Source of the DNA: Fasciola hepatica
Taxonomy: Eukaryota; Platyhelminthes; Trematoda; Plagiorchiida; Fasciolidae
NCBI GenBank assembly: GCA_948099385.1
Contig: CANUEZ040000208.1
Location: 2,418,001-2,482,000 of the forward strand
DNA: 64,000 nucleotides
Direction: 5' to 3'
Shown: positions 1 to 64,000 of the stretch, piece after piece
How the letters are laid out: every line of letters starts with the position of its first letter
How positions within the stretch are numbered: the first letter of the stretch is position 1
The notes under the pieces: model-generated
Told to the model about the DNA's origin: nothing
The model's database searches: none
Seen by the model: only the letters and a program-made list of their open reading frames with translations
Program-made: the position numbers and the translations under genes

Positions 1-2337
1 GCGAAGCTGGTTCTTACCATTCAAATTTAAAGCGAGTTTGGGAAGGGTGCTATATCATGTAGTGTAGATGTTGAACAAAGCGTTTAGAGCCATCCCGGAT
101 AGCCTTGTGTTGTTAAGTTGTTCGATTCACAATGGTTCACCGGTTGTTGGAGTGCCCGTGGGGGCTCGGTCGATGTGCACTGCTGATGAGTCGAGTCCCT
201 TAGAGGATGAAACAGCTGTACAATGCTTCCATGGATTTCAATGCTCAGTTGAGCGTTCAAGCTGCATGATCAATCATATTATACAAATCTAATCTAATCT
301 AATCTAATCTCGTACTACTAATCAATTGCATGCATAGTAAGGAAGCTGTGTAGGTTTTTCATTTGTGAATGCGTTGGTTGTACTTAGGCCCCTACAGAGA
401 AGTCATCCATCATAGGAGTGGATCGGTGTGCGCGAAGCTGGTTCTTACCATTCAAATTTGAAGCGAGTTTGGGAAGGGAACTATATCATGTAGTGTAGAT
501 GTTGAACAAAGCGTTGAGAGCCATCCCGGATAGCCTTGTGTTGTTAAGTTGTTCGATTCACAATGGTTCACCGGTTGTTGGAGTGCCCGTGGGGGCTCGG
601 TCGATGTGCACTGCTGATGAGTCGAGTCCCTTAGAGGATGAAACAGCTGTACAGTGCTTCCATCCATTTCAATGCTCAGTTGAGCGTTCAAGCTGCATGA
701 TCAATCATATTAAACAAATCTAATCCAATCTGATCTAATCTCGTACTACTAATCAATTGCATGCATAGTAAGGAAGCTATGTAGGTTTTTCATTTGGGAA
801 TGCGTTGGTTGTACTTAGGCCCCTACAGAGAAGTCATCCATCATAGGAGTCGATCGGTGTGCGCGAAGCTGGTTCTTACCATTCAAATTTGAAGCGAGTT
901 TGGGAACGGTGCTATATCATGTAGTGTAGATGTTGAACAAAGCGTTGAGAGCCATCCCGGATAGCCTTGTGTTGTTAAGTTGTTCGATTCACAATGGTTC
1001 ACCGGTTGTTGGAGTGCCCGTGGGGGCTCGGTCGATGTGCACTGCTGATGAGTCGAGTCCCTTAGAGGATGAAACAGCTGTACAGTGCTTCCATCCATTT
1101 CAATGCTCAGTTGAGCGTTCAAGCTGCATGATCAATCATATTAAACAAATCTAATCCAATCTGATCTAATCTCGTACTACTAATCAATTGCATGCATAGT
1201 AAGGAAGCTGTGTAGGTTGTTCATTTGTGAATGCGTTGGTTGTACTTAGGCCCCTACAGAGAAGTCATCCATCATAGGAGTCGATCGGTGTGCGCGAAGC
1301 TGGTTCTTACCATTCAAATTTAAAGCGAGTTTGGGAACGGTGCTATATCATGTAGTGTAGATGTTGAACAAAGCGTTGATAGACAGCCCGGATAGCCTTG
1401 TGTTGTTAAGTTGTTCGATTCACAATGGTTCACCGGTTGTTGGAGTGCCCGTGGGGGCTCGGTCGATGTGCACTGCTGATGAGTCGAGTCCCTTAGAGGA
1501 TGAAACAGCTGTACAGTGCTTCCATGGATTTCAATGCTCAGTTGAGCGTTCAAGCTGCATGATCAATCATATTATACAAATCTAATCTAATCTAATCTAA
1601 TCTCGTACTACTAATCAATTGCATGCATAGTAAGGAAGCTGTGTAGGTTTTTCATTTGTGAATGCGTTGGTTGTACTTAGGCCCCTACAGAGAAGTCATC
1701 CATCATAGGAGTCGATCGGTGTGCGCGAAGCTGGTTCTTACCATTCAAATTTAAAGCGAGTTTGGGAAGGGTGCTATATCATGTAGTGTAGATGTTGAAC
1801 AAAGCGTTTAGAGCCATCCCGGATAGCCTTGTGTTGTTAAGTTGTTCGATTCACAATGGTTCACCGGTTGTTGGAGTGCCCGTGGGGGCTCGGTCGATGT
1901 GCACTGCTGATGAGTCGAGTCCCTTAGAGGATGAAACAGCTGTACAGTGCTTCCATGGATTTCAATGCTCAGTTGAGCGTTCAAGCTGCATGATCAATCA
2001 TATTATACAAATCTAATCTAATCTGATCTAATCTCGTACTACTAATCAATTGCATGCATAGTAAGGAAGCTGTGTAGGTTGTTCATTTGTGAATGCGTTG
2101 GTTGTACTTAGGCCCCTACAGAGAAGTCATCCATCATAGGAGTCGATCGGTGTGCGCGAAGCTGGTTCTTACCATTCAAATTTAAAGCGAGTTTGGGAAG
2201 GGAACTATATCATGTAGTGTAGATGTTGAACAAAGCGTTGATAGACAGCCCGGATAAGCTTGTGTTGTTAAGTCGTTCGATTCACAGTGGTTCACCGGTT
2301 GTTGGAGTGCCCGTGGGGGCTCGGTCGATGTGCACTG

Positions 2338-2338
2338 T
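2338..2338 (+). other. Ribozyme lesion C3 to U
   Basis: The core reads TTGATGA in the monomer anchored at 2223, replacing the conserved C3. Confidence 0.85.
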
Positions 2339-4915
2339 TGATGAGTCGAGTCCCTTAGAGGATGAAACAGCTGTACAGTGCTTCCATGGATTTCAATGCT
2401 CAGTTGAGCGTTCAAGCTGCATGATCAATCATATTATACAAATCTAATCTAATCTGATCTAATCTCGTACTACTAATCAATTGCATGCATAGTAAGGAAG
2501 CTGTGTAGGTTGTTCATTTGTGAATGCGTTGGTTGTACTTAGGCCCCTACAGAGAAGTCATCCATCATAGGAGTGGATCGGTGTGCGCGAAGCTGGTTCT
2601 TACCATTCAAATTTAAAGCGAGTTTGGGAAGGGAACTATATCATGTAGTGTAGATGTTGAACAAAGCGTTGATAGACAGCCCGGATAAGCTTGTGTTGTT
2701 AAGTCGTTCGATTCACAATGGTTCACCGGTTGTTGGAGTGCCCATGGGGGCTCGGTCGATGTGCACTGCTGATGAGTCGAGTCCCTTAGAGGATGAAACA
2801 GCTGTACAGTGCTTCCATCCATTTCAATGCTCAGTTGAGCGTTCAAGCTGCATTATCAATCATATTATACAAATCTAATCTAATCTGATATAATCTCGTA
2901 CTGCTAATCAATTGCATGCATAGTAAGGAAGCTGTGTAGGTTGTTCATTTGGGAATGCGTTGGTTGTACTTAGGCCCCTACAGAGAAGTCATCCATCATA
3001 GGAGTCGATCGGTGTGCGCGAAGCTGGTTCTTACCATTCAAATTTAAAGCGAGTTTGGGAAGGGTGCTATATCATGTAGTGTGGATGTTGAACAAAGCGT
3101 TGAGAGCCATCCCGGATAGCCTTGTGTTGTTAAGTTGTTCGATTCACAATGGTTCACCGGTTGTTGGAGTGCCCGTGGGGGCTCGGTCGATGTGCACTGC
3201 TGATGAGTCGAGTCCCTTAGAGGATGAAACAGCTGTACAGTGCTTCCATCCATTTCAATGCTCAGTTGAGCGTTCAAGCTGCATGATCAATCATATTATA
3301 CAAATCTAATCTAATCTAATCTAATCTCGTACTACTAATCAATTGCATGCATAGTAAGGAAGCTGTGTAGGTTGTTCATTTGTGAATGCGTTGGTTGTAC
3401 TTAGGCCCCTACAGAGAAGTCATCCATCATAGGAGTGGATCGGTGTGCGCGAAGCTGGTTCTTACCATTCAAATTTAAAGCGAGTTTGGGAAGGGTACTA
3501 TATCATGTGGTGTAGATGTTGAACAAAGCGTTGAGAGCCATACCGGATAGCCTTGTGTTGTTAAGTTATTCGATTCACAATGGTTCACCGGTTGTTGGAG
3601 TGCCCGTGGGGGCTCGGTCGATGTGCACTGCTGATGAGTCGAGTCCCTTAGAGGAGGAAACAGCTGTACAGTGCTTCCATGGATTTCAATGCTCAGTTGA
3701 GCGTTCAAGCTGCATGAGCATTCATATTAAACAAATCTAATCCAATCTGATCTGATCTAATCTCGTACTACTAATCAATTGCATGCATAGTAAGGAAGCT
3801 GTGTAGGTTGTTCATTTGTGAATGCGTTGGTTGTACTTAGGCCCCTACAGAGAAGTCATCCATCATAGGAGTCGATCGGTGTGCGCGAAGCTGGTTCTTA
3901 CCATTCAATATTAAAGCGAGTTTGGTAAGGGTACTATATCATGTGGTGTAGATGTTGAACAAAGCGTTGAGAGTCATACCGGATAGCCTTGTGTTGTTAA
4001 GTTATTCGATTCACAATGGTTCACCGGTTGTTGGAGTGCCCGTGGGGGCTCGGTCGATGTGCACTGCTGATGAGTCGAGTCCCTTAGAGGATGAAACAGC
4101 TGTACAGTGCTTCCATCCATTTCAATGCTCAGTTGAGCGTTCAAGCTGCATGATCAATCATATTATACAAATCTAATCTAATCTGATCTAATCTCGTACT
4201 ACTAATCAATTGCATGCATAGTAAGGAAGCTGTGTAGGTTGTTCATTTGTGAATGCGTTGGTTGTACTTAGGCCCCTACAGAGAAGTCATCCATCATAGG
4301 AGTCGATCGGTGTGCGCGAAGCTGGTTCTTACCATTCAAATTTAAAGCGAGTTTGGGAAGGGAACTATATCATGTAGTGTAGATGTTGAACAAAGCGTTG
4401 ATAGACAGCCCGGATAAGCTTGTGTTGTTAAGTCGTTCGATTCACAATGGTTCACCGGTTGTTGGAGTGCCCGTGGGGGCTCGGTCGATGTGCACTGCTG
4501 ATGAGTCGAGTCCCTTAGAGGATGAAACAGCTGTACAGTGCTTCCATGGATTTCAATGCTCAGTTGAGCGTTCAAGCTGCATGATCAATCATATTATACA
4601 AATCTAATCTAATCTGATCTAATCTCGTACTACTAATCAATTGCATGCATAGTAAGGAAGCTGTGTAGGTTGTTCATTTGTGAATGCGTTGGTTGTACTT
4701 AGGCCCCTACAGAGAAGTCATCCATCATAGGAGTCGATCGGTGTGCGCGAAGCTGGTTCTTACCATTCAAATTTAAAGCGAGTTTGGGAAGGGAACTATA
4801 TCATGTAGTGTAGATGTTGAACAAAGCGTTGATAGACAGCCCGGATGAGCTTGTGTTGTTAAGTCGTTCGATTCACAATGGTTCACCGGTTGTTGGAGTG
4901 CCCATGGGGGCTCGG

Positions 4916-4981
4916 TCGATGTGCACTGCTGATGAGTCGAGTCCCTTAGAGGACGAAACAGCTGTACAGTGCTTCCATCCA
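4916..4981 (+). ncRNA. Hammerhead ribozyme, intact core (type I)
   Basis: All core bases are canonical: CTGATGA at 4929-4935, helix II 4936-4954 closed by G-C, GAA 4955-4957, helix III ACAGCTGT 4958-4965, cleavage after A4966, helix I return 4967-4972. The outer helix uses CATCCA. This is the leftmost copy with GGAC, and it is followed 431 nt later by another, so a monomer could be excised here. Confidence 0.92.
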
Positions 4982-5346
4982 TTTCAATGCTCAGTTGAGC
5001 GTTCAAGCTGCATGATCAATCATATTATACAAATCTAATCTAATCTGATCTAATCTCGTACTACTAATCAATTGCATGCATAGTAAGGAAGCTGTGTAGG
5101 TTGTTCATTTGTGAATGCGTTGGTTGTACTTAGGCCCCTACAGAGAAGTCATCCATCATAGGAGTCGATCGGTGTGCGCGAAGCTGGTTCTTACCATTCA
5201 AATTTAAAGCGAGTTTGGGAAGGGTGCTATATCATGTAGTGTGGATGTTGAACAAAGCGTTGAGAGCCATCCCGGATAGCCTTGTGTTGTTAAGTTGTTC
5301 GATTCACAATGGTTCACCGGTTGTTGGAGTGCCCGTGGGGGCTCGG

Positions 5347-5412
5347 TCGATGTGCACTGCTGATGAGTCGAGTCCCTTAGAGGACGAAACAGCTGTACAG
5401 TGCTTCCATCCA
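5347..5412 (+). ncRNA. Hammerhead ribozyme, intact core
   Basis: Predicted cleavage after A5397; outer helix I strand CATCCA. The next intact site downstream is eleven monomers away. Confidence 0.9.
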
Positions 5413-8400
5413 TTTCAATGCTCAGTTGAGCGTTCAAGCTGCATGATCAATCATATTATACAAATCTAATCTAATCTAATCTAATCTCGTACTACTAATC
5501 AATTGCATGCATAGTAAGGAAGCTGTGTAGGTTGTTCATTTGTGAATGCGTTGGTTGTACTTAGGCCCCTACAGAGAAGTCATCCATCATAGGAGTCGAT
5601 CGGTGTGCGCGAAGCTGGTTCTTACCATTCAAATTTAAAGCGAGTTTGGGAAGGGTACTATATCATGTGGTGTAGATGTTGAACAAAGCGTTGAGAGCCA
5701 TACCGGATAGCCTTGTGTTGTTAAGTTATTCGATTCACAATGGTTCACCGGTTGTTGGAGTGCCCGTGGGGGCTCGGTCGATGTGCACTGCTGATGAGTC
5801 GAGTCCCTTAGAGGATGAAACAGCTGTACAGTGCTTCCATCCATTTCAATGCTCAGTTGAGCGTTCAAGCTGCATGATCAATCATATTATACAAATCTAA
5901 TCTAATCTGATCTAATCTCGTACTACTAATCAATTGCATGCATAGTAAGGAAGCTGTGTAGGTTGTTCATTTGTGAATGCGTTGGTTGTACTTAGGCCCC
6001 TACAGAGAAGTCATCCATCATAGGAGTGGATCGGTGTGCGCGAAGCTGGTTCTTACCATTCAAATTTAAAGTGAGTTCGGGAAGGGAACTATATCATGTA
6101 GTGTAGATGTTGAACAAAGCGTTGATAGACAGCCCGGATAAGCTTGTGTTGTTAAGTCGTTCGATTCACAATGGTTCACCGGTTGTTGGAGTGCCCATGG
6201 GGGCTCGGTCGATGTGCACTGCTGATGAGTCGAGTCCCTTAGAGGATGAAACAGCTGTACAGTGCTTCCATCCATTTCAATGCTCAGTTGAGCGTTCAAG
6301 CTGCATGATCAATCATATTATACAAATCTAATCTAATCTGATCTAATCTCGTACTACTAATCAATTGCATGCATAGTAAGGAAGCTGTGTAGGTTGTTCA
6401 TTTGTGAATGCGTTGGTTGTACTTAGGCCCCTACAGAGAAGTCATCCATCATAGGAGTCGATCGGTGTGCGCGAAGCTGGTTCCTACCATTCAAATTTAA
6501 AGCGAGTTTGGGAAGGGAACTATATCATGTAGTGTAGATGTTGAACAAAGCGTTGATAGACAGCCCGGATAAGCTTGTGTTGTTAAGTCGTTCGATTCAC
6601 AATGGTTCACCGGTTGTTCGAGTGCCCGTGTGGGCTCGGTCGATGTGCACTGCTGATGAGTCGAGTCCCTTAGAGGATGAAACAGCTGTACAGTGCTTCC
6701 ATGGATTTCAATGCTCAGTTGAGCGTTCAAGCCGCATGATCAATCATATTATACAAATCTAATCTAATCTGATCTAATCTCGTACTACTAATCAATTGCA
6801 TGCATAGTAAGGAAGCTGTGTAGGTTGTTCATTTGTGAATGCGTTGGTTGTACTTAGGCCCCTACAGAGAAGTCATCCATCATAGGAGTCGATCGGTGTG
6901 CGCGAAGCTGGTTCTTACCATTCAAATTTAAAGCGAGTTTGGGAACGGTGCTATATCATGTAGTGTAGATGTTGAACAAAGCGTTGAGAGCCATCCCGGA
7001 TAGCCTTGTGTTGTTAAGTTGTTCGATTCACAATGGTTCACCGGTTGTTGGAGTGCCCGTGGGGGCTCGGTCGATGTGCACTGCTGATGAGTCGAGTCCC
7101 TTAGAGGATGAAACAGCTGTACAGTGCTTCCATCCATTTCAATGCTCAGTTGAGCGTTCAAGCTGCATGATCAATCATATTATACAAATCTAATCTAATC
7201 TAATCTAATCTCGTACTACTAATCAATTGCATGCATAGTAAGGAAGCTGTGTAGGTTTTTCATTTGGGAATGCGTTGGTTGTACTTAGGCCCCTACAGAG
7301 AAGTCATCCATCATAGGAGTCGATCGGTGTGCGCGAAGCTGGTTCTTACCATTCAAATTTAAAGCGAGTTTGGGAAGGGTACTATATCATGTGGTGTAGA
7401 TGTTGAACAAAGCGTTGAGAGCCATACCGGATAGCCTTGTGTTGTTAAGTTATTCGATTCACAATGGTTCACCGGTTGTTGGAGTGCCCGTGGGGGCTCG
7501 GTCGATGTGCACTGCTGATGAGTCGAGTCCCTTAGAGGATGAAACAGCTGTACAGTGCTTCCATGGATTTCAATGCTCAGTTGAGCGTTCAAGCTGCATG
7601 ACCAATCATATTATACAAATCTAATCTAATCTGATCTTATCTCGTACTACTAATCAATTGCATGCATAGTAAGGAAGCTGTGTAGGTTTTTCATTTGTGA
7701 ATGCGTTGGTTGTACTTAGGCCCCTACAGAGAAGTCATCCATCATAGGAGTCGATCGGTGTGCGCGAAGCTGGTTCTTACCATTCAAATTTAAAGCGAGT
7801 TTGGGAAGGGTGCTATATCATGTAGTGTAGATGTTGAACAAAGCGTTGATAGCCATCCCGGATAGCCTTGTGTTGTTAAGTTGTTCGATTCACAATGGTT
7901 CACCGGTTGTTGGAGTGCCCATGGGGGCTCGGTCGATGTGCACTGCTGATGAGTCGAGTCCCTTAGAGGATGAAACAGCTGTACAGTGCTTCCATGGATT
8001 TCAATGCTCAGTTGAGCGTTCAAGCTGCATGATCAATCATATTAAACAAATCTAATCCAATCTGATCTAATCTCGTACTACTAATCAATTGCATGCATAG
8101 TAAGGAAGCTGTGTAGGTTGTTCATTTGTGAATGCGTTGGTTGTACTTAGGCCCCTACAGAGAAGTCATCCATCATAGGAGTCGATCGGTGTGCGCGAAG
8201 CTGGTTCCTACCATTCAAATTTAAAGCGAGTTTGGGAAGGGAACTATATCATGTAGTGTAGATGTTGAACAAAGCGTTGATAGACAGCCCGGATAAGCTT
8301 GTGTTGTTAAGTCGTTCGATTCACAATGGTTCACCGGTTGTTGGAGTGCCCGTGTGGGCTCGGTCGATGTGCACTGCTGATGAGTCGAGTCCCTTAGAGG

Positions 8401-10087
8401 ATGAAACAGCTGTACAGTGCTTCCATGGATTTCAATGCTCAGTTGAGCGTTCAAGCCGCATGATCAATTATATTATACAAATCTAATCTAATCTGATCTA
8501 ATCTCGTACTACTAATCAATTGCATGCATAGTAAGGAAGCTGTGTAGGTTTTTCATTTGGGAATGCGTTGGTTGTACTTAGGCCCCTACAGAGAAGTCAT
8601 CCATCATAGGAGTCGATCGGTGTGCGCGAAGCTGGTTCTTACCATTCAAATTTAAAGCGAGTTTGGGAAGGGTGCTATATCATGTAGTGTAGATGTTGAA
8701 CAAAGCGTTGAGAGCCATCCCGGATAGCCTTGTGTTGTTAAGTTGTTCGATTCACAATGGTTCACCGGTTGTTGGAGTGCCCGTGGGGGCTCGGTCGATG
8801 TGCACTGCTGATGAGTCGAGTCCCTTAGAGGATGAAACAGCTGTACAGTGCTTCCATGGATTTCAATGCTCAGTTGAGCGTTCAAGCTGCATGATCAATC
8901 ATATTAAACAAATCTAATCCAATCTGATCTAATCTCGTACTACTAATCAATTGCATGCATAGTAAGGAAGCTGTGTAGGTTGTTCATTTGTGAATGCGTT
9001 GGTTGTACTTAGGCCCCTACAGAGAAGTCATCCATCATAGGAGTCGATCGGTGTGCGCGAAGCTGGTTCTTACCATTCAAATTTGAAGCGAGTTTGGGAA
9101 GGGTGCTATATCATGTAGTGTAGATGTTGAACAAAGCGTTGATATCCATCCCGGATAGCCTTGTGTTGTTAAGTTGTTCGATTCACAATGGTTCACCGGT
9201 TGTTGGAGTGCCCGTGGGGGCTCGGTCGATGTGCACTGCTGATGAGTCGAGTCCCTTAGAGGATGAAACAGCTGTACAGTGCTTCCATGGATTTCAATGC
9301 TCAGTTGAGCGTTCAAGCTGCATGATCAATCATATTATACAAATCTAATCTAATCTGATCTAATCTCGTACTACTAATCAATTGCATGCATAGTAAGGAA
9401 GCTGTGTAGGTTGTTCATTTGTGAATGCGTTGGTTGTACTTAGGCCCCTACAGAGAAGTCATCCATCATAGGAGTCGATCGGTGTGCGCGAAGCTGGTTC
9501 TTACCATTCAAATTTAAAGCGAGTTTGGTAAGGGTACTATATCATGTGGTGTAGATGTTGAACAAAGCGTTGAGAGCCATCCCGGATAGCCTTGTGTTGT
9601 TAAGTTGTTCGATTCACAATGGTTCACCGAATGTTGGAGTGCCCGTGGGGGCTCGGTCGATGTGCACTGCTGATGAGTCGAGTCCCTTAGAGGATGAAAC
9701 AGCTGTACAGTGCTTCCATGGATTTCAATGCTCAGTTGAGCGTTCAAGCTGCATGATCAATCATATTATACAAATCTAATCTAATCTGATCTAATCTCGT
9801 ACTACTAATCAATTGCATGCATAGTAAGGAAGCTGTGTAGGTTGTTCATTTGTGAATGCGTTGGTTGTACTTAGGCCCCTACAGAGAAGTCATCCATCAT
9901 AGGAGTCGATCGGTGTGCGCGAAGCTGGTTCTTACCATTCAAATTTAAAGCGAGTTTGGGAAGGGAACTATATCATGTAGTGTAGATGTTGAACAAAGCG
10001 TTGAGAGCCATCCCGGATAGCCTTGTGTTGTTAAGTTGTTCGATTCACAATGGTTCACCGGTTGTTGGAGTGCCCGTGGGGGCTCGG

Positions 10088-10153
10088 TCGATGTGCACTG
10101 CTGATGAGTCGAGTCCCTTAGAGGACGAAACAGCTGTACAGTGCTTCCATGGA
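10088..10153 (+). ncRNA. Hammerhead ribozyme, intact core
   Basis: Predicted cleavage after A10138; outer strand CATGGA. It is isolated among wobble copies. Confidence 0.9.
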
Positions 10154-11813
10154 TTTCAATGCTCAGTTGAGCGTTCAAGCTGCATGATCAATCATGTTAT
10201 ACAAATCTAATCTAATCTGATCTAATCTCGTACTACTAATCAATTGCATGCATAGTAAGGAAGCTGTGTAGGTTGTTCATTTGTGAATGCGTTGGTTGTA
10301 CTTAGGCCCCTACAGAGAAGTCATCCATCATAGGAGTCGATCGGTGTGCGCGAAGCCGGTTCTTACCATTCAAATTTAAAGCGAGTTTGGGAAGGGTACT
10401 ATATCATGTGGTGTAGATGTTGAACAAAGCGTTGAGAGCCATACCGGATAGCCTTGTGTTGTTAAGTTATTCGATTCACAATGGTTCACCGGTTGTTGGA
10501 GTGCCCGTGGGGGCTCGGTCGATGTGCACTGCTGATGAGTCGAGTCCCTTAGAGGATGAAACAGCTGTACAGTGCTTCCATGGATTTCAATGCTCAGTTG
10601 AGCGTTCAAGCTGCATGATCAATCATATTATACAAATCTAATCTAATCTAATCTAATCTCGTACTACTAATCAATTGCATGCATAGTAAGGAAGCTGTGT
10701 AGGTTTTTCATTTGGGAATGCGTTGGTTGTACTTAGGCCCCTACAGAGAAGTCATCCATCATAGGAGTCGATCGGTGTGCGCGAAGCTGGTTCTTACCAT
10801 TCAAATTTAAAGCGAGTTTGGGAAGGGTGCTATATCATGTAGTGTAGATGTTGAACAAAGCGTTGATAGACAGCCCGGATAAGCTTGTGTTGTTAAGTCG
10901 TTCGATTCACAATGGTTCACCGGTTGTTGGAGTGCCCATGGGGGCTCGGTCGATGTGCACTGCTGATGAGTCGAGTCCCTTAGAGGATGAAACAGCTGTA
11001 CAGTGCTTCCATCCAATTCAATGCTCAGTTGAGCGTTCAAGCTGCATGATCAATCATATTATACAAATCTAATCTAATCTGATCTAATCTCGTACTACTA
11101 ATCAATTGCATGCATAGTAAGGAAGCTGTGTAGGTTGTTCATTTGTGAATGCGTTGGTTGTACTTAGGCCCCTACAGAGAAGTCATCCATCATAGGAGTC
11201 GATCGGTGTGCGCGAAGCTGGTTCCTACCATTCAAATTTAAAGCGAGTTTGGGAAGGGAACTATATCATGTAGTGTAGATGTTGAACAAAGCGTTGATAG
11301 ACAGCCCGGATAAGCTTGTGTTGTTAAGTCGTTCGATTCACAATGGTTCACCGGTTGTTGGAGTGCCCATGGGGGCTCGGTCGATGTGCACTGCTGATGA
11401 GTCGAGTCCCTTAGAGGATGAAACAGCTGTACAGTGCTTCCATCCATTTCAATGCTCAGTTGAGCGTTCAAGCTGCATGATCAATCATATTATACAAATC
11501 TAATCTAATCTAATCTAATCTCGTACTACTAATCAATTGCATGCATAGTAAGGAAGCTGTGTAGGTTTTTCATTTGGGAATGCGTTGGTTGTACTTAGGC
11601 CCCTACAGAGAAGTCATCCATCATAGGAGTCGATCGGTGTGCGCGAAGCTGGTTCTTACCATTCAAATTTGAAGCGAGTTTGGGAAGGGTGCTATATATG
11701 ATGTAGTGTAGATGTTGAACAAAGCGTTGATAGCCATCCCGGATAGCCTTGTGTTGTTAAGTTGTTCGATTCACAATGGTTCACCGGTTGTTGGAGTGCC
11801 CGTGGGGGCTCGG

Positions 11814-11879
11814 TCGATGTGCACTGCTGATGAGTCGAGTCCCTTAGAGGACGAAACAGCTGTACAGTGCTTCCATGGA
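11814..11879 (+). ncRNA. Hammerhead ribozyme, intact core
   Basis: Predicted cleavage after A11864; CATGGA. It sits in a monomer with the TATATATGATG (+2) variant upstream of the A-box-like motif. Confidence 0.9.
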
Positions 11880-12244
11880 TTTCAATGCTCAGTTGAACGT
11901 TCAAGCTGCATGATCAATCATATTATACAAATCTAATCTAATCTAATCTAATCTCGTACTACTAATCAATTGCATGCATAGTAAGGAAGCTGTGTAGGTT
12001 TTTCATTTGGGAATGCGTTGGTTGTACTTAGGCCCCTACAGAGAAGTCATCCATCATAGGAGTCGATCGGTGTGCGCGAAGCTGGTTCTTACCATTCAAA
12101 TTTAAAGCGAGTTTGGGAAGGGTGCTATATCATGTAGTGTAGATGTTGAACAAAGCGTTGAGAGCCATCCCGGATAGCCTTGTGTTGTTAAGTTATTCGA
12201 TTCACAATGGTTCACCGGTTGTTGGAGTGCCCGTGGGGGCTCGG

Positions 12245-12310
12245 TCGATGTGCACTGCTGATGAGTCGAGTCCCTTAGAGGACGAAACAGCTGTACAGTG
12301 CTTCCATGGA
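12245..12310 (+). ncRNA. Hammerhead ribozyme, intact core
   Basis: Predicted cleavage after A12295; CATGGA. It is exactly 431 nt from the previous intact site. Confidence 0.9.
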
Positions 12311-15300
12311 TTTCAATGCTCAGTTGAGCGTTCAAGCTGCATGATCAATCTAATTAAACAAATCTAATCCAATCTGATCTAATCTCGTACTACTAATCAA
12401 TTGCATGCATAGTAAGGAAGCTGTGTAGGTTTTTCATTTGGGAATGCGTTGGTTGTACTTAGGCCCCTACAGAGAAGTCATCCATCATAGGAGTCGATCG
12501 GTGTGCGCGAAGCTGGTTCTTACCATTCAAATTTAAAGCGAGTTTGGGAACGGTGCTATATCATGTAGTGTAGATGTTGAACAAAGCGTTGATAGCCATC
12601 CCGGATAGCCTTGTGTTGTTAAGTTGTTCGATTCACAATGGTTCACCGAATGTTGGAGTGCCCGTGGGGGCTCGGTCGATGTGCACTGCTGATGAGTCGA
12701 GTCCCTTAGAGGATGAAACAGCTGTACAGTGCTTCCATGGATTTCAATGCTCAGTTGAGCGTTCAAGCTGCATGATCAATCATATTATACAAATCTAATC
12801 TAATCTAATCTAATCTAATCTCGTACTACTAATCAATTGCATGCATAGTAAGGAAGCTGTGTAGGTTGTTCATTTGTGAATGCGTTGGTTGTACTTAGGC
12901 CCCTACAGAGAATTCATCCATCATAGGAGTCGATCGGTGTGCGCGAAGCTGGTTCTTACCATTCAAATTTAAAGCGAGTTTGGTAAGGGTACTATATCAT
13001 GTGGTGTAGATGTTGAACAAAGCGTTGAGAGCCATCCCGGATAGCCTTGTGTTGTTAAGTTATTCGATTCACAATGGTTCACCGGTTGTTGGAGTGCCCG
13101 TGGGGGCTCGGTCGATGTGCACTGCTGATGAGTCGAGTCCCTTAGAGGATGAAACAGCTGTACAGTGCTTCCATGGATTTCAATGCTCAGTTGAGCGTTC
13201 AAGCTGCATGATCAATCATATTATACAAATCTAATCTAATCTGATCTAATCTCGTACTACTAATCAATTGCATGCATAGTAAGGAAGCTGTGTAGGTTGT
13301 TCATTTGTGAATGCGTTGGTTGTACTTAGGCCCCTACAGAGAAGTCATCCATCATAGGAGTCGATCGGTGTGCGCGAAGCTGGTTCTTACCATTCAAATT
13401 TAAAGCGAGTTTGGGAAGGGTGCTATATCATGTAGTGTAGATGTTGAACAAAGCGTTGATAGACAGCCCGGATAAGCTTGTGTTGTTAAGTCGTTCGATT
13501 CACAATGGTTCACCGGTTGTTGGAGTGCCCGTGGGGGCTCGGTCGATGTGCACTGCTGATGAGTCGAGTCCCTTAGAGGATGAAACAGCTGTACAGTGCT
13601 TCCATGGATTTCAATGCTCAGTTGAGCGTTCAAGCTGCATGATCAATCATGTTATACAAATCTAATCTAATCTAATCTAATCTCGTACTACTAATCAATT
13701 GCATGCATAGTAAGGAAGCTGTGTAGGTTGTTCATTTGTGAATGCGTTGGTTGTACTTAGGCCCCTACAGAGAAGTCATCCATCATAGGAGTCGATCGGT
13801 GTGCACGAAGCTGGTTCTTACCATTCAAATTTAAAGCGAGTTTGGGAACGGTGCTATATCATGTAGTGTAGATGTTGAACAAAGCGTTGAGAGCCATCCC
13901 GGATAGCCTTGTGTTGTTAAGTTGTTCGATTCACAATGGTTCACCGGTTGTTGGAGTGCCCGTGGGGGCTCGGTCGATGTGCACTGCTGATGAGTCGAGT
14001 CCCTTAGAGGATGAAACAGCTGTACAGTGCTTCCATCCATTTCAATGCTCAGTTGAGCGTTCAAGCTGCATGATCAATCATATTATACAAATCTAATCTA
14101 ATCTGATCTAATCTCGTACTACTAATCAATTGCATGCATAGTAAGGAAGCTGTGTAGGTTGTTCATTTGTGAATGCGTTGGTTGTACTTAGGCCCCTACA
14201 GAGAAGTCATCCATCATAGGAGTCGATCGGTGTGCGCGAAGCTGGTTCTTACCATTCAAATTTAAAGCGAGTTTTGGAAGGGTGCTATATCATGTAGTGT
14301 AGATGTTGAACAAAGCGTTGATAGACAGCCCGGATAAGCTTGTGTTGTTAAGTCGTTCGATTCACAATGGTTCACCGGTTGTTGGAGTGCCCATGGGGGC
14401 TCGGTCGATGTGCACTGCTGATGAGTCGAGTCCCTTAGAGGATGAAACAGCTGTACAGTGCTTCCATCCATTTCAATGCTCAGTTGAGCGTTCAAGCTGC
14501 ATGATCAATCATATTATACAAATCTAATCTGATCTGATCTAATCTCGTACTACTAATCAATTGCATGCATAGTAAGGAAGCTGTGTAGGTTTTTCATTTG
14601 GGAATGCGTTGGTTGTACTTAGGCCCCTACAGAGAAGTCATCCATCATAGGAGTCGATCGGTGTGCGCCAAGCTGGTTCTTACCATTCAAATTTGAAGCG
14701 ATTTTGGGAAGGGTGCTATATCATGTAGTGTAGGTGTTGAACAAAGCGTTGATAGCCATTCCGGATTGCCTTGTTTTGTTAAGTTGTTCGATTCACAATG
14801 GTTCACCGGTTGTTGGAGTGCCCGTGGGGGCTCGGTCGATGTGCACTGCTGATGAGTCGAGTCCCTTAGAGGATGAAACAGCTGTACAGTGCTTCCATCC
14901 ATTTCAATGCTCAGTTGAGCGTTCAAGCTGCATGATCAATCATATTATACAAATCTAATCTAATCTGATCTAATCTCGTACTACTAATCAATTGCATGCA
15001 TAGTAAGGAAGCTGTGTAGGTTGTTCATTTGTGAATGCGTTGGTTGTACTTAGGCCCCTACAGAGAAGTCATCCATCATAGGAGTCGATCGGTGTGCGCG
15101 AAGCTGGTTCTTACCATTCAAATTTAAAGCGATTTTGGGAAGGGTGCTATATCATGTAGTGTAGGTGTTGAACAAAGCGTTGATAGCCATTCCGGATAGC
15201 CTTGTGTTGTTAAGTTGTTCGATTCACAATGGTTCACCGGTTGTTGGAGTGCCCGTGGGGGCTCGGTCGATGTGCACTGCTGATGAGTCGAGTCCCTTAG

Positions 15301-16564
15301 AGGATGAAACAGCTGTACAGTGCTTCCATGGATTTCAATGCTCAGTTGAGCGTTCAAGCTGCATGATCAATCATATTATACAAATCTAATCTAATCTGAT
15401 CTAATCTCGTACTACTAATCAATTGCATGCATAGTAAGGAAGCTGTGTAGGTTTTTCATTTGGGAATGCGTTGGTTGTACTTAGGCCCCTACAGAGAAGT
15501 CATCCATCATAGGAGTGGATCGGTGTGCGCGAAGCTGGTTCTTACCATTCAAATTTAAAGCGAGTTTGGGAACGGTGCTATATCATGTAGTGTAGATGTT
15601 GAACAAAGCGTTGATAGGCATCCCGGATAGCCTTGTGTTGTTAAGTTGTTCGATTCACAATGGTTCACCGGTTGTTGGAGTGCCCGTGGGGGCTCGGTCG
15701 ATGTGCACTGCTGATGAGTCGAGTCCCTTAGAGGATGAAACAGCTGTACAGTGCTTCCATCCATTTCAATGCTCAGTTGAGCGTTCAAGCTGCATGATCA
15801 ATCATATTATACAAATCTAATCTAATCTAATCTAATCTCGTACTACTAATCAATTGCATGCATAGTAAGGAAGCTGTGTAGGTTTTTCATTTGGGAATGC
15901 GTTGGTTGTACTTAGGCCCCTACAGAGAAGTCATCCATCATAGGAGTCGATCGGTGTGCGCGAAGCTGGTTCTTACCATTCAAATTTAAAGCGAGTTTGG
16001 GAAGGGTGCTATATCATGTAGTGTAGATGTTGAACAAAGCGTTGAGAGCCATCCCGGATAGCCTTGTGTTGTTAAGTTGTTCGATTCACAATGGTTCACC
16101 GGTTGTTGGAGTGCCCGTGGGGGCTCGGTCGATGTGCACTGCTGATGAGTCGAGTCCCTTAGAGGATGAAACAGCTGTAGGGTGCTTCCATGGATTTCAA
16201 TGCTCAGTTGAGCGTTCAAGCTGCATGATCAATCATATTATACAAATCTAATCTAATCTAATCTAATCTAATCTCGTACTACTAATCAATTGCATGCATA
16301 GTAAAGAAGCTGTGTAGGTTTTTCATTTGGGAATGCGTTGGTTGTACTTAGGCCCCTACAGAGAAGTCATCCATCATAGGAGTCGATCGGTGTGCGCGAA
16401 GCTGGTTCTTACCATTCAAATTTGAAGCGAGTTTGGGAAGGGTGCTATATCATGTAGTGTAGATGTTGAACAAAGCGTTGATATCCATCCCGGATAGCCT
16501 TGTGTTGTTAAGTTGTTCGATTCACAATGGTTCACCGGTTGTTGGAGTGCCCGTGGGGGCTCGG

Positions 16565-16630
16565 TCGATGTGCACTGCTGATGAGTCGAGTCCCTTAGAG
16601 GACGAAACAGCTGTACAGTGCGTCCATCCA
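16565..16630 (+). ncRNA. Hammerhead ribozyme, intact core, altered helix I internal loop
   Basis: Predicted cleavage after A16615. The internal loop reads GTC instead of TTC; helix I and core are intact; outer strand CATCCA. The same rare change recurs at 20018-20083, 3,453 bp away. Confidence 0.88.
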
Positions 16631-16995
16631 TTTCAATGCTCAGTTGAGCGTTCAAGCTGCATGATCAATCATATTATACAAATCTAATCTAATCTGATCT
16701 AATCTCGTACTACTAATCAATTGCATGCATAGTAAGGAAGCTGTGTAGGTTGTTCATTTGTGAATGCGTTGGTTGTACTTAGGCCCCTACAGAGAAGTCA
16801 TCCATCATAGGAGTGGATCGGTGTGCGCGAAGCTGGTTCTTACCATTCAAATTTAAAGCGAGTTTGGGAAGGGAACTATATCATGTAGTGTAGATGTTGA
16901 ACAAAGCGTTGAGAGCCATCCCGGATAGCCTTGTGTTGTTAAGTTGTTCGATTCACAATGGTTCACCGGTTGTTGGAGTGCCCGTGGGGGCTCGG

Positions 16996-17061
16996 TCGAT
17001 GTGCACTGCTGATGAGTCGAGTCCCTTAGAGGACGAAACAGCTGTACAGTGCTTCCATCCA
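16996..17061 (+). ncRNA. Hammerhead ribozyme, intact core
   Basis: Predicted cleavage after A17046, one monomer after the previous site; CATCCA. Confidence 0.9.
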
Positions 17062-18719
17062 TTTCAATGCTCAGTTGAGCGTTCAAGCTGCATGATCAAT
17101 CATATTAAACAAATCTAATCCAATCTGATCTAATCTCGTACTACTAATCAATTGCATGCATAGTAAGGAAGCTGTGTAGGTTGTTCATTTGTGAATGCGT
17201 TGGTTGTACTTAGGCCCCTACAGAGAAGTCATCCATCATAGGAGTGGATCGGTGTGCGCGAAGCTGGTTCTTACCATTCAAATTTAAAGCGAGTTTGGGA
17301 ACGGTGCTATATCATGTAGTGTAGATGTTGAACAAAGCGTTGATAGCCATCCCGGATAGCCTTGTGTTGTTAAGTTGTTCGATTCACAATGGTTCACCGG
17401 TTGTTGGAGTGCCCGTGGGGGCTCGGTCGATGTGCACTGCTGATGAGTCGAGTCCCTTAGAGGATGAAACAGCTGTACAGTGCTTCCATGGATTTCAATG
17501 CTCAGTTGAGCGTTCAAGCTGCATGATCAATCATGTTATACAAATCTAATCTAATCTAATCTAATCTCGTACTACTAATCAATTGCATGCATAGTAAGGA
17601 AGCTGTGTAGGTTTTTCATTTGGGAATGCGTTGGTTGTACTTAGGCCCCTACAGAGAAGTCATCCATCATAGGAGTCGATCGGTGTGCGCGAAGCTGGTT
17701 CTTACCATTCAAATTTAAAGCGAGTTTGGGAAGGGTGCTATATCATGTAGTGTAGATGTTGAACAAAGCGTTGAGAGCCATCCCGGATAGCCTTGTGTTG
17801 TTAAGTTGTTCGATTCACAATGGTTCACCGGTTGTTGGAGTGCCCGTGGGGGCTCGGTCGATGTGCACTGCTGATGAGTCGAGTCCCTTAGAGGATGAAA
17901 CAGCTGTACAGTGCTTCCATGGATTTCAATGCTCAGTTGAGCGTTCAAGCTGCATGATCAATCATATTATACAAATCTATTCTAATCTAATCTAATCTCG
18001 TACTACTAATCAATTGCATGCATAGTAAGGAAGCTGTGTAGGTTTTTCATTTGGGAATGCGTTGGTTGTACTTAGGCCCCTACAGAGAAGTCATCCATCA
18101 TAGGAGTGGATCGGTGTGCGCGAAGCTGGTTCTTACCATTCAAATTTAAAGCGAGTTTGGGAAGGGTGCTATATCATGTAGTGTAGATGTTGAACAAAGC
18201 GTTGAGAGCCATCCCGGATAGCCTTGTGTTGTTAAGTTGTTCGATTCACAATGGTTCACCGGTTGTTGGAGTGCCCGTGGGGGCTCGGTCGATGTGCACT
18301 GCTGATGAGTCGAGTCCCTTAGAGGATGAAACAGCTGTACAGTGCTTCCATCCATTTCAATGCTCAGTTGAGCGTTCAAGCTGCATGATCAATCATATTA
18401 TACAAATCTAATCTAATCTGATCTAATCTCGTACTACTAATCAATTGCATGCATAGTAAGGAAGCTGTGTAGGTTGTTCATTTGTGAATGCGTTGGTTGT
18501 ACTTAGGCCCCTACAGAGAAGTCATCCATCATAGGAGTCGATCGGTGTGCGCGAAGCTGGTTCTTACCATTCAAATTTAAAGCGATTTTGGGAAGGGTGC
18601 TATATCATGTAGTGTAGGTGTTGAACAAAGCGTTGATAGCCATTCCGGATAGCCTTGTGTTGTTAAGTTATTCGATTCACAATGGTTCACCGGTTGTTGG
18701 AGTGCCCGTGGGGGCTCGG

Positions 18720-18785
18720 TCGATGTGCACTGCTGATGAGTCGAGTCCCTTAGAGGACGAAACAGCTGTACAGTGCTTCCATCCA
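18720..18785 (+). ncRNA. Hammerhead ribozyme, intact core
   Basis: Predicted cleavage after A18770; CATCCA. The equivalent monomer in the other copy of the 8-mer (anchor 15165) has the wobble form, so the pair changed after duplication. Confidence 0.9.
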
Positions 18786-20017
18786 TTTCAATGCTCAGTT
18801 GAGCGTTCAAGCTGCATGATCAATCATATTATACAAATCTAATCCAATCTGATCTAATCTCGTACTACTAATCAATTGCATGCATAGTAAGGAAGCTGTG
18901 TAGGTTTTTCATTTGGGAATGCGTTGGTTGTACTTAGGCCCCTACAGAGAAGTCATCCATCATAGGAGTGGATCGGTGTGCGCGAAGCTGGTTCTTACCA
19001 TTCAAATTTAAAGCGAGTTTGGGAACGGTGCTATATCATGTAGTGTAGATGTTGAACAAAGCGTTGATAGGCATCCCGGATAGCCTTGTGTTGTTAAGTT
19101 GTTCGATTCACAATGGTTCACCGGTTGTTGGAGTGCCCGTGGGGGCTCGGTCGATGTGCACTGCTGATGAGTCGAGTCCCTTAGAGGATGAAACAGCTGT
19201 ACAGTGCTTCCATCCATTTCAATGCTCAGTTGAGCGTTCAAGCTGCATGATCAATCATATTATACAAATCTAATCTAATCTAATCTAATCTCGTACTACT
19301 AATCAATTGCATGCATAGTAAGGAAGCTGTGTAGGTTTTTCATTTGGGAATGCGTTGGTTGTACTTAGGCCCCTACAGAGAAGTCATCCATCATAGGAGT
19401 GGATCGGTGTGCGCGAAGCTGGTTCTTACCATTCAAATTTAAAGCGAGTTTGGGAAGGGTGCTATATCATGTAGTGTAGATGTTGAACAAAGCGTTGAGA
19501 GCCATCCCGGATAGCCTTGTGTTGTTAAGTTGTTCGATTCACAATGGTTCACCGGTTGTTGGAGTGCCCGTGGGGGCTCGGTCGATGTGCACTGCTGATG
19601 AGTCGAGTCCCTTAGAGGATGAAACAGCTGTAGGGTGCTTCCATGGATTTCAATGCTCAGTTGAGCGTTCAAGCTGCATGATCAATCATATTATACAAAT
19701 CTAATCTAATCTAATCTAATCTAATCTCGTACTACTAATCAATTGCATGCATAGTAAAGAAGCTGTGTAGGTTTTTCATTTGGGAATGCGTTGGTTGTAC
19801 TTAGGCCCCTACAGAGAAGTCATCCATCATAGGAGTGGATCGGTGTGCGCGAAGCTGGTTCTTACCATTCAAATTTAAAGCGAGTTTGGGAAGGGTGCTA
19901 TATCATGTAGTGTAGATGTTGAACAAAGCGTTGATATCCATCCCGGATAGCCTTGTGTTGTTAAGTTGTTCGATTCACAATGGTTCACCGGTTGTTGGAG
20001 TGCCCGTGGGGGCTCGG

Positions 20018-20083
20018 TCGATGTGCACTGCTGATGAGTCGAGTCCCTTAGAGGACGAAACAGCTGTACAGTGCGTCCATCCA
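20018..20083 (+). ncRNA. Hammerhead ribozyme, intact core, altered helix I internal loop
   Basis: Predicted cleavage after A20068. It shares the GTC internal loop with the copy at 16565-16630. Confidence 0.88.
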
Positions 20084-20448
20084 TTTCAATGCTCAGTTGA
20101 GCGTTCAAGCTGCATGATCAATCATATTATACAAATCTAATCTAATCTGATCTAATCTCGTACTACTAATCAATTGCATGCATAGTAAGGAAGCTGTGTA
20201 GGTTGTTCATTTGTGAATGCGTTGGTTGTACTTAGGCCCCTACAGAGAAGTCATCCATCATAGGAGTGGATCGGTGTGCGCGAAGCTGGTTCTTACCATT
20301 CAAATTTAAAGCGAGTTTGGGAAGGGAACTATATCATGTAGTGTAGATGTTGAACAAAGCGTTGAGAGCCATCCCGGATAGCCTTGTGTTGTTAAGTTGT
20401 TCGATTCACAATGGTTCACCGGTTGTTGGAGTGCCCGTGTGGGCTCGG

Positions 20449-20514
20449 TCGATGTGCACTGCTGATGAGTCGAGTCCCTTAGAGGACGAAACAGCTGTAC
20501 AGTGCTTCCATCCA
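20449..20514 (+). ncRNA. Hammerhead ribozyme, intact core
   Basis: Predicted cleavage after A20499; CATCCA. Upstream the monomer has the GTGTGGGCT variant. Confidence 0.9.
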
Positions 20515-21741
20515 TTTCAATGCTCAGTTGAGCGTTCAAGCTGCATGATCAATCATATTAAACAAATCTAATCCAATCTGATCTAATCTCGTACTACTAA
20601 TCAATTGCATGCATAGTAAGGAAGCTGTGTAGGTTGTTCATTTGTGAATGCGTTGGTTGTACTTAGGCCCCTACAGAGAAGTCATCCATCATAGGAGTGG
20701 ATCGGTGTGCGCGAAGCTGGTTCTTACCATTCAAATTTAAAGCGAGTTTGGGAACGGTGCTATATCATGTAGTGTAGATGTTGAACAAAGCGTTGATAGC
20801 CATCCCGGATAGCCTTGTGTTGTTAAGTTGTTCGATTCACAATGGTTCACCGGTTGTTGGAGTGCCCGTGGGGGCTCGGTCGATGTGCACTGCTGATGAG
20901 TCGAGTCCCTTAGAGGATGAAACAGCTGTACAGTGCTTCCATGGATTTCAATGCTCAGTTGAGCGTTCAAGCTGCATGATCAATCATGTTATACAAATCT
21001 AATCTAATCTAATCTAATCTCGTACTACTAATCAATTGCATGCATAGTAAGGAAGCTGTGTAGGTTTTTCATTTGGGAATGCGTTGGTTGTACTTAGGCC
21101 CCTACAGAGAAGTCATCCATCATAGGAGTCGATCGGTGTGCGCGAAGCTGGTTCTTACCATTCAAATTTAAAGCGAGTTTGGGAAGGGTGCTATATCATG
21201 TAGTGTAGATGTTGAACAAAGCGTTGAGAGCCATCCCGGATAGCCTTGTGTTGTTAAGTTGTTCGATTCACAATGGTTCACCGGTTGTTGGAGTGCCCGT
21301 GGGGGCTCGGTCGATGTGCACTGCTGATGAGTCGAGTCCCTTAGAGGATGAAACAGCTGTACAGTGCTTCCATGGATTTCAATGCTCAGTTGAGCGTTCA
21401 AGCTGCATGATCAATCATATTATACAAATCTATTCTAATCTAATCTAATCTCGTACTACTAATCAATTGCATGCATAGTAAGGAAGCTGTGTAGGTTTTT
21501 CATTTGGGAATGCGTTGGTTGTACTTAGGCCCCTACAGAGAAGTCATCCATCATAGGAGTGGATCGGTGTGCGCGAAGCTGGTTCTTACCATTCAAATTT
21601 AAAGCGAGTTTGGGAAGGGTGCTATATCATGTAGTGTAGATGTTGAACAAAGCGTTGAGAGCCATCCCGGATAGCCTTGTGTTGTTAAGTTGTTCGATTC
21701 ACAATGGTTCACCGGTTGTTGGAGTGCCCGTGGGGGCTCGG

Positions 21742-21807
21742 TCGATGTGCACTGCTGATGAGTCGAGTCCCTTAGAGGACGAAACAGCTGTACAGTGCTT
21801 CCATGGA
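21742..21807 (+). ncRNA. Hammerhead ribozyme, intact core
   Basis: Predicted cleavage after A21792; CATGGA. Confidence 0.9.
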
Positions 21808-22603
21808 TTTCAATGCTCAGTTGAGCGTTCAAGCTGCATGATCAATCATATTAAACAAATCTAATCCAATCTGATCTAATCTCGTACTACTAATCAATTG
21901 CATGCATAGTAAGGAAGCTGTGTAGGTTGTTCATTTGTGAATGCGTTGGTTGTACTTAGGCCCCTACAGAGAAGTCATCCATCATAGGAGTGGATCGGTG
22001 TGCGCGAAGCTGGTTCTTACCATTCAAATTTAAAGCGAGTTTGGGAACGGTGCTATATCATGTAGTGTAGATGTTGAACAAAGCGTTGAGAGCCATCCCG
22101 GATAGCCTTGTGTTGTTAAGTTGTTCGATTCACAATGGTTCACCGGTTGTTGGAGTGCCCGTGTGGGCTCGGTCGATGTGCACTGCTGATGAGTCGAGTC
22201 CCTTAGAGGATGAAACAGCTGTACAGTGCTTCCATGGATTTCAATGCTCAGTTGAGCGTTCAAGCTGCATGATCAATCATATTATACAAATCTAATCCAA
22301 TCTGATCTAATCTCGTACTACTAATCAATTGCATGCATAGTAAGGAAGCTGTGTAGGTTGTTCATTTGTGAATGCGTTGGTTGTACTTAGGCCCCTACAG
22401 AGAAGTCATCCATCATAGGAGTGGATCGGTGTGCGCGAAGCTGGTTCTTACCATTCAAATTTATAGCGAGTTTGGGAAGGGTGCTATATCATGTAGTGTA
22501 GATGTTGAACAAAGCGTTGAGAGCCATCCCGGATAGCCTTGTGTTGTTAAGTTGTTCGATTCACAATGGTTCACCGGTTGTTGGAGTGCCCGTGGGGGCT
22601 CGG

Positions 22604-22669
22604 TCGATGTGCACTGCTGATGAGTCGAGTCCCTTAGAGGACGAAACAGCTGTACAGTGCTTCCATCCA
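22604..22669 (+). ncRNA. Hammerhead ribozyme, intact core; first of six consecutive
   Basis: Predicted cleavage after A22654; CATCCA. It starts the longest run of consecutive intact ribozymes (22604 to 24824), which would release five 431-nt monomers. Confidence 0.92.
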
Positions 22670-23085
22670 TTTCAATGCTCAGTTGAGCGTTCAAGCTGCA
22701 TGATCAATCATATTATACAAATCTAATCTAATCTAATCTAATCTCGTACTACTAATCAATTGCATGCATAGTAAGGAAGCTGTGTAGGTTGTTCATTTGT
22801 GAATGCGTTGGTTGTACTTAGGCCCCTACAGAGAAGTCATCCATCATAGGAGTCGATCGGTGTGCGCGAAGCTGGTTCTTACCATTCAAATTTAAAGCGA
22901 GTTTGGGAAGGGTGCTATATCATGTAGTGTAGATGTTGAACAAAGCGTTGATAGCCATCCCGGATAGCCTTGTGTTGTTAAGTTGTTCGATTCACAATGG
23001 TTCACCGGTTGTTGGAGTGCCCGTGGGGGCTCGGTCGATGTGCACTGCTGATGAGTCGAGTCCCTTAGAGGACGAAACAGCTGTA
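22655..23085 (+). ncRNA. Reference monomer: predicted 431-nt self-excised RNA between two intact hammerheads
   Basis: This stretch runs from the base after one predicted cleavage site (A22654) to the next (A23085), and both flanking ribozymes have intact cores. A transcript should release it as a linear RNA starting CAGUGC with a 5'-hydroxyl and ending GCUGUA with a 2',3'-cyclic phosphate, the ends hammerheads leave. Such ends are substrates for RtcB-type ligation, so a 431-nt circle is plausible; that is inference. Inside are the pentamer microsatellite, the A-box-like and B-box-like motifs, and the next ribozyme. Confidence 0.7.
22925..22993 (+). promoter_or_regulatory. Candidate internal Pol III promoter (A and B boxes), reference copy
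   Basis: TAGTGTAGATG at 22925-22935 fits the A-box consensus TRGYNNARNNG at every constrained position. GTTCGATTC at 22985-22993 fits the B-box consensus GWTCRANNC. The order is right, and 49 bases separate them, longer than in a tRNA gene but within reported SINE-like spacing. Both lie upstream of the ribozyme on the same strand, as expected for a Pol III unit that transcribes it. The pair recurs in most monomers. Exceptions include monomers with TAGAGTAGATG (for example anchors 35001, 36294 and 39311). Chance matches to such short motifs are possible. Confidence 0.5.
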
Positions 23086-23100
23086 CAGTGCTTCCATGGA
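23035..23100 (+). ncRNA. Hammerhead ribozyme, intact core
   Basis: Second of the run. CTGATGA is at 23048-23054; cleavage after A23085; CATGGA. Confidence 0.92.
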
Positions 23101-23219
23101 TTTCAATGCTCAGTTGAGCGTTCAAGCTGCATGATCAATGATATTAAACAAATCTAATCCAATCTGATCTAATCTCGTACTACTAATCAATTGCATGCAT
23201 AGTAAGGAAGCTGTGTAGG

Positions 23220-23224
23220 TTTTT
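23220..23224 (+). terminator. Candidate Pol III terminator T5, reference copy
   Basis: GTAGGTTTTTCATT supplies a run of five T on the coding strand, about 300 bases after the A-box-like start. Many monomers have it (for example 355-359); two have T6 (29685-29690 and 30547-30552). Many others have TTGTT, which would not terminate. None of the monomers after about 52,100 has a T5 at this site. Confidence 0.45.
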
Positions 23225-23465
23225 CATTTGGGAATGCGTTGGTTGTACTTAGGCCCCTACAGAGAAGTCATCCATCATAGGAGTGGATCGGTGTGCGCGA
23301 AGCTGGTTCTTACCATTCAAATTTAAAGCGAGTTTGGGAAGGGTGCTATATCATGTAGTGTAGATGTTGAACAAAGCGTTGAGAGCCATCCCGGATAGCC
23401 TTGTGTTGTTAAGTTGTTCGATTCACAATGGTTCACCGGTTGTTGGAGTGCCCGTGGGGGCTCGG

Positions 23466-23531
23466 TCGATGTGCACTGCTGATGAGTCGAGTCCCTTAGA
23501 GGACGAAACAGCTGTACAGTGCTTCCATCCA
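23466..23531 (+). ncRNA. Hammerhead ribozyme, intact core
   Basis: Third of the run; cleavage after A23516; CATCCA. Confidence 0.92.
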
Positions 23532-23896
23532 TTTCAATGCTCAGTTGAGCGTTCAAGCTGCATGATCAATCATATTATACAAATCTAATCTAATCTAATC
23601 TAATCTCGTACTACTAATCAATTGCATGCATAGTAAGGAAGCTGTGTAGGTTGTTCATTTGTGAATGCGTTGGTTGTACTTAGGCCCCTACAGAGAAGTC
23701 ATCCATCATAGGAGTCGATCGGTGTGCGCGAAGCTGGTTCTTACCATTCAAATTTAAAGCGAGTTTGGGAAGGGTGCTATATCATGTAGTGTAGATGTTG
23801 AACAAAGCGTTGAGAGCCATCCCGGATAGCCTTGTGTTGTTAAGTTGTTCGATTCACAATGGTTCACCGGTTGTTGGAGTGCCCGTGGGGGCTCGG

Positions 23897-23962
23897 TCGA
23901 TGTGCACTGCTGATGAGTCGAGTCCCTTAGAGGACGAAACAGCTGTACAGTGCTTCCATGGA
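23897..23962 (+). ncRNA. Hammerhead ribozyme, intact core
   Basis: Fourth of the run; cleavage after A23947; CATGGA. Confidence 0.92.
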
Positions 23963-24327
23963 TTTCAATGCTCAGTTGAGCGTTCAAGCTGCATGATCAA
24001 TGATATTAAACAAATCTAATCCAATCTGATCTAATCTCGTACTACTAATCAATTGCATGCATAGTAAGGAAGCTGTGTAGGTTGTTCATTTGTGAATGCG
24101 TTGGTTGTACTTAGGCCCCTACAGAGAAGTCATCCATCATAGGAGTGGATCGGTGTGCGCGAAGCTGGTTCTTACCATTCAAATTTGAAGCGATTTTGGG
24201 AAGGGTGCTATATCATGTAGTGTAGATGTTGAACAAAGCGTTGATAGCCATCCCGGATAGCCTTGTGTTGTTAAGTTGTTCGATTCACAATGGTTCACCG
24301 GTTGTTGGAGTGCCCGTGGGGGCTCGG

Positions 24328-24393
24328 TCGATGTGCACTGCTGATGAGTCGAGTCCCTTAGAGGACGAAACAGCTGTACAGTGCTTCCATCCA
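24328..24393 (+). ncRNA. Hammerhead ribozyme, intact core
   Basis: Fifth of the run; cleavage after A24378; CATCCA. Confidence 0.92.
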
Positions 24394-24758
24394 TTTCAAT
24401 GCTCAGTTGAGCGTTCAAGCTGCATGATCAATCATATTATACAAATCTAATCTAATCTAATCTAATCTCGTACTACTAATCAATTGCATGCATAGTAAGG
24501 AAGCTGTGTAGGTTGTTCATTTGTGAATGCGTTGGTTGTACTTAGGCCCCTACAGAGAAGTCATCCATCATAGGAGTCGATCGGTGTGCGCGAAGCTGGT
24601 TCTTACCATTCAAATTTAAAGCGAGTTTGGGAAGGGTGCTATATCATGTAGTGTAGATGTTGAACAAAGCGTTGAGAGCCATCCCGGATAGCCTTGTGTT
24701 GTTAAGTTGTTCGATTCACAATGGTTCACCGGTTGTTGGAGTGCCCGTGGGGGCTCGG

Positions 24759-24824
24759 TCGATGTGCACTGCTGATGAGTCGAGTCCCTTAGAGGACGAA
24801 ACAGCTGTACAGTGCTTCCATGGA
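24759..24824 (+). ncRNA. Hammerhead ribozyme, intact core
   Basis: Sixth and last of the run; cleavage after A24809; CATGGA. CATCCA and CATGGA alternate strictly through the six copies, which marks a dimeric (862-bp) substructure. Confidence 0.92.
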
Positions 24825-26051
24825 TTTCAATGCTCAGTTGAGCGTTCAAGCTGCATGATCAATCATATTATACAAATCTAATCTAATCTGATCTAATCTC
24901 GTACTACTAATCAATTGCATGCATAGTAAGGAAGCTGTGTAGGTTGTTCATTTGTGAATGCGTTGGTTGTACTTAGGCCCCTACAGAGAAGTCATCCATC
25001 ATAGGAGTGGATCGGTGTGCGCGAAGCTGGTTCTTACCATTCAAATTTAAAGCGAGTTTGGGAACGGTGCTATATCATGTAGTGTAGATGTTGAACAAAG
25101 CGTTGATAGCCATCCCGGATAGCCTTGTGTTGTTAAGTTGTTCGATTCACAATGGTTCACCGGTTGTTGGAGTGCCCGTGGGGGCTCGGTCGATGTGCAC
25201 TGCTGATGAGTCGAGTCCCTTAGAGGATGAAACAGCTGTACAGTGCTTCCATGGATTTCAATGCTCAGTTGAGCGTTCAAGCTGCATGATCAATCATGTT
25301 ATACAAATCTAATCTAATCTAATCTAATCTCGTACTACTAATCAATTGCATGCATAGTAAGGAAGCTGTGTAGGTTTTTCATTTGGGAATGCGTTGGTTG
25401 TACTTAGGCCCCTACAGAGAAGTCATCCATCATAGGAGTCGATCGGTGTGCGCGAAGCTGGTTCTTACCATTCAAATTTAAAGCGAGTTTGGGAAGGGTG
25501 CTATATCATGTAGTGTAGATGTTGAACAAAGCGTTGAGAGCCATCCCGGATAGCCTTGTGTTGTTAAGTTGTTCGATTCACAATGGTTCACCGGTTGTTG
25601 GAGTGCCCGTGGGGGCTCGGTCGATGTGCACTGCTGATGAGTCGAGTCCCTTAGAGGATGAAACAGCAGTACAGTGCTTCCATGGATTTCAATGCTCAGT
25701 TGAGCGTTCAAGCTGCATGATCAATCATATTATACAAATCTAATCTAATCTAATCTAATCTCGTACTACTAATCAATTGCATGCATAGTAAGGAAGCTGT
25801 GTAGGTTGTTCATTTGTGAATGCGTTGGTTGTACTTAGGCCCCTACAGAGAAGTCATCCATCATAGGAGTGGATCGGTGTGCGCGAAGCTGGTTCTTACC
25901 ATTCAAATTTAAAGCGAGTTTGGGAAGGGTGCTATATCATGTAGTGTAGATGTTGAACAAAGCGTTGATAGCCATCCCGGATAGCCTTGTGTTGTTAAGT
26001 TGTTCGATTCACAATGGTTCACCGGTTGTTGGAGTGCCCGTGGGGGCTCGG

Positions 26052-26117
26052 TCGATGTGCACTGCTGATGAGTCGAGTCCCTTAGAGGACGAAACAGCTG
26101 TACAGTGCTTCCATGGA
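26052..26117 (+). ncRNA. Hammerhead ribozyme, intact core
   Basis: Predicted cleavage after A26102; CATGGA; first of three consecutive. Confidence 0.91.
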
Positions 26118-26482
26118 TTTCAATGCTCAGTTGAGCGTTCAAGCTGCATGATCAATCATATTAAACAAATCTAATCCAATCTGATCTAATCTCGTACTAC
26201 TAATCAATTGCATGCATAGTAAGGAAGCTGTGTAGGTTTTTCATTTGGGAATGCGTTGGTTGTACTTAGGCCCCTACAGAGAAGTCATCCATCATAGGAG
26301 TGGATCGGTGTGCGCGAAGCTGGTTCTTACCATTCAAATTTAAAGCGAGTTTGGGAAGGGTGCTATATCATGTAGTGTAGATGTTGAACAAAGCGTTGAG
26401 AGCCATCCCGGATAGCCTTGTGTTGTTAAGTTGTTCGATTCACAATGGTTCACCGGTTGTTGGAGTGCCCGTGGGGGCTCGG

Positions 26483-26548
26483 TCGATGTGCACTGCTGAT
26501 GAGTCGAGTCCCTTAGAGGACGAAACAGCTGTACAGTGCTTCCATGGA
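26483..26548 (+). ncRNA. Hammerhead ribozyme, intact core
   Basis: Predicted cleavage after A26533; CATGGA; second of three. Confidence 0.91.
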
Positions 26549-26913
26549 TTTCAATGCTCAGTTGAGCGTTCAAGCTGCATGATCAATCATATTATACAAA
26601 TCTAATCTAATCTAATCTAATCTCGTACTACTAATCAATTGCATGCATAGTAAGGAAGCTGTGTAGGTTTTTCATTTGGGAATGCGTTGGTTGTACTTAG
26701 GCCCCTACAGAGAAGTCATCCATGATAGGCGTCGATCGGTGTGCGCGAAGCTGGTTCTTACCATTCAAATTTGAAGCGAGTTTGGGAAGGGTGCTATATC
26801 ATGTAGTGTAGATGTTGAACAAAGCGTTGAGAGCCATCCCGGATAGCCTTGTGTTGTTAAGTTGTTCGATTCACAATGGTTCACCGGTTGTTGGAGTGCC
26901 CGTGGGGGCTCGG

Positions 26914-26979
26914 TCGATGTGCACTGCTGATGAGTCGAGTCCCTTAGAGGACGAAACAGCTGTACAGTGCTTCCATGGA
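26914..26979 (+). ncRNA. Hammerhead ribozyme, intact core
   Basis: Predicted cleavage after A26964; CATGGA; third of three. Confidence 0.91.
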
Positions 26980-28637
26980 TTTCAATGCTCAGTTGAGCGT
27001 TCAAGCTGCATGATCAATCATATTAAACAAATCTAATCCAATCTGATCTAATCTCGTACTACTAATCAATTGCATGCATAGTAAGGAAGCTGTGTAGGTT
27101 GTTCATTTGTGAATGCGTTGGTTGTACTTAGGCCCCTACAGAGAAGTCATCCATCATAGGAGTGGATCGGTGTGCGCGAAGCTGGTTCTTACCATTCAAA
27201 TTTAAAGCGAGTTTGGGAAGGGTGCTATATCATGTAGTGTAGATGTTGAACAAAGCGTTGATAGCCATCCCGGATAGCCTTGTGTTGTTAAGTTGTTCGA
27301 TTCACAATGGTTCACCGGTTGTTGGAGTGCCCGTGGGGGCTCGGTCGATGTGCACTGCTGATGAGTCGAGTCCCTTAGAGGATGAAACAGCTGTACAGTG
27401 CTTCCATGGATTTCAATGCTCAGTTGAGCGTTCAAGCTGCATGATCAATCATATTATACAAATCTAATCCAATCTGATCTAATCTCGTACTACTAATCAA
27501 TTGCATGCATAGTAAGGAAGCTGTGTAGGTTTTTCATTTGGGAATGCGTTGGTTGTACTTAGGCCCCTACAGAGAAGTCATCCATCATAGGAGTGGATCG
27601 GTGTGCGCGAAGCTGGTTCTTACCATTCAAATTTAAAGCGAGTTTGGGAAGGGTGCTATATCATGTAGTGTAGATGTTGAACAAAGCGTTGAGAGCCATC
27701 CCGGATAGCCTTGTGTTGTTAGGTCGTTCGATTCACAATGGTTCACCGGTTGTTGGAGTGCCCGTGGGGGCTCGGTCGATGTGCACTGCTGATGAGTCGA
27801 GTCCCTTAGAGGATGAAACAGCTGTACAGTGCTTCCATGGATTTCAATGCTCAGTTGAGCGTTCAAGCTGCATGATCAATCATATTAAACAAATCTAATC
27901 CAATCTGATCTAATCTCGTACTACTAATCAATTGCATGCATAGTAAGGAAGCTGTGTAGGTTGTTCATTTGTGAATGCGTTGGTTGTACTTAGGCCCCTA
28001 CAGAGAAGTCATCCATCATAGGAGTCGATCGGTGTGCGCGAAGCTGGTTCTTACCATTCAAATTTAAAGCGAGTTTGGGAACGGTGCTATATCATGTAGT
28101 GTAGATGTTGAACAAAGCGTTGAGAGCCATCCCGGATAGCCTTGTGTTGTTAAGTTGTTCGATTCACAATGGTTCACCGGTTGTTGGAGTGCCCGTGGGG
28201 GCTCGGTCGATGTGCACTGCTGATGAGTCGAGTCCCTTAGAGGATGAAACAGCTGTACAGTGCTTCCATCCATTTCAATGCTCAGTTGAGCGTTCAAGCT
28301 GCATGATCAATCATATTATACAAATCTAATCTAATCTGATCTAATCTCGTACTACTAATCAATTGCATGCATAGTAAGGAAGCTGTGTAGGTTTTTCATT
28401 TGGGAATGCGTTGGTTGTACTTAGGCCCCTACAGAGAAGTCATCCATCATAGGAGTGGATCGGTGTGCGCGAAGCTGGTTCTTACCATTCAAATTTAAAG
28501 CGAGTTTGGGAAGGGTGCTATATCATGTAGTGTAGATGTTGAACAAAGCGTTGAGAGCCATCCCGGATAGCCTTGTGTTGTTAAGTTGTTCGATTCACAA
28601 TGGTTCACCGGTTGTTGGAGTGCCCGTGGGGGCTCGG

Positions 28638-28703
28638 TCGATGTGCACTGCTGATGAGTCGAGTCCCTTAGAGGACGAAACAGCTGTACAGTGCTTCCAT
28701 CCA
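28638..28703 (+). ncRNA. Hammerhead ribozyme, intact core
   Basis: Predicted cleavage after A28688; CATCCA. The next monomer also has GGAC but is killed by an A9 to C change at 29088. Confidence 0.9.
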
Positions 28704-29930
28704 TTTCAATGCTCAGTTGAGCGTTCAAGCTGCATGATCAATCATATTATACAAATCTAATCTAATCTAATCTAATCTCGTACTACTAATCAATTGCATG
28801 CATAGTAAGGAAGCTGTGTAGGTTGTTCATTTGTGAATGCGTTGGTTGTACTTAGGCCCCTACAGAGAAGTCATCCATCATAGGAGTCGATCGGTGTGCG
28901 CGAAGCTGGTTCTTACCATTCAAATTTAAAGCGAGTTTGGGAAGGGTGCTATATCATGTAGTGTAGATGTTGAACAAAGCGTTGAGAGCCATCCCGGATA
29001 GCCTTGTGTTGTTAAGTTATTCGATTCACAATGGTTCACCGGTTGTTGGAGTGCCCGTGGGGGCTCGGTCGATGTGCACTGCTGATGCGTCGAGTCCCTT
29101 AGAGGACGAAACAGCTGTACAGTGCTTCCATCCATTTCAATGCTCAGTTGAGCGTTCAAGCTGCATGATCAATCATATTAAACAAATCTAATCCAATCTG
29201 ATCTAATCTCGTACTACTAATCAATTGCATGCATAGTAAGGAAGCTGTGTAGGTTGTTCATTTGTGAATGCGTTGGTTGTACTTAGGCCCCTACAGAGAA
29301 GTCATCCATCATAGGAGTGGATCGGTGTGCGCGAAGCTGGTTCTTACCATTCAAATTTAAAGCGAGTTTGGGAAGGGTGCTATATCATGTAGTGTAGATG
29401 TTGAACAAAGCGTTGATAGCCATCCCGGATAGCCTTGTGTTGTTAAGTTGTTCGATTCACAATGGTTCACCGGTTGTTGGAGTGCCCGTGGGGGCTCGGT
29501 CGATGTGCACTGCTGATGAGTCGAGTCCCTTAGAGGATGAAACAGCTGTACAGTGCTTCCATGGATTTCAATGCTCAGTTGAGCGTTCAAGCTGCATGAT
29601 CAATCATATTATACAAATCTAATCTAATCTAATCTAATCTCGTACTACTAATCAATTGCATGCATAGTAAGGAAGCTGTGTAGGTTTTTTATTTGGGAAT
29701 GCGTTGGTTGTACTTAGGCCCCTACAGAGAAGTCATCCATCATAGGAGTAGATCGGTGTGCGCGAAGCTGGTTCTTACCATTCAAATTTAAAGCGAGTTT
29801 GGGAAGGGTGCTATATCATGTAGTGTAGATGTTGAACAAAGCGTTGAGAGCCATCCCGGATAGCCTTGTGTTGTTAAGTTGTTCGATTCACAATGGTTCA
29901 CCGGTTGTTGGAGTGCCCGTGGGGGCTCGG

Positions 29931-29996
29931 TCGATGTGCACTGCTGATGAGTCGAGTCCCTTAGAGGACGAAACAGCTGTACAGTGCTTCCATCCA
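29931..29996 (+). ncRNA. Hammerhead ribozyme, intact core
   Basis: Predicted cleavage after A29981; CATCCA. The monomer begins after a T6 tract at 29685-29690. Confidence 0.9.
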
Positions 29997-31654
29997 TTTC
30001 AATGCTCAGTTGAGCGTTCAAGCTGCATGATCAATCATATTAAACAAATCTAATCCAATCTGATCTAATCTCGTACTACTAATCAATTGCATGCATAGTA
30101 AGGAAGCTGTGTAGGTTGTTCATTTGTGAATGCGTTGGTTGTACTTAGGCCCCTACAGAGAAGTCATCCATCATAGGAGTGGATCGGTGTGCGCGAAGCT
30201 GGTTCTTACCATTCAAATTTAAAGCGAGTTTGGGAACGGTGCTATATCATGTAGTGTAGATGTTGAACAAAGCGTTGATAGCCATCCCGGATAGCCTTGT
30301 GTTGTTAAGTTGTTCGATTCACAATGGTTCACCGGTTGTTGGAGTGCCCGTGGGGGCTCGGTCGATGTGCACTGCTGATGAGTCGAGTCCCTTAGAGGAT
30401 GAAACAGCTGTACAGTGCTTCCATGGATTTCAATGCTCAGTTGAGCGTTCAAGCTGCATGATCAATCATATTATACAAATCTAATCTAATCTAATCTAAT
30501 CTCGTACTACTAATCAATTGCATGCATAGTAAGGAAGCTGTGTAGGTTTTTTATTTGGGAATGCGTTGGTTGTACTTAGGCCCCTACAGAGAAGTCATCC
30601 ATCATAGGAGTAGATCGGTGTGCGCGAAGCTGGTTCTTACCATTCAAATTTAAAGCGAGTTTGGGAAGGGTGCTATATCATGTAGTGTAGATGTTGAACA
30701 AAGCGTTGAGAGCCATCCCGGATAGCCTTGTGTTGTTAAGTTGTTCGATTCACAATGGTTCACCGGTTGTTGGAGTGCCTGTGGGGGCTCGGTCGATGTG
30801 CACTGCTGATGAGTCGAGTCCCTTAGAGGATGAAACAGCTGTACAGTGCTTCCATGGATTTCAATGCTCAGTTGAGCGTTCAAGCTGCATGATCAATCAT
30901 ATTATACAAATCTAATCTAATCTAATCTAATCTCGTACTACTAATCAATTGCATGCATAGTAAGGAAGCTGTGTAGGTTTTTCATTTGGGTATGCGTTGG
31001 TTGTACTTAGGCCCCCACAGAGAAGTCATCCATCATAGGAGTGGATCGGTGTGCGCGAAGCTGGTTCTTACCATTCAAATTTAAAGCGAGTTTGGGAACG
31101 GTGCTATATCATGTAGTGTAGATGTTGAACAAAGCGTTGATAGCCATCCCGGATAGCCTTGTGTTGTTAAGTTGTTCGATTCACAATGGTTCACCGGTTG
31201 TTGGAGTGCCCGTGGGGGCTCGGACGATGTGCACTGCTGATGAGTCGAGTCCCTTAGAGGATGAAACAGCTGTACAGTGCTTCCATCCATTTCAATGCTC
31301 AGTTGAGCGTTCAAGCTGCATGATCAATCATATTATACAAATCTAATCTAATCTAATCCAATCTCGTACTACTAATCAATTGCATGCATAGTAAGGAAGC
31401 TGTGTAGGTTTTTCATTTGGGTATGCGTTGGTTGTACTTAGGCCCCCACAGAGAAGTCATCCATCATAGGAGTGGATCGGTGTGCGCGAAGCTGGTTCTT
31501 ACCATTCAAATTTAAAGCGAGTTTGGGAACGGTGCTATATCATGTAGTGTAGATGTTGAACAAAGCGTTGATAGCCATCCCGGATAGCCTTGTGTTGTTA
31601 AGTTGTTCGATTCACAATGGTTCACCGGTTGTTGGAGTGCCCGTGGGGGCTCGG

Positions 31655-31720
31655 ACGATGTGCACTGCTGATGAGTCGAGTCCCTTAGAGGACGAAACAG
31701 CTGTACAGTGCTTCCATCCA
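31655..31720 (+). ncRNA. Hammerhead ribozyme, intact core, outer helix variant
   Basis: Predicted cleavage after A31705. The outer 5' strand is ACGATG instead of TCGATG, which removes the terminal pair. The preceding monomer shares this change but has the wobble form. Confidence 0.88.
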
Positions 31721-32085
31721 TTTCAATGCTCAGTTGAGCGTTCAAGCTGCATGATCAATCATATTATACAAATCTAATCTAATCTAATCCAATCTCGTAC
31801 TACTAATCAATTGCATGCATAGTAAGGAAGCTGTGTAGGTTGTTCATTTGTGAATGCGTTGGTTGTACTTAGGCCCCTACAGAGAAGTCATCCATCATAG
31901 GAGTGGATCGGTGTGCGCGAAGCTGGTTCTTACCATTCAAATTTAAAGCGAGTTTGGGAAGGGTGCTATATCATGTAGTGTAGATGTTGAACAAAGCGTT
32001 GAGAGCCATCCCGGATAGCCTTGTGTTGTTAAGTTGTTCGATTCACAATGGTTCACCGGTTGTTGGAGTGCCCGTGGGGGCTCGG

Positions 32086-32151
32086 TCGATGTGCACTGCT
32101 GATGAGTCGAGTCCCTTAGAGGACGAAACAGCTGTACAGTGCTTCCATCCA
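32086..32151 (+). ncRNA. Hammerhead ribozyme, intact core
   Basis: Predicted cleavage after A32136, 431 nt after the previous site; CATCCA. Confidence 0.9.
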
Positions 32152-32947
32152 TTTCAATGCTCAGTTGAGCGTTCAAGCTGCATGATCAATCATATTATAC
32201 AAATCTGATATAATCTGATCTAATCTCGTACTACTAATCAATTGCATGCATAGTAAGGAAGCTGTGTAGGTTGTTCATTTGTGAATGCGTTGGTTGTACT
32301 TAGGCCCCTACAGAGAAGTCATCCATCATAGGAGTGGATCGGTGTGCGCGAAGCTGGTTCTTACCATTCAAATTTAAAGCGAGTTTGGGAACGGTGCTAT
32401 ATCATGTAGTGTAGATGTTGAACAAAGCGTTGAGAGCCATCCCGGATAGCCTTGTGTTGTTAAGTTGTTCGATTCACAATGGTTCACCGGTTGTTGGAGT
32501 GCCCGTGTGGGCTCGGTCGATGTGCACTGCTGATGAGTCGAGTCCCTTAGAGGATGAAACAGCTGTACAGTGCTTCCATGGATTTCAATGCTCAGTTGAG
32601 CGTTCAAGCTGCATGATCAATCATGTTATACAAATCTAATCTAATCTGATCTAATCTCGTACTACTAATCAATTGCATGCATAGTAAGGAAGCTGTGTAG
32701 GTTTTTCATTTGTGAATGCGTTGGTTGTACTTAGGCCCCTACAGAGAAGTCATCCATCATAGGAGTGGATCGGTGTGCGCGAAGCTGGTTCTTACCATTC
32801 AAATTTAAAGCGAGTTTGGGAACGGTGCTATATCATGTAGTGTAGATGTTGAACAAAGCGTTGAGAGCCATCCCGGATAGCCTTGTGTTGTTAAGTTGTT
32901 CGATTCACAATGGTTCACCGGTTGTTGGAGTGCCCGTGGGGGCTCGG

Positions 32948-33013
32948 TCGATGTGCACTGCTGATGAGTCGAGTCCCTTAGAGGACGAAACAGCTGTACA
33001 GTGCTTCCATCCA
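32948..33013 (+). ncRNA. Hammerhead ribozyme, intact core
   Basis: Predicted cleavage after A32998; CATCCA. Confidence 0.9.
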
Positions 33014-33809
33014 TTTCAATGCTCAGTTGAGCGTTCAAGCTGCATGATCAATCATATTATACAAATCTAATCCAATCTGATCTAATCTCGTACTACTAAT
33101 CAATTGCATGCATAGTAAGGAAGCTGTGTAGGTTGTTCATTTGGGAATGCGTTGGTTGTACTTAGGCCCCTACAGAGAAGTCATCCATCATAGGAGTCGA
33201 TCGGTGTGCGCGAAGCTGGTTCTTACCATTCAAATTTAAAGCGAGTTTGGGAACGGTGCTATATCATGTAGTGTAGATGTTGAACAAAGCGTTGATAGCC
33301 ATCCCGGATAGCCTTGTGTTGTTAAGTTGTTCGATTCACAATGGTTCACCGGTTGTTGGAGTGCCCGTGGGGGCTCGGTCGATGTGCACTGCTGATGAGT
33401 CGAGTCCCTTAGAGGATGAAACAGCTGTACAGTGCTTCCATGGATTTCAATGCTCAGTTGAGCGTTCAAGCTGCATGATCAATCATATTATACAAATCTA
33501 ATCTAATCTAATCTAATCTCGTACTACTAATCAATTGCATGCATAGTAAGGAAGCTGTGTAGGTTTTTCATTTGGGAATGCGTTGGTTGTACTTAGGCCC
33601 CTACAGAGAAGTCATCCATCATAGGAGTCGATCGGTGTGCGCGAAGCTGGTTCTTACCATTCAAATTTAAAGCGAGTTTGGGAAGGGTGCTATATCATGT
33701 AGTGTAGATGTTGAACAAAGCGTTGAGAGCCATCCCGGATAGCCTTGTGTTGTTAAGTTGTTCGATTCACAATGGTTCACCGGTTGTTGGAGTGCCCGTG
33801 GGGGCTCGG

Positions 33810-33875
33810 TCGATGTGCACTGCTGATGAGTCGAGTCCCTTAGAGGACGAAACAGCTGTACAGTGCTTCCATGGA
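33810..33875 (+). ncRNA. Hammerhead ribozyme, intact core
   Basis: Predicted cleavage after A33860; CATGGA; directly followed by another intact copy. Confidence 0.9.
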
Positions 33876-34240
33876 TTTCAATGCTCAGTTGAGCGTTCAA
33901 GCTGCATGATCAATCATATTATACAAATCTAATCTAATCTGATCTAATCTCGTACTACTAATCAATTGCATGCATAGTAAGGAAGCTGTGTAGGTTGTTC
34001 ATTTGTGAATGCGTTGGTTGTACTTAGGCCCCTACAGAGAAGTCATCCATCATAGGAGTGGATCGGTGTGCGCGAAGCTGGTTCTTACCATTCAAATTTA
34101 AAGCGAGTTTGGGAAGGGTACTATATCATGTAGTGTAGATGTTGAACAAAGCGTTGAGAGCCATCCCGGATAGCCTTGTGTTGTTAAGTTGTTCGATTCA
34201 CAATGGTTCACCGGTTGTTGGAGTGCCCGTGGGGGCTCGG

Positions 34241-34306
34241 TCGATGTGCACTGCTGATGAGTCGAGTCCCTTAGAGGACGAAACAGCTGTACAGTGCTTC
34301 CATCCA
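34241..34306 (+). ncRNA. Hammerhead ribozyme, intact core
   Basis: Predicted cleavage after A34291; CATCCA; last intact copy before the trimeric block. Confidence 0.9.
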
Positions 34307-35533
34307 TTTCAATGCTCAGTTGAGCGTTCAAGCTGCATGATCAATCATATTAAACAAATCTAATCCAATCTGATCTAATCTCGTACTACTAATCAATTGC
34401 ATGCATAGTAAGGAAGCTGTGTAGGTTGTTCATTTGTGAATGCGTTGGTTGTACTTAGGCCCCTACAGAGAAGTCATCCATCATAGGAGTGGATCGGTGT
34501 GCGCGAAGCTGGTTCTTACCATTCAAATTTAAAGCGAGTTTGGGAACGGTGCTATATCATGTAGTGTAGATGTTGAACAAAGCGTTGATAGCCATCCCGG
34601 ATAGCCTTGTGTTGTTAAGTTGTTCGATTCACAATGGTTCACCGGTTGTTGGAGTGCCCGTGTGGGCTCGGTCGATGTGCACTGCTGATGAGTCGAGTCC
34701 CTTAGAGGATGAAACAGCTGTACAGTGCTTCCATGGATTTCAATGCTCAGTTGAGCGTTCAAGCTGCATGATCAATCATATTATACAGATCTAATCTAAT
34801 CTAATCTAATCTCGTACTACTAATCAATTGCATGCATAGTAAGGAAGCTGTGTAGGTTTTTCATTTGTGAATGCGTTGGTTGTACTTAGGCCCCTACAGA
34901 GAAGTCATCCATCATAGGAGTGGATCGGTGTGCGCGAAGCTGGTTCTTACCATTCAAATTTAAAGCGAGTTTGGGAAGGGTGCTATATCATGTAGAGTAG
35001 ATGTTGAACAAAGCGTTGAGAGCCATCCCGGATAGCCTTGTGTTGTTAAGTTGTTCGATTCACAATGGTTCACTGGTTGTTGGAGTGCCCGTGGGGGCTC
35101 GGTCGATGTGCACTGCTGATGAGTCGAGTCCCTTAGAGGATGAAACAGCTGTACAGTGCTTCCATGGATTTCAATGCTCAGTTGAGCGTTCAAGCTGCAT
35201 GATCAATCATATTATACAGATCTAATCTAATCTAATCTAATCTCGTACTACTAATCAATTGCATGCATAGTAAGGAAGCTGTGTAGGTTTTTCATTTGTG
35301 AATGCGTTGGTTGTACTTAGGCCCCTACAGAGAAGTCATCCATCATAGGAGTGGATCGGTGTGCGCGAAGCTGGTTCTTACCATTCAAATTTAAAGCGAG
35401 TTTGGGAAGGGTGCTATATCATGTAGAGTAGATGTTGAACAAAGCGTTGAGAGCCATCCCGGATAGCCTTGTGTTGTTAAGTTGTTCGATTCACAATGGT
35501 TCACTGGTTGTTGGAGTGCCCGTGGGGGCTCGG

Positions 35534-35599
35534 TCGATGTGCACTGCTGATGAGTCGAGTCCCTTAGAGGACGAAACAGCTGTACAGTGCTTCCATCCA
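35534..35599 (+). ncRNA. Hammerhead ribozyme, intact core (trimer block, third position)
   Basis: Predicted cleavage after A35584. In the 34.5-40.4 kb trimer only the third monomer carries the intact G-C, so excision products here should be trimers of 1,293 nt rather than monomers. Confidence 0.9.
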
Positions 35600-36826
35600 T
35601 TTCAATGCTCAGTTGAGCGTTCAAGCTGCATGATCAATCATATTAAACAAATCTAATCCAATCTGATCTAATCTCGTACTACTAATCAATTGCATGCATA
35701 GTAAGGAAGCTGTGTAGGTTGTTCATTTGGGAATGCGTTGGTTGTACTTAGGCCCCTACAGAGAAGTCATCCATCATAGGAGTGGATCGGTGTGCGCGAA
35801 GCTGGTTCTTACCATTCAAATTTAAAGCGAGTTTGGGAACGGTGCTATATCATGTAGTGTAGATGTTGAACAAAGCGTTGATAGCCATCCCGGATAGCCT
35901 TGTGTTGTTAAGTTGTTCGATTCACAATGGTTCACCGGTTGTTGGAGTGCCCGTGTGGGCTCGGTCGATGTGCACTGCTGATGAGTCGAGTCCCTTAGAG
36001 GATGAAACAGCTGTACAGTGCTTCCATCCATTTCAATGCTCAGTTGAGCGTTCAAGCTGCATGATCAATCATATTATACAGATCTAATCTAATCTAATCT
36101 AATCTCGTACTACTAATCAATTGCATGCATAGTAAGGAAGCTGTGTAGGTTTTTCATTTGTGAATGCGTTGGTTGTACTTAGGCCCCTACAGAGAAGTCA
36201 TCCATCATAGGAGTGGATCGGTGTGCGCGAAGCTGGTTCTTACCATTCAAATTTAAAGCGAGTTTGGGAAGGGTGCTATATCATGTAGAGTAGATGTTGA
36301 ACAAAGCGTTGAGAGCCATCCCGGATAGCCTTGTGTTGTTAAGTTGTTCGATTCACAATGGTTCACTGGTTGTTGGAGTGCCCGTGGGGGCTCGGTCGAT
36401 GTGCACTGCTGATGAGTCGAGTCCCTTAGAGGATGAAACAGCTGTACAGTGCTTCCATGGATTTCAATGCTCAGTTGAGCGTTCAAGCTGCATGATCAAT
36501 CATATTATACAGATCTAATCTAATCTAATCTAATCTCGTACTACTAATCAATTGCATGCATAGTAAGGAAGCTGTGTAGGTTTTTCATTTGTGAATGCGT
36601 TGGTTGTACTTAGGCCCCTACAGAGAAGTCATCCATCATAGGAGTGGATCGGTGTGCGCGAAGCTGGTTCTTACCATTCAAATTTAAAGCGAGTTTGGGA
36701 AGGGTGCTATATCATGTAGAGTAGATGTTGAACAAAGCGTTGAGAGCCATCCCGGATAGCCTTGTGTTGTTAAGTTGTTCGATTCACAATGGTTCACTGG
36801 TTGTTGGAGTGCCCGTGGGGGCTCGG

Positions 36827-36892
36827 TCGATGTGCACTGCTGATGAGTCGAGTCCCTTAGAGGACGAAACAGCTGTACAGTGCTTCCATCCA
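36827..36892 (+). ncRNA. Hammerhead ribozyme, intact core (trimer block, third position)
   Basis: Predicted cleavage after A36877, 1,293 nt after A35584; CATCCA. Confidence 0.9.
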
Positions 36893-37257
36893 TTTCAATG
36901 CTCAGTTGAGCGTTCAAGCTGCATGATCAATCATATTAAACAAATCTAATCCAATCTGATCTAATCTCGTACTACTAATCAATTGCATGCATAGTAAGGA
37001 AGCTGTGTAGGTTGTTCATTTGGGAATGCGTTGGTTGTACTTAGGCCCCTACAGAGAAGTCATCCATCATAGGAGTGGATCGGTGTGCGCGAAGCTGGTT
37101 CTTACCATTCAAATTTAAAGCGAGTTTGGGAACGGTGCTATATCATGTAGTGTAGATGTTGAACAAAGCGTTGATAGCCATCCCGGATAGCCTTGTGTTG
37201 TTAAGTTGTTCGATTCACAATGGTTCACTGGTTGTTGGAGTGCCCGTGGGGGCTCGG

Positions 37258-37323
37258 TCGATGTGCACTGCTGATGAGTCGAGTCCCTTAGAGGACGAAA
37301 CAGCTGTACAGTGCTTCCATCCA
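37258..37323 (+). ncRNA. Hammerhead ribozyme, intact core (extra monomer in trimer block)
   Basis: Predicted cleavage after A37308. This monomer interrupts the trimer phase and looks like a hybrid of the first and third types. Confidence 0.9.
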
Positions 37324-38550
37324 TTTCAATGCTCAGTTGAGCGTTCAAGCTGCATGATCAATCATATTAAACAAATCTAATCCAATCTGATCTAATCTCG
37401 TACTACTAATCAATTGCATGCATAGTAAGGAAGCTGTGTAGGTTGTTCATTTGGGAATGCGTTGGTTGTACTTAGGCCCCTACAGAGAAGTCATCCATCA
37501 TAGGAGTGGATCGGTGTGCGCGAAGCTGGTTCTTACCATTCAAATTTAAAGCGAGTTTGGGAACGGTGCTATATCATGTAGTGTAGATGTTGAACAAAGC
37601 GTTGATAGCCATCCCGGATAGCCTTGTGTTGTTAAGTTGTTCGATTCACAATGGTTCACCGGTTGTTGGAGTGCCCGTGTGGGCTCGGTCGATGTGCACT
37701 GCTGATGAGTCGAGTCCCTTAGAGGATGAAACAGCTGTACAGTGCTTCCATGGATTTCAATGCTCAGTTGAGCGTTCAAGCTGCATGATCAATCATATTA
37801 TACAGATCTAATCTAATCTAATCTAATCTCGTACTACTAATCAATTGCATGCATAGTAAGGAAGCTGTGTAGGTTTTTCATTTGTGAATGCGTTGGTTGT
37901 ACTTAGGCCCCTACAGAGAAGTCATCCATCATAGGAGTGGATCGGTGTGCGCGAAGCTGGTTCTTACCATTCAAATTTAAAGCGAGTTTGGGAAGGGTGC
38001 TATATCATGTAGAGTAGATGTTGAACAAAGCGTTGAGAGCCATCCCGGATAGCCTTGTGTTGTTAAGTTGTTCGATTCACAATGGTTCACTGGTTGTTGG
38101 AGTGCCCGTGGGGGCTCGGTCGATGTGCACTGCTGATGAGTCGAGTCCCTTAGAGGATGAAACAGCTGTACAGTGCTTCCATGGATTTCAATGCTCAGTT
38201 GAGCGTTCAAGCTGCATGATCAATCATATTATACAGATCTAATCTAATCTAATCTAATCTCGTACTACTAATCAATTGCATGCATAGTAAGGAAGCTGTG
38301 TAGGTTTTTCATTTGTGAATGCGTTGGTTGTACTTAGGCCCCTACAGAGAAGTCATCCATCATAGGAGTGGATCGGTGTGCGCGAAGCTGGTTCTTACCA
38401 TTCAAATTTAAAGCGAGTTTGGGAAGGGTGCTATATCATGTAGAGTAGATGTTGAACAAAGCGTTGATAGCCATCCCGGATAGCCTTGTGTTGTTAAGTT
38501 GTTCGATTCACAATGGTTCACTGGTTGTTGGAGTGCCCGTGGGGGCTCGG

Positions 38551-38616
38551 TCGATGTGCACTGCTGATGAGTCGAGTCCCTTAGAGGACGAAACAGCTGT
38601 ACAGTGCTTCCATCCA
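38551..38616 (+). ncRNA. Hammerhead ribozyme, intact core (trimer block, third position)
   Basis: Predicted cleavage after A38601, 1,293 nt after A37308; CATCCA. Confidence 0.9.
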
Positions 38617-39843
38617 TTTCAATGCTCAGTTGAGCGTTCAAGCTGCATGATCAATCATATTAAACAAATCTAATCCAATCTGATCTAATCTCGTACTACT
38701 AATCAATTGCATGCATAGTAAGGAAGCTGTGTAGGTTGTTCATTTGGGAATGCGTTGGTTGTACTTAGGCCCCTACAGAGAAGTCATCCATCATAGGAGT
38801 GGATCGGTGTGCGCGAAGCTGGTTCTTACCATTCAAATTTAAAGCGAGTTTGGGAACGGTGCTATATCATGTAGTGTAGATGTTGAACAAAGCGTTGATA
38901 GCCATCCCGGATAGCCTTGTGTTGTTAAGTTGTTCGATTCACAATGGTTCACCGGTTGTTGTAGTGCCCGTGGGGGCTCGGTCGATGTGCACTGCTGATG
39001 AGTCGAGTCCCTTAGAGGATGAAACAGCTGTACAGTGCTTCCATGGATTTCAATGCTCAGTTGAGCGTTCAAGCTGCATGATCAATCATATTATACAAAT
39101 CTAATCTAATCTAATCTAATCTCGTACTACTAATCAATTGCATGCATAGTAAGGAAGCTGTGTAGGTTTTTCATTTGTGAATGCGTTGGTTGTACTTAGG
39201 CCCCTACAGAGAAGTCATCCATCATAGGAGTGGATCGGTGTGCGCGAAGCTGGTTCTTACCATTCAAATTTAAAGCGAGTTTGGGAAGGGTGCTATATCA
39301 TGTAGAGTAGATGTTGAACAAAGCGTTGAGAGCCATCCCGGATAGCCTTGTGTTGTTAAGTTGTTCGATTCACAATGGTTCACTGGTTGTTGGAGTGCCC
39401 GTGGGGGCTCGGTCGATGTGCACTGCTGATGAGTCGAGTCCCTTAGAGGATGAAACAGCTGTACAGTGCTTCCATGGATTTCAATGCTCAGTTGAGCGTT
39501 CAAGCTGCATGATCAATCATATTATACAGATCTAATCTAATCTAATCTAATCTCGTACTACTAATCAATTGCATGCATAGTAAGGAAGCTGTGTAGGTTT
39601 TTCATTTGTGAATGCGTTGGTTGTACTTAGGCCCCTACAGAGAAGTCATCCATCATAGGAGTGGATCGGTGTGCGCGAAGCTGGTTCTTACCATTCAAAT
39701 TTAAAGCGAGTTTGGGAAGGGTGCTATATCATGTAGAGTAGATGTTGAACAAAGCGTTGAGAGCCATCCCGGATAGCCTTGTGTTGTTAAGTTGTTCGAT
39801 TCACAATGGTTCACTGGTTGTTGGAGTGCCCGTGGGGGCTCGG

Positions 39844-39909
39844 TCGATGTGCACTGCTGATGAGTCGAGTCCCTTAGAGGACGAAACAGCTGTACAGTGC
39901 TTCCATCCA
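39844..39909 (+). ncRNA. Hammerhead ribozyme, intact core (trimer block, third position)
   Basis: Predicted cleavage after A39894, 1,293 nt after A38601; CATCCA. Confidence 0.9.
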
Positions 39910-41136
39910 TTTCAATGCTCAGTTGAGCGTTCAAGCTGCATGATCAATCATATTAAACAAATCTAATCCAATCTGATCTAATCTCGTACTACTAATCAAT
40001 TGCATGCATAGTAAGGAAGCTGTGTAGGTTGTTCATTTGGGAATGCGTTGGTTGTACTTAGGCCCCTACAGAGAAGTCATCCATCATAGGAGTGGATCGG
40101 TGTGCGCGAAGCTGGTTCTTACCATTCAAATTTAAAGCGAGTTTGGGAACGGTGCTATATCATGTAGTGTAGATGTTGAACAAAGCGTTGATAGCCATCC
40201 CGGATAGCCTTGTGTTGTTAAGTTGTTCGATTCACAATGGTTCACCGGTTGTTGTAGTGCCCGTGGGGGCTCGGTCGATGTGCACTGCTGATGAGTCGAG
40301 TCCCTTAGAGGATGAAACAGCTGTACAGTGCTTCCATGGATTTCAATGCTCAGTTGAGCGTTCAAGCTGCATGATCAATCATATTATACAAATCTAATCT
40401 AATCTAATCTAATCTCGTACTACTAATCAATTGCATGCATAGTAAGGAAGCTGTGTAGGTTTTTCATTTGGGAATGCGTTGGTTGTACTTAGGCCCCTAC
40501 AGAGAAGTCATCCATCATAGGAGTGGATCGGTGTGCGCGAAGCTGGTTCTTACCATTCAAATGTAAAGCGAGTTTGGGAAGGGTGCTATATCATGTAGTG
40601 TAGATGTTGAACAAAGCGTTGATAGCCATCCCGGATAGCCTTGTGTTGTTAAGTTGTTCGATTCACAATGGTTCACCGGTTGTTGGAGTGCCCGTGTGGG
40701 CTCGGTCGATGTGCACTGCTGATGAGTCGAGTCCCTTAGAGGATGAAACAGCTGTACAGTGCTTCCATGGATTTCAATGCTCAGTTGAGCGTTCAAGCTG
40801 CATGATCAATCATGTTATACAAATCTAATCTAATCTGATCTAATCTCGTACTACTAATCAATTGCATGCATAGTAAGGAAGCTGTGTAGGTTTTTCATTT
40901 GTGAATGCGTTGGTTGTACTTAGGCCCCTACAGAGAAGTCATCCATCATAGGAGTCGATCGGTGTGCGCGAAGCTGGTTCTTACCATTCAAATTTAAAGC
41001 GAGTTTGGGAAGGGTACTATATCATGTGGTGTAGATGTTGAACAAAGCGTTGAGAGCCATACCGGATAGCCTTGTGTTGTTAAGTTGTTCGATTCACAAT
41101 GGTTCACCGGTTGTTGGAGTGCCCGTGGGGGCTCGG

Positions 41137-41202
41137 TCGATGTGCACTGCTGATGAGTCGAGTCCCTTAGAGGACGAAACAGCTGTACAGTGCTTCCATG
41201 GA
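41137..41202 (+). ncRNA. Hammerhead ribozyme, intact core
   Basis: Predicted cleavage after A41187; CATGGA; again 1,293 nt from the previous intact site. Confidence 0.9.
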
Positions 41203-41404
41203 TTTCAATGCTCAGTTGAGCGTTCAAGCTGCATGATCAATCATATTATACAAATCTAATCTAATCTGATCTAATCTCGTACTACTAATCAATTGCATGC
41301 ATAGTAAGGAAGCTGTGTAGGTTGTTCATTTGGGAATGCGTTGGTTGTACTTAGGCCCCTACAGAGAAGTCATCCATCATAGGAGTCGATCGGTGTGCGC
41401 GAAG

Positions 41405-43130
41405 CTGTTTCTTACCATTCAAATTTAAAGCGAGTTTGGGAAGGGTACTATATCATGTAGTGTAGATGTTGAACGAAGCGTTGATAGACAGCCCGGATAA
41501 GCTTGTATTGTTAAGTTGTTCGATTCACAATGGTTCACCGGTTGTTGGAGTGCCCATGGGGGCTCGGTCGATGTGCACTGCTGATGAGTCGAGTCCCTTA
41601 GAGGATGAAACAGCTGTACAGTGCTTCCATCCATTTCAATGCTCAGTTGAGCGTTCAAGCTGCATGATCAATCATATTATACAAATCTAATCTAATCTGA
41701 TCTAATCTCGTACTACTAATCAATTGCATGCATAGTAAGGAAGCTGTGTAGGTTGTTCATTTGTGAATGCGTTGGTTGTACTTAGGCCCCTACAGAGAAG
41801 TCATCCATCATAGGAGTGGATCGGTGTGCGCGAAGCTGGTTCTTACCATTCAAATTTAAAGCGAGTTTGGGAACGGTGCTATATCATGTAGTGTAGATGT
41901 TGAACAAAGCGTTGAGAGCCATACCGGATAGCCTTGTGTTGTTAAGTTGTTCGATTCACAATGGTTCACCGGTTGTTGGAGTGCCCGTGGGGGCTCGGTC
42001 GATGTGCACTGCTGATGAGTCGAGTCCCTTAGAGGACGAAACATCTGTACAGTTCTTCCATCCATTTCAATGCTCAGTTGAGCGTTCAAGCTGCATGATC
42101 AATCATATTATACAAATCTAATCTAATCTGATCTAATCTCGTACTACTAATCAATTGCATGCATAGTAAGGAAGCTGTGTAGGTTGTTCATTTGGGAATG
42201 CGTTGGTTGTACTTAGGCCCCTACAGAGAAGTCATCCATCATAGGAGTCGATCGGTGTGCGCGAAGCTGTTTCTTACCATTCAAATTTAAAGCGAGTTTG
42301 GGAAGGGTACTATATCATGTAGTGTAGATGTTGAACGAAGCGTTGATAGACAGCCCGGATAAGCTTGTATTGTTAAGTTGTTCGATTCACAATGGTTCAC
42401 CGGTTGTTGGAGTGCCCATGGGGGCTCGGTCGATGTGCACTGCTGATGAGTCGAGTCCCTTAGAGGATGAAACAGCTGTACAGTGCTTCCATCCATTTCA
42501 ATGCTCAGTTGAGCGTTCAAGCTGCATGATCAATCATATTATACAAATCTAATCTAATCTGATCTAATCTCGTACTACTAATCAATTGCATGCATAGTAA
42601 GGAAGCTGTGTAGGTTGTTCATTTGTGAATGCGTTGGTTGTACTTAGGCCCCTACAGAGAAGTCATCCATCATAGGAGTGGATCGGTGTGCGCGAAGCTG
42701 GTTCTTACCATTCAAATTTAAAGCGAGTTTGGGAACGGTGCTATATCATGTAGTGTAGATGTTGAACAAAGCGTTGAGAGCCATCCCGGATAGCCTTGTG
42801 TTGTTAAGTTGTTCGATTCACAATGGTTCACCGGTTGTTGGAGTGCCCGTGGGGGCTCGGTCGATGTGCACTGCTGATGAGTCGAGTCCCTTAGAGGACG
42901 AAACAGCTGTACAGTTCTTCCATCCATTTCAATGCTCAGTTGAGCGTTCAAGCTGCATGATCAATCATATTATACAAATCTAATCTAATCTGATCTAATC
43001 TCGTACTACTAATCAATTGCATGCATAGTAAGGAAGCTGTGTAGGTTTTTCATTTGGGAATGCGTTGGTTGTACTTAGGCCCCTACAGAGAAGTCATCCA
43101 TCATAGGAGTCGATCGGTGTGCGCGAAGCT
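41405..43130 (+). repeat. Duplicated dimer (862 bp)
   Basis: Anchors 41466 and 42328 share GTTGAACGAAGC and CTTGTATTG; anchors 41897 and 42759 share CAGTTCTTCC. The offset is exactly 862 bp. Alternate monomers carry GCTGTTTCTTACC. Confidence 0.8.
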
Positions 43131-43291
43131 GTTTCTTACCATTCAAATTTAAAGCGAGTTTGGGAAGGGTACTATTTCATGAAGTTTATATGTTGAACAA
43201 AGCGTTGAGAGCCATCCCGGATAGCCTTGTGTTGTTAAGTTGTTCGATTCACAATGGTTCACCGGTTGTTGGAGTGCCCGTGTGGGCTCGG

Positions 43292-43357
43292 TCGATGTGC
43301 ACTGCTGATGAGTCGAGTCCCTTAGAGGACGAAACAGCTGTACAGTGCTTCCATGGA
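43292..43357 (+). ncRNA. Hammerhead ribozyme, intact core
   Basis: Predicted cleavage after A43342; CATGGA. The monomer carries a mutated A-box-like region (AAGTTTATATG). Confidence 0.9.
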
Positions 43358-44153
43358 TTTCAATGCTCAGTTGAGCGTTCAAGCTGCATGATCAATCATA
43401 TTATACAAATCTAATCTAATCTGATCTAATCTCGTACTACTAATCAATTGCATGCATAGTAAGGAAGCTGTGTAGGTTTTTCATTTGGGAATGCGTTGGT
43501 TGTACTTAGGCCCCTACAGAGAAGTCATCCATCATAGGAGTCGATCGGTGTGCGCGAAGCTGGTTCTTACCATTCAAATGTAAAGCGAGTTTGGGAACGG
43601 TGCTATATCATGTAGTGTAGATGTTGAACAAAGCGTTGAGAGCCATCCCGGATAGCCTTGTGTTGTTAAGTTGTTCGATTCACAATGGTTCACCGGTTGT
43701 TGGAGTGCCCGTGAGGGCTCGGTCGATGTGCACTGCTGATGAGTCGAGTCCCTTAGAGGATGAAACAGCTGTACAGTGCTTCCATGGATTTCAATGCTCA
43801 GTTGAGCGTTCAAGCTGCATGATCAATCATATTATACAAATCTAATCTAATCTGAACTTATCTCGTACTACTAATCAATTGCATGCATAGTAAGGAAGCT
43901 GTGTAGGTTGTTCATTTGGGAATGAGTTGGTTGTACTTAGGCCCCTACAGAGAAGTCATCCATCATAGGAGTCGATCGGTGTGCGCGAAGCTGGTTCTTA
44001 CCATTCAAATTTAAAGCGAGTTTGGGAAGGGTGCTATATCATGTAGTGTAGATGTTGAACAAAGCGTTGAGAGCCATCCCGGATAGCCTTGTGTTGTTAA
44101 GTTGTTCGATTCACAATGGTTCACCGGTTGTTGGAGTGCCCGTGTGGGCTCGG

Positions 44154-44219
44154 TCGATGTGCACTGCTGATGAGTCGAGTCCCTTAGAGGACGAAACAGC
44201 TGTACAGTGCTTCCATGGA
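44154..44219 (+). ncRNA. Hammerhead ribozyme, intact core
   Basis: Predicted cleavage after A44204; CATGGA. Confidence 0.9.
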
Positions 44220-44584
44220 TTTCAATGCTCAGTTGAGCGTTCAAGCTGCATGATCAATCATATTATACAAATCTAATCTAATCTGATCTAATCTCGTACT
44301 ACTAATCAATTGCATGCATAGTAAGGAAGCTGTGTAGGTTTTTCATTTGGGAATGCGTTGGTTGTACTTAGGCCCCTACAGAGAAGTCATCCATCATAGG
44401 AGTCGATCGGTGTGCGCGAAGCTGGTTCTTACCATTCAAATGTAAAGCGAGTTTGGGAACGGTGCTATATCATGTAGTGTAGATGTTGAACAAAGCGTTG
44501 AGAGCCATCCCGGATAGCCTTGTGTTGTTAAGTTGTTCGATTCACAATGGTTCACCGGTTGTTGGAGTGCCCGTGTGGGCTCGG

Positions 44585-44650
44585 TCGATGTGCACTGCTG
44601 ATGAGTCGAGTCCCTTAGAGGACGAAACAGCTGTACAGTGCTTCCATGGA
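44585..44650 (+). ncRNA. Hammerhead ribozyme, intact core; last of the dense zone
   Basis: Predicted cleavage after A44635; CATGGA. Beyond this only two more intact copies occur in 18 kb. Confidence 0.9.
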
Positions 44651-46753
44651 TTTCAATGCTCAGTTGAGCGTTCAAGCTGCATGATCAATCATATTATACA
44701 AATCTAATCTAATCTGATCTAATCTCGTACTACTAATCAATTGCATGCATAGTAAGGAAGCTGTGTAGGTTTTTCATTTGGGAATGCGTTGGTTGTACTT
44801 AGGCCCCTACAGAGAAGTCATCCATCATAGGAGTGGATCGGTGTGCGCGAAGCTGGTTCCTACCATTCAAATGTAAAGCGAGTTTGGGAACGGTGCTATA
44901 TCATGTAGTGTAGATGTTGAACAAAGCGTTGAGAGCCATCCCGGATAGCCTTGTGTTGTTAAGTTGTTCGATTCACAATGGTTCACCGGTTGTTGGAGTG
45001 CCCGTGAGGGCTCGGTCGATGTGCACTGCTGATGAGTCGAGTCCCTTAGAGGATGAAACAGCTGTACAGTGCTTCCATGGATTTCAATGCTCAGTTGAGC
45101 GTTCAAGCTGCATGATCAATCATATTATACAAATCTAATCTAATCTAATCCAATCTCGTACTACTAATCAATTGCATGCATAGTAAGGAAGCTGTGTAGG
45201 TTGTTCATTTGGGAATGCGTTGGTTGTACTTAGGCCCCTACAGAGAAGTCATCCATCATAGGAGTGGATCGGTGTGCGCGAAGCTGGTTCTTACCATTCA
45301 AATTTGAAGCGAGTTTGGGAAGGGTACTATATCATGTAGTGTAGATGTTGAACAAAGCGTTGAGAGCCATCCCGGATAGCCTTGTGTTGTTAAGTTGTTC
45401 GATTCACAATGGTTCACCGGTTGTTGGAGTGCCCGTGGGGGCTCGGTCGATGTGCACTGCTGATGAGTCGAGTCCCTTAGAGGATGAAACAGCTGTACAG
45501 TGCTTCCATGGATTTCAATACTCAGTTGAGCGTTCAAGCTGCATGATCAATCATATTATACAAATCTAATCTAATCTGATCTAATCTCGTACTACTAATC
45601 AATTGCATGCATAGTAAGGAAGCTGTGTAGGTTTTTCATTTGGGAATGCGTTGGTTGTACTTAGGCCCCTACAGAGAAGTCATCCATCATAGGAGTGGAT
45701 CGGTGTGCGCGAAGCTGGTTCTTACCATTCAAATTTAAAGCGAGTTTGGGAAGGGTGCTATATCATGTAGTGTAGATGTTGAACAAAGCGTTGAGAGCCA
45801 TCCCGGATAGCCTTGTGTTGTTAAGTTGTTCGATTCACAATGGTTCACCGGTTGTTGGAGTGCCCGTGTGGGCTCGGTCGATGTGCACTGCTGATGAGTC
45901 GAGTCCCTTAGAGGATGAAACAGCTGTACAGTGCTTCCATGGATTTCAATGCTCAGTTGAGCGTTCAAGCTGCATGATCAATCATATTATACAAATCTAA
46001 TCTAATCTAATCCAATCTCGTACTACTAATCAATTGCATGCATAGTAAGGAAGCTGTGTAGGTTTTTCATTTGGGAATGCGTTGGTTGTACTTAGGCCCC
46101 TACAGAGAAGTCATCCATCATAGGAGTGGATCGGTGTGCGCGAAGCTGGTTCTTACCATTCAAATTTGAAGCGAGTTTGGGAAGTTTGCTATATCATGTA
46201 GTGTAGATGTTGAACAAAGCGTTGACAGCCATCCCGGATAGCCTTGTGTTGTTAAGTTGTTCGATTCACAATGGTTCACCGGTTGTTGGAGTGCCCGTGG
46301 GGGCTCGGTCGATGTGCACTGCTGATGAGTCGAGTCCCTTAGAGGATGAAACAGCTGTACAGTGCTTCCATCCATTTCAATGCTCAGTTGAGCGTTCAAG
46401 CTGCATGATCAATCATATTATACAAATCTAATCTAATCTGATCTAATCTCGTACTACTAATCAATTGCATGCATAGTAAGGAAGCTGTGTATGTTGTTCA
46501 TTTGGGAATGCGTTGGTTGTACTTAGGCCCCTACAGAGAAGTCATCCATCATAGGAGTGGATCGGTGTGCGCGAAGCTGGTTCCTACCATTCAAATTTAA
46601 AGCGAGTTTGGGAAGGGAACTATATCATGTAGTGTAGATGTTGAACAAAGCGTTGATAGACAGCCCGGATAAGCTTGTGTTGTTAAGTCGTTCGATTCAC
46701 AATGGTTCACCGGTTGTTCGAGTGCCCGTGTGGGCTCGGTCGATGTGCACTGC

Positions 46754-46754
46754 A
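46754..46754 (+). other. Ribozyme lesion U4 to A
   Basis: The core reads CAGATGA in the monomer anchored at 46638. Confidence 0.85.
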
Positions 46755-49700
46755 GATGAGTCGAGTCCCTTAGAGGATGAAACAGCTGTACAGTGCTTCC
46801 ATGGATTTCAATGCTCAGTTGAGCGTTCAAGCTGCATGATCAATCATATTATACAAATCTAATCTAATCTAATCTAATCTCGTACTACTAATCAATTGCA
46901 TGCATAGTAAGGAAGCTGTGTAGGTTGTTCATTTGTGAATGCGTTGGTTGTACTTAGGCCCCTACAGAGAAGTCATCCATCATAGGAGTGGATCGGTGTG
47001 CGCGAAGCTGGTTCTTACCATTCAAATTTGAAGCCAGTTTGGGAAGGGTGCTATATCATGTAGTGTAGATGTTGAACAAAGCGTTGATAGCCATCCCGGA
47101 TAGCCTTGTGTTGTTAAGTTGTTCGATTCACAATGGTTCACCGGTTGTTGGAGTGCCCGTGGGGGCTCGGTCGATGTGCACTGCTGATGAGTCGAGTCCC
47201 TTAGAGGATGAAACAGCTGTACAGTGCTTCCATGGTTTTCAATGCTCAGTTGAGCGTTCAAACTGCATGATCAATCATATTATACAAATCTAATCTAATC
47301 TGATCTAATCTCGTACTACTAATCAATTGCATGCATAGTAAGGAAGCTGTGTAGGTTTTTCATTTGGGAATGCGTTGGTTGTACTTAGGCCCCTACAGAG
47401 AAGTCATCCATGATAGGCGTCGATCGGTGTGCGCGAAGCTGGTTCTTACCATTCAAATTTAAAGAGAGTTTGGGAAGGGTGCTATATCATGTAGTGTAGA
47501 TGTTGAACAAAGCGTTGAGAGCCATACCGGATAGTCTTGTGTTGTTAAGTTATTCGATTCACAATGGTTCACCGGTTGTTGGAGTGCCCGTGGGGGCTCG
47601 GTCGATGTGCACTGCTGATGAGTCGAGTCCCTTAGAGGATGAAACAGCTGTACAGTGCTTCCATGGATTTCAATGCTCAGTTGAGCGTTCAAGCTGCATG
47701 ATCAATCATATTATACAAATCTAATCTAATCTGATCTAATCTCGTACTACTAATCAATTGCATGCATAGTAAGGAAGCTGTGTAGGTTGTTCATTTGGGA
47801 ATGCGTTGGTTGTACTTAGGCCCCTACAGAGAAGTCATCCATCATAGGAGTGGATCGGTGTGCGCGAAGCTGGTTCCTACCATTCAAATTTAAAGCGAGT
47901 TTGGGAAGGGAACTATAGCATGTAGTGTAGATGTTGAACAAAGCGTTGATAGACAGCCCGGATAGACTTGTGTTGTTAAGTTGTTCGATTCACAATGGTT
48001 CACCGGTTGTTGGAGTGCCCGTGGGGGCTCGGTCGATGTGCACTGCTGATGAGTCGAGTCCCTTAGAGGATGAAACAGCTGTACAGTGCTTCCATGGATT
48101 TCAATGCTCAATGGAGCGTTCAAGCTGCATGATCAATCATATTATACAAATCTAATCTAATCTGATCTAATCTCGTACTACTAATCAATTGCATGCATAG
48201 TAAGGAAGCTGTGTAGGCTGTTCATTTGGGAATGCGTTGGTTGTACTTAGGCCCCTACAGAGAAGTCATCCATCATAGGAGTGGATCGGTGTGCGCGAAG
48301 CTGGTTCTTACCATTCAAATTTAAAGCGAGTTTGGGAAGGGTGCTATATCATGTAGTGTAGATGTTGAACAAAGCGTTGAGAGCCATCCCGGATAGCCTT
48401 GTTTTGTTAAGTTGTTCGATTCACAATGGTTCACCGGTTGTTGGAGTGCCCGTGGGGGCTCGGTCGATGTGCACTGCTGATGAGTCGAGTCCCTTAGAGG
48501 ATGAAACAGCTGTACAGTGCTTCCATGGATTTCAATGCTCAGTTGAGCGTTCAAGCTGCATGATCAATCATATTATACAAATCTAATCTAATCTGATCTA
48601 ATCTCGTACTACTAATCAATTGCATGCATAGTAAGGAAGCTGTGTAGGCTGTTCATTTGGGAATGCGTTGGTTGTACTTAGGCCCCTACAGAGAAGTCAT
48701 CCATCATAGGAGTGGATCGGTGTGCGCGAAGCTGGTTCTTACCATTCAAATTTAAAGCGAGTTTGGGAAGGGTACTATATCATGTAGAGTAGATGTTGTA
48801 CAAAGCGTTGAGAGCCATCCCGGATAGCCTTGTTTTGTTAAGTTGTTCGATTCACAATGGTTCACCGGTTGTTGGAGTGCCCGTGGGGGCTCCGTCGATG
48901 TGCACTGCTGATGAGTCGAGTCCCTTAGAGGATGAAACAGCTGTACAGTGCTTCCATGGATTTCAATGCTCAGTTGAGCGTTCAAGCTGCATGATCAATC
49001 ATATTATACAAATCTAATCTAATCTGAACTTATCTCTAACTACTAATCAATTGCATGCATAGTAAGGAAGCTGTGTATGTTGTTCATTTGGGAATGCGTT
49101 GGTTGTACTTAGGCCCCTACAGAGAAGTCATCCATCATAGGAGTGGATCGGTGTGCGCGAAGCTGGTTCCTACCATTCAAATTTAAAGCGAGTTTGGGAA
49201 GGGAACTATATCATGTAGTGTAGATGTTGAACAAAGCGTTGATAGACAGCCCGGATAGACATGTGTTGTTAAGTTGTTCGATTCACAATGGTTCACCGGT
49301 TGTTGGAGTGCCCGTGGGGGCTCGGTCGATGTGCACTGCTGATGAGTCGAGTCCCTTAGAGGATGAAACAGCTGTACAGTGCTTCCATGGATTTCAATGC
49401 TCAGTTGAGCGTTCAAGCTGCATGATCAATCATATTATACAAATCTAATCTAATCTAATCTAATCTCGTACTACTAATCAATTGCATGCATAGTAAGGAA
49501 GCTGTGTAGGTTTTTCATTTGGGAATGCGTTGGTTGTACTTAGGCCCCTACAGAGAAGTCATCCATCATAGGAGTGGATCGGTGTGCGCGAAGCTGGTTC
49601 TTACCATTCAAATTTAAAGCGAGTTTGGGAAGGGAACTATATCATGTAGAGTAGATGTTGAACAAAGCGTTGAGAGCCATCCCGGATAGCCTTGTTTTGT

Positions 49701-50260
49701 TAAGTTGTTCGATTCACAATGGTTCACCGGTTGTTGGAGTGCCCGTGGGGGCTCGGTCGATGTGCACTGCTGATGAGTCGAGTCCCTTAGAGGATGAAAC
49801 AGCTGTACAGTGCTTCCATGGATTTCAATGCTCAGTTGAGCGTTCAAGCCGCATGATCAATCATATTATACAAATCTAATCTAATCTGATCTAATCTCGT
49901 ACTACTAATCAATTGCATGCATAGTAAGGAAGCTGTGTAGGTTGTTCATTTGGGAATGCGTTGGTTGTACTTAGGCCCCTACAGAGAAGTCATCCATCAT
50001 AGGAGTCGATCGGTGTGCGCGAAGCTGGTTCCTACCATTCAAATTTAAAGCGAGTTTGGGAAGGGTGCTATATCATGTAGTGTAGATGTTGAACAAAGCG
50101 TTGAGAGCCATCCCGGATAGCCTTGTGTTGTTAAGTTGTTCGATTCACAATGGTTCACCGGTTGTTGGAGTGCCCGTGGGGGCTCGGTCGATGTGCACTG
50201 CTGATGAGTCGAGTCCCTTAGAGGATGAAACAGCTGTACAGTGCTTCCATGGATTTCAAT

Positions 50261-50272
50261 GCTCAATTGAGC
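50261..50272. other. Perfect 12-bp palindrome GCTCAATTGAGC
   Basis: Most monomers have GCTCAGTTGAGC, an imperfect dyad. A single change makes it perfect here and at 51554-51565, 51985-51996 and 53709-53720. Confidence 0.85.
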
Positions 50273-51911
50273 GTTCAAGCTGCATGATCAATCATATTAT
50301 ACAAATCTAATCTAATCTAATCTAATCTCGTACTACTAATCAATTGCATGCATAGTAAGGAAGCTGTGTAGGTTGTTCATTTGTGAATGCGTTGGTTGTA
50401 CTTAGGACCCTACAGAGAAGTCATCCATCATAGGAGTGGATCGGTGTGCGCGAAGCTGGTTCTTACCATTCAAATTTAAAGCGAGTTTGGGAAGGGTGCT
50501 ATATCATGTAGTGTAGATGTTGAACAAAGCGTTGAGAGCCATCCCGGATAGCCTTGTTTTGTTAAGTTGTTCGATTCACAATGGTTCACCGGTTGTTGGA
50601 GTGCCCGTGGGGGCTCGGTCGATGTGCACTGCTGATGAGTCGAGTCCCTTAGAGGATGAAACATCTGTACAGTGCTTCCATGGATTTCAATGCTCAGTTG
50701 AGCGTTCAAGCTGCATGATCAATCATATTATACAAATCTAATCTAATCTGATCTAATCTCGTACTACTAATCAATTGCATGCATAGTAAGGAAGCTGTGT
50801 AGGCTGTTCATTTGGGAATGCGTTGGTTGTACTTAGGCCCCTACAGAGAAGTCATCCATCATAGGAGTCGATCGGTGTGCGCGAAGCTGGTTCTTACCAT
50901 TCAAATTTAAAGCGAGTTTGGGAAGGGTACTATATCATGTAGAGTAGATGTTGAACAAAGCGTTGAGAGCCATCCCGGATAGCCTTGTTTTGTTAAGTTG
51001 TTCGATTCACAATGGTTCACCGGTTGTTGGAGTGCCCGTGGGGGCTCGGTCGATGTGCACTGCTGATGAGTCGAGTCCCTTAGAGGATGAAACAGCTGTA
51101 CAGTGCTTCCATGGATTTCAATGCTCAGTTGAGCGTTCAAGCTGCATGATCAATCATATTATACAAATCTAATCTAATCTGATCTAATCTCGTACTACTA
51201 ATCAATTGCATGCATAGTAAGGAAGCTGTGTAGGTTGTTCATTTGTGAATGCGTTGGTTGTACTTAGGCCCCTACAGAGAAGTCATCCATCATAGGAGTG
51301 GATCGGTGTGCGCGAAGCTGGTTCCTACCATTCAAATTTAAAGCGAGTTTGGGAAGGGAACTATAGCATGTAGTGTAGATGTTGAACAAAGCGTTGATAG
51401 ACAGCCCGGATAGACTTGTGTTGTTAAGTTGTTCGATTCACAATGGTTCACCGGTTGTTGGAGTGCCCGTGGGGGCTCGGTCGATGTGCACTGCTGATGA
51501 GTCGAGTCCCTTAGAGGATGAAACAGCTGTACAGTGCTTCCATGGATTTCAATGCTCAATTGAGCGTTCAAGCTGCATGATCAATCATATTATACAAATC
51601 TAATCTAATCTAATCTAATCTCGTACTACTAATCAATTGCATGCATAGTAAGGAAGCTGTGTAGGTTGTTCATTTGTGAATGCGTTGGTTGTACTTAGGC
51701 CCCTACAGAGAAGTCATCCATCATAGGAGTCGATCGGTGTGCGCGAAGCTGGTTCCTACCATTCAAATTTAAAGCGAGTTTGGGAAGGGAACTATAGCAT
51801 GTAGTGTAGATGTTGAACAAAGCGTTGATAGACAGCCCGGATAGACTTGTGTTGTTAAGTTGTTCGATTCACAATGGTTCACCGGTTGTTGGAGTGCCCG
51901 TGGGGGCTCGG

Positions 51912-51977
51912 TCGATGTGCACTGCTGATGAGTCGAGTCCCTTAGAGGACGAAACAGCTGTACAGTGCTTCCATGGA
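51912..51977 (+). ncRNA. Hammerhead ribozyme, intact core
   Basis: Predicted cleavage after A51962; CATGGA; isolated. The monomer also has CTATAGCATG upstream and the palindrome GCTCAATTGAGC downstream. Confidence 0.9.
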
Positions 51978-54085
51978 TTTCAATGCTCAATTGAGCGTTC
52001 AAGCTGCATGATCAATCATATTATACAAATCTAATCTAATCTAATCTAATCTCGTACTACTAATCAATTGCATGCATAGTAAGGAAGCTGTGTAGGTTTT
52101 TCATTTGGGAATGCGTTGGTTGTACTTAGGCCCCTACAGAGAAGTCATCCATCATAGGAGTGGATCGGTGTGCGCGAAGCTGGTTCTTACCATTCAAATT
52201 TAAAGCGAGTTTGGGAAGGGAACTATATCATGTAGTGTAGATGTTGAACAAAGCGTTGATAGACAGCCCGGATAGCCTTGTGTTGTTAAGTTGTTCGATT
52301 CACAATGGTTCACCGGTTGTTGGAGTGCCCGTGGGGGCTCGGTCGATGTGCACTGCTGATGAGTCGAGTCCCTTAGAGGATGAAACAGCTGTACAGTGCT
52401 TCCATGGATTTCAATGCTCAGTTGAGCGTTCAAGCTGCATGATCAATCATATTATACAAATCTAATCTAATCTAATCTAATCTCGTACTACTAATCAATT
52501 GCATGCATAGTAAGGAAGCTGTGTATGTTGTTCATTTGTGAATGCATTGGTTGTACTTAGGCCCCTACAGAGAAGTCATCCATCATAGGAGTCGATCGGT
52601 GTGCGCGAAGCTGGTTCTTACCATTCAAATTTGAAGCGAGTTTGGGAAGGGTGCTATATCATGTAGTGTAGATGTTGAACAAAGCGTTGAGAGCCATCCC
52701 GGATAGCCTTGTGTTGTTAAGTTGTTCGATTCACAATGGTTCACCGGTTGTTGGAGTGCCCGTGGGGGCTCGGTCGATGTGCACTGCTGATGAGTCGAGT
52801 CCCTTAGAGGATGAAACAGCTGTACAGTGCTTCCATGGATTTCAATGCTCAGTTGAGCGTTCAAGCTGCATGACCAATCATATTATACAAATCTAATCTA
52901 ATCTGATCTAATCTCGTACTACTAATCAATTGCATGCATAGTAAGGAAGCTGTGTAGGTTGTTCATTTGTGAATGCGTTGGTTGTACTTAGGCCCCTACA
53001 GAGAAGTCATCCATCATAGGAGTGGATCGGTGTGCGCGAAGCTGGTTCTTACCATTCAAATTTGAAGCGAGTTTGGGAAGGGTGCTATATCATGTAGTGT
53101 AGATGTTGAACAAAGCGTTGATAGCCATCCCGGATAGCCTTGTGTTGTTAAGTTGTTCGATTCACAATGGTTCACCGGTTGTTGGAGTGCCCGTGGGGGC
53201 TCGGTCGATGTGCACTGCTGATGAGTCGAGTCCCTTAGAGGATGAAACAGCTGTACAGTGCTTCCATGGATTTCAATGCTCAGTTGAGCGTTCAAGCTGC
53301 ATGATCAATCATATTATACAAATCTAATCTAATCTGATCTAATCTCGAACTACTAATCAATTGCATGCATAGTAAGGAAGCTGTGTAGGTTGTTCATTTG
53401 TGAATGCGTTGGTTGTACTTAGGCCCCTACAGAGAAGTCATCCATCATAGGAGTCGATCGGTGTGCGCGAAGCTGGTTCTTACCATTCAAATTTGAAGCG
53501 AGTTTGGGAAGGGTACTATATCATGTAGTGTAGATGTTGAACAAAGCGTTGATAGCCATCCCGGATAGCCTTGTGTTGTTAAGTTGTTCGATTCACAAGG
53601 GTTCACCGGTTGTTCGAGTACCCGTGGGGGCTCGGCCGATGTGCACTGCTGATGAGTCGAGTCACTTAGAGGATGAAACAGCTGTACAGTGCTTCCATGG
53701 ATTTCAATGCTCAATTGAGCGTTCAAGCTGCATGATCAATCATATTATACAAATCTAATCTAATCTGATCTAATCTCGAACTACTAATCAATTGCATGCA
53801 TAGTAAGGAAGCTGTGTAGGTTGTTCATTTGTGAATGCGTTGGTTGTACTCAGGCCCCTACAGAGAAGTCATCCATCATAGGAGTCGATCGGTGTGCGCG
53901 AAGCTGGTTCTTACCATTCAAATTTGAAGCGAGTTTGGGAAGGGTGCTATATCATGTAGTGTAGATGTTGAACAAAGCGTTGAGAGCCATCCCGGATAGC
54001 CTTGTGTTGTTAAGTTGTTCGATTCACAATGGTTCACCGGTTGTTGGAGTGCCCGTGGGGGCTCGGTCGATGTGCACTGCTGATG

Positions 54086-54086
54086 C
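54086..54086 (+). other. Ribozyme lesion A9 to C
   Basis: The core reads CTGATGC in the monomer anchored at 53965; the same change occurs at 29088 in a copy that otherwise has GGACGAAAC. Confidence 0.8.
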
Positions 54087-57000
54087 GTCGAGTCCCTTAG
54101 AGGATGAAACAGCTGTACAGTGCTTCCATGGATTTCAATGCTCAGTTGAGCGTTCAAGCTGCATGATCAATCATATTATACAAATCTAATCTAATCTAAT
54201 CTGATCTAATCTCGTACTACTAATCAATTGCATGCATAGTAAGGAAGCTGTGTATGTTGTTCATTTGGGAATGCGTTGGTTGTACTTAGGCCCCTACAGA
54301 GAAGTCATCCATCATAGGAGTGGATCGGTGTGCGCGAAGCTGGTTCTTACCATTCAAATTTGAAGCGAGTTTGGGAAGAGTGCTATATATGATGTAGTGT
54401 AGATGTTGAACAAAGCGTTGATAGCCATCCCGGATAGCCTTGTGTTGTTAAGTTGTTCGATTCACAATGGTTCACCGGTTGTTGGAGTGCCCGTGGGGGC
54501 TCGGTCGATGTGCACTGCTGATGAGTCGAGTCCCTTAGAGGATGAAACAGCTGTAGAGTGCTTCCATTGATTTCAATGCTCAGTTGAGCGTTCAAGCTGC
54601 ATGATCAATCATATTATACAAATCTAATCTAATCTGAACTTATCTCGTACTACTAATCAATTGCATGCATAGTAAGGAAGCTGTGTAGGTTGTTCATTTG
54701 GGAATGCGTTGGTTGTACTTAGGCCCCTACAGAGAAGTCATCCATCATAGGAGTGGATCGGTGTGCGCGAAGCTGGTTCTTACCATTCAAATTTAAAGCG
54801 AGTTTGGGAAGGGTGCTATATCATGTAGTGTAGATGTTGAACAAAGCGTTGAGAGCCATCCCGGATAGCCTTGTGTTGTTAAGTTGTTCGATTCACAATG
54901 GTTCACCGGTTGTTGGAGTGCCCGTGGGGGCTCGGTCGATGTGCACTGCTGATGAGTCGAGTCCCTTAGAGGATGAAACAGCTGTACAGTGCTTCCATGG
55001 ATTTCAATGCTCAGTTGAGCGTTCAAGCTGCATGATCAATCATATTATACAAATCTAATCTAATCTAATCTAATCTCGTACTAGTAATCAATTGCATGCA
55101 TAGTAAGGAAGCTGTGTAGGTTGTTCATTTGTGAATGCGTTGGTTGTACTTAGGCCCCTACAGAGAAGTCATCCATCATAGGAGTCGATCGGTGTGCGCG
55201 AAGCTGGTTCTTACCATTCAAATTTGAAGCGAGTTTGGGAAGGGTGCTATATCATGTAGTGTAGATGTTGAACAAAGCGTTGAGAGCCATCCCGGATAGC
55301 CTTGTTTTGTTAAGTTGTTCGATTCACAATGGTTCACCGGTTGTTGGAGTGCCCGTGGGGGCTCGGTCGATGTGCACTGCTGATGAGTCGAGTCCCTTAG
55401 AGGATGAAACAGCTGTACAGTGCTTCCATGGATTTCAATGCTCAGTTGAGCGTTCAAGCTGCATGATCAATCATATTATACAAATCTAATCTAATCTGAA
55501 CTTATCTCGTATTACTAATCAATTGCATGCATAGTAAGGAAGCTGTGTAGGTTGTTCATTTGGGAATGCGTTGGTTGTACTTAGGACCCTACAGAGAAGT
55601 CATCCATCATAGGAGTGGATCGGTGTGCGCGAAGCTCGTTCTTACCATTCAAATTTGAAGCGAGTTTGGGAAGGGTGCTATATCATGTAGTGTAGATGTT
55701 GAACAAAGCGTTGAGAGCCATCCCGGATAGCCTTGTGTTGTTAAGTTGTTCGATTCACAATGGTTCACCGGTTGTTGGAGTGCCCGTGGGGGCTCGGTCG
55801 ATGTGCACTGCTGATGAGTCGAGTCCCTTAGAGGATGAAACAGCTGTACAGTGCTTCCATGGTTTTCAATGCTCAGTTGAGCGTTCAAACTGCATGATCA
55901 ATCATATTATACAAATCTAATCTAATCTGAACTTATCTCTAACTACTAATCAATTGCATGCATAGTAAGGAAGCTGTGTATGTTGTTCATTTGGGAATGC
56001 GTTGGTTGTACTTAGGCCCCTACAGAGAAGTCATCCATCATAGGAGTCGATCGGTGTGCGCAAAGCTGGTTCTTACCATTCAAATTTGAAGCGAGTTTGG
56101 GAAGGGTACTATATCATGTAGTGTAGATGTTGAACAAAGCGTTGAGAGCCATCCCGGATAGCCTTGTGTTGTTAAGTTGTTCGATTCACAATGGTTCACC
56201 GGTTGTTGGAGTGCCCGTGGGGGCTCGGTCGATGTGCACTGCTGATGAGTCGAGTCCCTTAGAGGATGAAACAGCTGTACAGTGCTTCCATGGTTTTCAA
56301 TGCTCAGTTGAGCGTTCAAACTGCATGATCAATCATATTATACAAATCTAATCTAATCTGAACTTATCTCTAACTACTAATCAATTGCATGCATAGTAAG
56401 GAAGCTGTGTATGTTGTTCATTTGGGAATGCGTTGGTTGTACTTAGGCCCCTACAGAGAAGTCATCCATCATAGGAGTGGATCGGTGTGCGCGAAGCTGG
56501 TTCTTACCATTCAAATTTGAAGCGAGTTTGGGAACGGTGCTATATCATGTAGTGTAGATGTTGAACAAAGCGTTGAGAGCCATCCCGGATAGCCTTGTGT
56601 TGTTAAGTTGTTCGATTCACAATGGTTCACCGGTTGTTGGAGTGCCCGTGGGGGCTCGGTCGATGTGCACTGCTGATGAGTCGAGTCCCTTAGAGGATGA
56701 AACAGCTGTAGGGTGCTTCCATGGATTTCAATGCTCAGTTGAGCGTTCAAGCTGCATGATCAATCATATTATACAAATCTAATCTAATCTGAACTTATCT
56801 CGTATTACTAATCAATTGCATGCATAGTAAGGAAGCTGTGTAGGTTGTTCATTTGGGAATGCGTTGGTTGTACTTAGGCCCCTATAGAGAAGTCATCCAT
56901 CATAGGAGTGGATCGGTGTGCGCGAAGCTGGTTCTTACCATTCAAATTTGAAGCGAGTTTGGGAAGGGTGCTATATCATGTAGTGTAGATGTTGAACAAA

Positions 57001-57952
57001 GCGTTGAGAGCCATCCCGGATAGCCTTGTGTTGTTAAGTTGTTCGATTCACAATGGTTCACCGGTTGTTGGAGTGCCCGTGGGGGCTCGGTCGATGTGCA
57101 CTGCTGATGAGTCGAGTCCCTTAGAGGATGAAACAGCTGTACAGTGCTTCCATGGTTTTCAATGCTCAGTTGAGCGTTCAAACTGCATGATCAATCATAT
57201 TATACAAATCTAATCTAATCTGATCTAATCTCGTACTACTAATCAATTGCATGCATAGTAAGGAAGCTGTGTAGGTTGTTCATTTGTGAATGCGTTGGTT
57301 GTACTTAGGCCCCTACAGAGAAGTCATCCATCATAGGAGTCGATCGGTGTGCGCGAAGCTGGTTCTTACCATTCAAATTTGAAGCGAGTTTGGGAAGGGT
57401 ACTATATCATGTAGTGTAGATGTTGAACAAAGCGTTGATAGCCATCCCGGATAGCCTTGTGTTGTTAAGTTGTTCGATTCACAATGGTTCACCGGTTGTT
57501 GGAGTGCCCGTGGGGGCTCGGTCGATGTGCACTGCTGATGAGTCGAGTCCCTTAGAGGATGAAACAGCTGTACAGTGCTTCCATCCATTTCAATGCTCAG
57601 TTGAGCGTTCAAGCTGCATGATCAATCATGTTATACAAATCTAATCTAATCTGAACTTATCTCGTACTACTAATCAATTGCATGCATAGTAAGGAAGCTG
57701 TGTAGGTTGTTCATTTGGGAATGCGTTGGTTGTACTTAGGCCCCTACAGAGAAGTCATCCATCATAGGAGTGGATCGGTGTGCGCGAAGCTGGTTCTTAC
57801 CATTCAAATTTAAAGCGAGTTTGGGAAGGGTGCTATATCATGTAGTGTAGATGTTGAACAAAGCGTTGAGAGCCATCCCGGATAGCCTTGTGTTGTTAAG
57901 TTGTTCGATTCACAATGGTTCACCGGTTGTTGGAGTGCCCGTGGGGGCTCGG

Positions 57953-58018
57953 TCGATGTGCACTGCTGATGAGTCGAGTCCCTTAGAGGACGAAACAGCT
58001 GTACAGTGCTTCCATTGA
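57953..58018 (+). ncRNA. Hammerhead ribozyme, intact core, weaker outer helix
   Basis: Predicted cleavage after A58003. The outer return strand is CATTGA, and the monomer is 5 bp shorter after the ribozyme. It is the last intact copy in the array. Confidence 0.88.
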
Positions 58019-59059
58019 TTTCAATGCTCATATGAGCGTTCAAGCTGCATGATCATTCATATTATACAAATCTGATCTGATCCAAACTCTTACTACTAAT
58101 CAATTGCATGCATAGTAAGGAAGCTGTGTAGGTTGTTCATTTGTGAATGCGTTGGTTGTACTTAGGCCCCTACAGAGAAGTCATCCATCATAGGAGTGGA
58201 TCGGTGTGCGCGAAGCTGGTTCTTACCATTCAAATTTGAAGCGAGTTTGGGAAGGGTACTATATCATGTAGTGTAGATGTTGAACAAAGCGTTGAGAGCC
58301 ATCCCGGATAGCCTTGTGTTGTTAAGTTGTTCGATTCACAATGGTTCACCGGTTGTTGGAGTGCCCGTGGGGGCTCGGTCGATGTGCACTGCTGATGAGT
58401 CGAGTCCCTTAGAGGATGAAACAGCTGTACAGTGCTTCCATCCATTTCAATGCTCAGTTGAGCGTTCAAGCCGCATGATCAATCATATTATACAAATCTA
58501 ATCTAATCTGATCTAATCTCGTACTACTAATCAATTGCATGCATAGTAAGGAAGCTGTGTAGGTTGTTCATTTGGGAATGCGTTGGTTGTACTTAGGCCC
58601 CTACAGAGAAGTCATCCATCATAGGAGTCGATCGGTGTGCGCGAAGCTGGTTCTTACCATTCAAATTTGAAGCGAGTTTGGGAAGGGTGCTATATCATGT
58701 AGTGTAGATGTTGAACAAAACGTTGAGAGCCATCCCGGATAGCCCGGTGTTGTTAAGTTGTTCGATTCACAATGGTTCACCGGTTGTTGGAGTGCCCGTG
58801 GGGGCTCGGTCGATGTGCACTGCTGATGAGTCGAGTCCCTTAGAGGATGAAACAGCTGTACAGTGCTTCCATGGATGTCAATGCTCAGTTGAGCGTTCAA
58901 GCTGCATGATCAATCATATTATACAAATCTAATCTAATCTAATCTAATCTCGTACTACTAATCAATTGCATGCATAGTAAGGAAGCTGTGTAGGTTGTTC
59001 ATTTGTGAATGCGTTGGTTGTACTTAGGCCCCTACAGAGAAGTCATCCATCATAGGAGT

Positions 59060-60450
59060 CGATCGGTGTGTGCGGAGCTGGCTGTTACCATTGAAATTTG
59101 AAGCCAGTTTGGGAGGGTGCTATATATGATGTAGTGTAGATGTTGAACAAAGCGTTGATAGCCATCCCGGATAGCCTTGTGTTGTTAAGTTTTTCAATTC
59201 ACAATGGTTCACCGGTTGTTGGAGTGCCCGTGGGGGCTCGGTCGATGTGCACTGCTGATGAGTCGAGTCCCTTAGAGGATGAAACAGCTGTACAGTGCTT
59301 CCATGGATTTCAATGCTCAGTTGAGCGTTCAAGCTGCATGATCAATCATATTATACAAATCTAATCTAATCTAATCTGATCTAATCTCGTACTACTAATC
59401 AATTGCATGCATAGTAAGGAAGCTGTGTAGGTTGTTCATTTGGGAATGCGTTGGTTGTACTTAGGCCCCTATAGAGAAGTCATCCATCATAGGAGTCGAT
59501 CGGTGTGCGCGAAGCTGGTTCTTACCATTCAAATTTGAAGCGATTTTGGGACGGGTGCTATATCATGTAGTGTAGATGTTGAACAAAGCGTTGAGAGCCA
59601 TCCCGGATAGCCTTGTGTTGTTAAGTTGTTCGATTCACAATGGTTCACCGGTTGTTGGAGTGCCCGTGGGGGCTCGGTCGATGTGCACTGCTGATGAGTC
59701 GAGTCCCGTAGAGGATGAAACAGCTGTACAGTGCTTCCATGGATTTCAATGCTCAGTTGAGCGTTCAAGCTGCATGATCAATCATATTATACAAATCTAA
59801 TCTAATCTGATCTAATCTCGTACTACTAATCAATTGCATGCATAGTAAGGAAGCTGTGTAGGTTGTTCATTTGTGAATGCGTTGGTTGTACTTAGGCCCC
59901 TACAGAGAAGTCATCCATCATAGGAGTGGATCGGTGTGCGCGAAGCTGGTTCTTACCATTCAAATTTGAAGCGAGTTTGGGAAGGGTGCTATATCATGTA
60001 GTGTAGATGTTGAACAAAGCGTTGAGAGCCATCCCGGATAGCCTTGTGTTGTTAAGTTGTTCGATTCACAATGGTTCACCGGTTGTTGGAGTGCCCGTGT
60101 GGGCTCGGTCGATGTGCACTGCTGATGAGTCGAGTCCCTTAGAGGATGAAACAGCTGTACAGTGCTTCCATCCATTTCAATGCTCAGTTGAGCGTTCAAG
60201 CTGCATGATCAATCATATTATACAAATCTAATCTAATCTGAACTTATCTCGTACTACTAATCAATTGCATGCATAGTAAGGAAGCTGTGTAGGTTGTTCA
60301 TTTGTGAATGCGTTGGTTGTACTAAGGCCCCTACAGAGAAGTCATCCATCATAGGAGTCGATCGGTGTGTGCGAAGCTGGCTGTTACCATTGAAATTTGA
60401 AGCCAGTTTGGGAGGGTGCTATATATGATGTAGTGTAGATGTTGAACAAA
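59060..60450 (+). repeat. Pair of diverged monomers near the right edge
   Basis: Monomers anchored at 59140 and 60439 share a block not seen elsewhere in the array: GTGTGTGCG, GCTGGCTGTTACC, ATTGAAATTTGAAGCCAG, and TATATATGATG. They are 1,299 bp apart, so the pair marks a local three-monomer duplication at the decaying edge. Confidence 0.7.
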
Positions 60451-62276
60451 GCGTTGAGAGCCATCCCGGATAGCCTTGTGTTGTTAGGTTGTTCGATTCA
60501 CAATGGTTCACCGGTTGTTGGAGTGCCCGTGGGGGCTCGGTCGATGTGCACTGCTGATGAGTCGAGTCCCTTAGAGGATGAAACAGCTGTACAGTGCTTC
60601 CATCCATTTCAATGCTCAGTTGAGCGTTCAAGCTGCATGATCAATCATATTATACAAATCTAATCTAATCTGATCTAATCTCGTACTACTAATCAATTGC
60701 ATGCATAGTAAGGAAGCTGTGTAGGTTGTTCATTTGTGAATGCGTTGGTTGTACTTAGGCCCCTATAGAGAATTCATCCATCATAGGAGTGGATCGGTGT
60801 GCGCGAAGCTGGTTCTTACCATTCAAATTTAAAGCGAGTTTGGGAAGGGTGCTATATCATGTAGTGTAGATGTTGAACAAAGCGTTGATAGCCATCCCGG
60901 ATAGCCTTGTGTTGTTAAGTTGTTCGATTCACAATGGTTCACCGGTTGTTGGAGTGCCCGTGGGGGCTCGGTCGATGTGCACTGCTGATGAGTCGAGTCC
61001 CTTAGAGGATGAAACAGCTGTACAGTGCTTCCATCCATTTCAATGCTCAGTTGAGCGTTCAAGCTGCATGATCAATCATATTATACAAATCTAATCTAAT
61101 CTAATCTAATCTCGTACTACTAATCAATTGCATGCATAGTAAGGAAGCTGTGTAGACTGTTCATTTGGGAATGCGTTGGTTGTACTTAGGCCCCTACAGA
61201 GAAGTCATCCATCATAGGAGTGGATCGGTGTGCGCGAAGCTGGTCCTTATCATTCAAACTTAAAGCGAGTTTGGGAAGGATGCTATATCATGTAGTGTAG
61301 ATGTTGAACAAAGCGTTGAGAGCCATCCCGGATAGCCTTGTGTTGTTAAGTTGTTCGATTCACAATGGTTCACCGGTTGTTGGAGTGCCCGTGGGGGCTC
61401 GGTCGATGTGCACTGCTGATGAGTCGAGTCCCTTAGAGGATGAAACAGCTGTACAGTGCTTCCATCCATTTCAATGCTCAGTTGAGCGTTCAAGCTGCAT
61501 GATCAATCATATTATACAAATCTAATCTAATCTAATCTAATCTCGTACTAGTAATCAATTGCATGCATAGTAAGGAAGCTGTGTAGGTTGTTCATTTGTG
61601 AATGCGTTGGTTGTACTTAGGCCCCTACAGAGAAGTCATCCATCATAGGAGTGGATCGGTGTGCGCAAAGCTGTTCCTTATCATTCAAATTTAAAGCGAG
61701 TTTGGGAAGAGTGCTATATCATGTAGTGTAGATGTTGAACAAAGCGTTGAGAGCCATCCCGGATAGCCTTGTGTTGTTAAGTTGTTCGATTCACAATGGT
61801 TTACCGGTTGTTGGAGTGCCCGTGGGGGCTCGGTCGATGTGCACTGCTGATGAGTCGAGTCCCTTAGAGGATGAAACAGCTGTACAGTGCTTCCATGGAT
61901 TTCAATGCTCAGTTGAGCGTTCAAGCTGCATGATCAATCATATTATACAAATCTAATCTAATCTGAACTTATCTCGTACTACTAATCAATTGCATGCATA
62001 GTAAGGAAGCTGTGTAGGTTGTTCATTTGGGAATGCGTTGGTTGTACTCAGGCCCTTACAGAGAAGTCATCCATCATAGGAGTGGATCGGTGTGCGCGAA
62101 GCTGGTTCTTACCATTCAAATTTGAAGCGAGTTTGGGAAGGGTACTATATCATGTAGTGAAGATGTTGAACAAAGCGTTGAGAGCCATCCCGGATAGCCT
62201 TGTGTTGTTAAGTTGTTCGATTCACAATGGTTCACCGGTTGTTGGAGTGCCCGTGGGGGCTCGGTCGATGTGCACT

Positions 62277-62280
62277 CCTA
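62277..62280 (+). other. Ribozyme lesions G2.1 to C and G5 to A
   Basis: In the penultimate monomer the helix I end and core read GCACTC CTAATGA, so both the pair next to the cleavage site and the conserved G5 are lost. Confidence 0.85.
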
Positions 62281-62734
62281 ATGAGTCGAGTCCCTTAGAG
62301 GATGAAACAGCTGTACAGTGCTTCCATGGATTTCAATGCTCAGTTGAGCGTTCAAGCTGCATGATCAATCATATTATACAAATCTAATCTAATCTGAACT
62401 TATCTCGTACTACTAATCAATTGCATGCATAGTAAGGAAGCTGTGTAGGTTGTTCATTTGTGAATGCGTTGGTTGTACTTAGGCCCCTACAGAGAAGTCA
62501 TCCATCATAGGAGTGGATCGGTGTGCGCGAAGATGGTTCTTACCATTCAAACTTGAAGCGAGTTTGGGAAGTTTGCTATATCATGTAATGTAGATGTTGA
62601 ACAAAGCGTTGAGAGCCATTTCGGATATACATGTTTTGTTAAGTTGTTCGATTCACAATGGTTCACCGGTTGTTGGAGTGCCCGTGGGGGCTCGGTCGAT
62701 GTGCACTGCTGATGAGTCGAGTCCCTTAGAGGAT

Positions 62735-62735
62735 A
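62735..62735 (+). other. Ribozyme lesion G12 to A (last monomer)
   Basis: The last monomer reads GGATAAAAC where others read GGATGAAAC, removing the catalytic base G12. Confidence 0.85.
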
Positions 62736-62925
62736 AAACAGCTGTACAGTGCTTCCATGGATTTCAATGCTCAGTTGAGCGTTCAAGCTGCATGATCAAT
62801 CATATTATACAAATATAATCTAATCTGAACCTATCTCGTATTACTAGAGAATAGCATGCACAAGAACGAAGCCGTGTAGTTTGTTCATTTGTGAATGTGT
62901 TGGTTGTACTTAGGCCCCTGCAGAG

Positions 62926-62932
62926 TCGAAAC
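62926..62932. other. Junction between the 431-bp array and the inverted 423-bp subfamily
   Basis: The array monomer is recognisable through CTTAGGCCCCTGCAGAG (to about 62,925). From about 62,931 the sequence aligns to the reverse complement of the repeat family, at the position just before GGTCACAACGCTTTG. The two arrays point toward each other. No target-site duplication or inserted element was recognised here. Confidence 0.75.
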
Positions 62933-63247
62933 AACAAACCACATTCCTATATAATATGGGTCACAACGCTTTGTTCAACATATACAATACATGATATAGC
63001 ACAATCCCCAAATCGCCTTCGGCTTTCGCTTTTACTTTGTATGGTAACTACCAAATTCTCGCACACCAATACAATCATATGTTCCATCACCTCTCTATTT
63101 ATGGGCCTAAGTAAAACCAAGGCATTCCCTTATGAACAATCCACACAGATTGCTCATACAATGCAATAGAGCAGTAGCAGAGTAGATTTGTATAATATGA
63201 TTCTCCATGCAGCTTGACCACGGAACTGACCATTGAAAATGATGGAA

Positions 63248-63293
63248 GCACTGTACAGCTGTTTGATCCGCTAAGGGAATCATGAGCATTGCA
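63248..63293 (-). pseudogene. Degenerate hammerhead ribozyme in the 423-bp repeat
   Basis: On the - strand the helix III and cleavage segment ACAGCTGTACAGTGC is identical to the array. The core is broken: CTGATGA has become CTCATGA (G5 to C) and GAAAC has become CAAAC (G12 to C). The helix I 5' strand is GCAATG, leaving a mismatch with CAGTGC. A hairpin GATTC/GGATC still stands in place of helix II. Self-cleavage is not expected. Confidence 0.8.
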
Positions 63294-63670
63294 CATGGAC
63301 AGAACCCACTCGGAGACAAGAACAAGGGTTGGGGTGAACGAATGTCAGTCGAACACCCAAACCACAAGGCTATGACATATGTTTCTGAACGCTTAGTTCA
63401 ACATATACAATACATGATATAGCACAATCCCCAAATTGGCTTCGGCTTTCGCTTTGGCTTTGAATGGTTACAACCAAATTCTCGCACACCGATCCAATCC
63501 TATGTTCCATCACCTCTCTATTTATGGGCCTAAGTAAAACCAAGGCATTCCCTTATGAACAATCCACACAGATTGCTCATACAATGCAATAGAGCAGTAG
63601 CAGAGTAGATTTGTATAATATGATTCTGCATGCAGCTTGAACACTGAACTGACCATTGAAAATTATGGAA

Positions 63671-63717
63671 GCACTGTACAGCTGTTTGATCCTTTAAGAA
63701 AAGCTTTAGAATTGCAC
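63671..63717 (-). pseudogene. More degenerate hammerhead relic in the next 423-bp repeat
   Basis: The cleavage-site strand is again unchanged, but the upstream half is unrecognisable as a core (TTCTAAAG in place of CTGATGA) and G12 is again C. Confidence 0.7.
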
Positions 63718-63727
63718 AAAAACACAG

Positions 63728-63806
63728 CCCATACGGGGACACGAACAAGGGTTGGAGTGAACGAATGTCAGTCGAACACCCAAACCACAAGGCTATCCCA
63801 TATGGG
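63728..63806 (-). other. tRNA-like segment, possible SINE head
   Basis: On the - strand a 79-nt segment starts CCCATATGGG (63797-63806) and ends CCCGTATGGG (63728-63737); the two arms can pair over ten positions with one G.U. Inside are TAGCCTTGTGG (63785-63795), one mismatch from the A-box consensus, and GTTCGTGTC (63738-63746), one mismatch from the B box, with near tRNA-like spacing. GTGGTTTGGGTGTTCGACT resembles the D-arm and anticodon-stem region of tRNA-derived SINEs. The T stem does not pair, so it is not a working tRNA gene. Confidence 0.5.
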
Positions 63807-64000
63807 TCTCAACGCTTTGTGCAACATATACACTACATGATATAGCACAATCCCCAAATTGGCTTCGGCTTTCGCTTTCGCTTTGAACGGTAACAACCAA
63901 ATTCTCGCACACCGATCCAATCCTATGTTCAAACACTTCTCTATTTATGGGCCTAAGTAAAACCAAGGCATTCCCTTGTGAACAATCCACACAGATTGCT

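Follow-up and report, generated by a model that had tools for sequence, protein, structure and literature searches.

A 63-kb satellite array with a type I hammerhead-related motif in each 431-bp unit

The array, its inverted neighbor and its growth

The window (the whole stretch of Fasciola hepatica DNA that was analyzed, 64,000 nt) contains one satellite array followed by an inverted, diverged subfamily of the same repeat. The coordinates of these features and of two representative hammerhead copies are collected in Table 1. TRF reported a single array with a period of 431 bp, 145.9 copies and 97% matches. Cutting near the predicted cleavage site produced 145 complete units in the 64-kb window, 119 of which are 431 bp long; likewise, the spacing between anchors is 431 bp in 119 of 145 intervals (range 426–439), in agreement with the ca. 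146 evenly spaced repeats counted in an earlier note on this DNA. A 63-kb array of units that are 97% identical is a hard case for assembly, and both the copy number and the order of units may be wrong.

The GC content of the array is 44%. The predicted fold of the circular monomer (−119.3 kcal/mol, 68% of bases paired) is no stronger than those of 100 shuffled sequences (z = −0.5). No tRNA genes were found in the window. A box-B-like string, GTTCGATTC, was spotted by eye in the monomer and considered as a potential signal for RNA polymerase III, but was dropped, since a rough calculation by hand gave an expectation of about 0.2 such strings in each monomer.

Aligned with the main consensus, the inverted subfamily agrees at 824 of the 1019 ungapped positions. 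It carries two hammerhead remnants, both without the extra 5 nt described below, as aligned, and both beyond the limit of six substitutions used in the template search.

Table 1. Features of the 64-kb window
Feature	Position	Strand	Description and basis
Satellite array	1..62925	+	Period 431 bp, ~146 copies, 97% mean pairwise identity; TRF and alignment of 145 complete units
Representative hammerhead copy, C11.1 form	22611..22660	+	Rfam Hammerhead_1, 29.3 bits, model positions 1-45 of 45; descriptor
Helix I, 5′ strand (same copy)	22611-22616
CTGATGA (same copy)	22617-22623
5-nt tandem duplication GAGTC GAGTC	22622..22631	+	Covers G8-A9 of the core together with the stem II 5′ arm; exact in 144/146 copies
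Stem II, 5′ arm (22611 copy)	22624-22626
13-nt loop (same copy)	22627-22639
Stem II, 3′ arm (same copy)	22640-22642
GAA (same copy)	22643-22645
Stem III with loop, ACAGCTGT (same copy)	22646-22653
A17 (same copy)	22654
Predicted cleavage, A17/C1.1	22654..22655	+	Expected from the hammerhead mechanism; Rfam alignment position, A17 in 146/146
Helix I, 3′ strand (22611 copy)	22655-22660
Second representative copy	23042..23091	+	Rfam 29.3 bits; cleavage predicted at 23085/23086
Inverted diverged subfamily	62926..64000	−	Period ~423; TRF and local alignment
Ruined hammerhead of inverted subfamily	63248..63294	−	Without GAGTC duplication; core CTCATGA and CAA (G5 and G12 changed); sequence, alignment
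Second, more decayed inverted remnant	63671..63717	−	3′ half AAACAGCTGTACAGTGC kept; sequence, alignment

Neighboring units share multi-unit blocks. At a lag of 8, eight consecutive units from m14883 match at ≤3 differences per unit. At the same limit, lag 3 blocks start at m34288 and m37305 and a lag 4 block at m35581; lags 7 and 10 also appear from m34288, and the blocks with lags of 3, 4, 7 and 10 span the region from m34288 to about m40000. One regular higher-order repeat across the whole array was considered and rejected, since the lags are local only. The sharing of local blocks of units points to DNA exchange, a route by which the array appears to have grown.

Common variants, on the other hand, are nearly unlinked within the unit (300 pairs among 25 sites). 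The mean r2 is 0.41 at distances of 1–10 bp, 0.19 at 11–30 bp, 0.08 at 31–60 bp, 0.04 at 61–100 bp and 0.02 beyond, and all four combinations are present in 233 of the 283 pairs located more than 10 bp apart. Such low linkage would follow from short-tract gene conversion, and equally from template switching by a reverse transcriptase or from reads being mixed during assembly.

The hammerhead-related motif and its copies

The copies were searched for with a 50-nt template taken from the window (helix I, CTGATGA, stem II, GAA, ACAGCTGT, A17, helix I), with no more than six substitutions and no indels; G-U pairs were accepted. The search retrieved 146 matches on the plus strand and none on the minus strand. 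Since there was also no descriptor match on the minus strand, a comparable ribozyme there was rejected. A17, the cleavage base, and both stem III pairs are present in all 146 copies, the three stem II pairs in 145 and the six-pair helix I in 138. The core is intact in 140 copies, and the same number have CUGANGA, GAA, A15.1-U16.1 and H17 in this order with the open end at helix I. All type I features occur together in 132 copies, while in 14 the core or a pair is broken by some change. The palindrome of stem III and its loop, ACAGCTGT, is found in 143 copies. The presence of a type I hammerhead-related motif in every unit of the satellite is thus confirmed, in line with the earlier note. The cleavage points that it had placed at 22655 and 23086 agree with the copies that begin at 22611 and 23042.

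The most frequent difference between copies is at position 11.1, which is C in 41, U in 104 and G in 1 of the 146 copies; as a result, a G-U pair replaces G-C at 10.1-11.1 in 104 of them. The commonest U form accounts for 90 copies.

A search with the Rfam covariance models had been set beforehand as the check that could overturn the hammerhead reading, and its outcome was divided. No match in the 64 kb reached the gathering score: the best Hammerhead_1 (RF00163) score was 29.3 bits, below the curated cut-off of 34. However, at least 83 Hammerhead_1 matches were listed at E ≤ 1 in the scan of the whole window, and a 171-nt stretch searched alone was matched end to end with 29.3 bits and E = 1e-5. 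Among the 83 listed, 38 scored 29.3 bits (E = 0.0038), one 25.7 and 44 scored 24.5; the base at 11.1 is C in all 38 at 29.3 bits and U in all 44 at 24.5. The figure of 83 reflects how far the search reached rather than how many ribozymes there are, since the commonest U form is present in 90 copies, of which 43 were listed. The scan of the interval 62000-64000 at E ≤ 10 listed no hammerhead, including at the two damaged plus-strand copies at the array edge and the inverted remnants. Sub-threshold matches to the lncRNA models MESTIT1_3 and CLRN1-AS1 in this interval were taken as chance.

The motif was also compared with shuffled sequences using a free type I descriptor (helix I of at least five pairs, stem II of at least two and stem III of at least one). 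The descriptor picked 132 copies in the window, identical to the 132 that were intact by the template, and was passed by 1 of 20,000 dinucleotide-shuffled monomer rings. The loose pattern CTGATGA-N5..25-GAA was observed 140 times, compared with an expectation of 6.1 from shuffles. The motif is a real relative of the hammerhead and not a product of chance.

Variation among copies is similar in the motif and elsewhere. Over its 50 nt, the ribozyme shows 17 variant types, the mean for windows of this length being 21.6, and 165 of 431 windows have 17 or fewer; by variable sites, 193 of 431 windows are at or below the ribozyme, and by variant cells, 99 of 431. The ribozyme has 0.26 rare alleles per site (0.30 when only core and stems are counted), compared with 0.32 elsewhere. 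No two-sided changes were found among the 11 pairs of the three stems in 146 copies. From the variant-window counts and rare-allele rates, strong purifying selection on the motif inside the array was rejected. There is no clear sign of extra conservation of the ribozyme relative to the rest of the unit in this one array, a comparison that does not reach to conservation between species.

The GAGTC duplication and the registers of stem II

The stem II segment, CTGAT GAGTC GAGTC CCTTAGAGGAY GAA, contains a tandem duplication of GAGTC that is absent from the earlier note and from all the published excerpts consulted. In its presence, stem II in the canonical register is 3 bp long and closed by a 13-nt loop. 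Since stems II of as few as two pairs are common in natural hammerheads (PMC3088659; published work is cited throughout from excerpts), a three-pair stem II lies within the natural range. In the shifted register, GUCC pairs with GGAY to form four pairs with a 6-nt loop, and the additional 5 nt are left in the core. In both registers, GA directly precedes the stem II arm. With a single GAGTC, stem II could have four pairs and a 6-nt loop, and for this reason the simplest reading, suggested by the two decayed inverted copies, is that the duplication arose in the founder.

When helices I and III were held fixed, the predicted advantage of the shifted register was 3.3 kcal/mol in 143 of the 146 copies, and 3.2, 3.0 and 0.5 kcal/mol in the remaining three; these energies omit tertiary contacts and core pairs and thereby do not prove inactivity. 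In four slices of the window, the predicted probability of stem II is 0.07–0.09 in the canonical register versus 0.75–0.92 in the shifted one, and that of stem III is 0.002–0.004. All three stems are able to pair around an intact core in 132 of 146 copies, but the predictions favor the shifted register of stem II and make stem III weak.

When the duplication was removed in silico from the C11.1 form (in a segment with one end base foreign to the window), stem II was predicted with a probability of 0.98–1.0. The core CTG of this form was, however, predicted to pair with the CAG of the stem III palindrome, and so the active fold is not predicted without the duplication either. An insertion after A6 is reported in the excerpted text to result in low activity (PMC3088659). 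The copies with the duplication are candidate ribozymes, and the duplication may weaken cutting.

Possible explanations and known relatives

The best explanation overall, which we consider reasonably probable, is that the array is a hammerhead satellite or a tandem non-LTR retrozyme whose ribozyme is slow or helped by dimers. The ancestor of each unit would have been a type I hammerhead whose stem III had two pairs and the palindromic loop ACAGCTGT, and the GAGTC duplication would have occurred in the founder before the array spread. A single ribozyme would probably be slow, because its stem II has a more stable alternative register. Pairing of two units via the palindromic stem III could help cleavage, as in axolotl, where cleavage depends on dimers when stem III is weak (PMC7229834, in excerpt). 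On paper, a multimer would be cut once per unit and a ligase would close the ring, by analogy with the systems described in the same source, which reports circularization by RtcB in vitro (PMC7229834). Transcription, cleavage, the 431-nt linear or circular RNAs proposed in the earlier note and the route of spread are all steps that we infer. Self-cleavage is plausible, though probably slow or achieved via dimers; the Rfam score below the cut-off, the greater predicted stability of the wrong register and the absence of clear extra conservation all argue against full activity.

The same observations can be read as the trace of a ribozyme that is already dead, i.e., the duplication would have inactivated the founder ribozyme, and the units would have spread by unequal exchange and gene conversion with the ribozyme irrelevant. 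The 3.3 kcal/mol lead of the shifted register in 143 of 146 copies, the lack of a clear conservation excess, the ruined cores of the inverted relatives and the multi-unit blocks in the array are as expected from such a history. Yet the descriptor is still passed by 132 of the 146 copies, although this would be true of a young array even in the absence of selection, and the canonical three-pair stem II can still form, natural ribozymes managing with two pairs (PMC3088659, as excerpted). We regard this as a serious but rather unlikely alternative. Improbable, in our view, is a ribozyme that uses both registers, with an active state in which stem II forms right behind the core and another in which it forms 5 nt inward, so that the shift would close or open the core as a built-in switch in the satellite RNA. 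GA in front of the stem II arm in both registers and the 3.3 kcal/mol between them in 143 copies are compatible with a switch, but neither a conservation excess nor a two-sided pair change was seen, an insertion after A6 is described as having low activity (PMC3088659, in the excerpted part), and a plain duplication is simpler. Finally, the sub-threshold Rfam score and the difficulty of assembling 63 kb of 97% identical units could suggest a chance resemblance or an assembly artefact. Against this stand the passing of the descriptor by just 1 of 20,000 shuffles, the full-length Hammerhead_1 match at E = 1e-5 and the adjoining decayed relatives with the same layout, and we hold such an origin to be very improbable.

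The locus adds a very long and clean array to the hammerhead satellites already known. The fixed duplication and the decayed neighbors make it a system for asking whether ribozyme activity is needed for an array to spread.

The 431-bp unit had been presented in the earlier note as an unfamiliar ribozyme satellite. No earlier description of a 431-bp hammerhead satellite was found in the open-license papers searched. The novelty is smaller than the earlier note suggested, since tandem repeats of 150–450 bp with type I hammerheads occur across most metazoan phyla (PMC7229834, in excerpt). Exact-pattern scans of viral contigs and contigs of prokaryote genomes gave no matches, these non-animal collections being uninformative on novelty. 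The retrozyme layout, i.e., tandem units of ~150–450 bp with a type I hammerhead in each, is found here (431 bp, 146 copies) with a sub-threshold Rfam score.

The metazoan non-LTR retrozymes, as described in excerpts of PMC7229834, resemble the array in having type I hammerheads whose stem III is short, units of a few hundred bp in tandem and a GC content below 50%. They are further characterized by highly self-paired monomer RNAs (the excerpts give no z-score to set beside the −0.5 found here), by expression as linear and circular RNAs, and by dispersed copies, target-site duplications in some cases and Penelope-like elements in the same genome. The 431-bp unit is near the top of their 150–450 bp range, and the 146 copies exceed the 62-mers of a coral retrozyme (PMC7229834); the GAGTC duplication in stem II is a feature of this array that sets it apart from what is described there. 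Newt and axolotl satellites share a weak stem III, which in Amex1 bears a palindromic tetraloop and in Amex2 consists of two pairs capped by a tetraloop, and cleavage of their hammerheads is aided by dimers; they differ in their 330–350 bp units, and no such stem II duplication is described in the excerpted account (PMC7229834). The Sm-alpha and W-element satellites of Schistosoma, likened here by description, also form arrays with minimal type I hammerheads and an extremely short stem III; W27.2 has a 403-bp unit in about 100 copies, and the excerpted accounts mention no such duplication in stem II (PMC8490949). The pDo500 satellite of Dolichopoda cave crickets is alike in its ~500-bp repeats with a hammerhead in each, for which single and double modes are discussed (PMC2837043, in excerpt). 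Across species, however, the pDo500 hammerhead is more conserved than the rest of the repeat and shows compensatory changes, neither of which is seen within this one array (PMC2837043). Judged by its sequence, the array appears to belong with the known animal type I hammerhead satellites and non-LTR retrozymes, with a structural twist in stem II.

Mosaic structure of the 431-bp units

Within the main array (1-62925), mean r2 among common variants of the 431-bp satellite unit was 0.41 at distances of 1-10 bp, fell to 0.08 at 31-60 bp and was about 0.02 past 100 bp. Since common variants inside the unit are thus almost unlinked, each unit of this array is a mosaic on a fine scale. Any one of three processes could account for this pattern: gene conversion, template switching, or mixing during assembly.

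Local variation and the inverted subfamily

Coordinates of variable and diverged features in the satellite
Feature	Position	Strand	Basis or location
Short AATCT microsatellite	22720-22744 and equivalent place in other units		TRF
Variable pair of adjacent bases	22667-22668 and equivalent place in other units		downstream of helix I
Inverted tandem, diverged subfamily	62926-64000	-	alignment; adjoins main array

Of 145 units, 91 carried GG at the variable dinucleotide, 52 carried CC and 2 carried TG. In predicted folds of four slices, the CC form gave four contiguous outer stem I pairs, and the GG form three plus one set apart. The AATCT repeat (5-6 copies) occurred in some units; 39 of its 41 TRF rows were perfect.

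When aligned to the main consensus, the inverted subfamily was identical at 824 of 1019 ungapped positions. Its hammerhead cores are ruined, yet the AAACAGCTGTACAGTGCTTCCAT stretch is still present.
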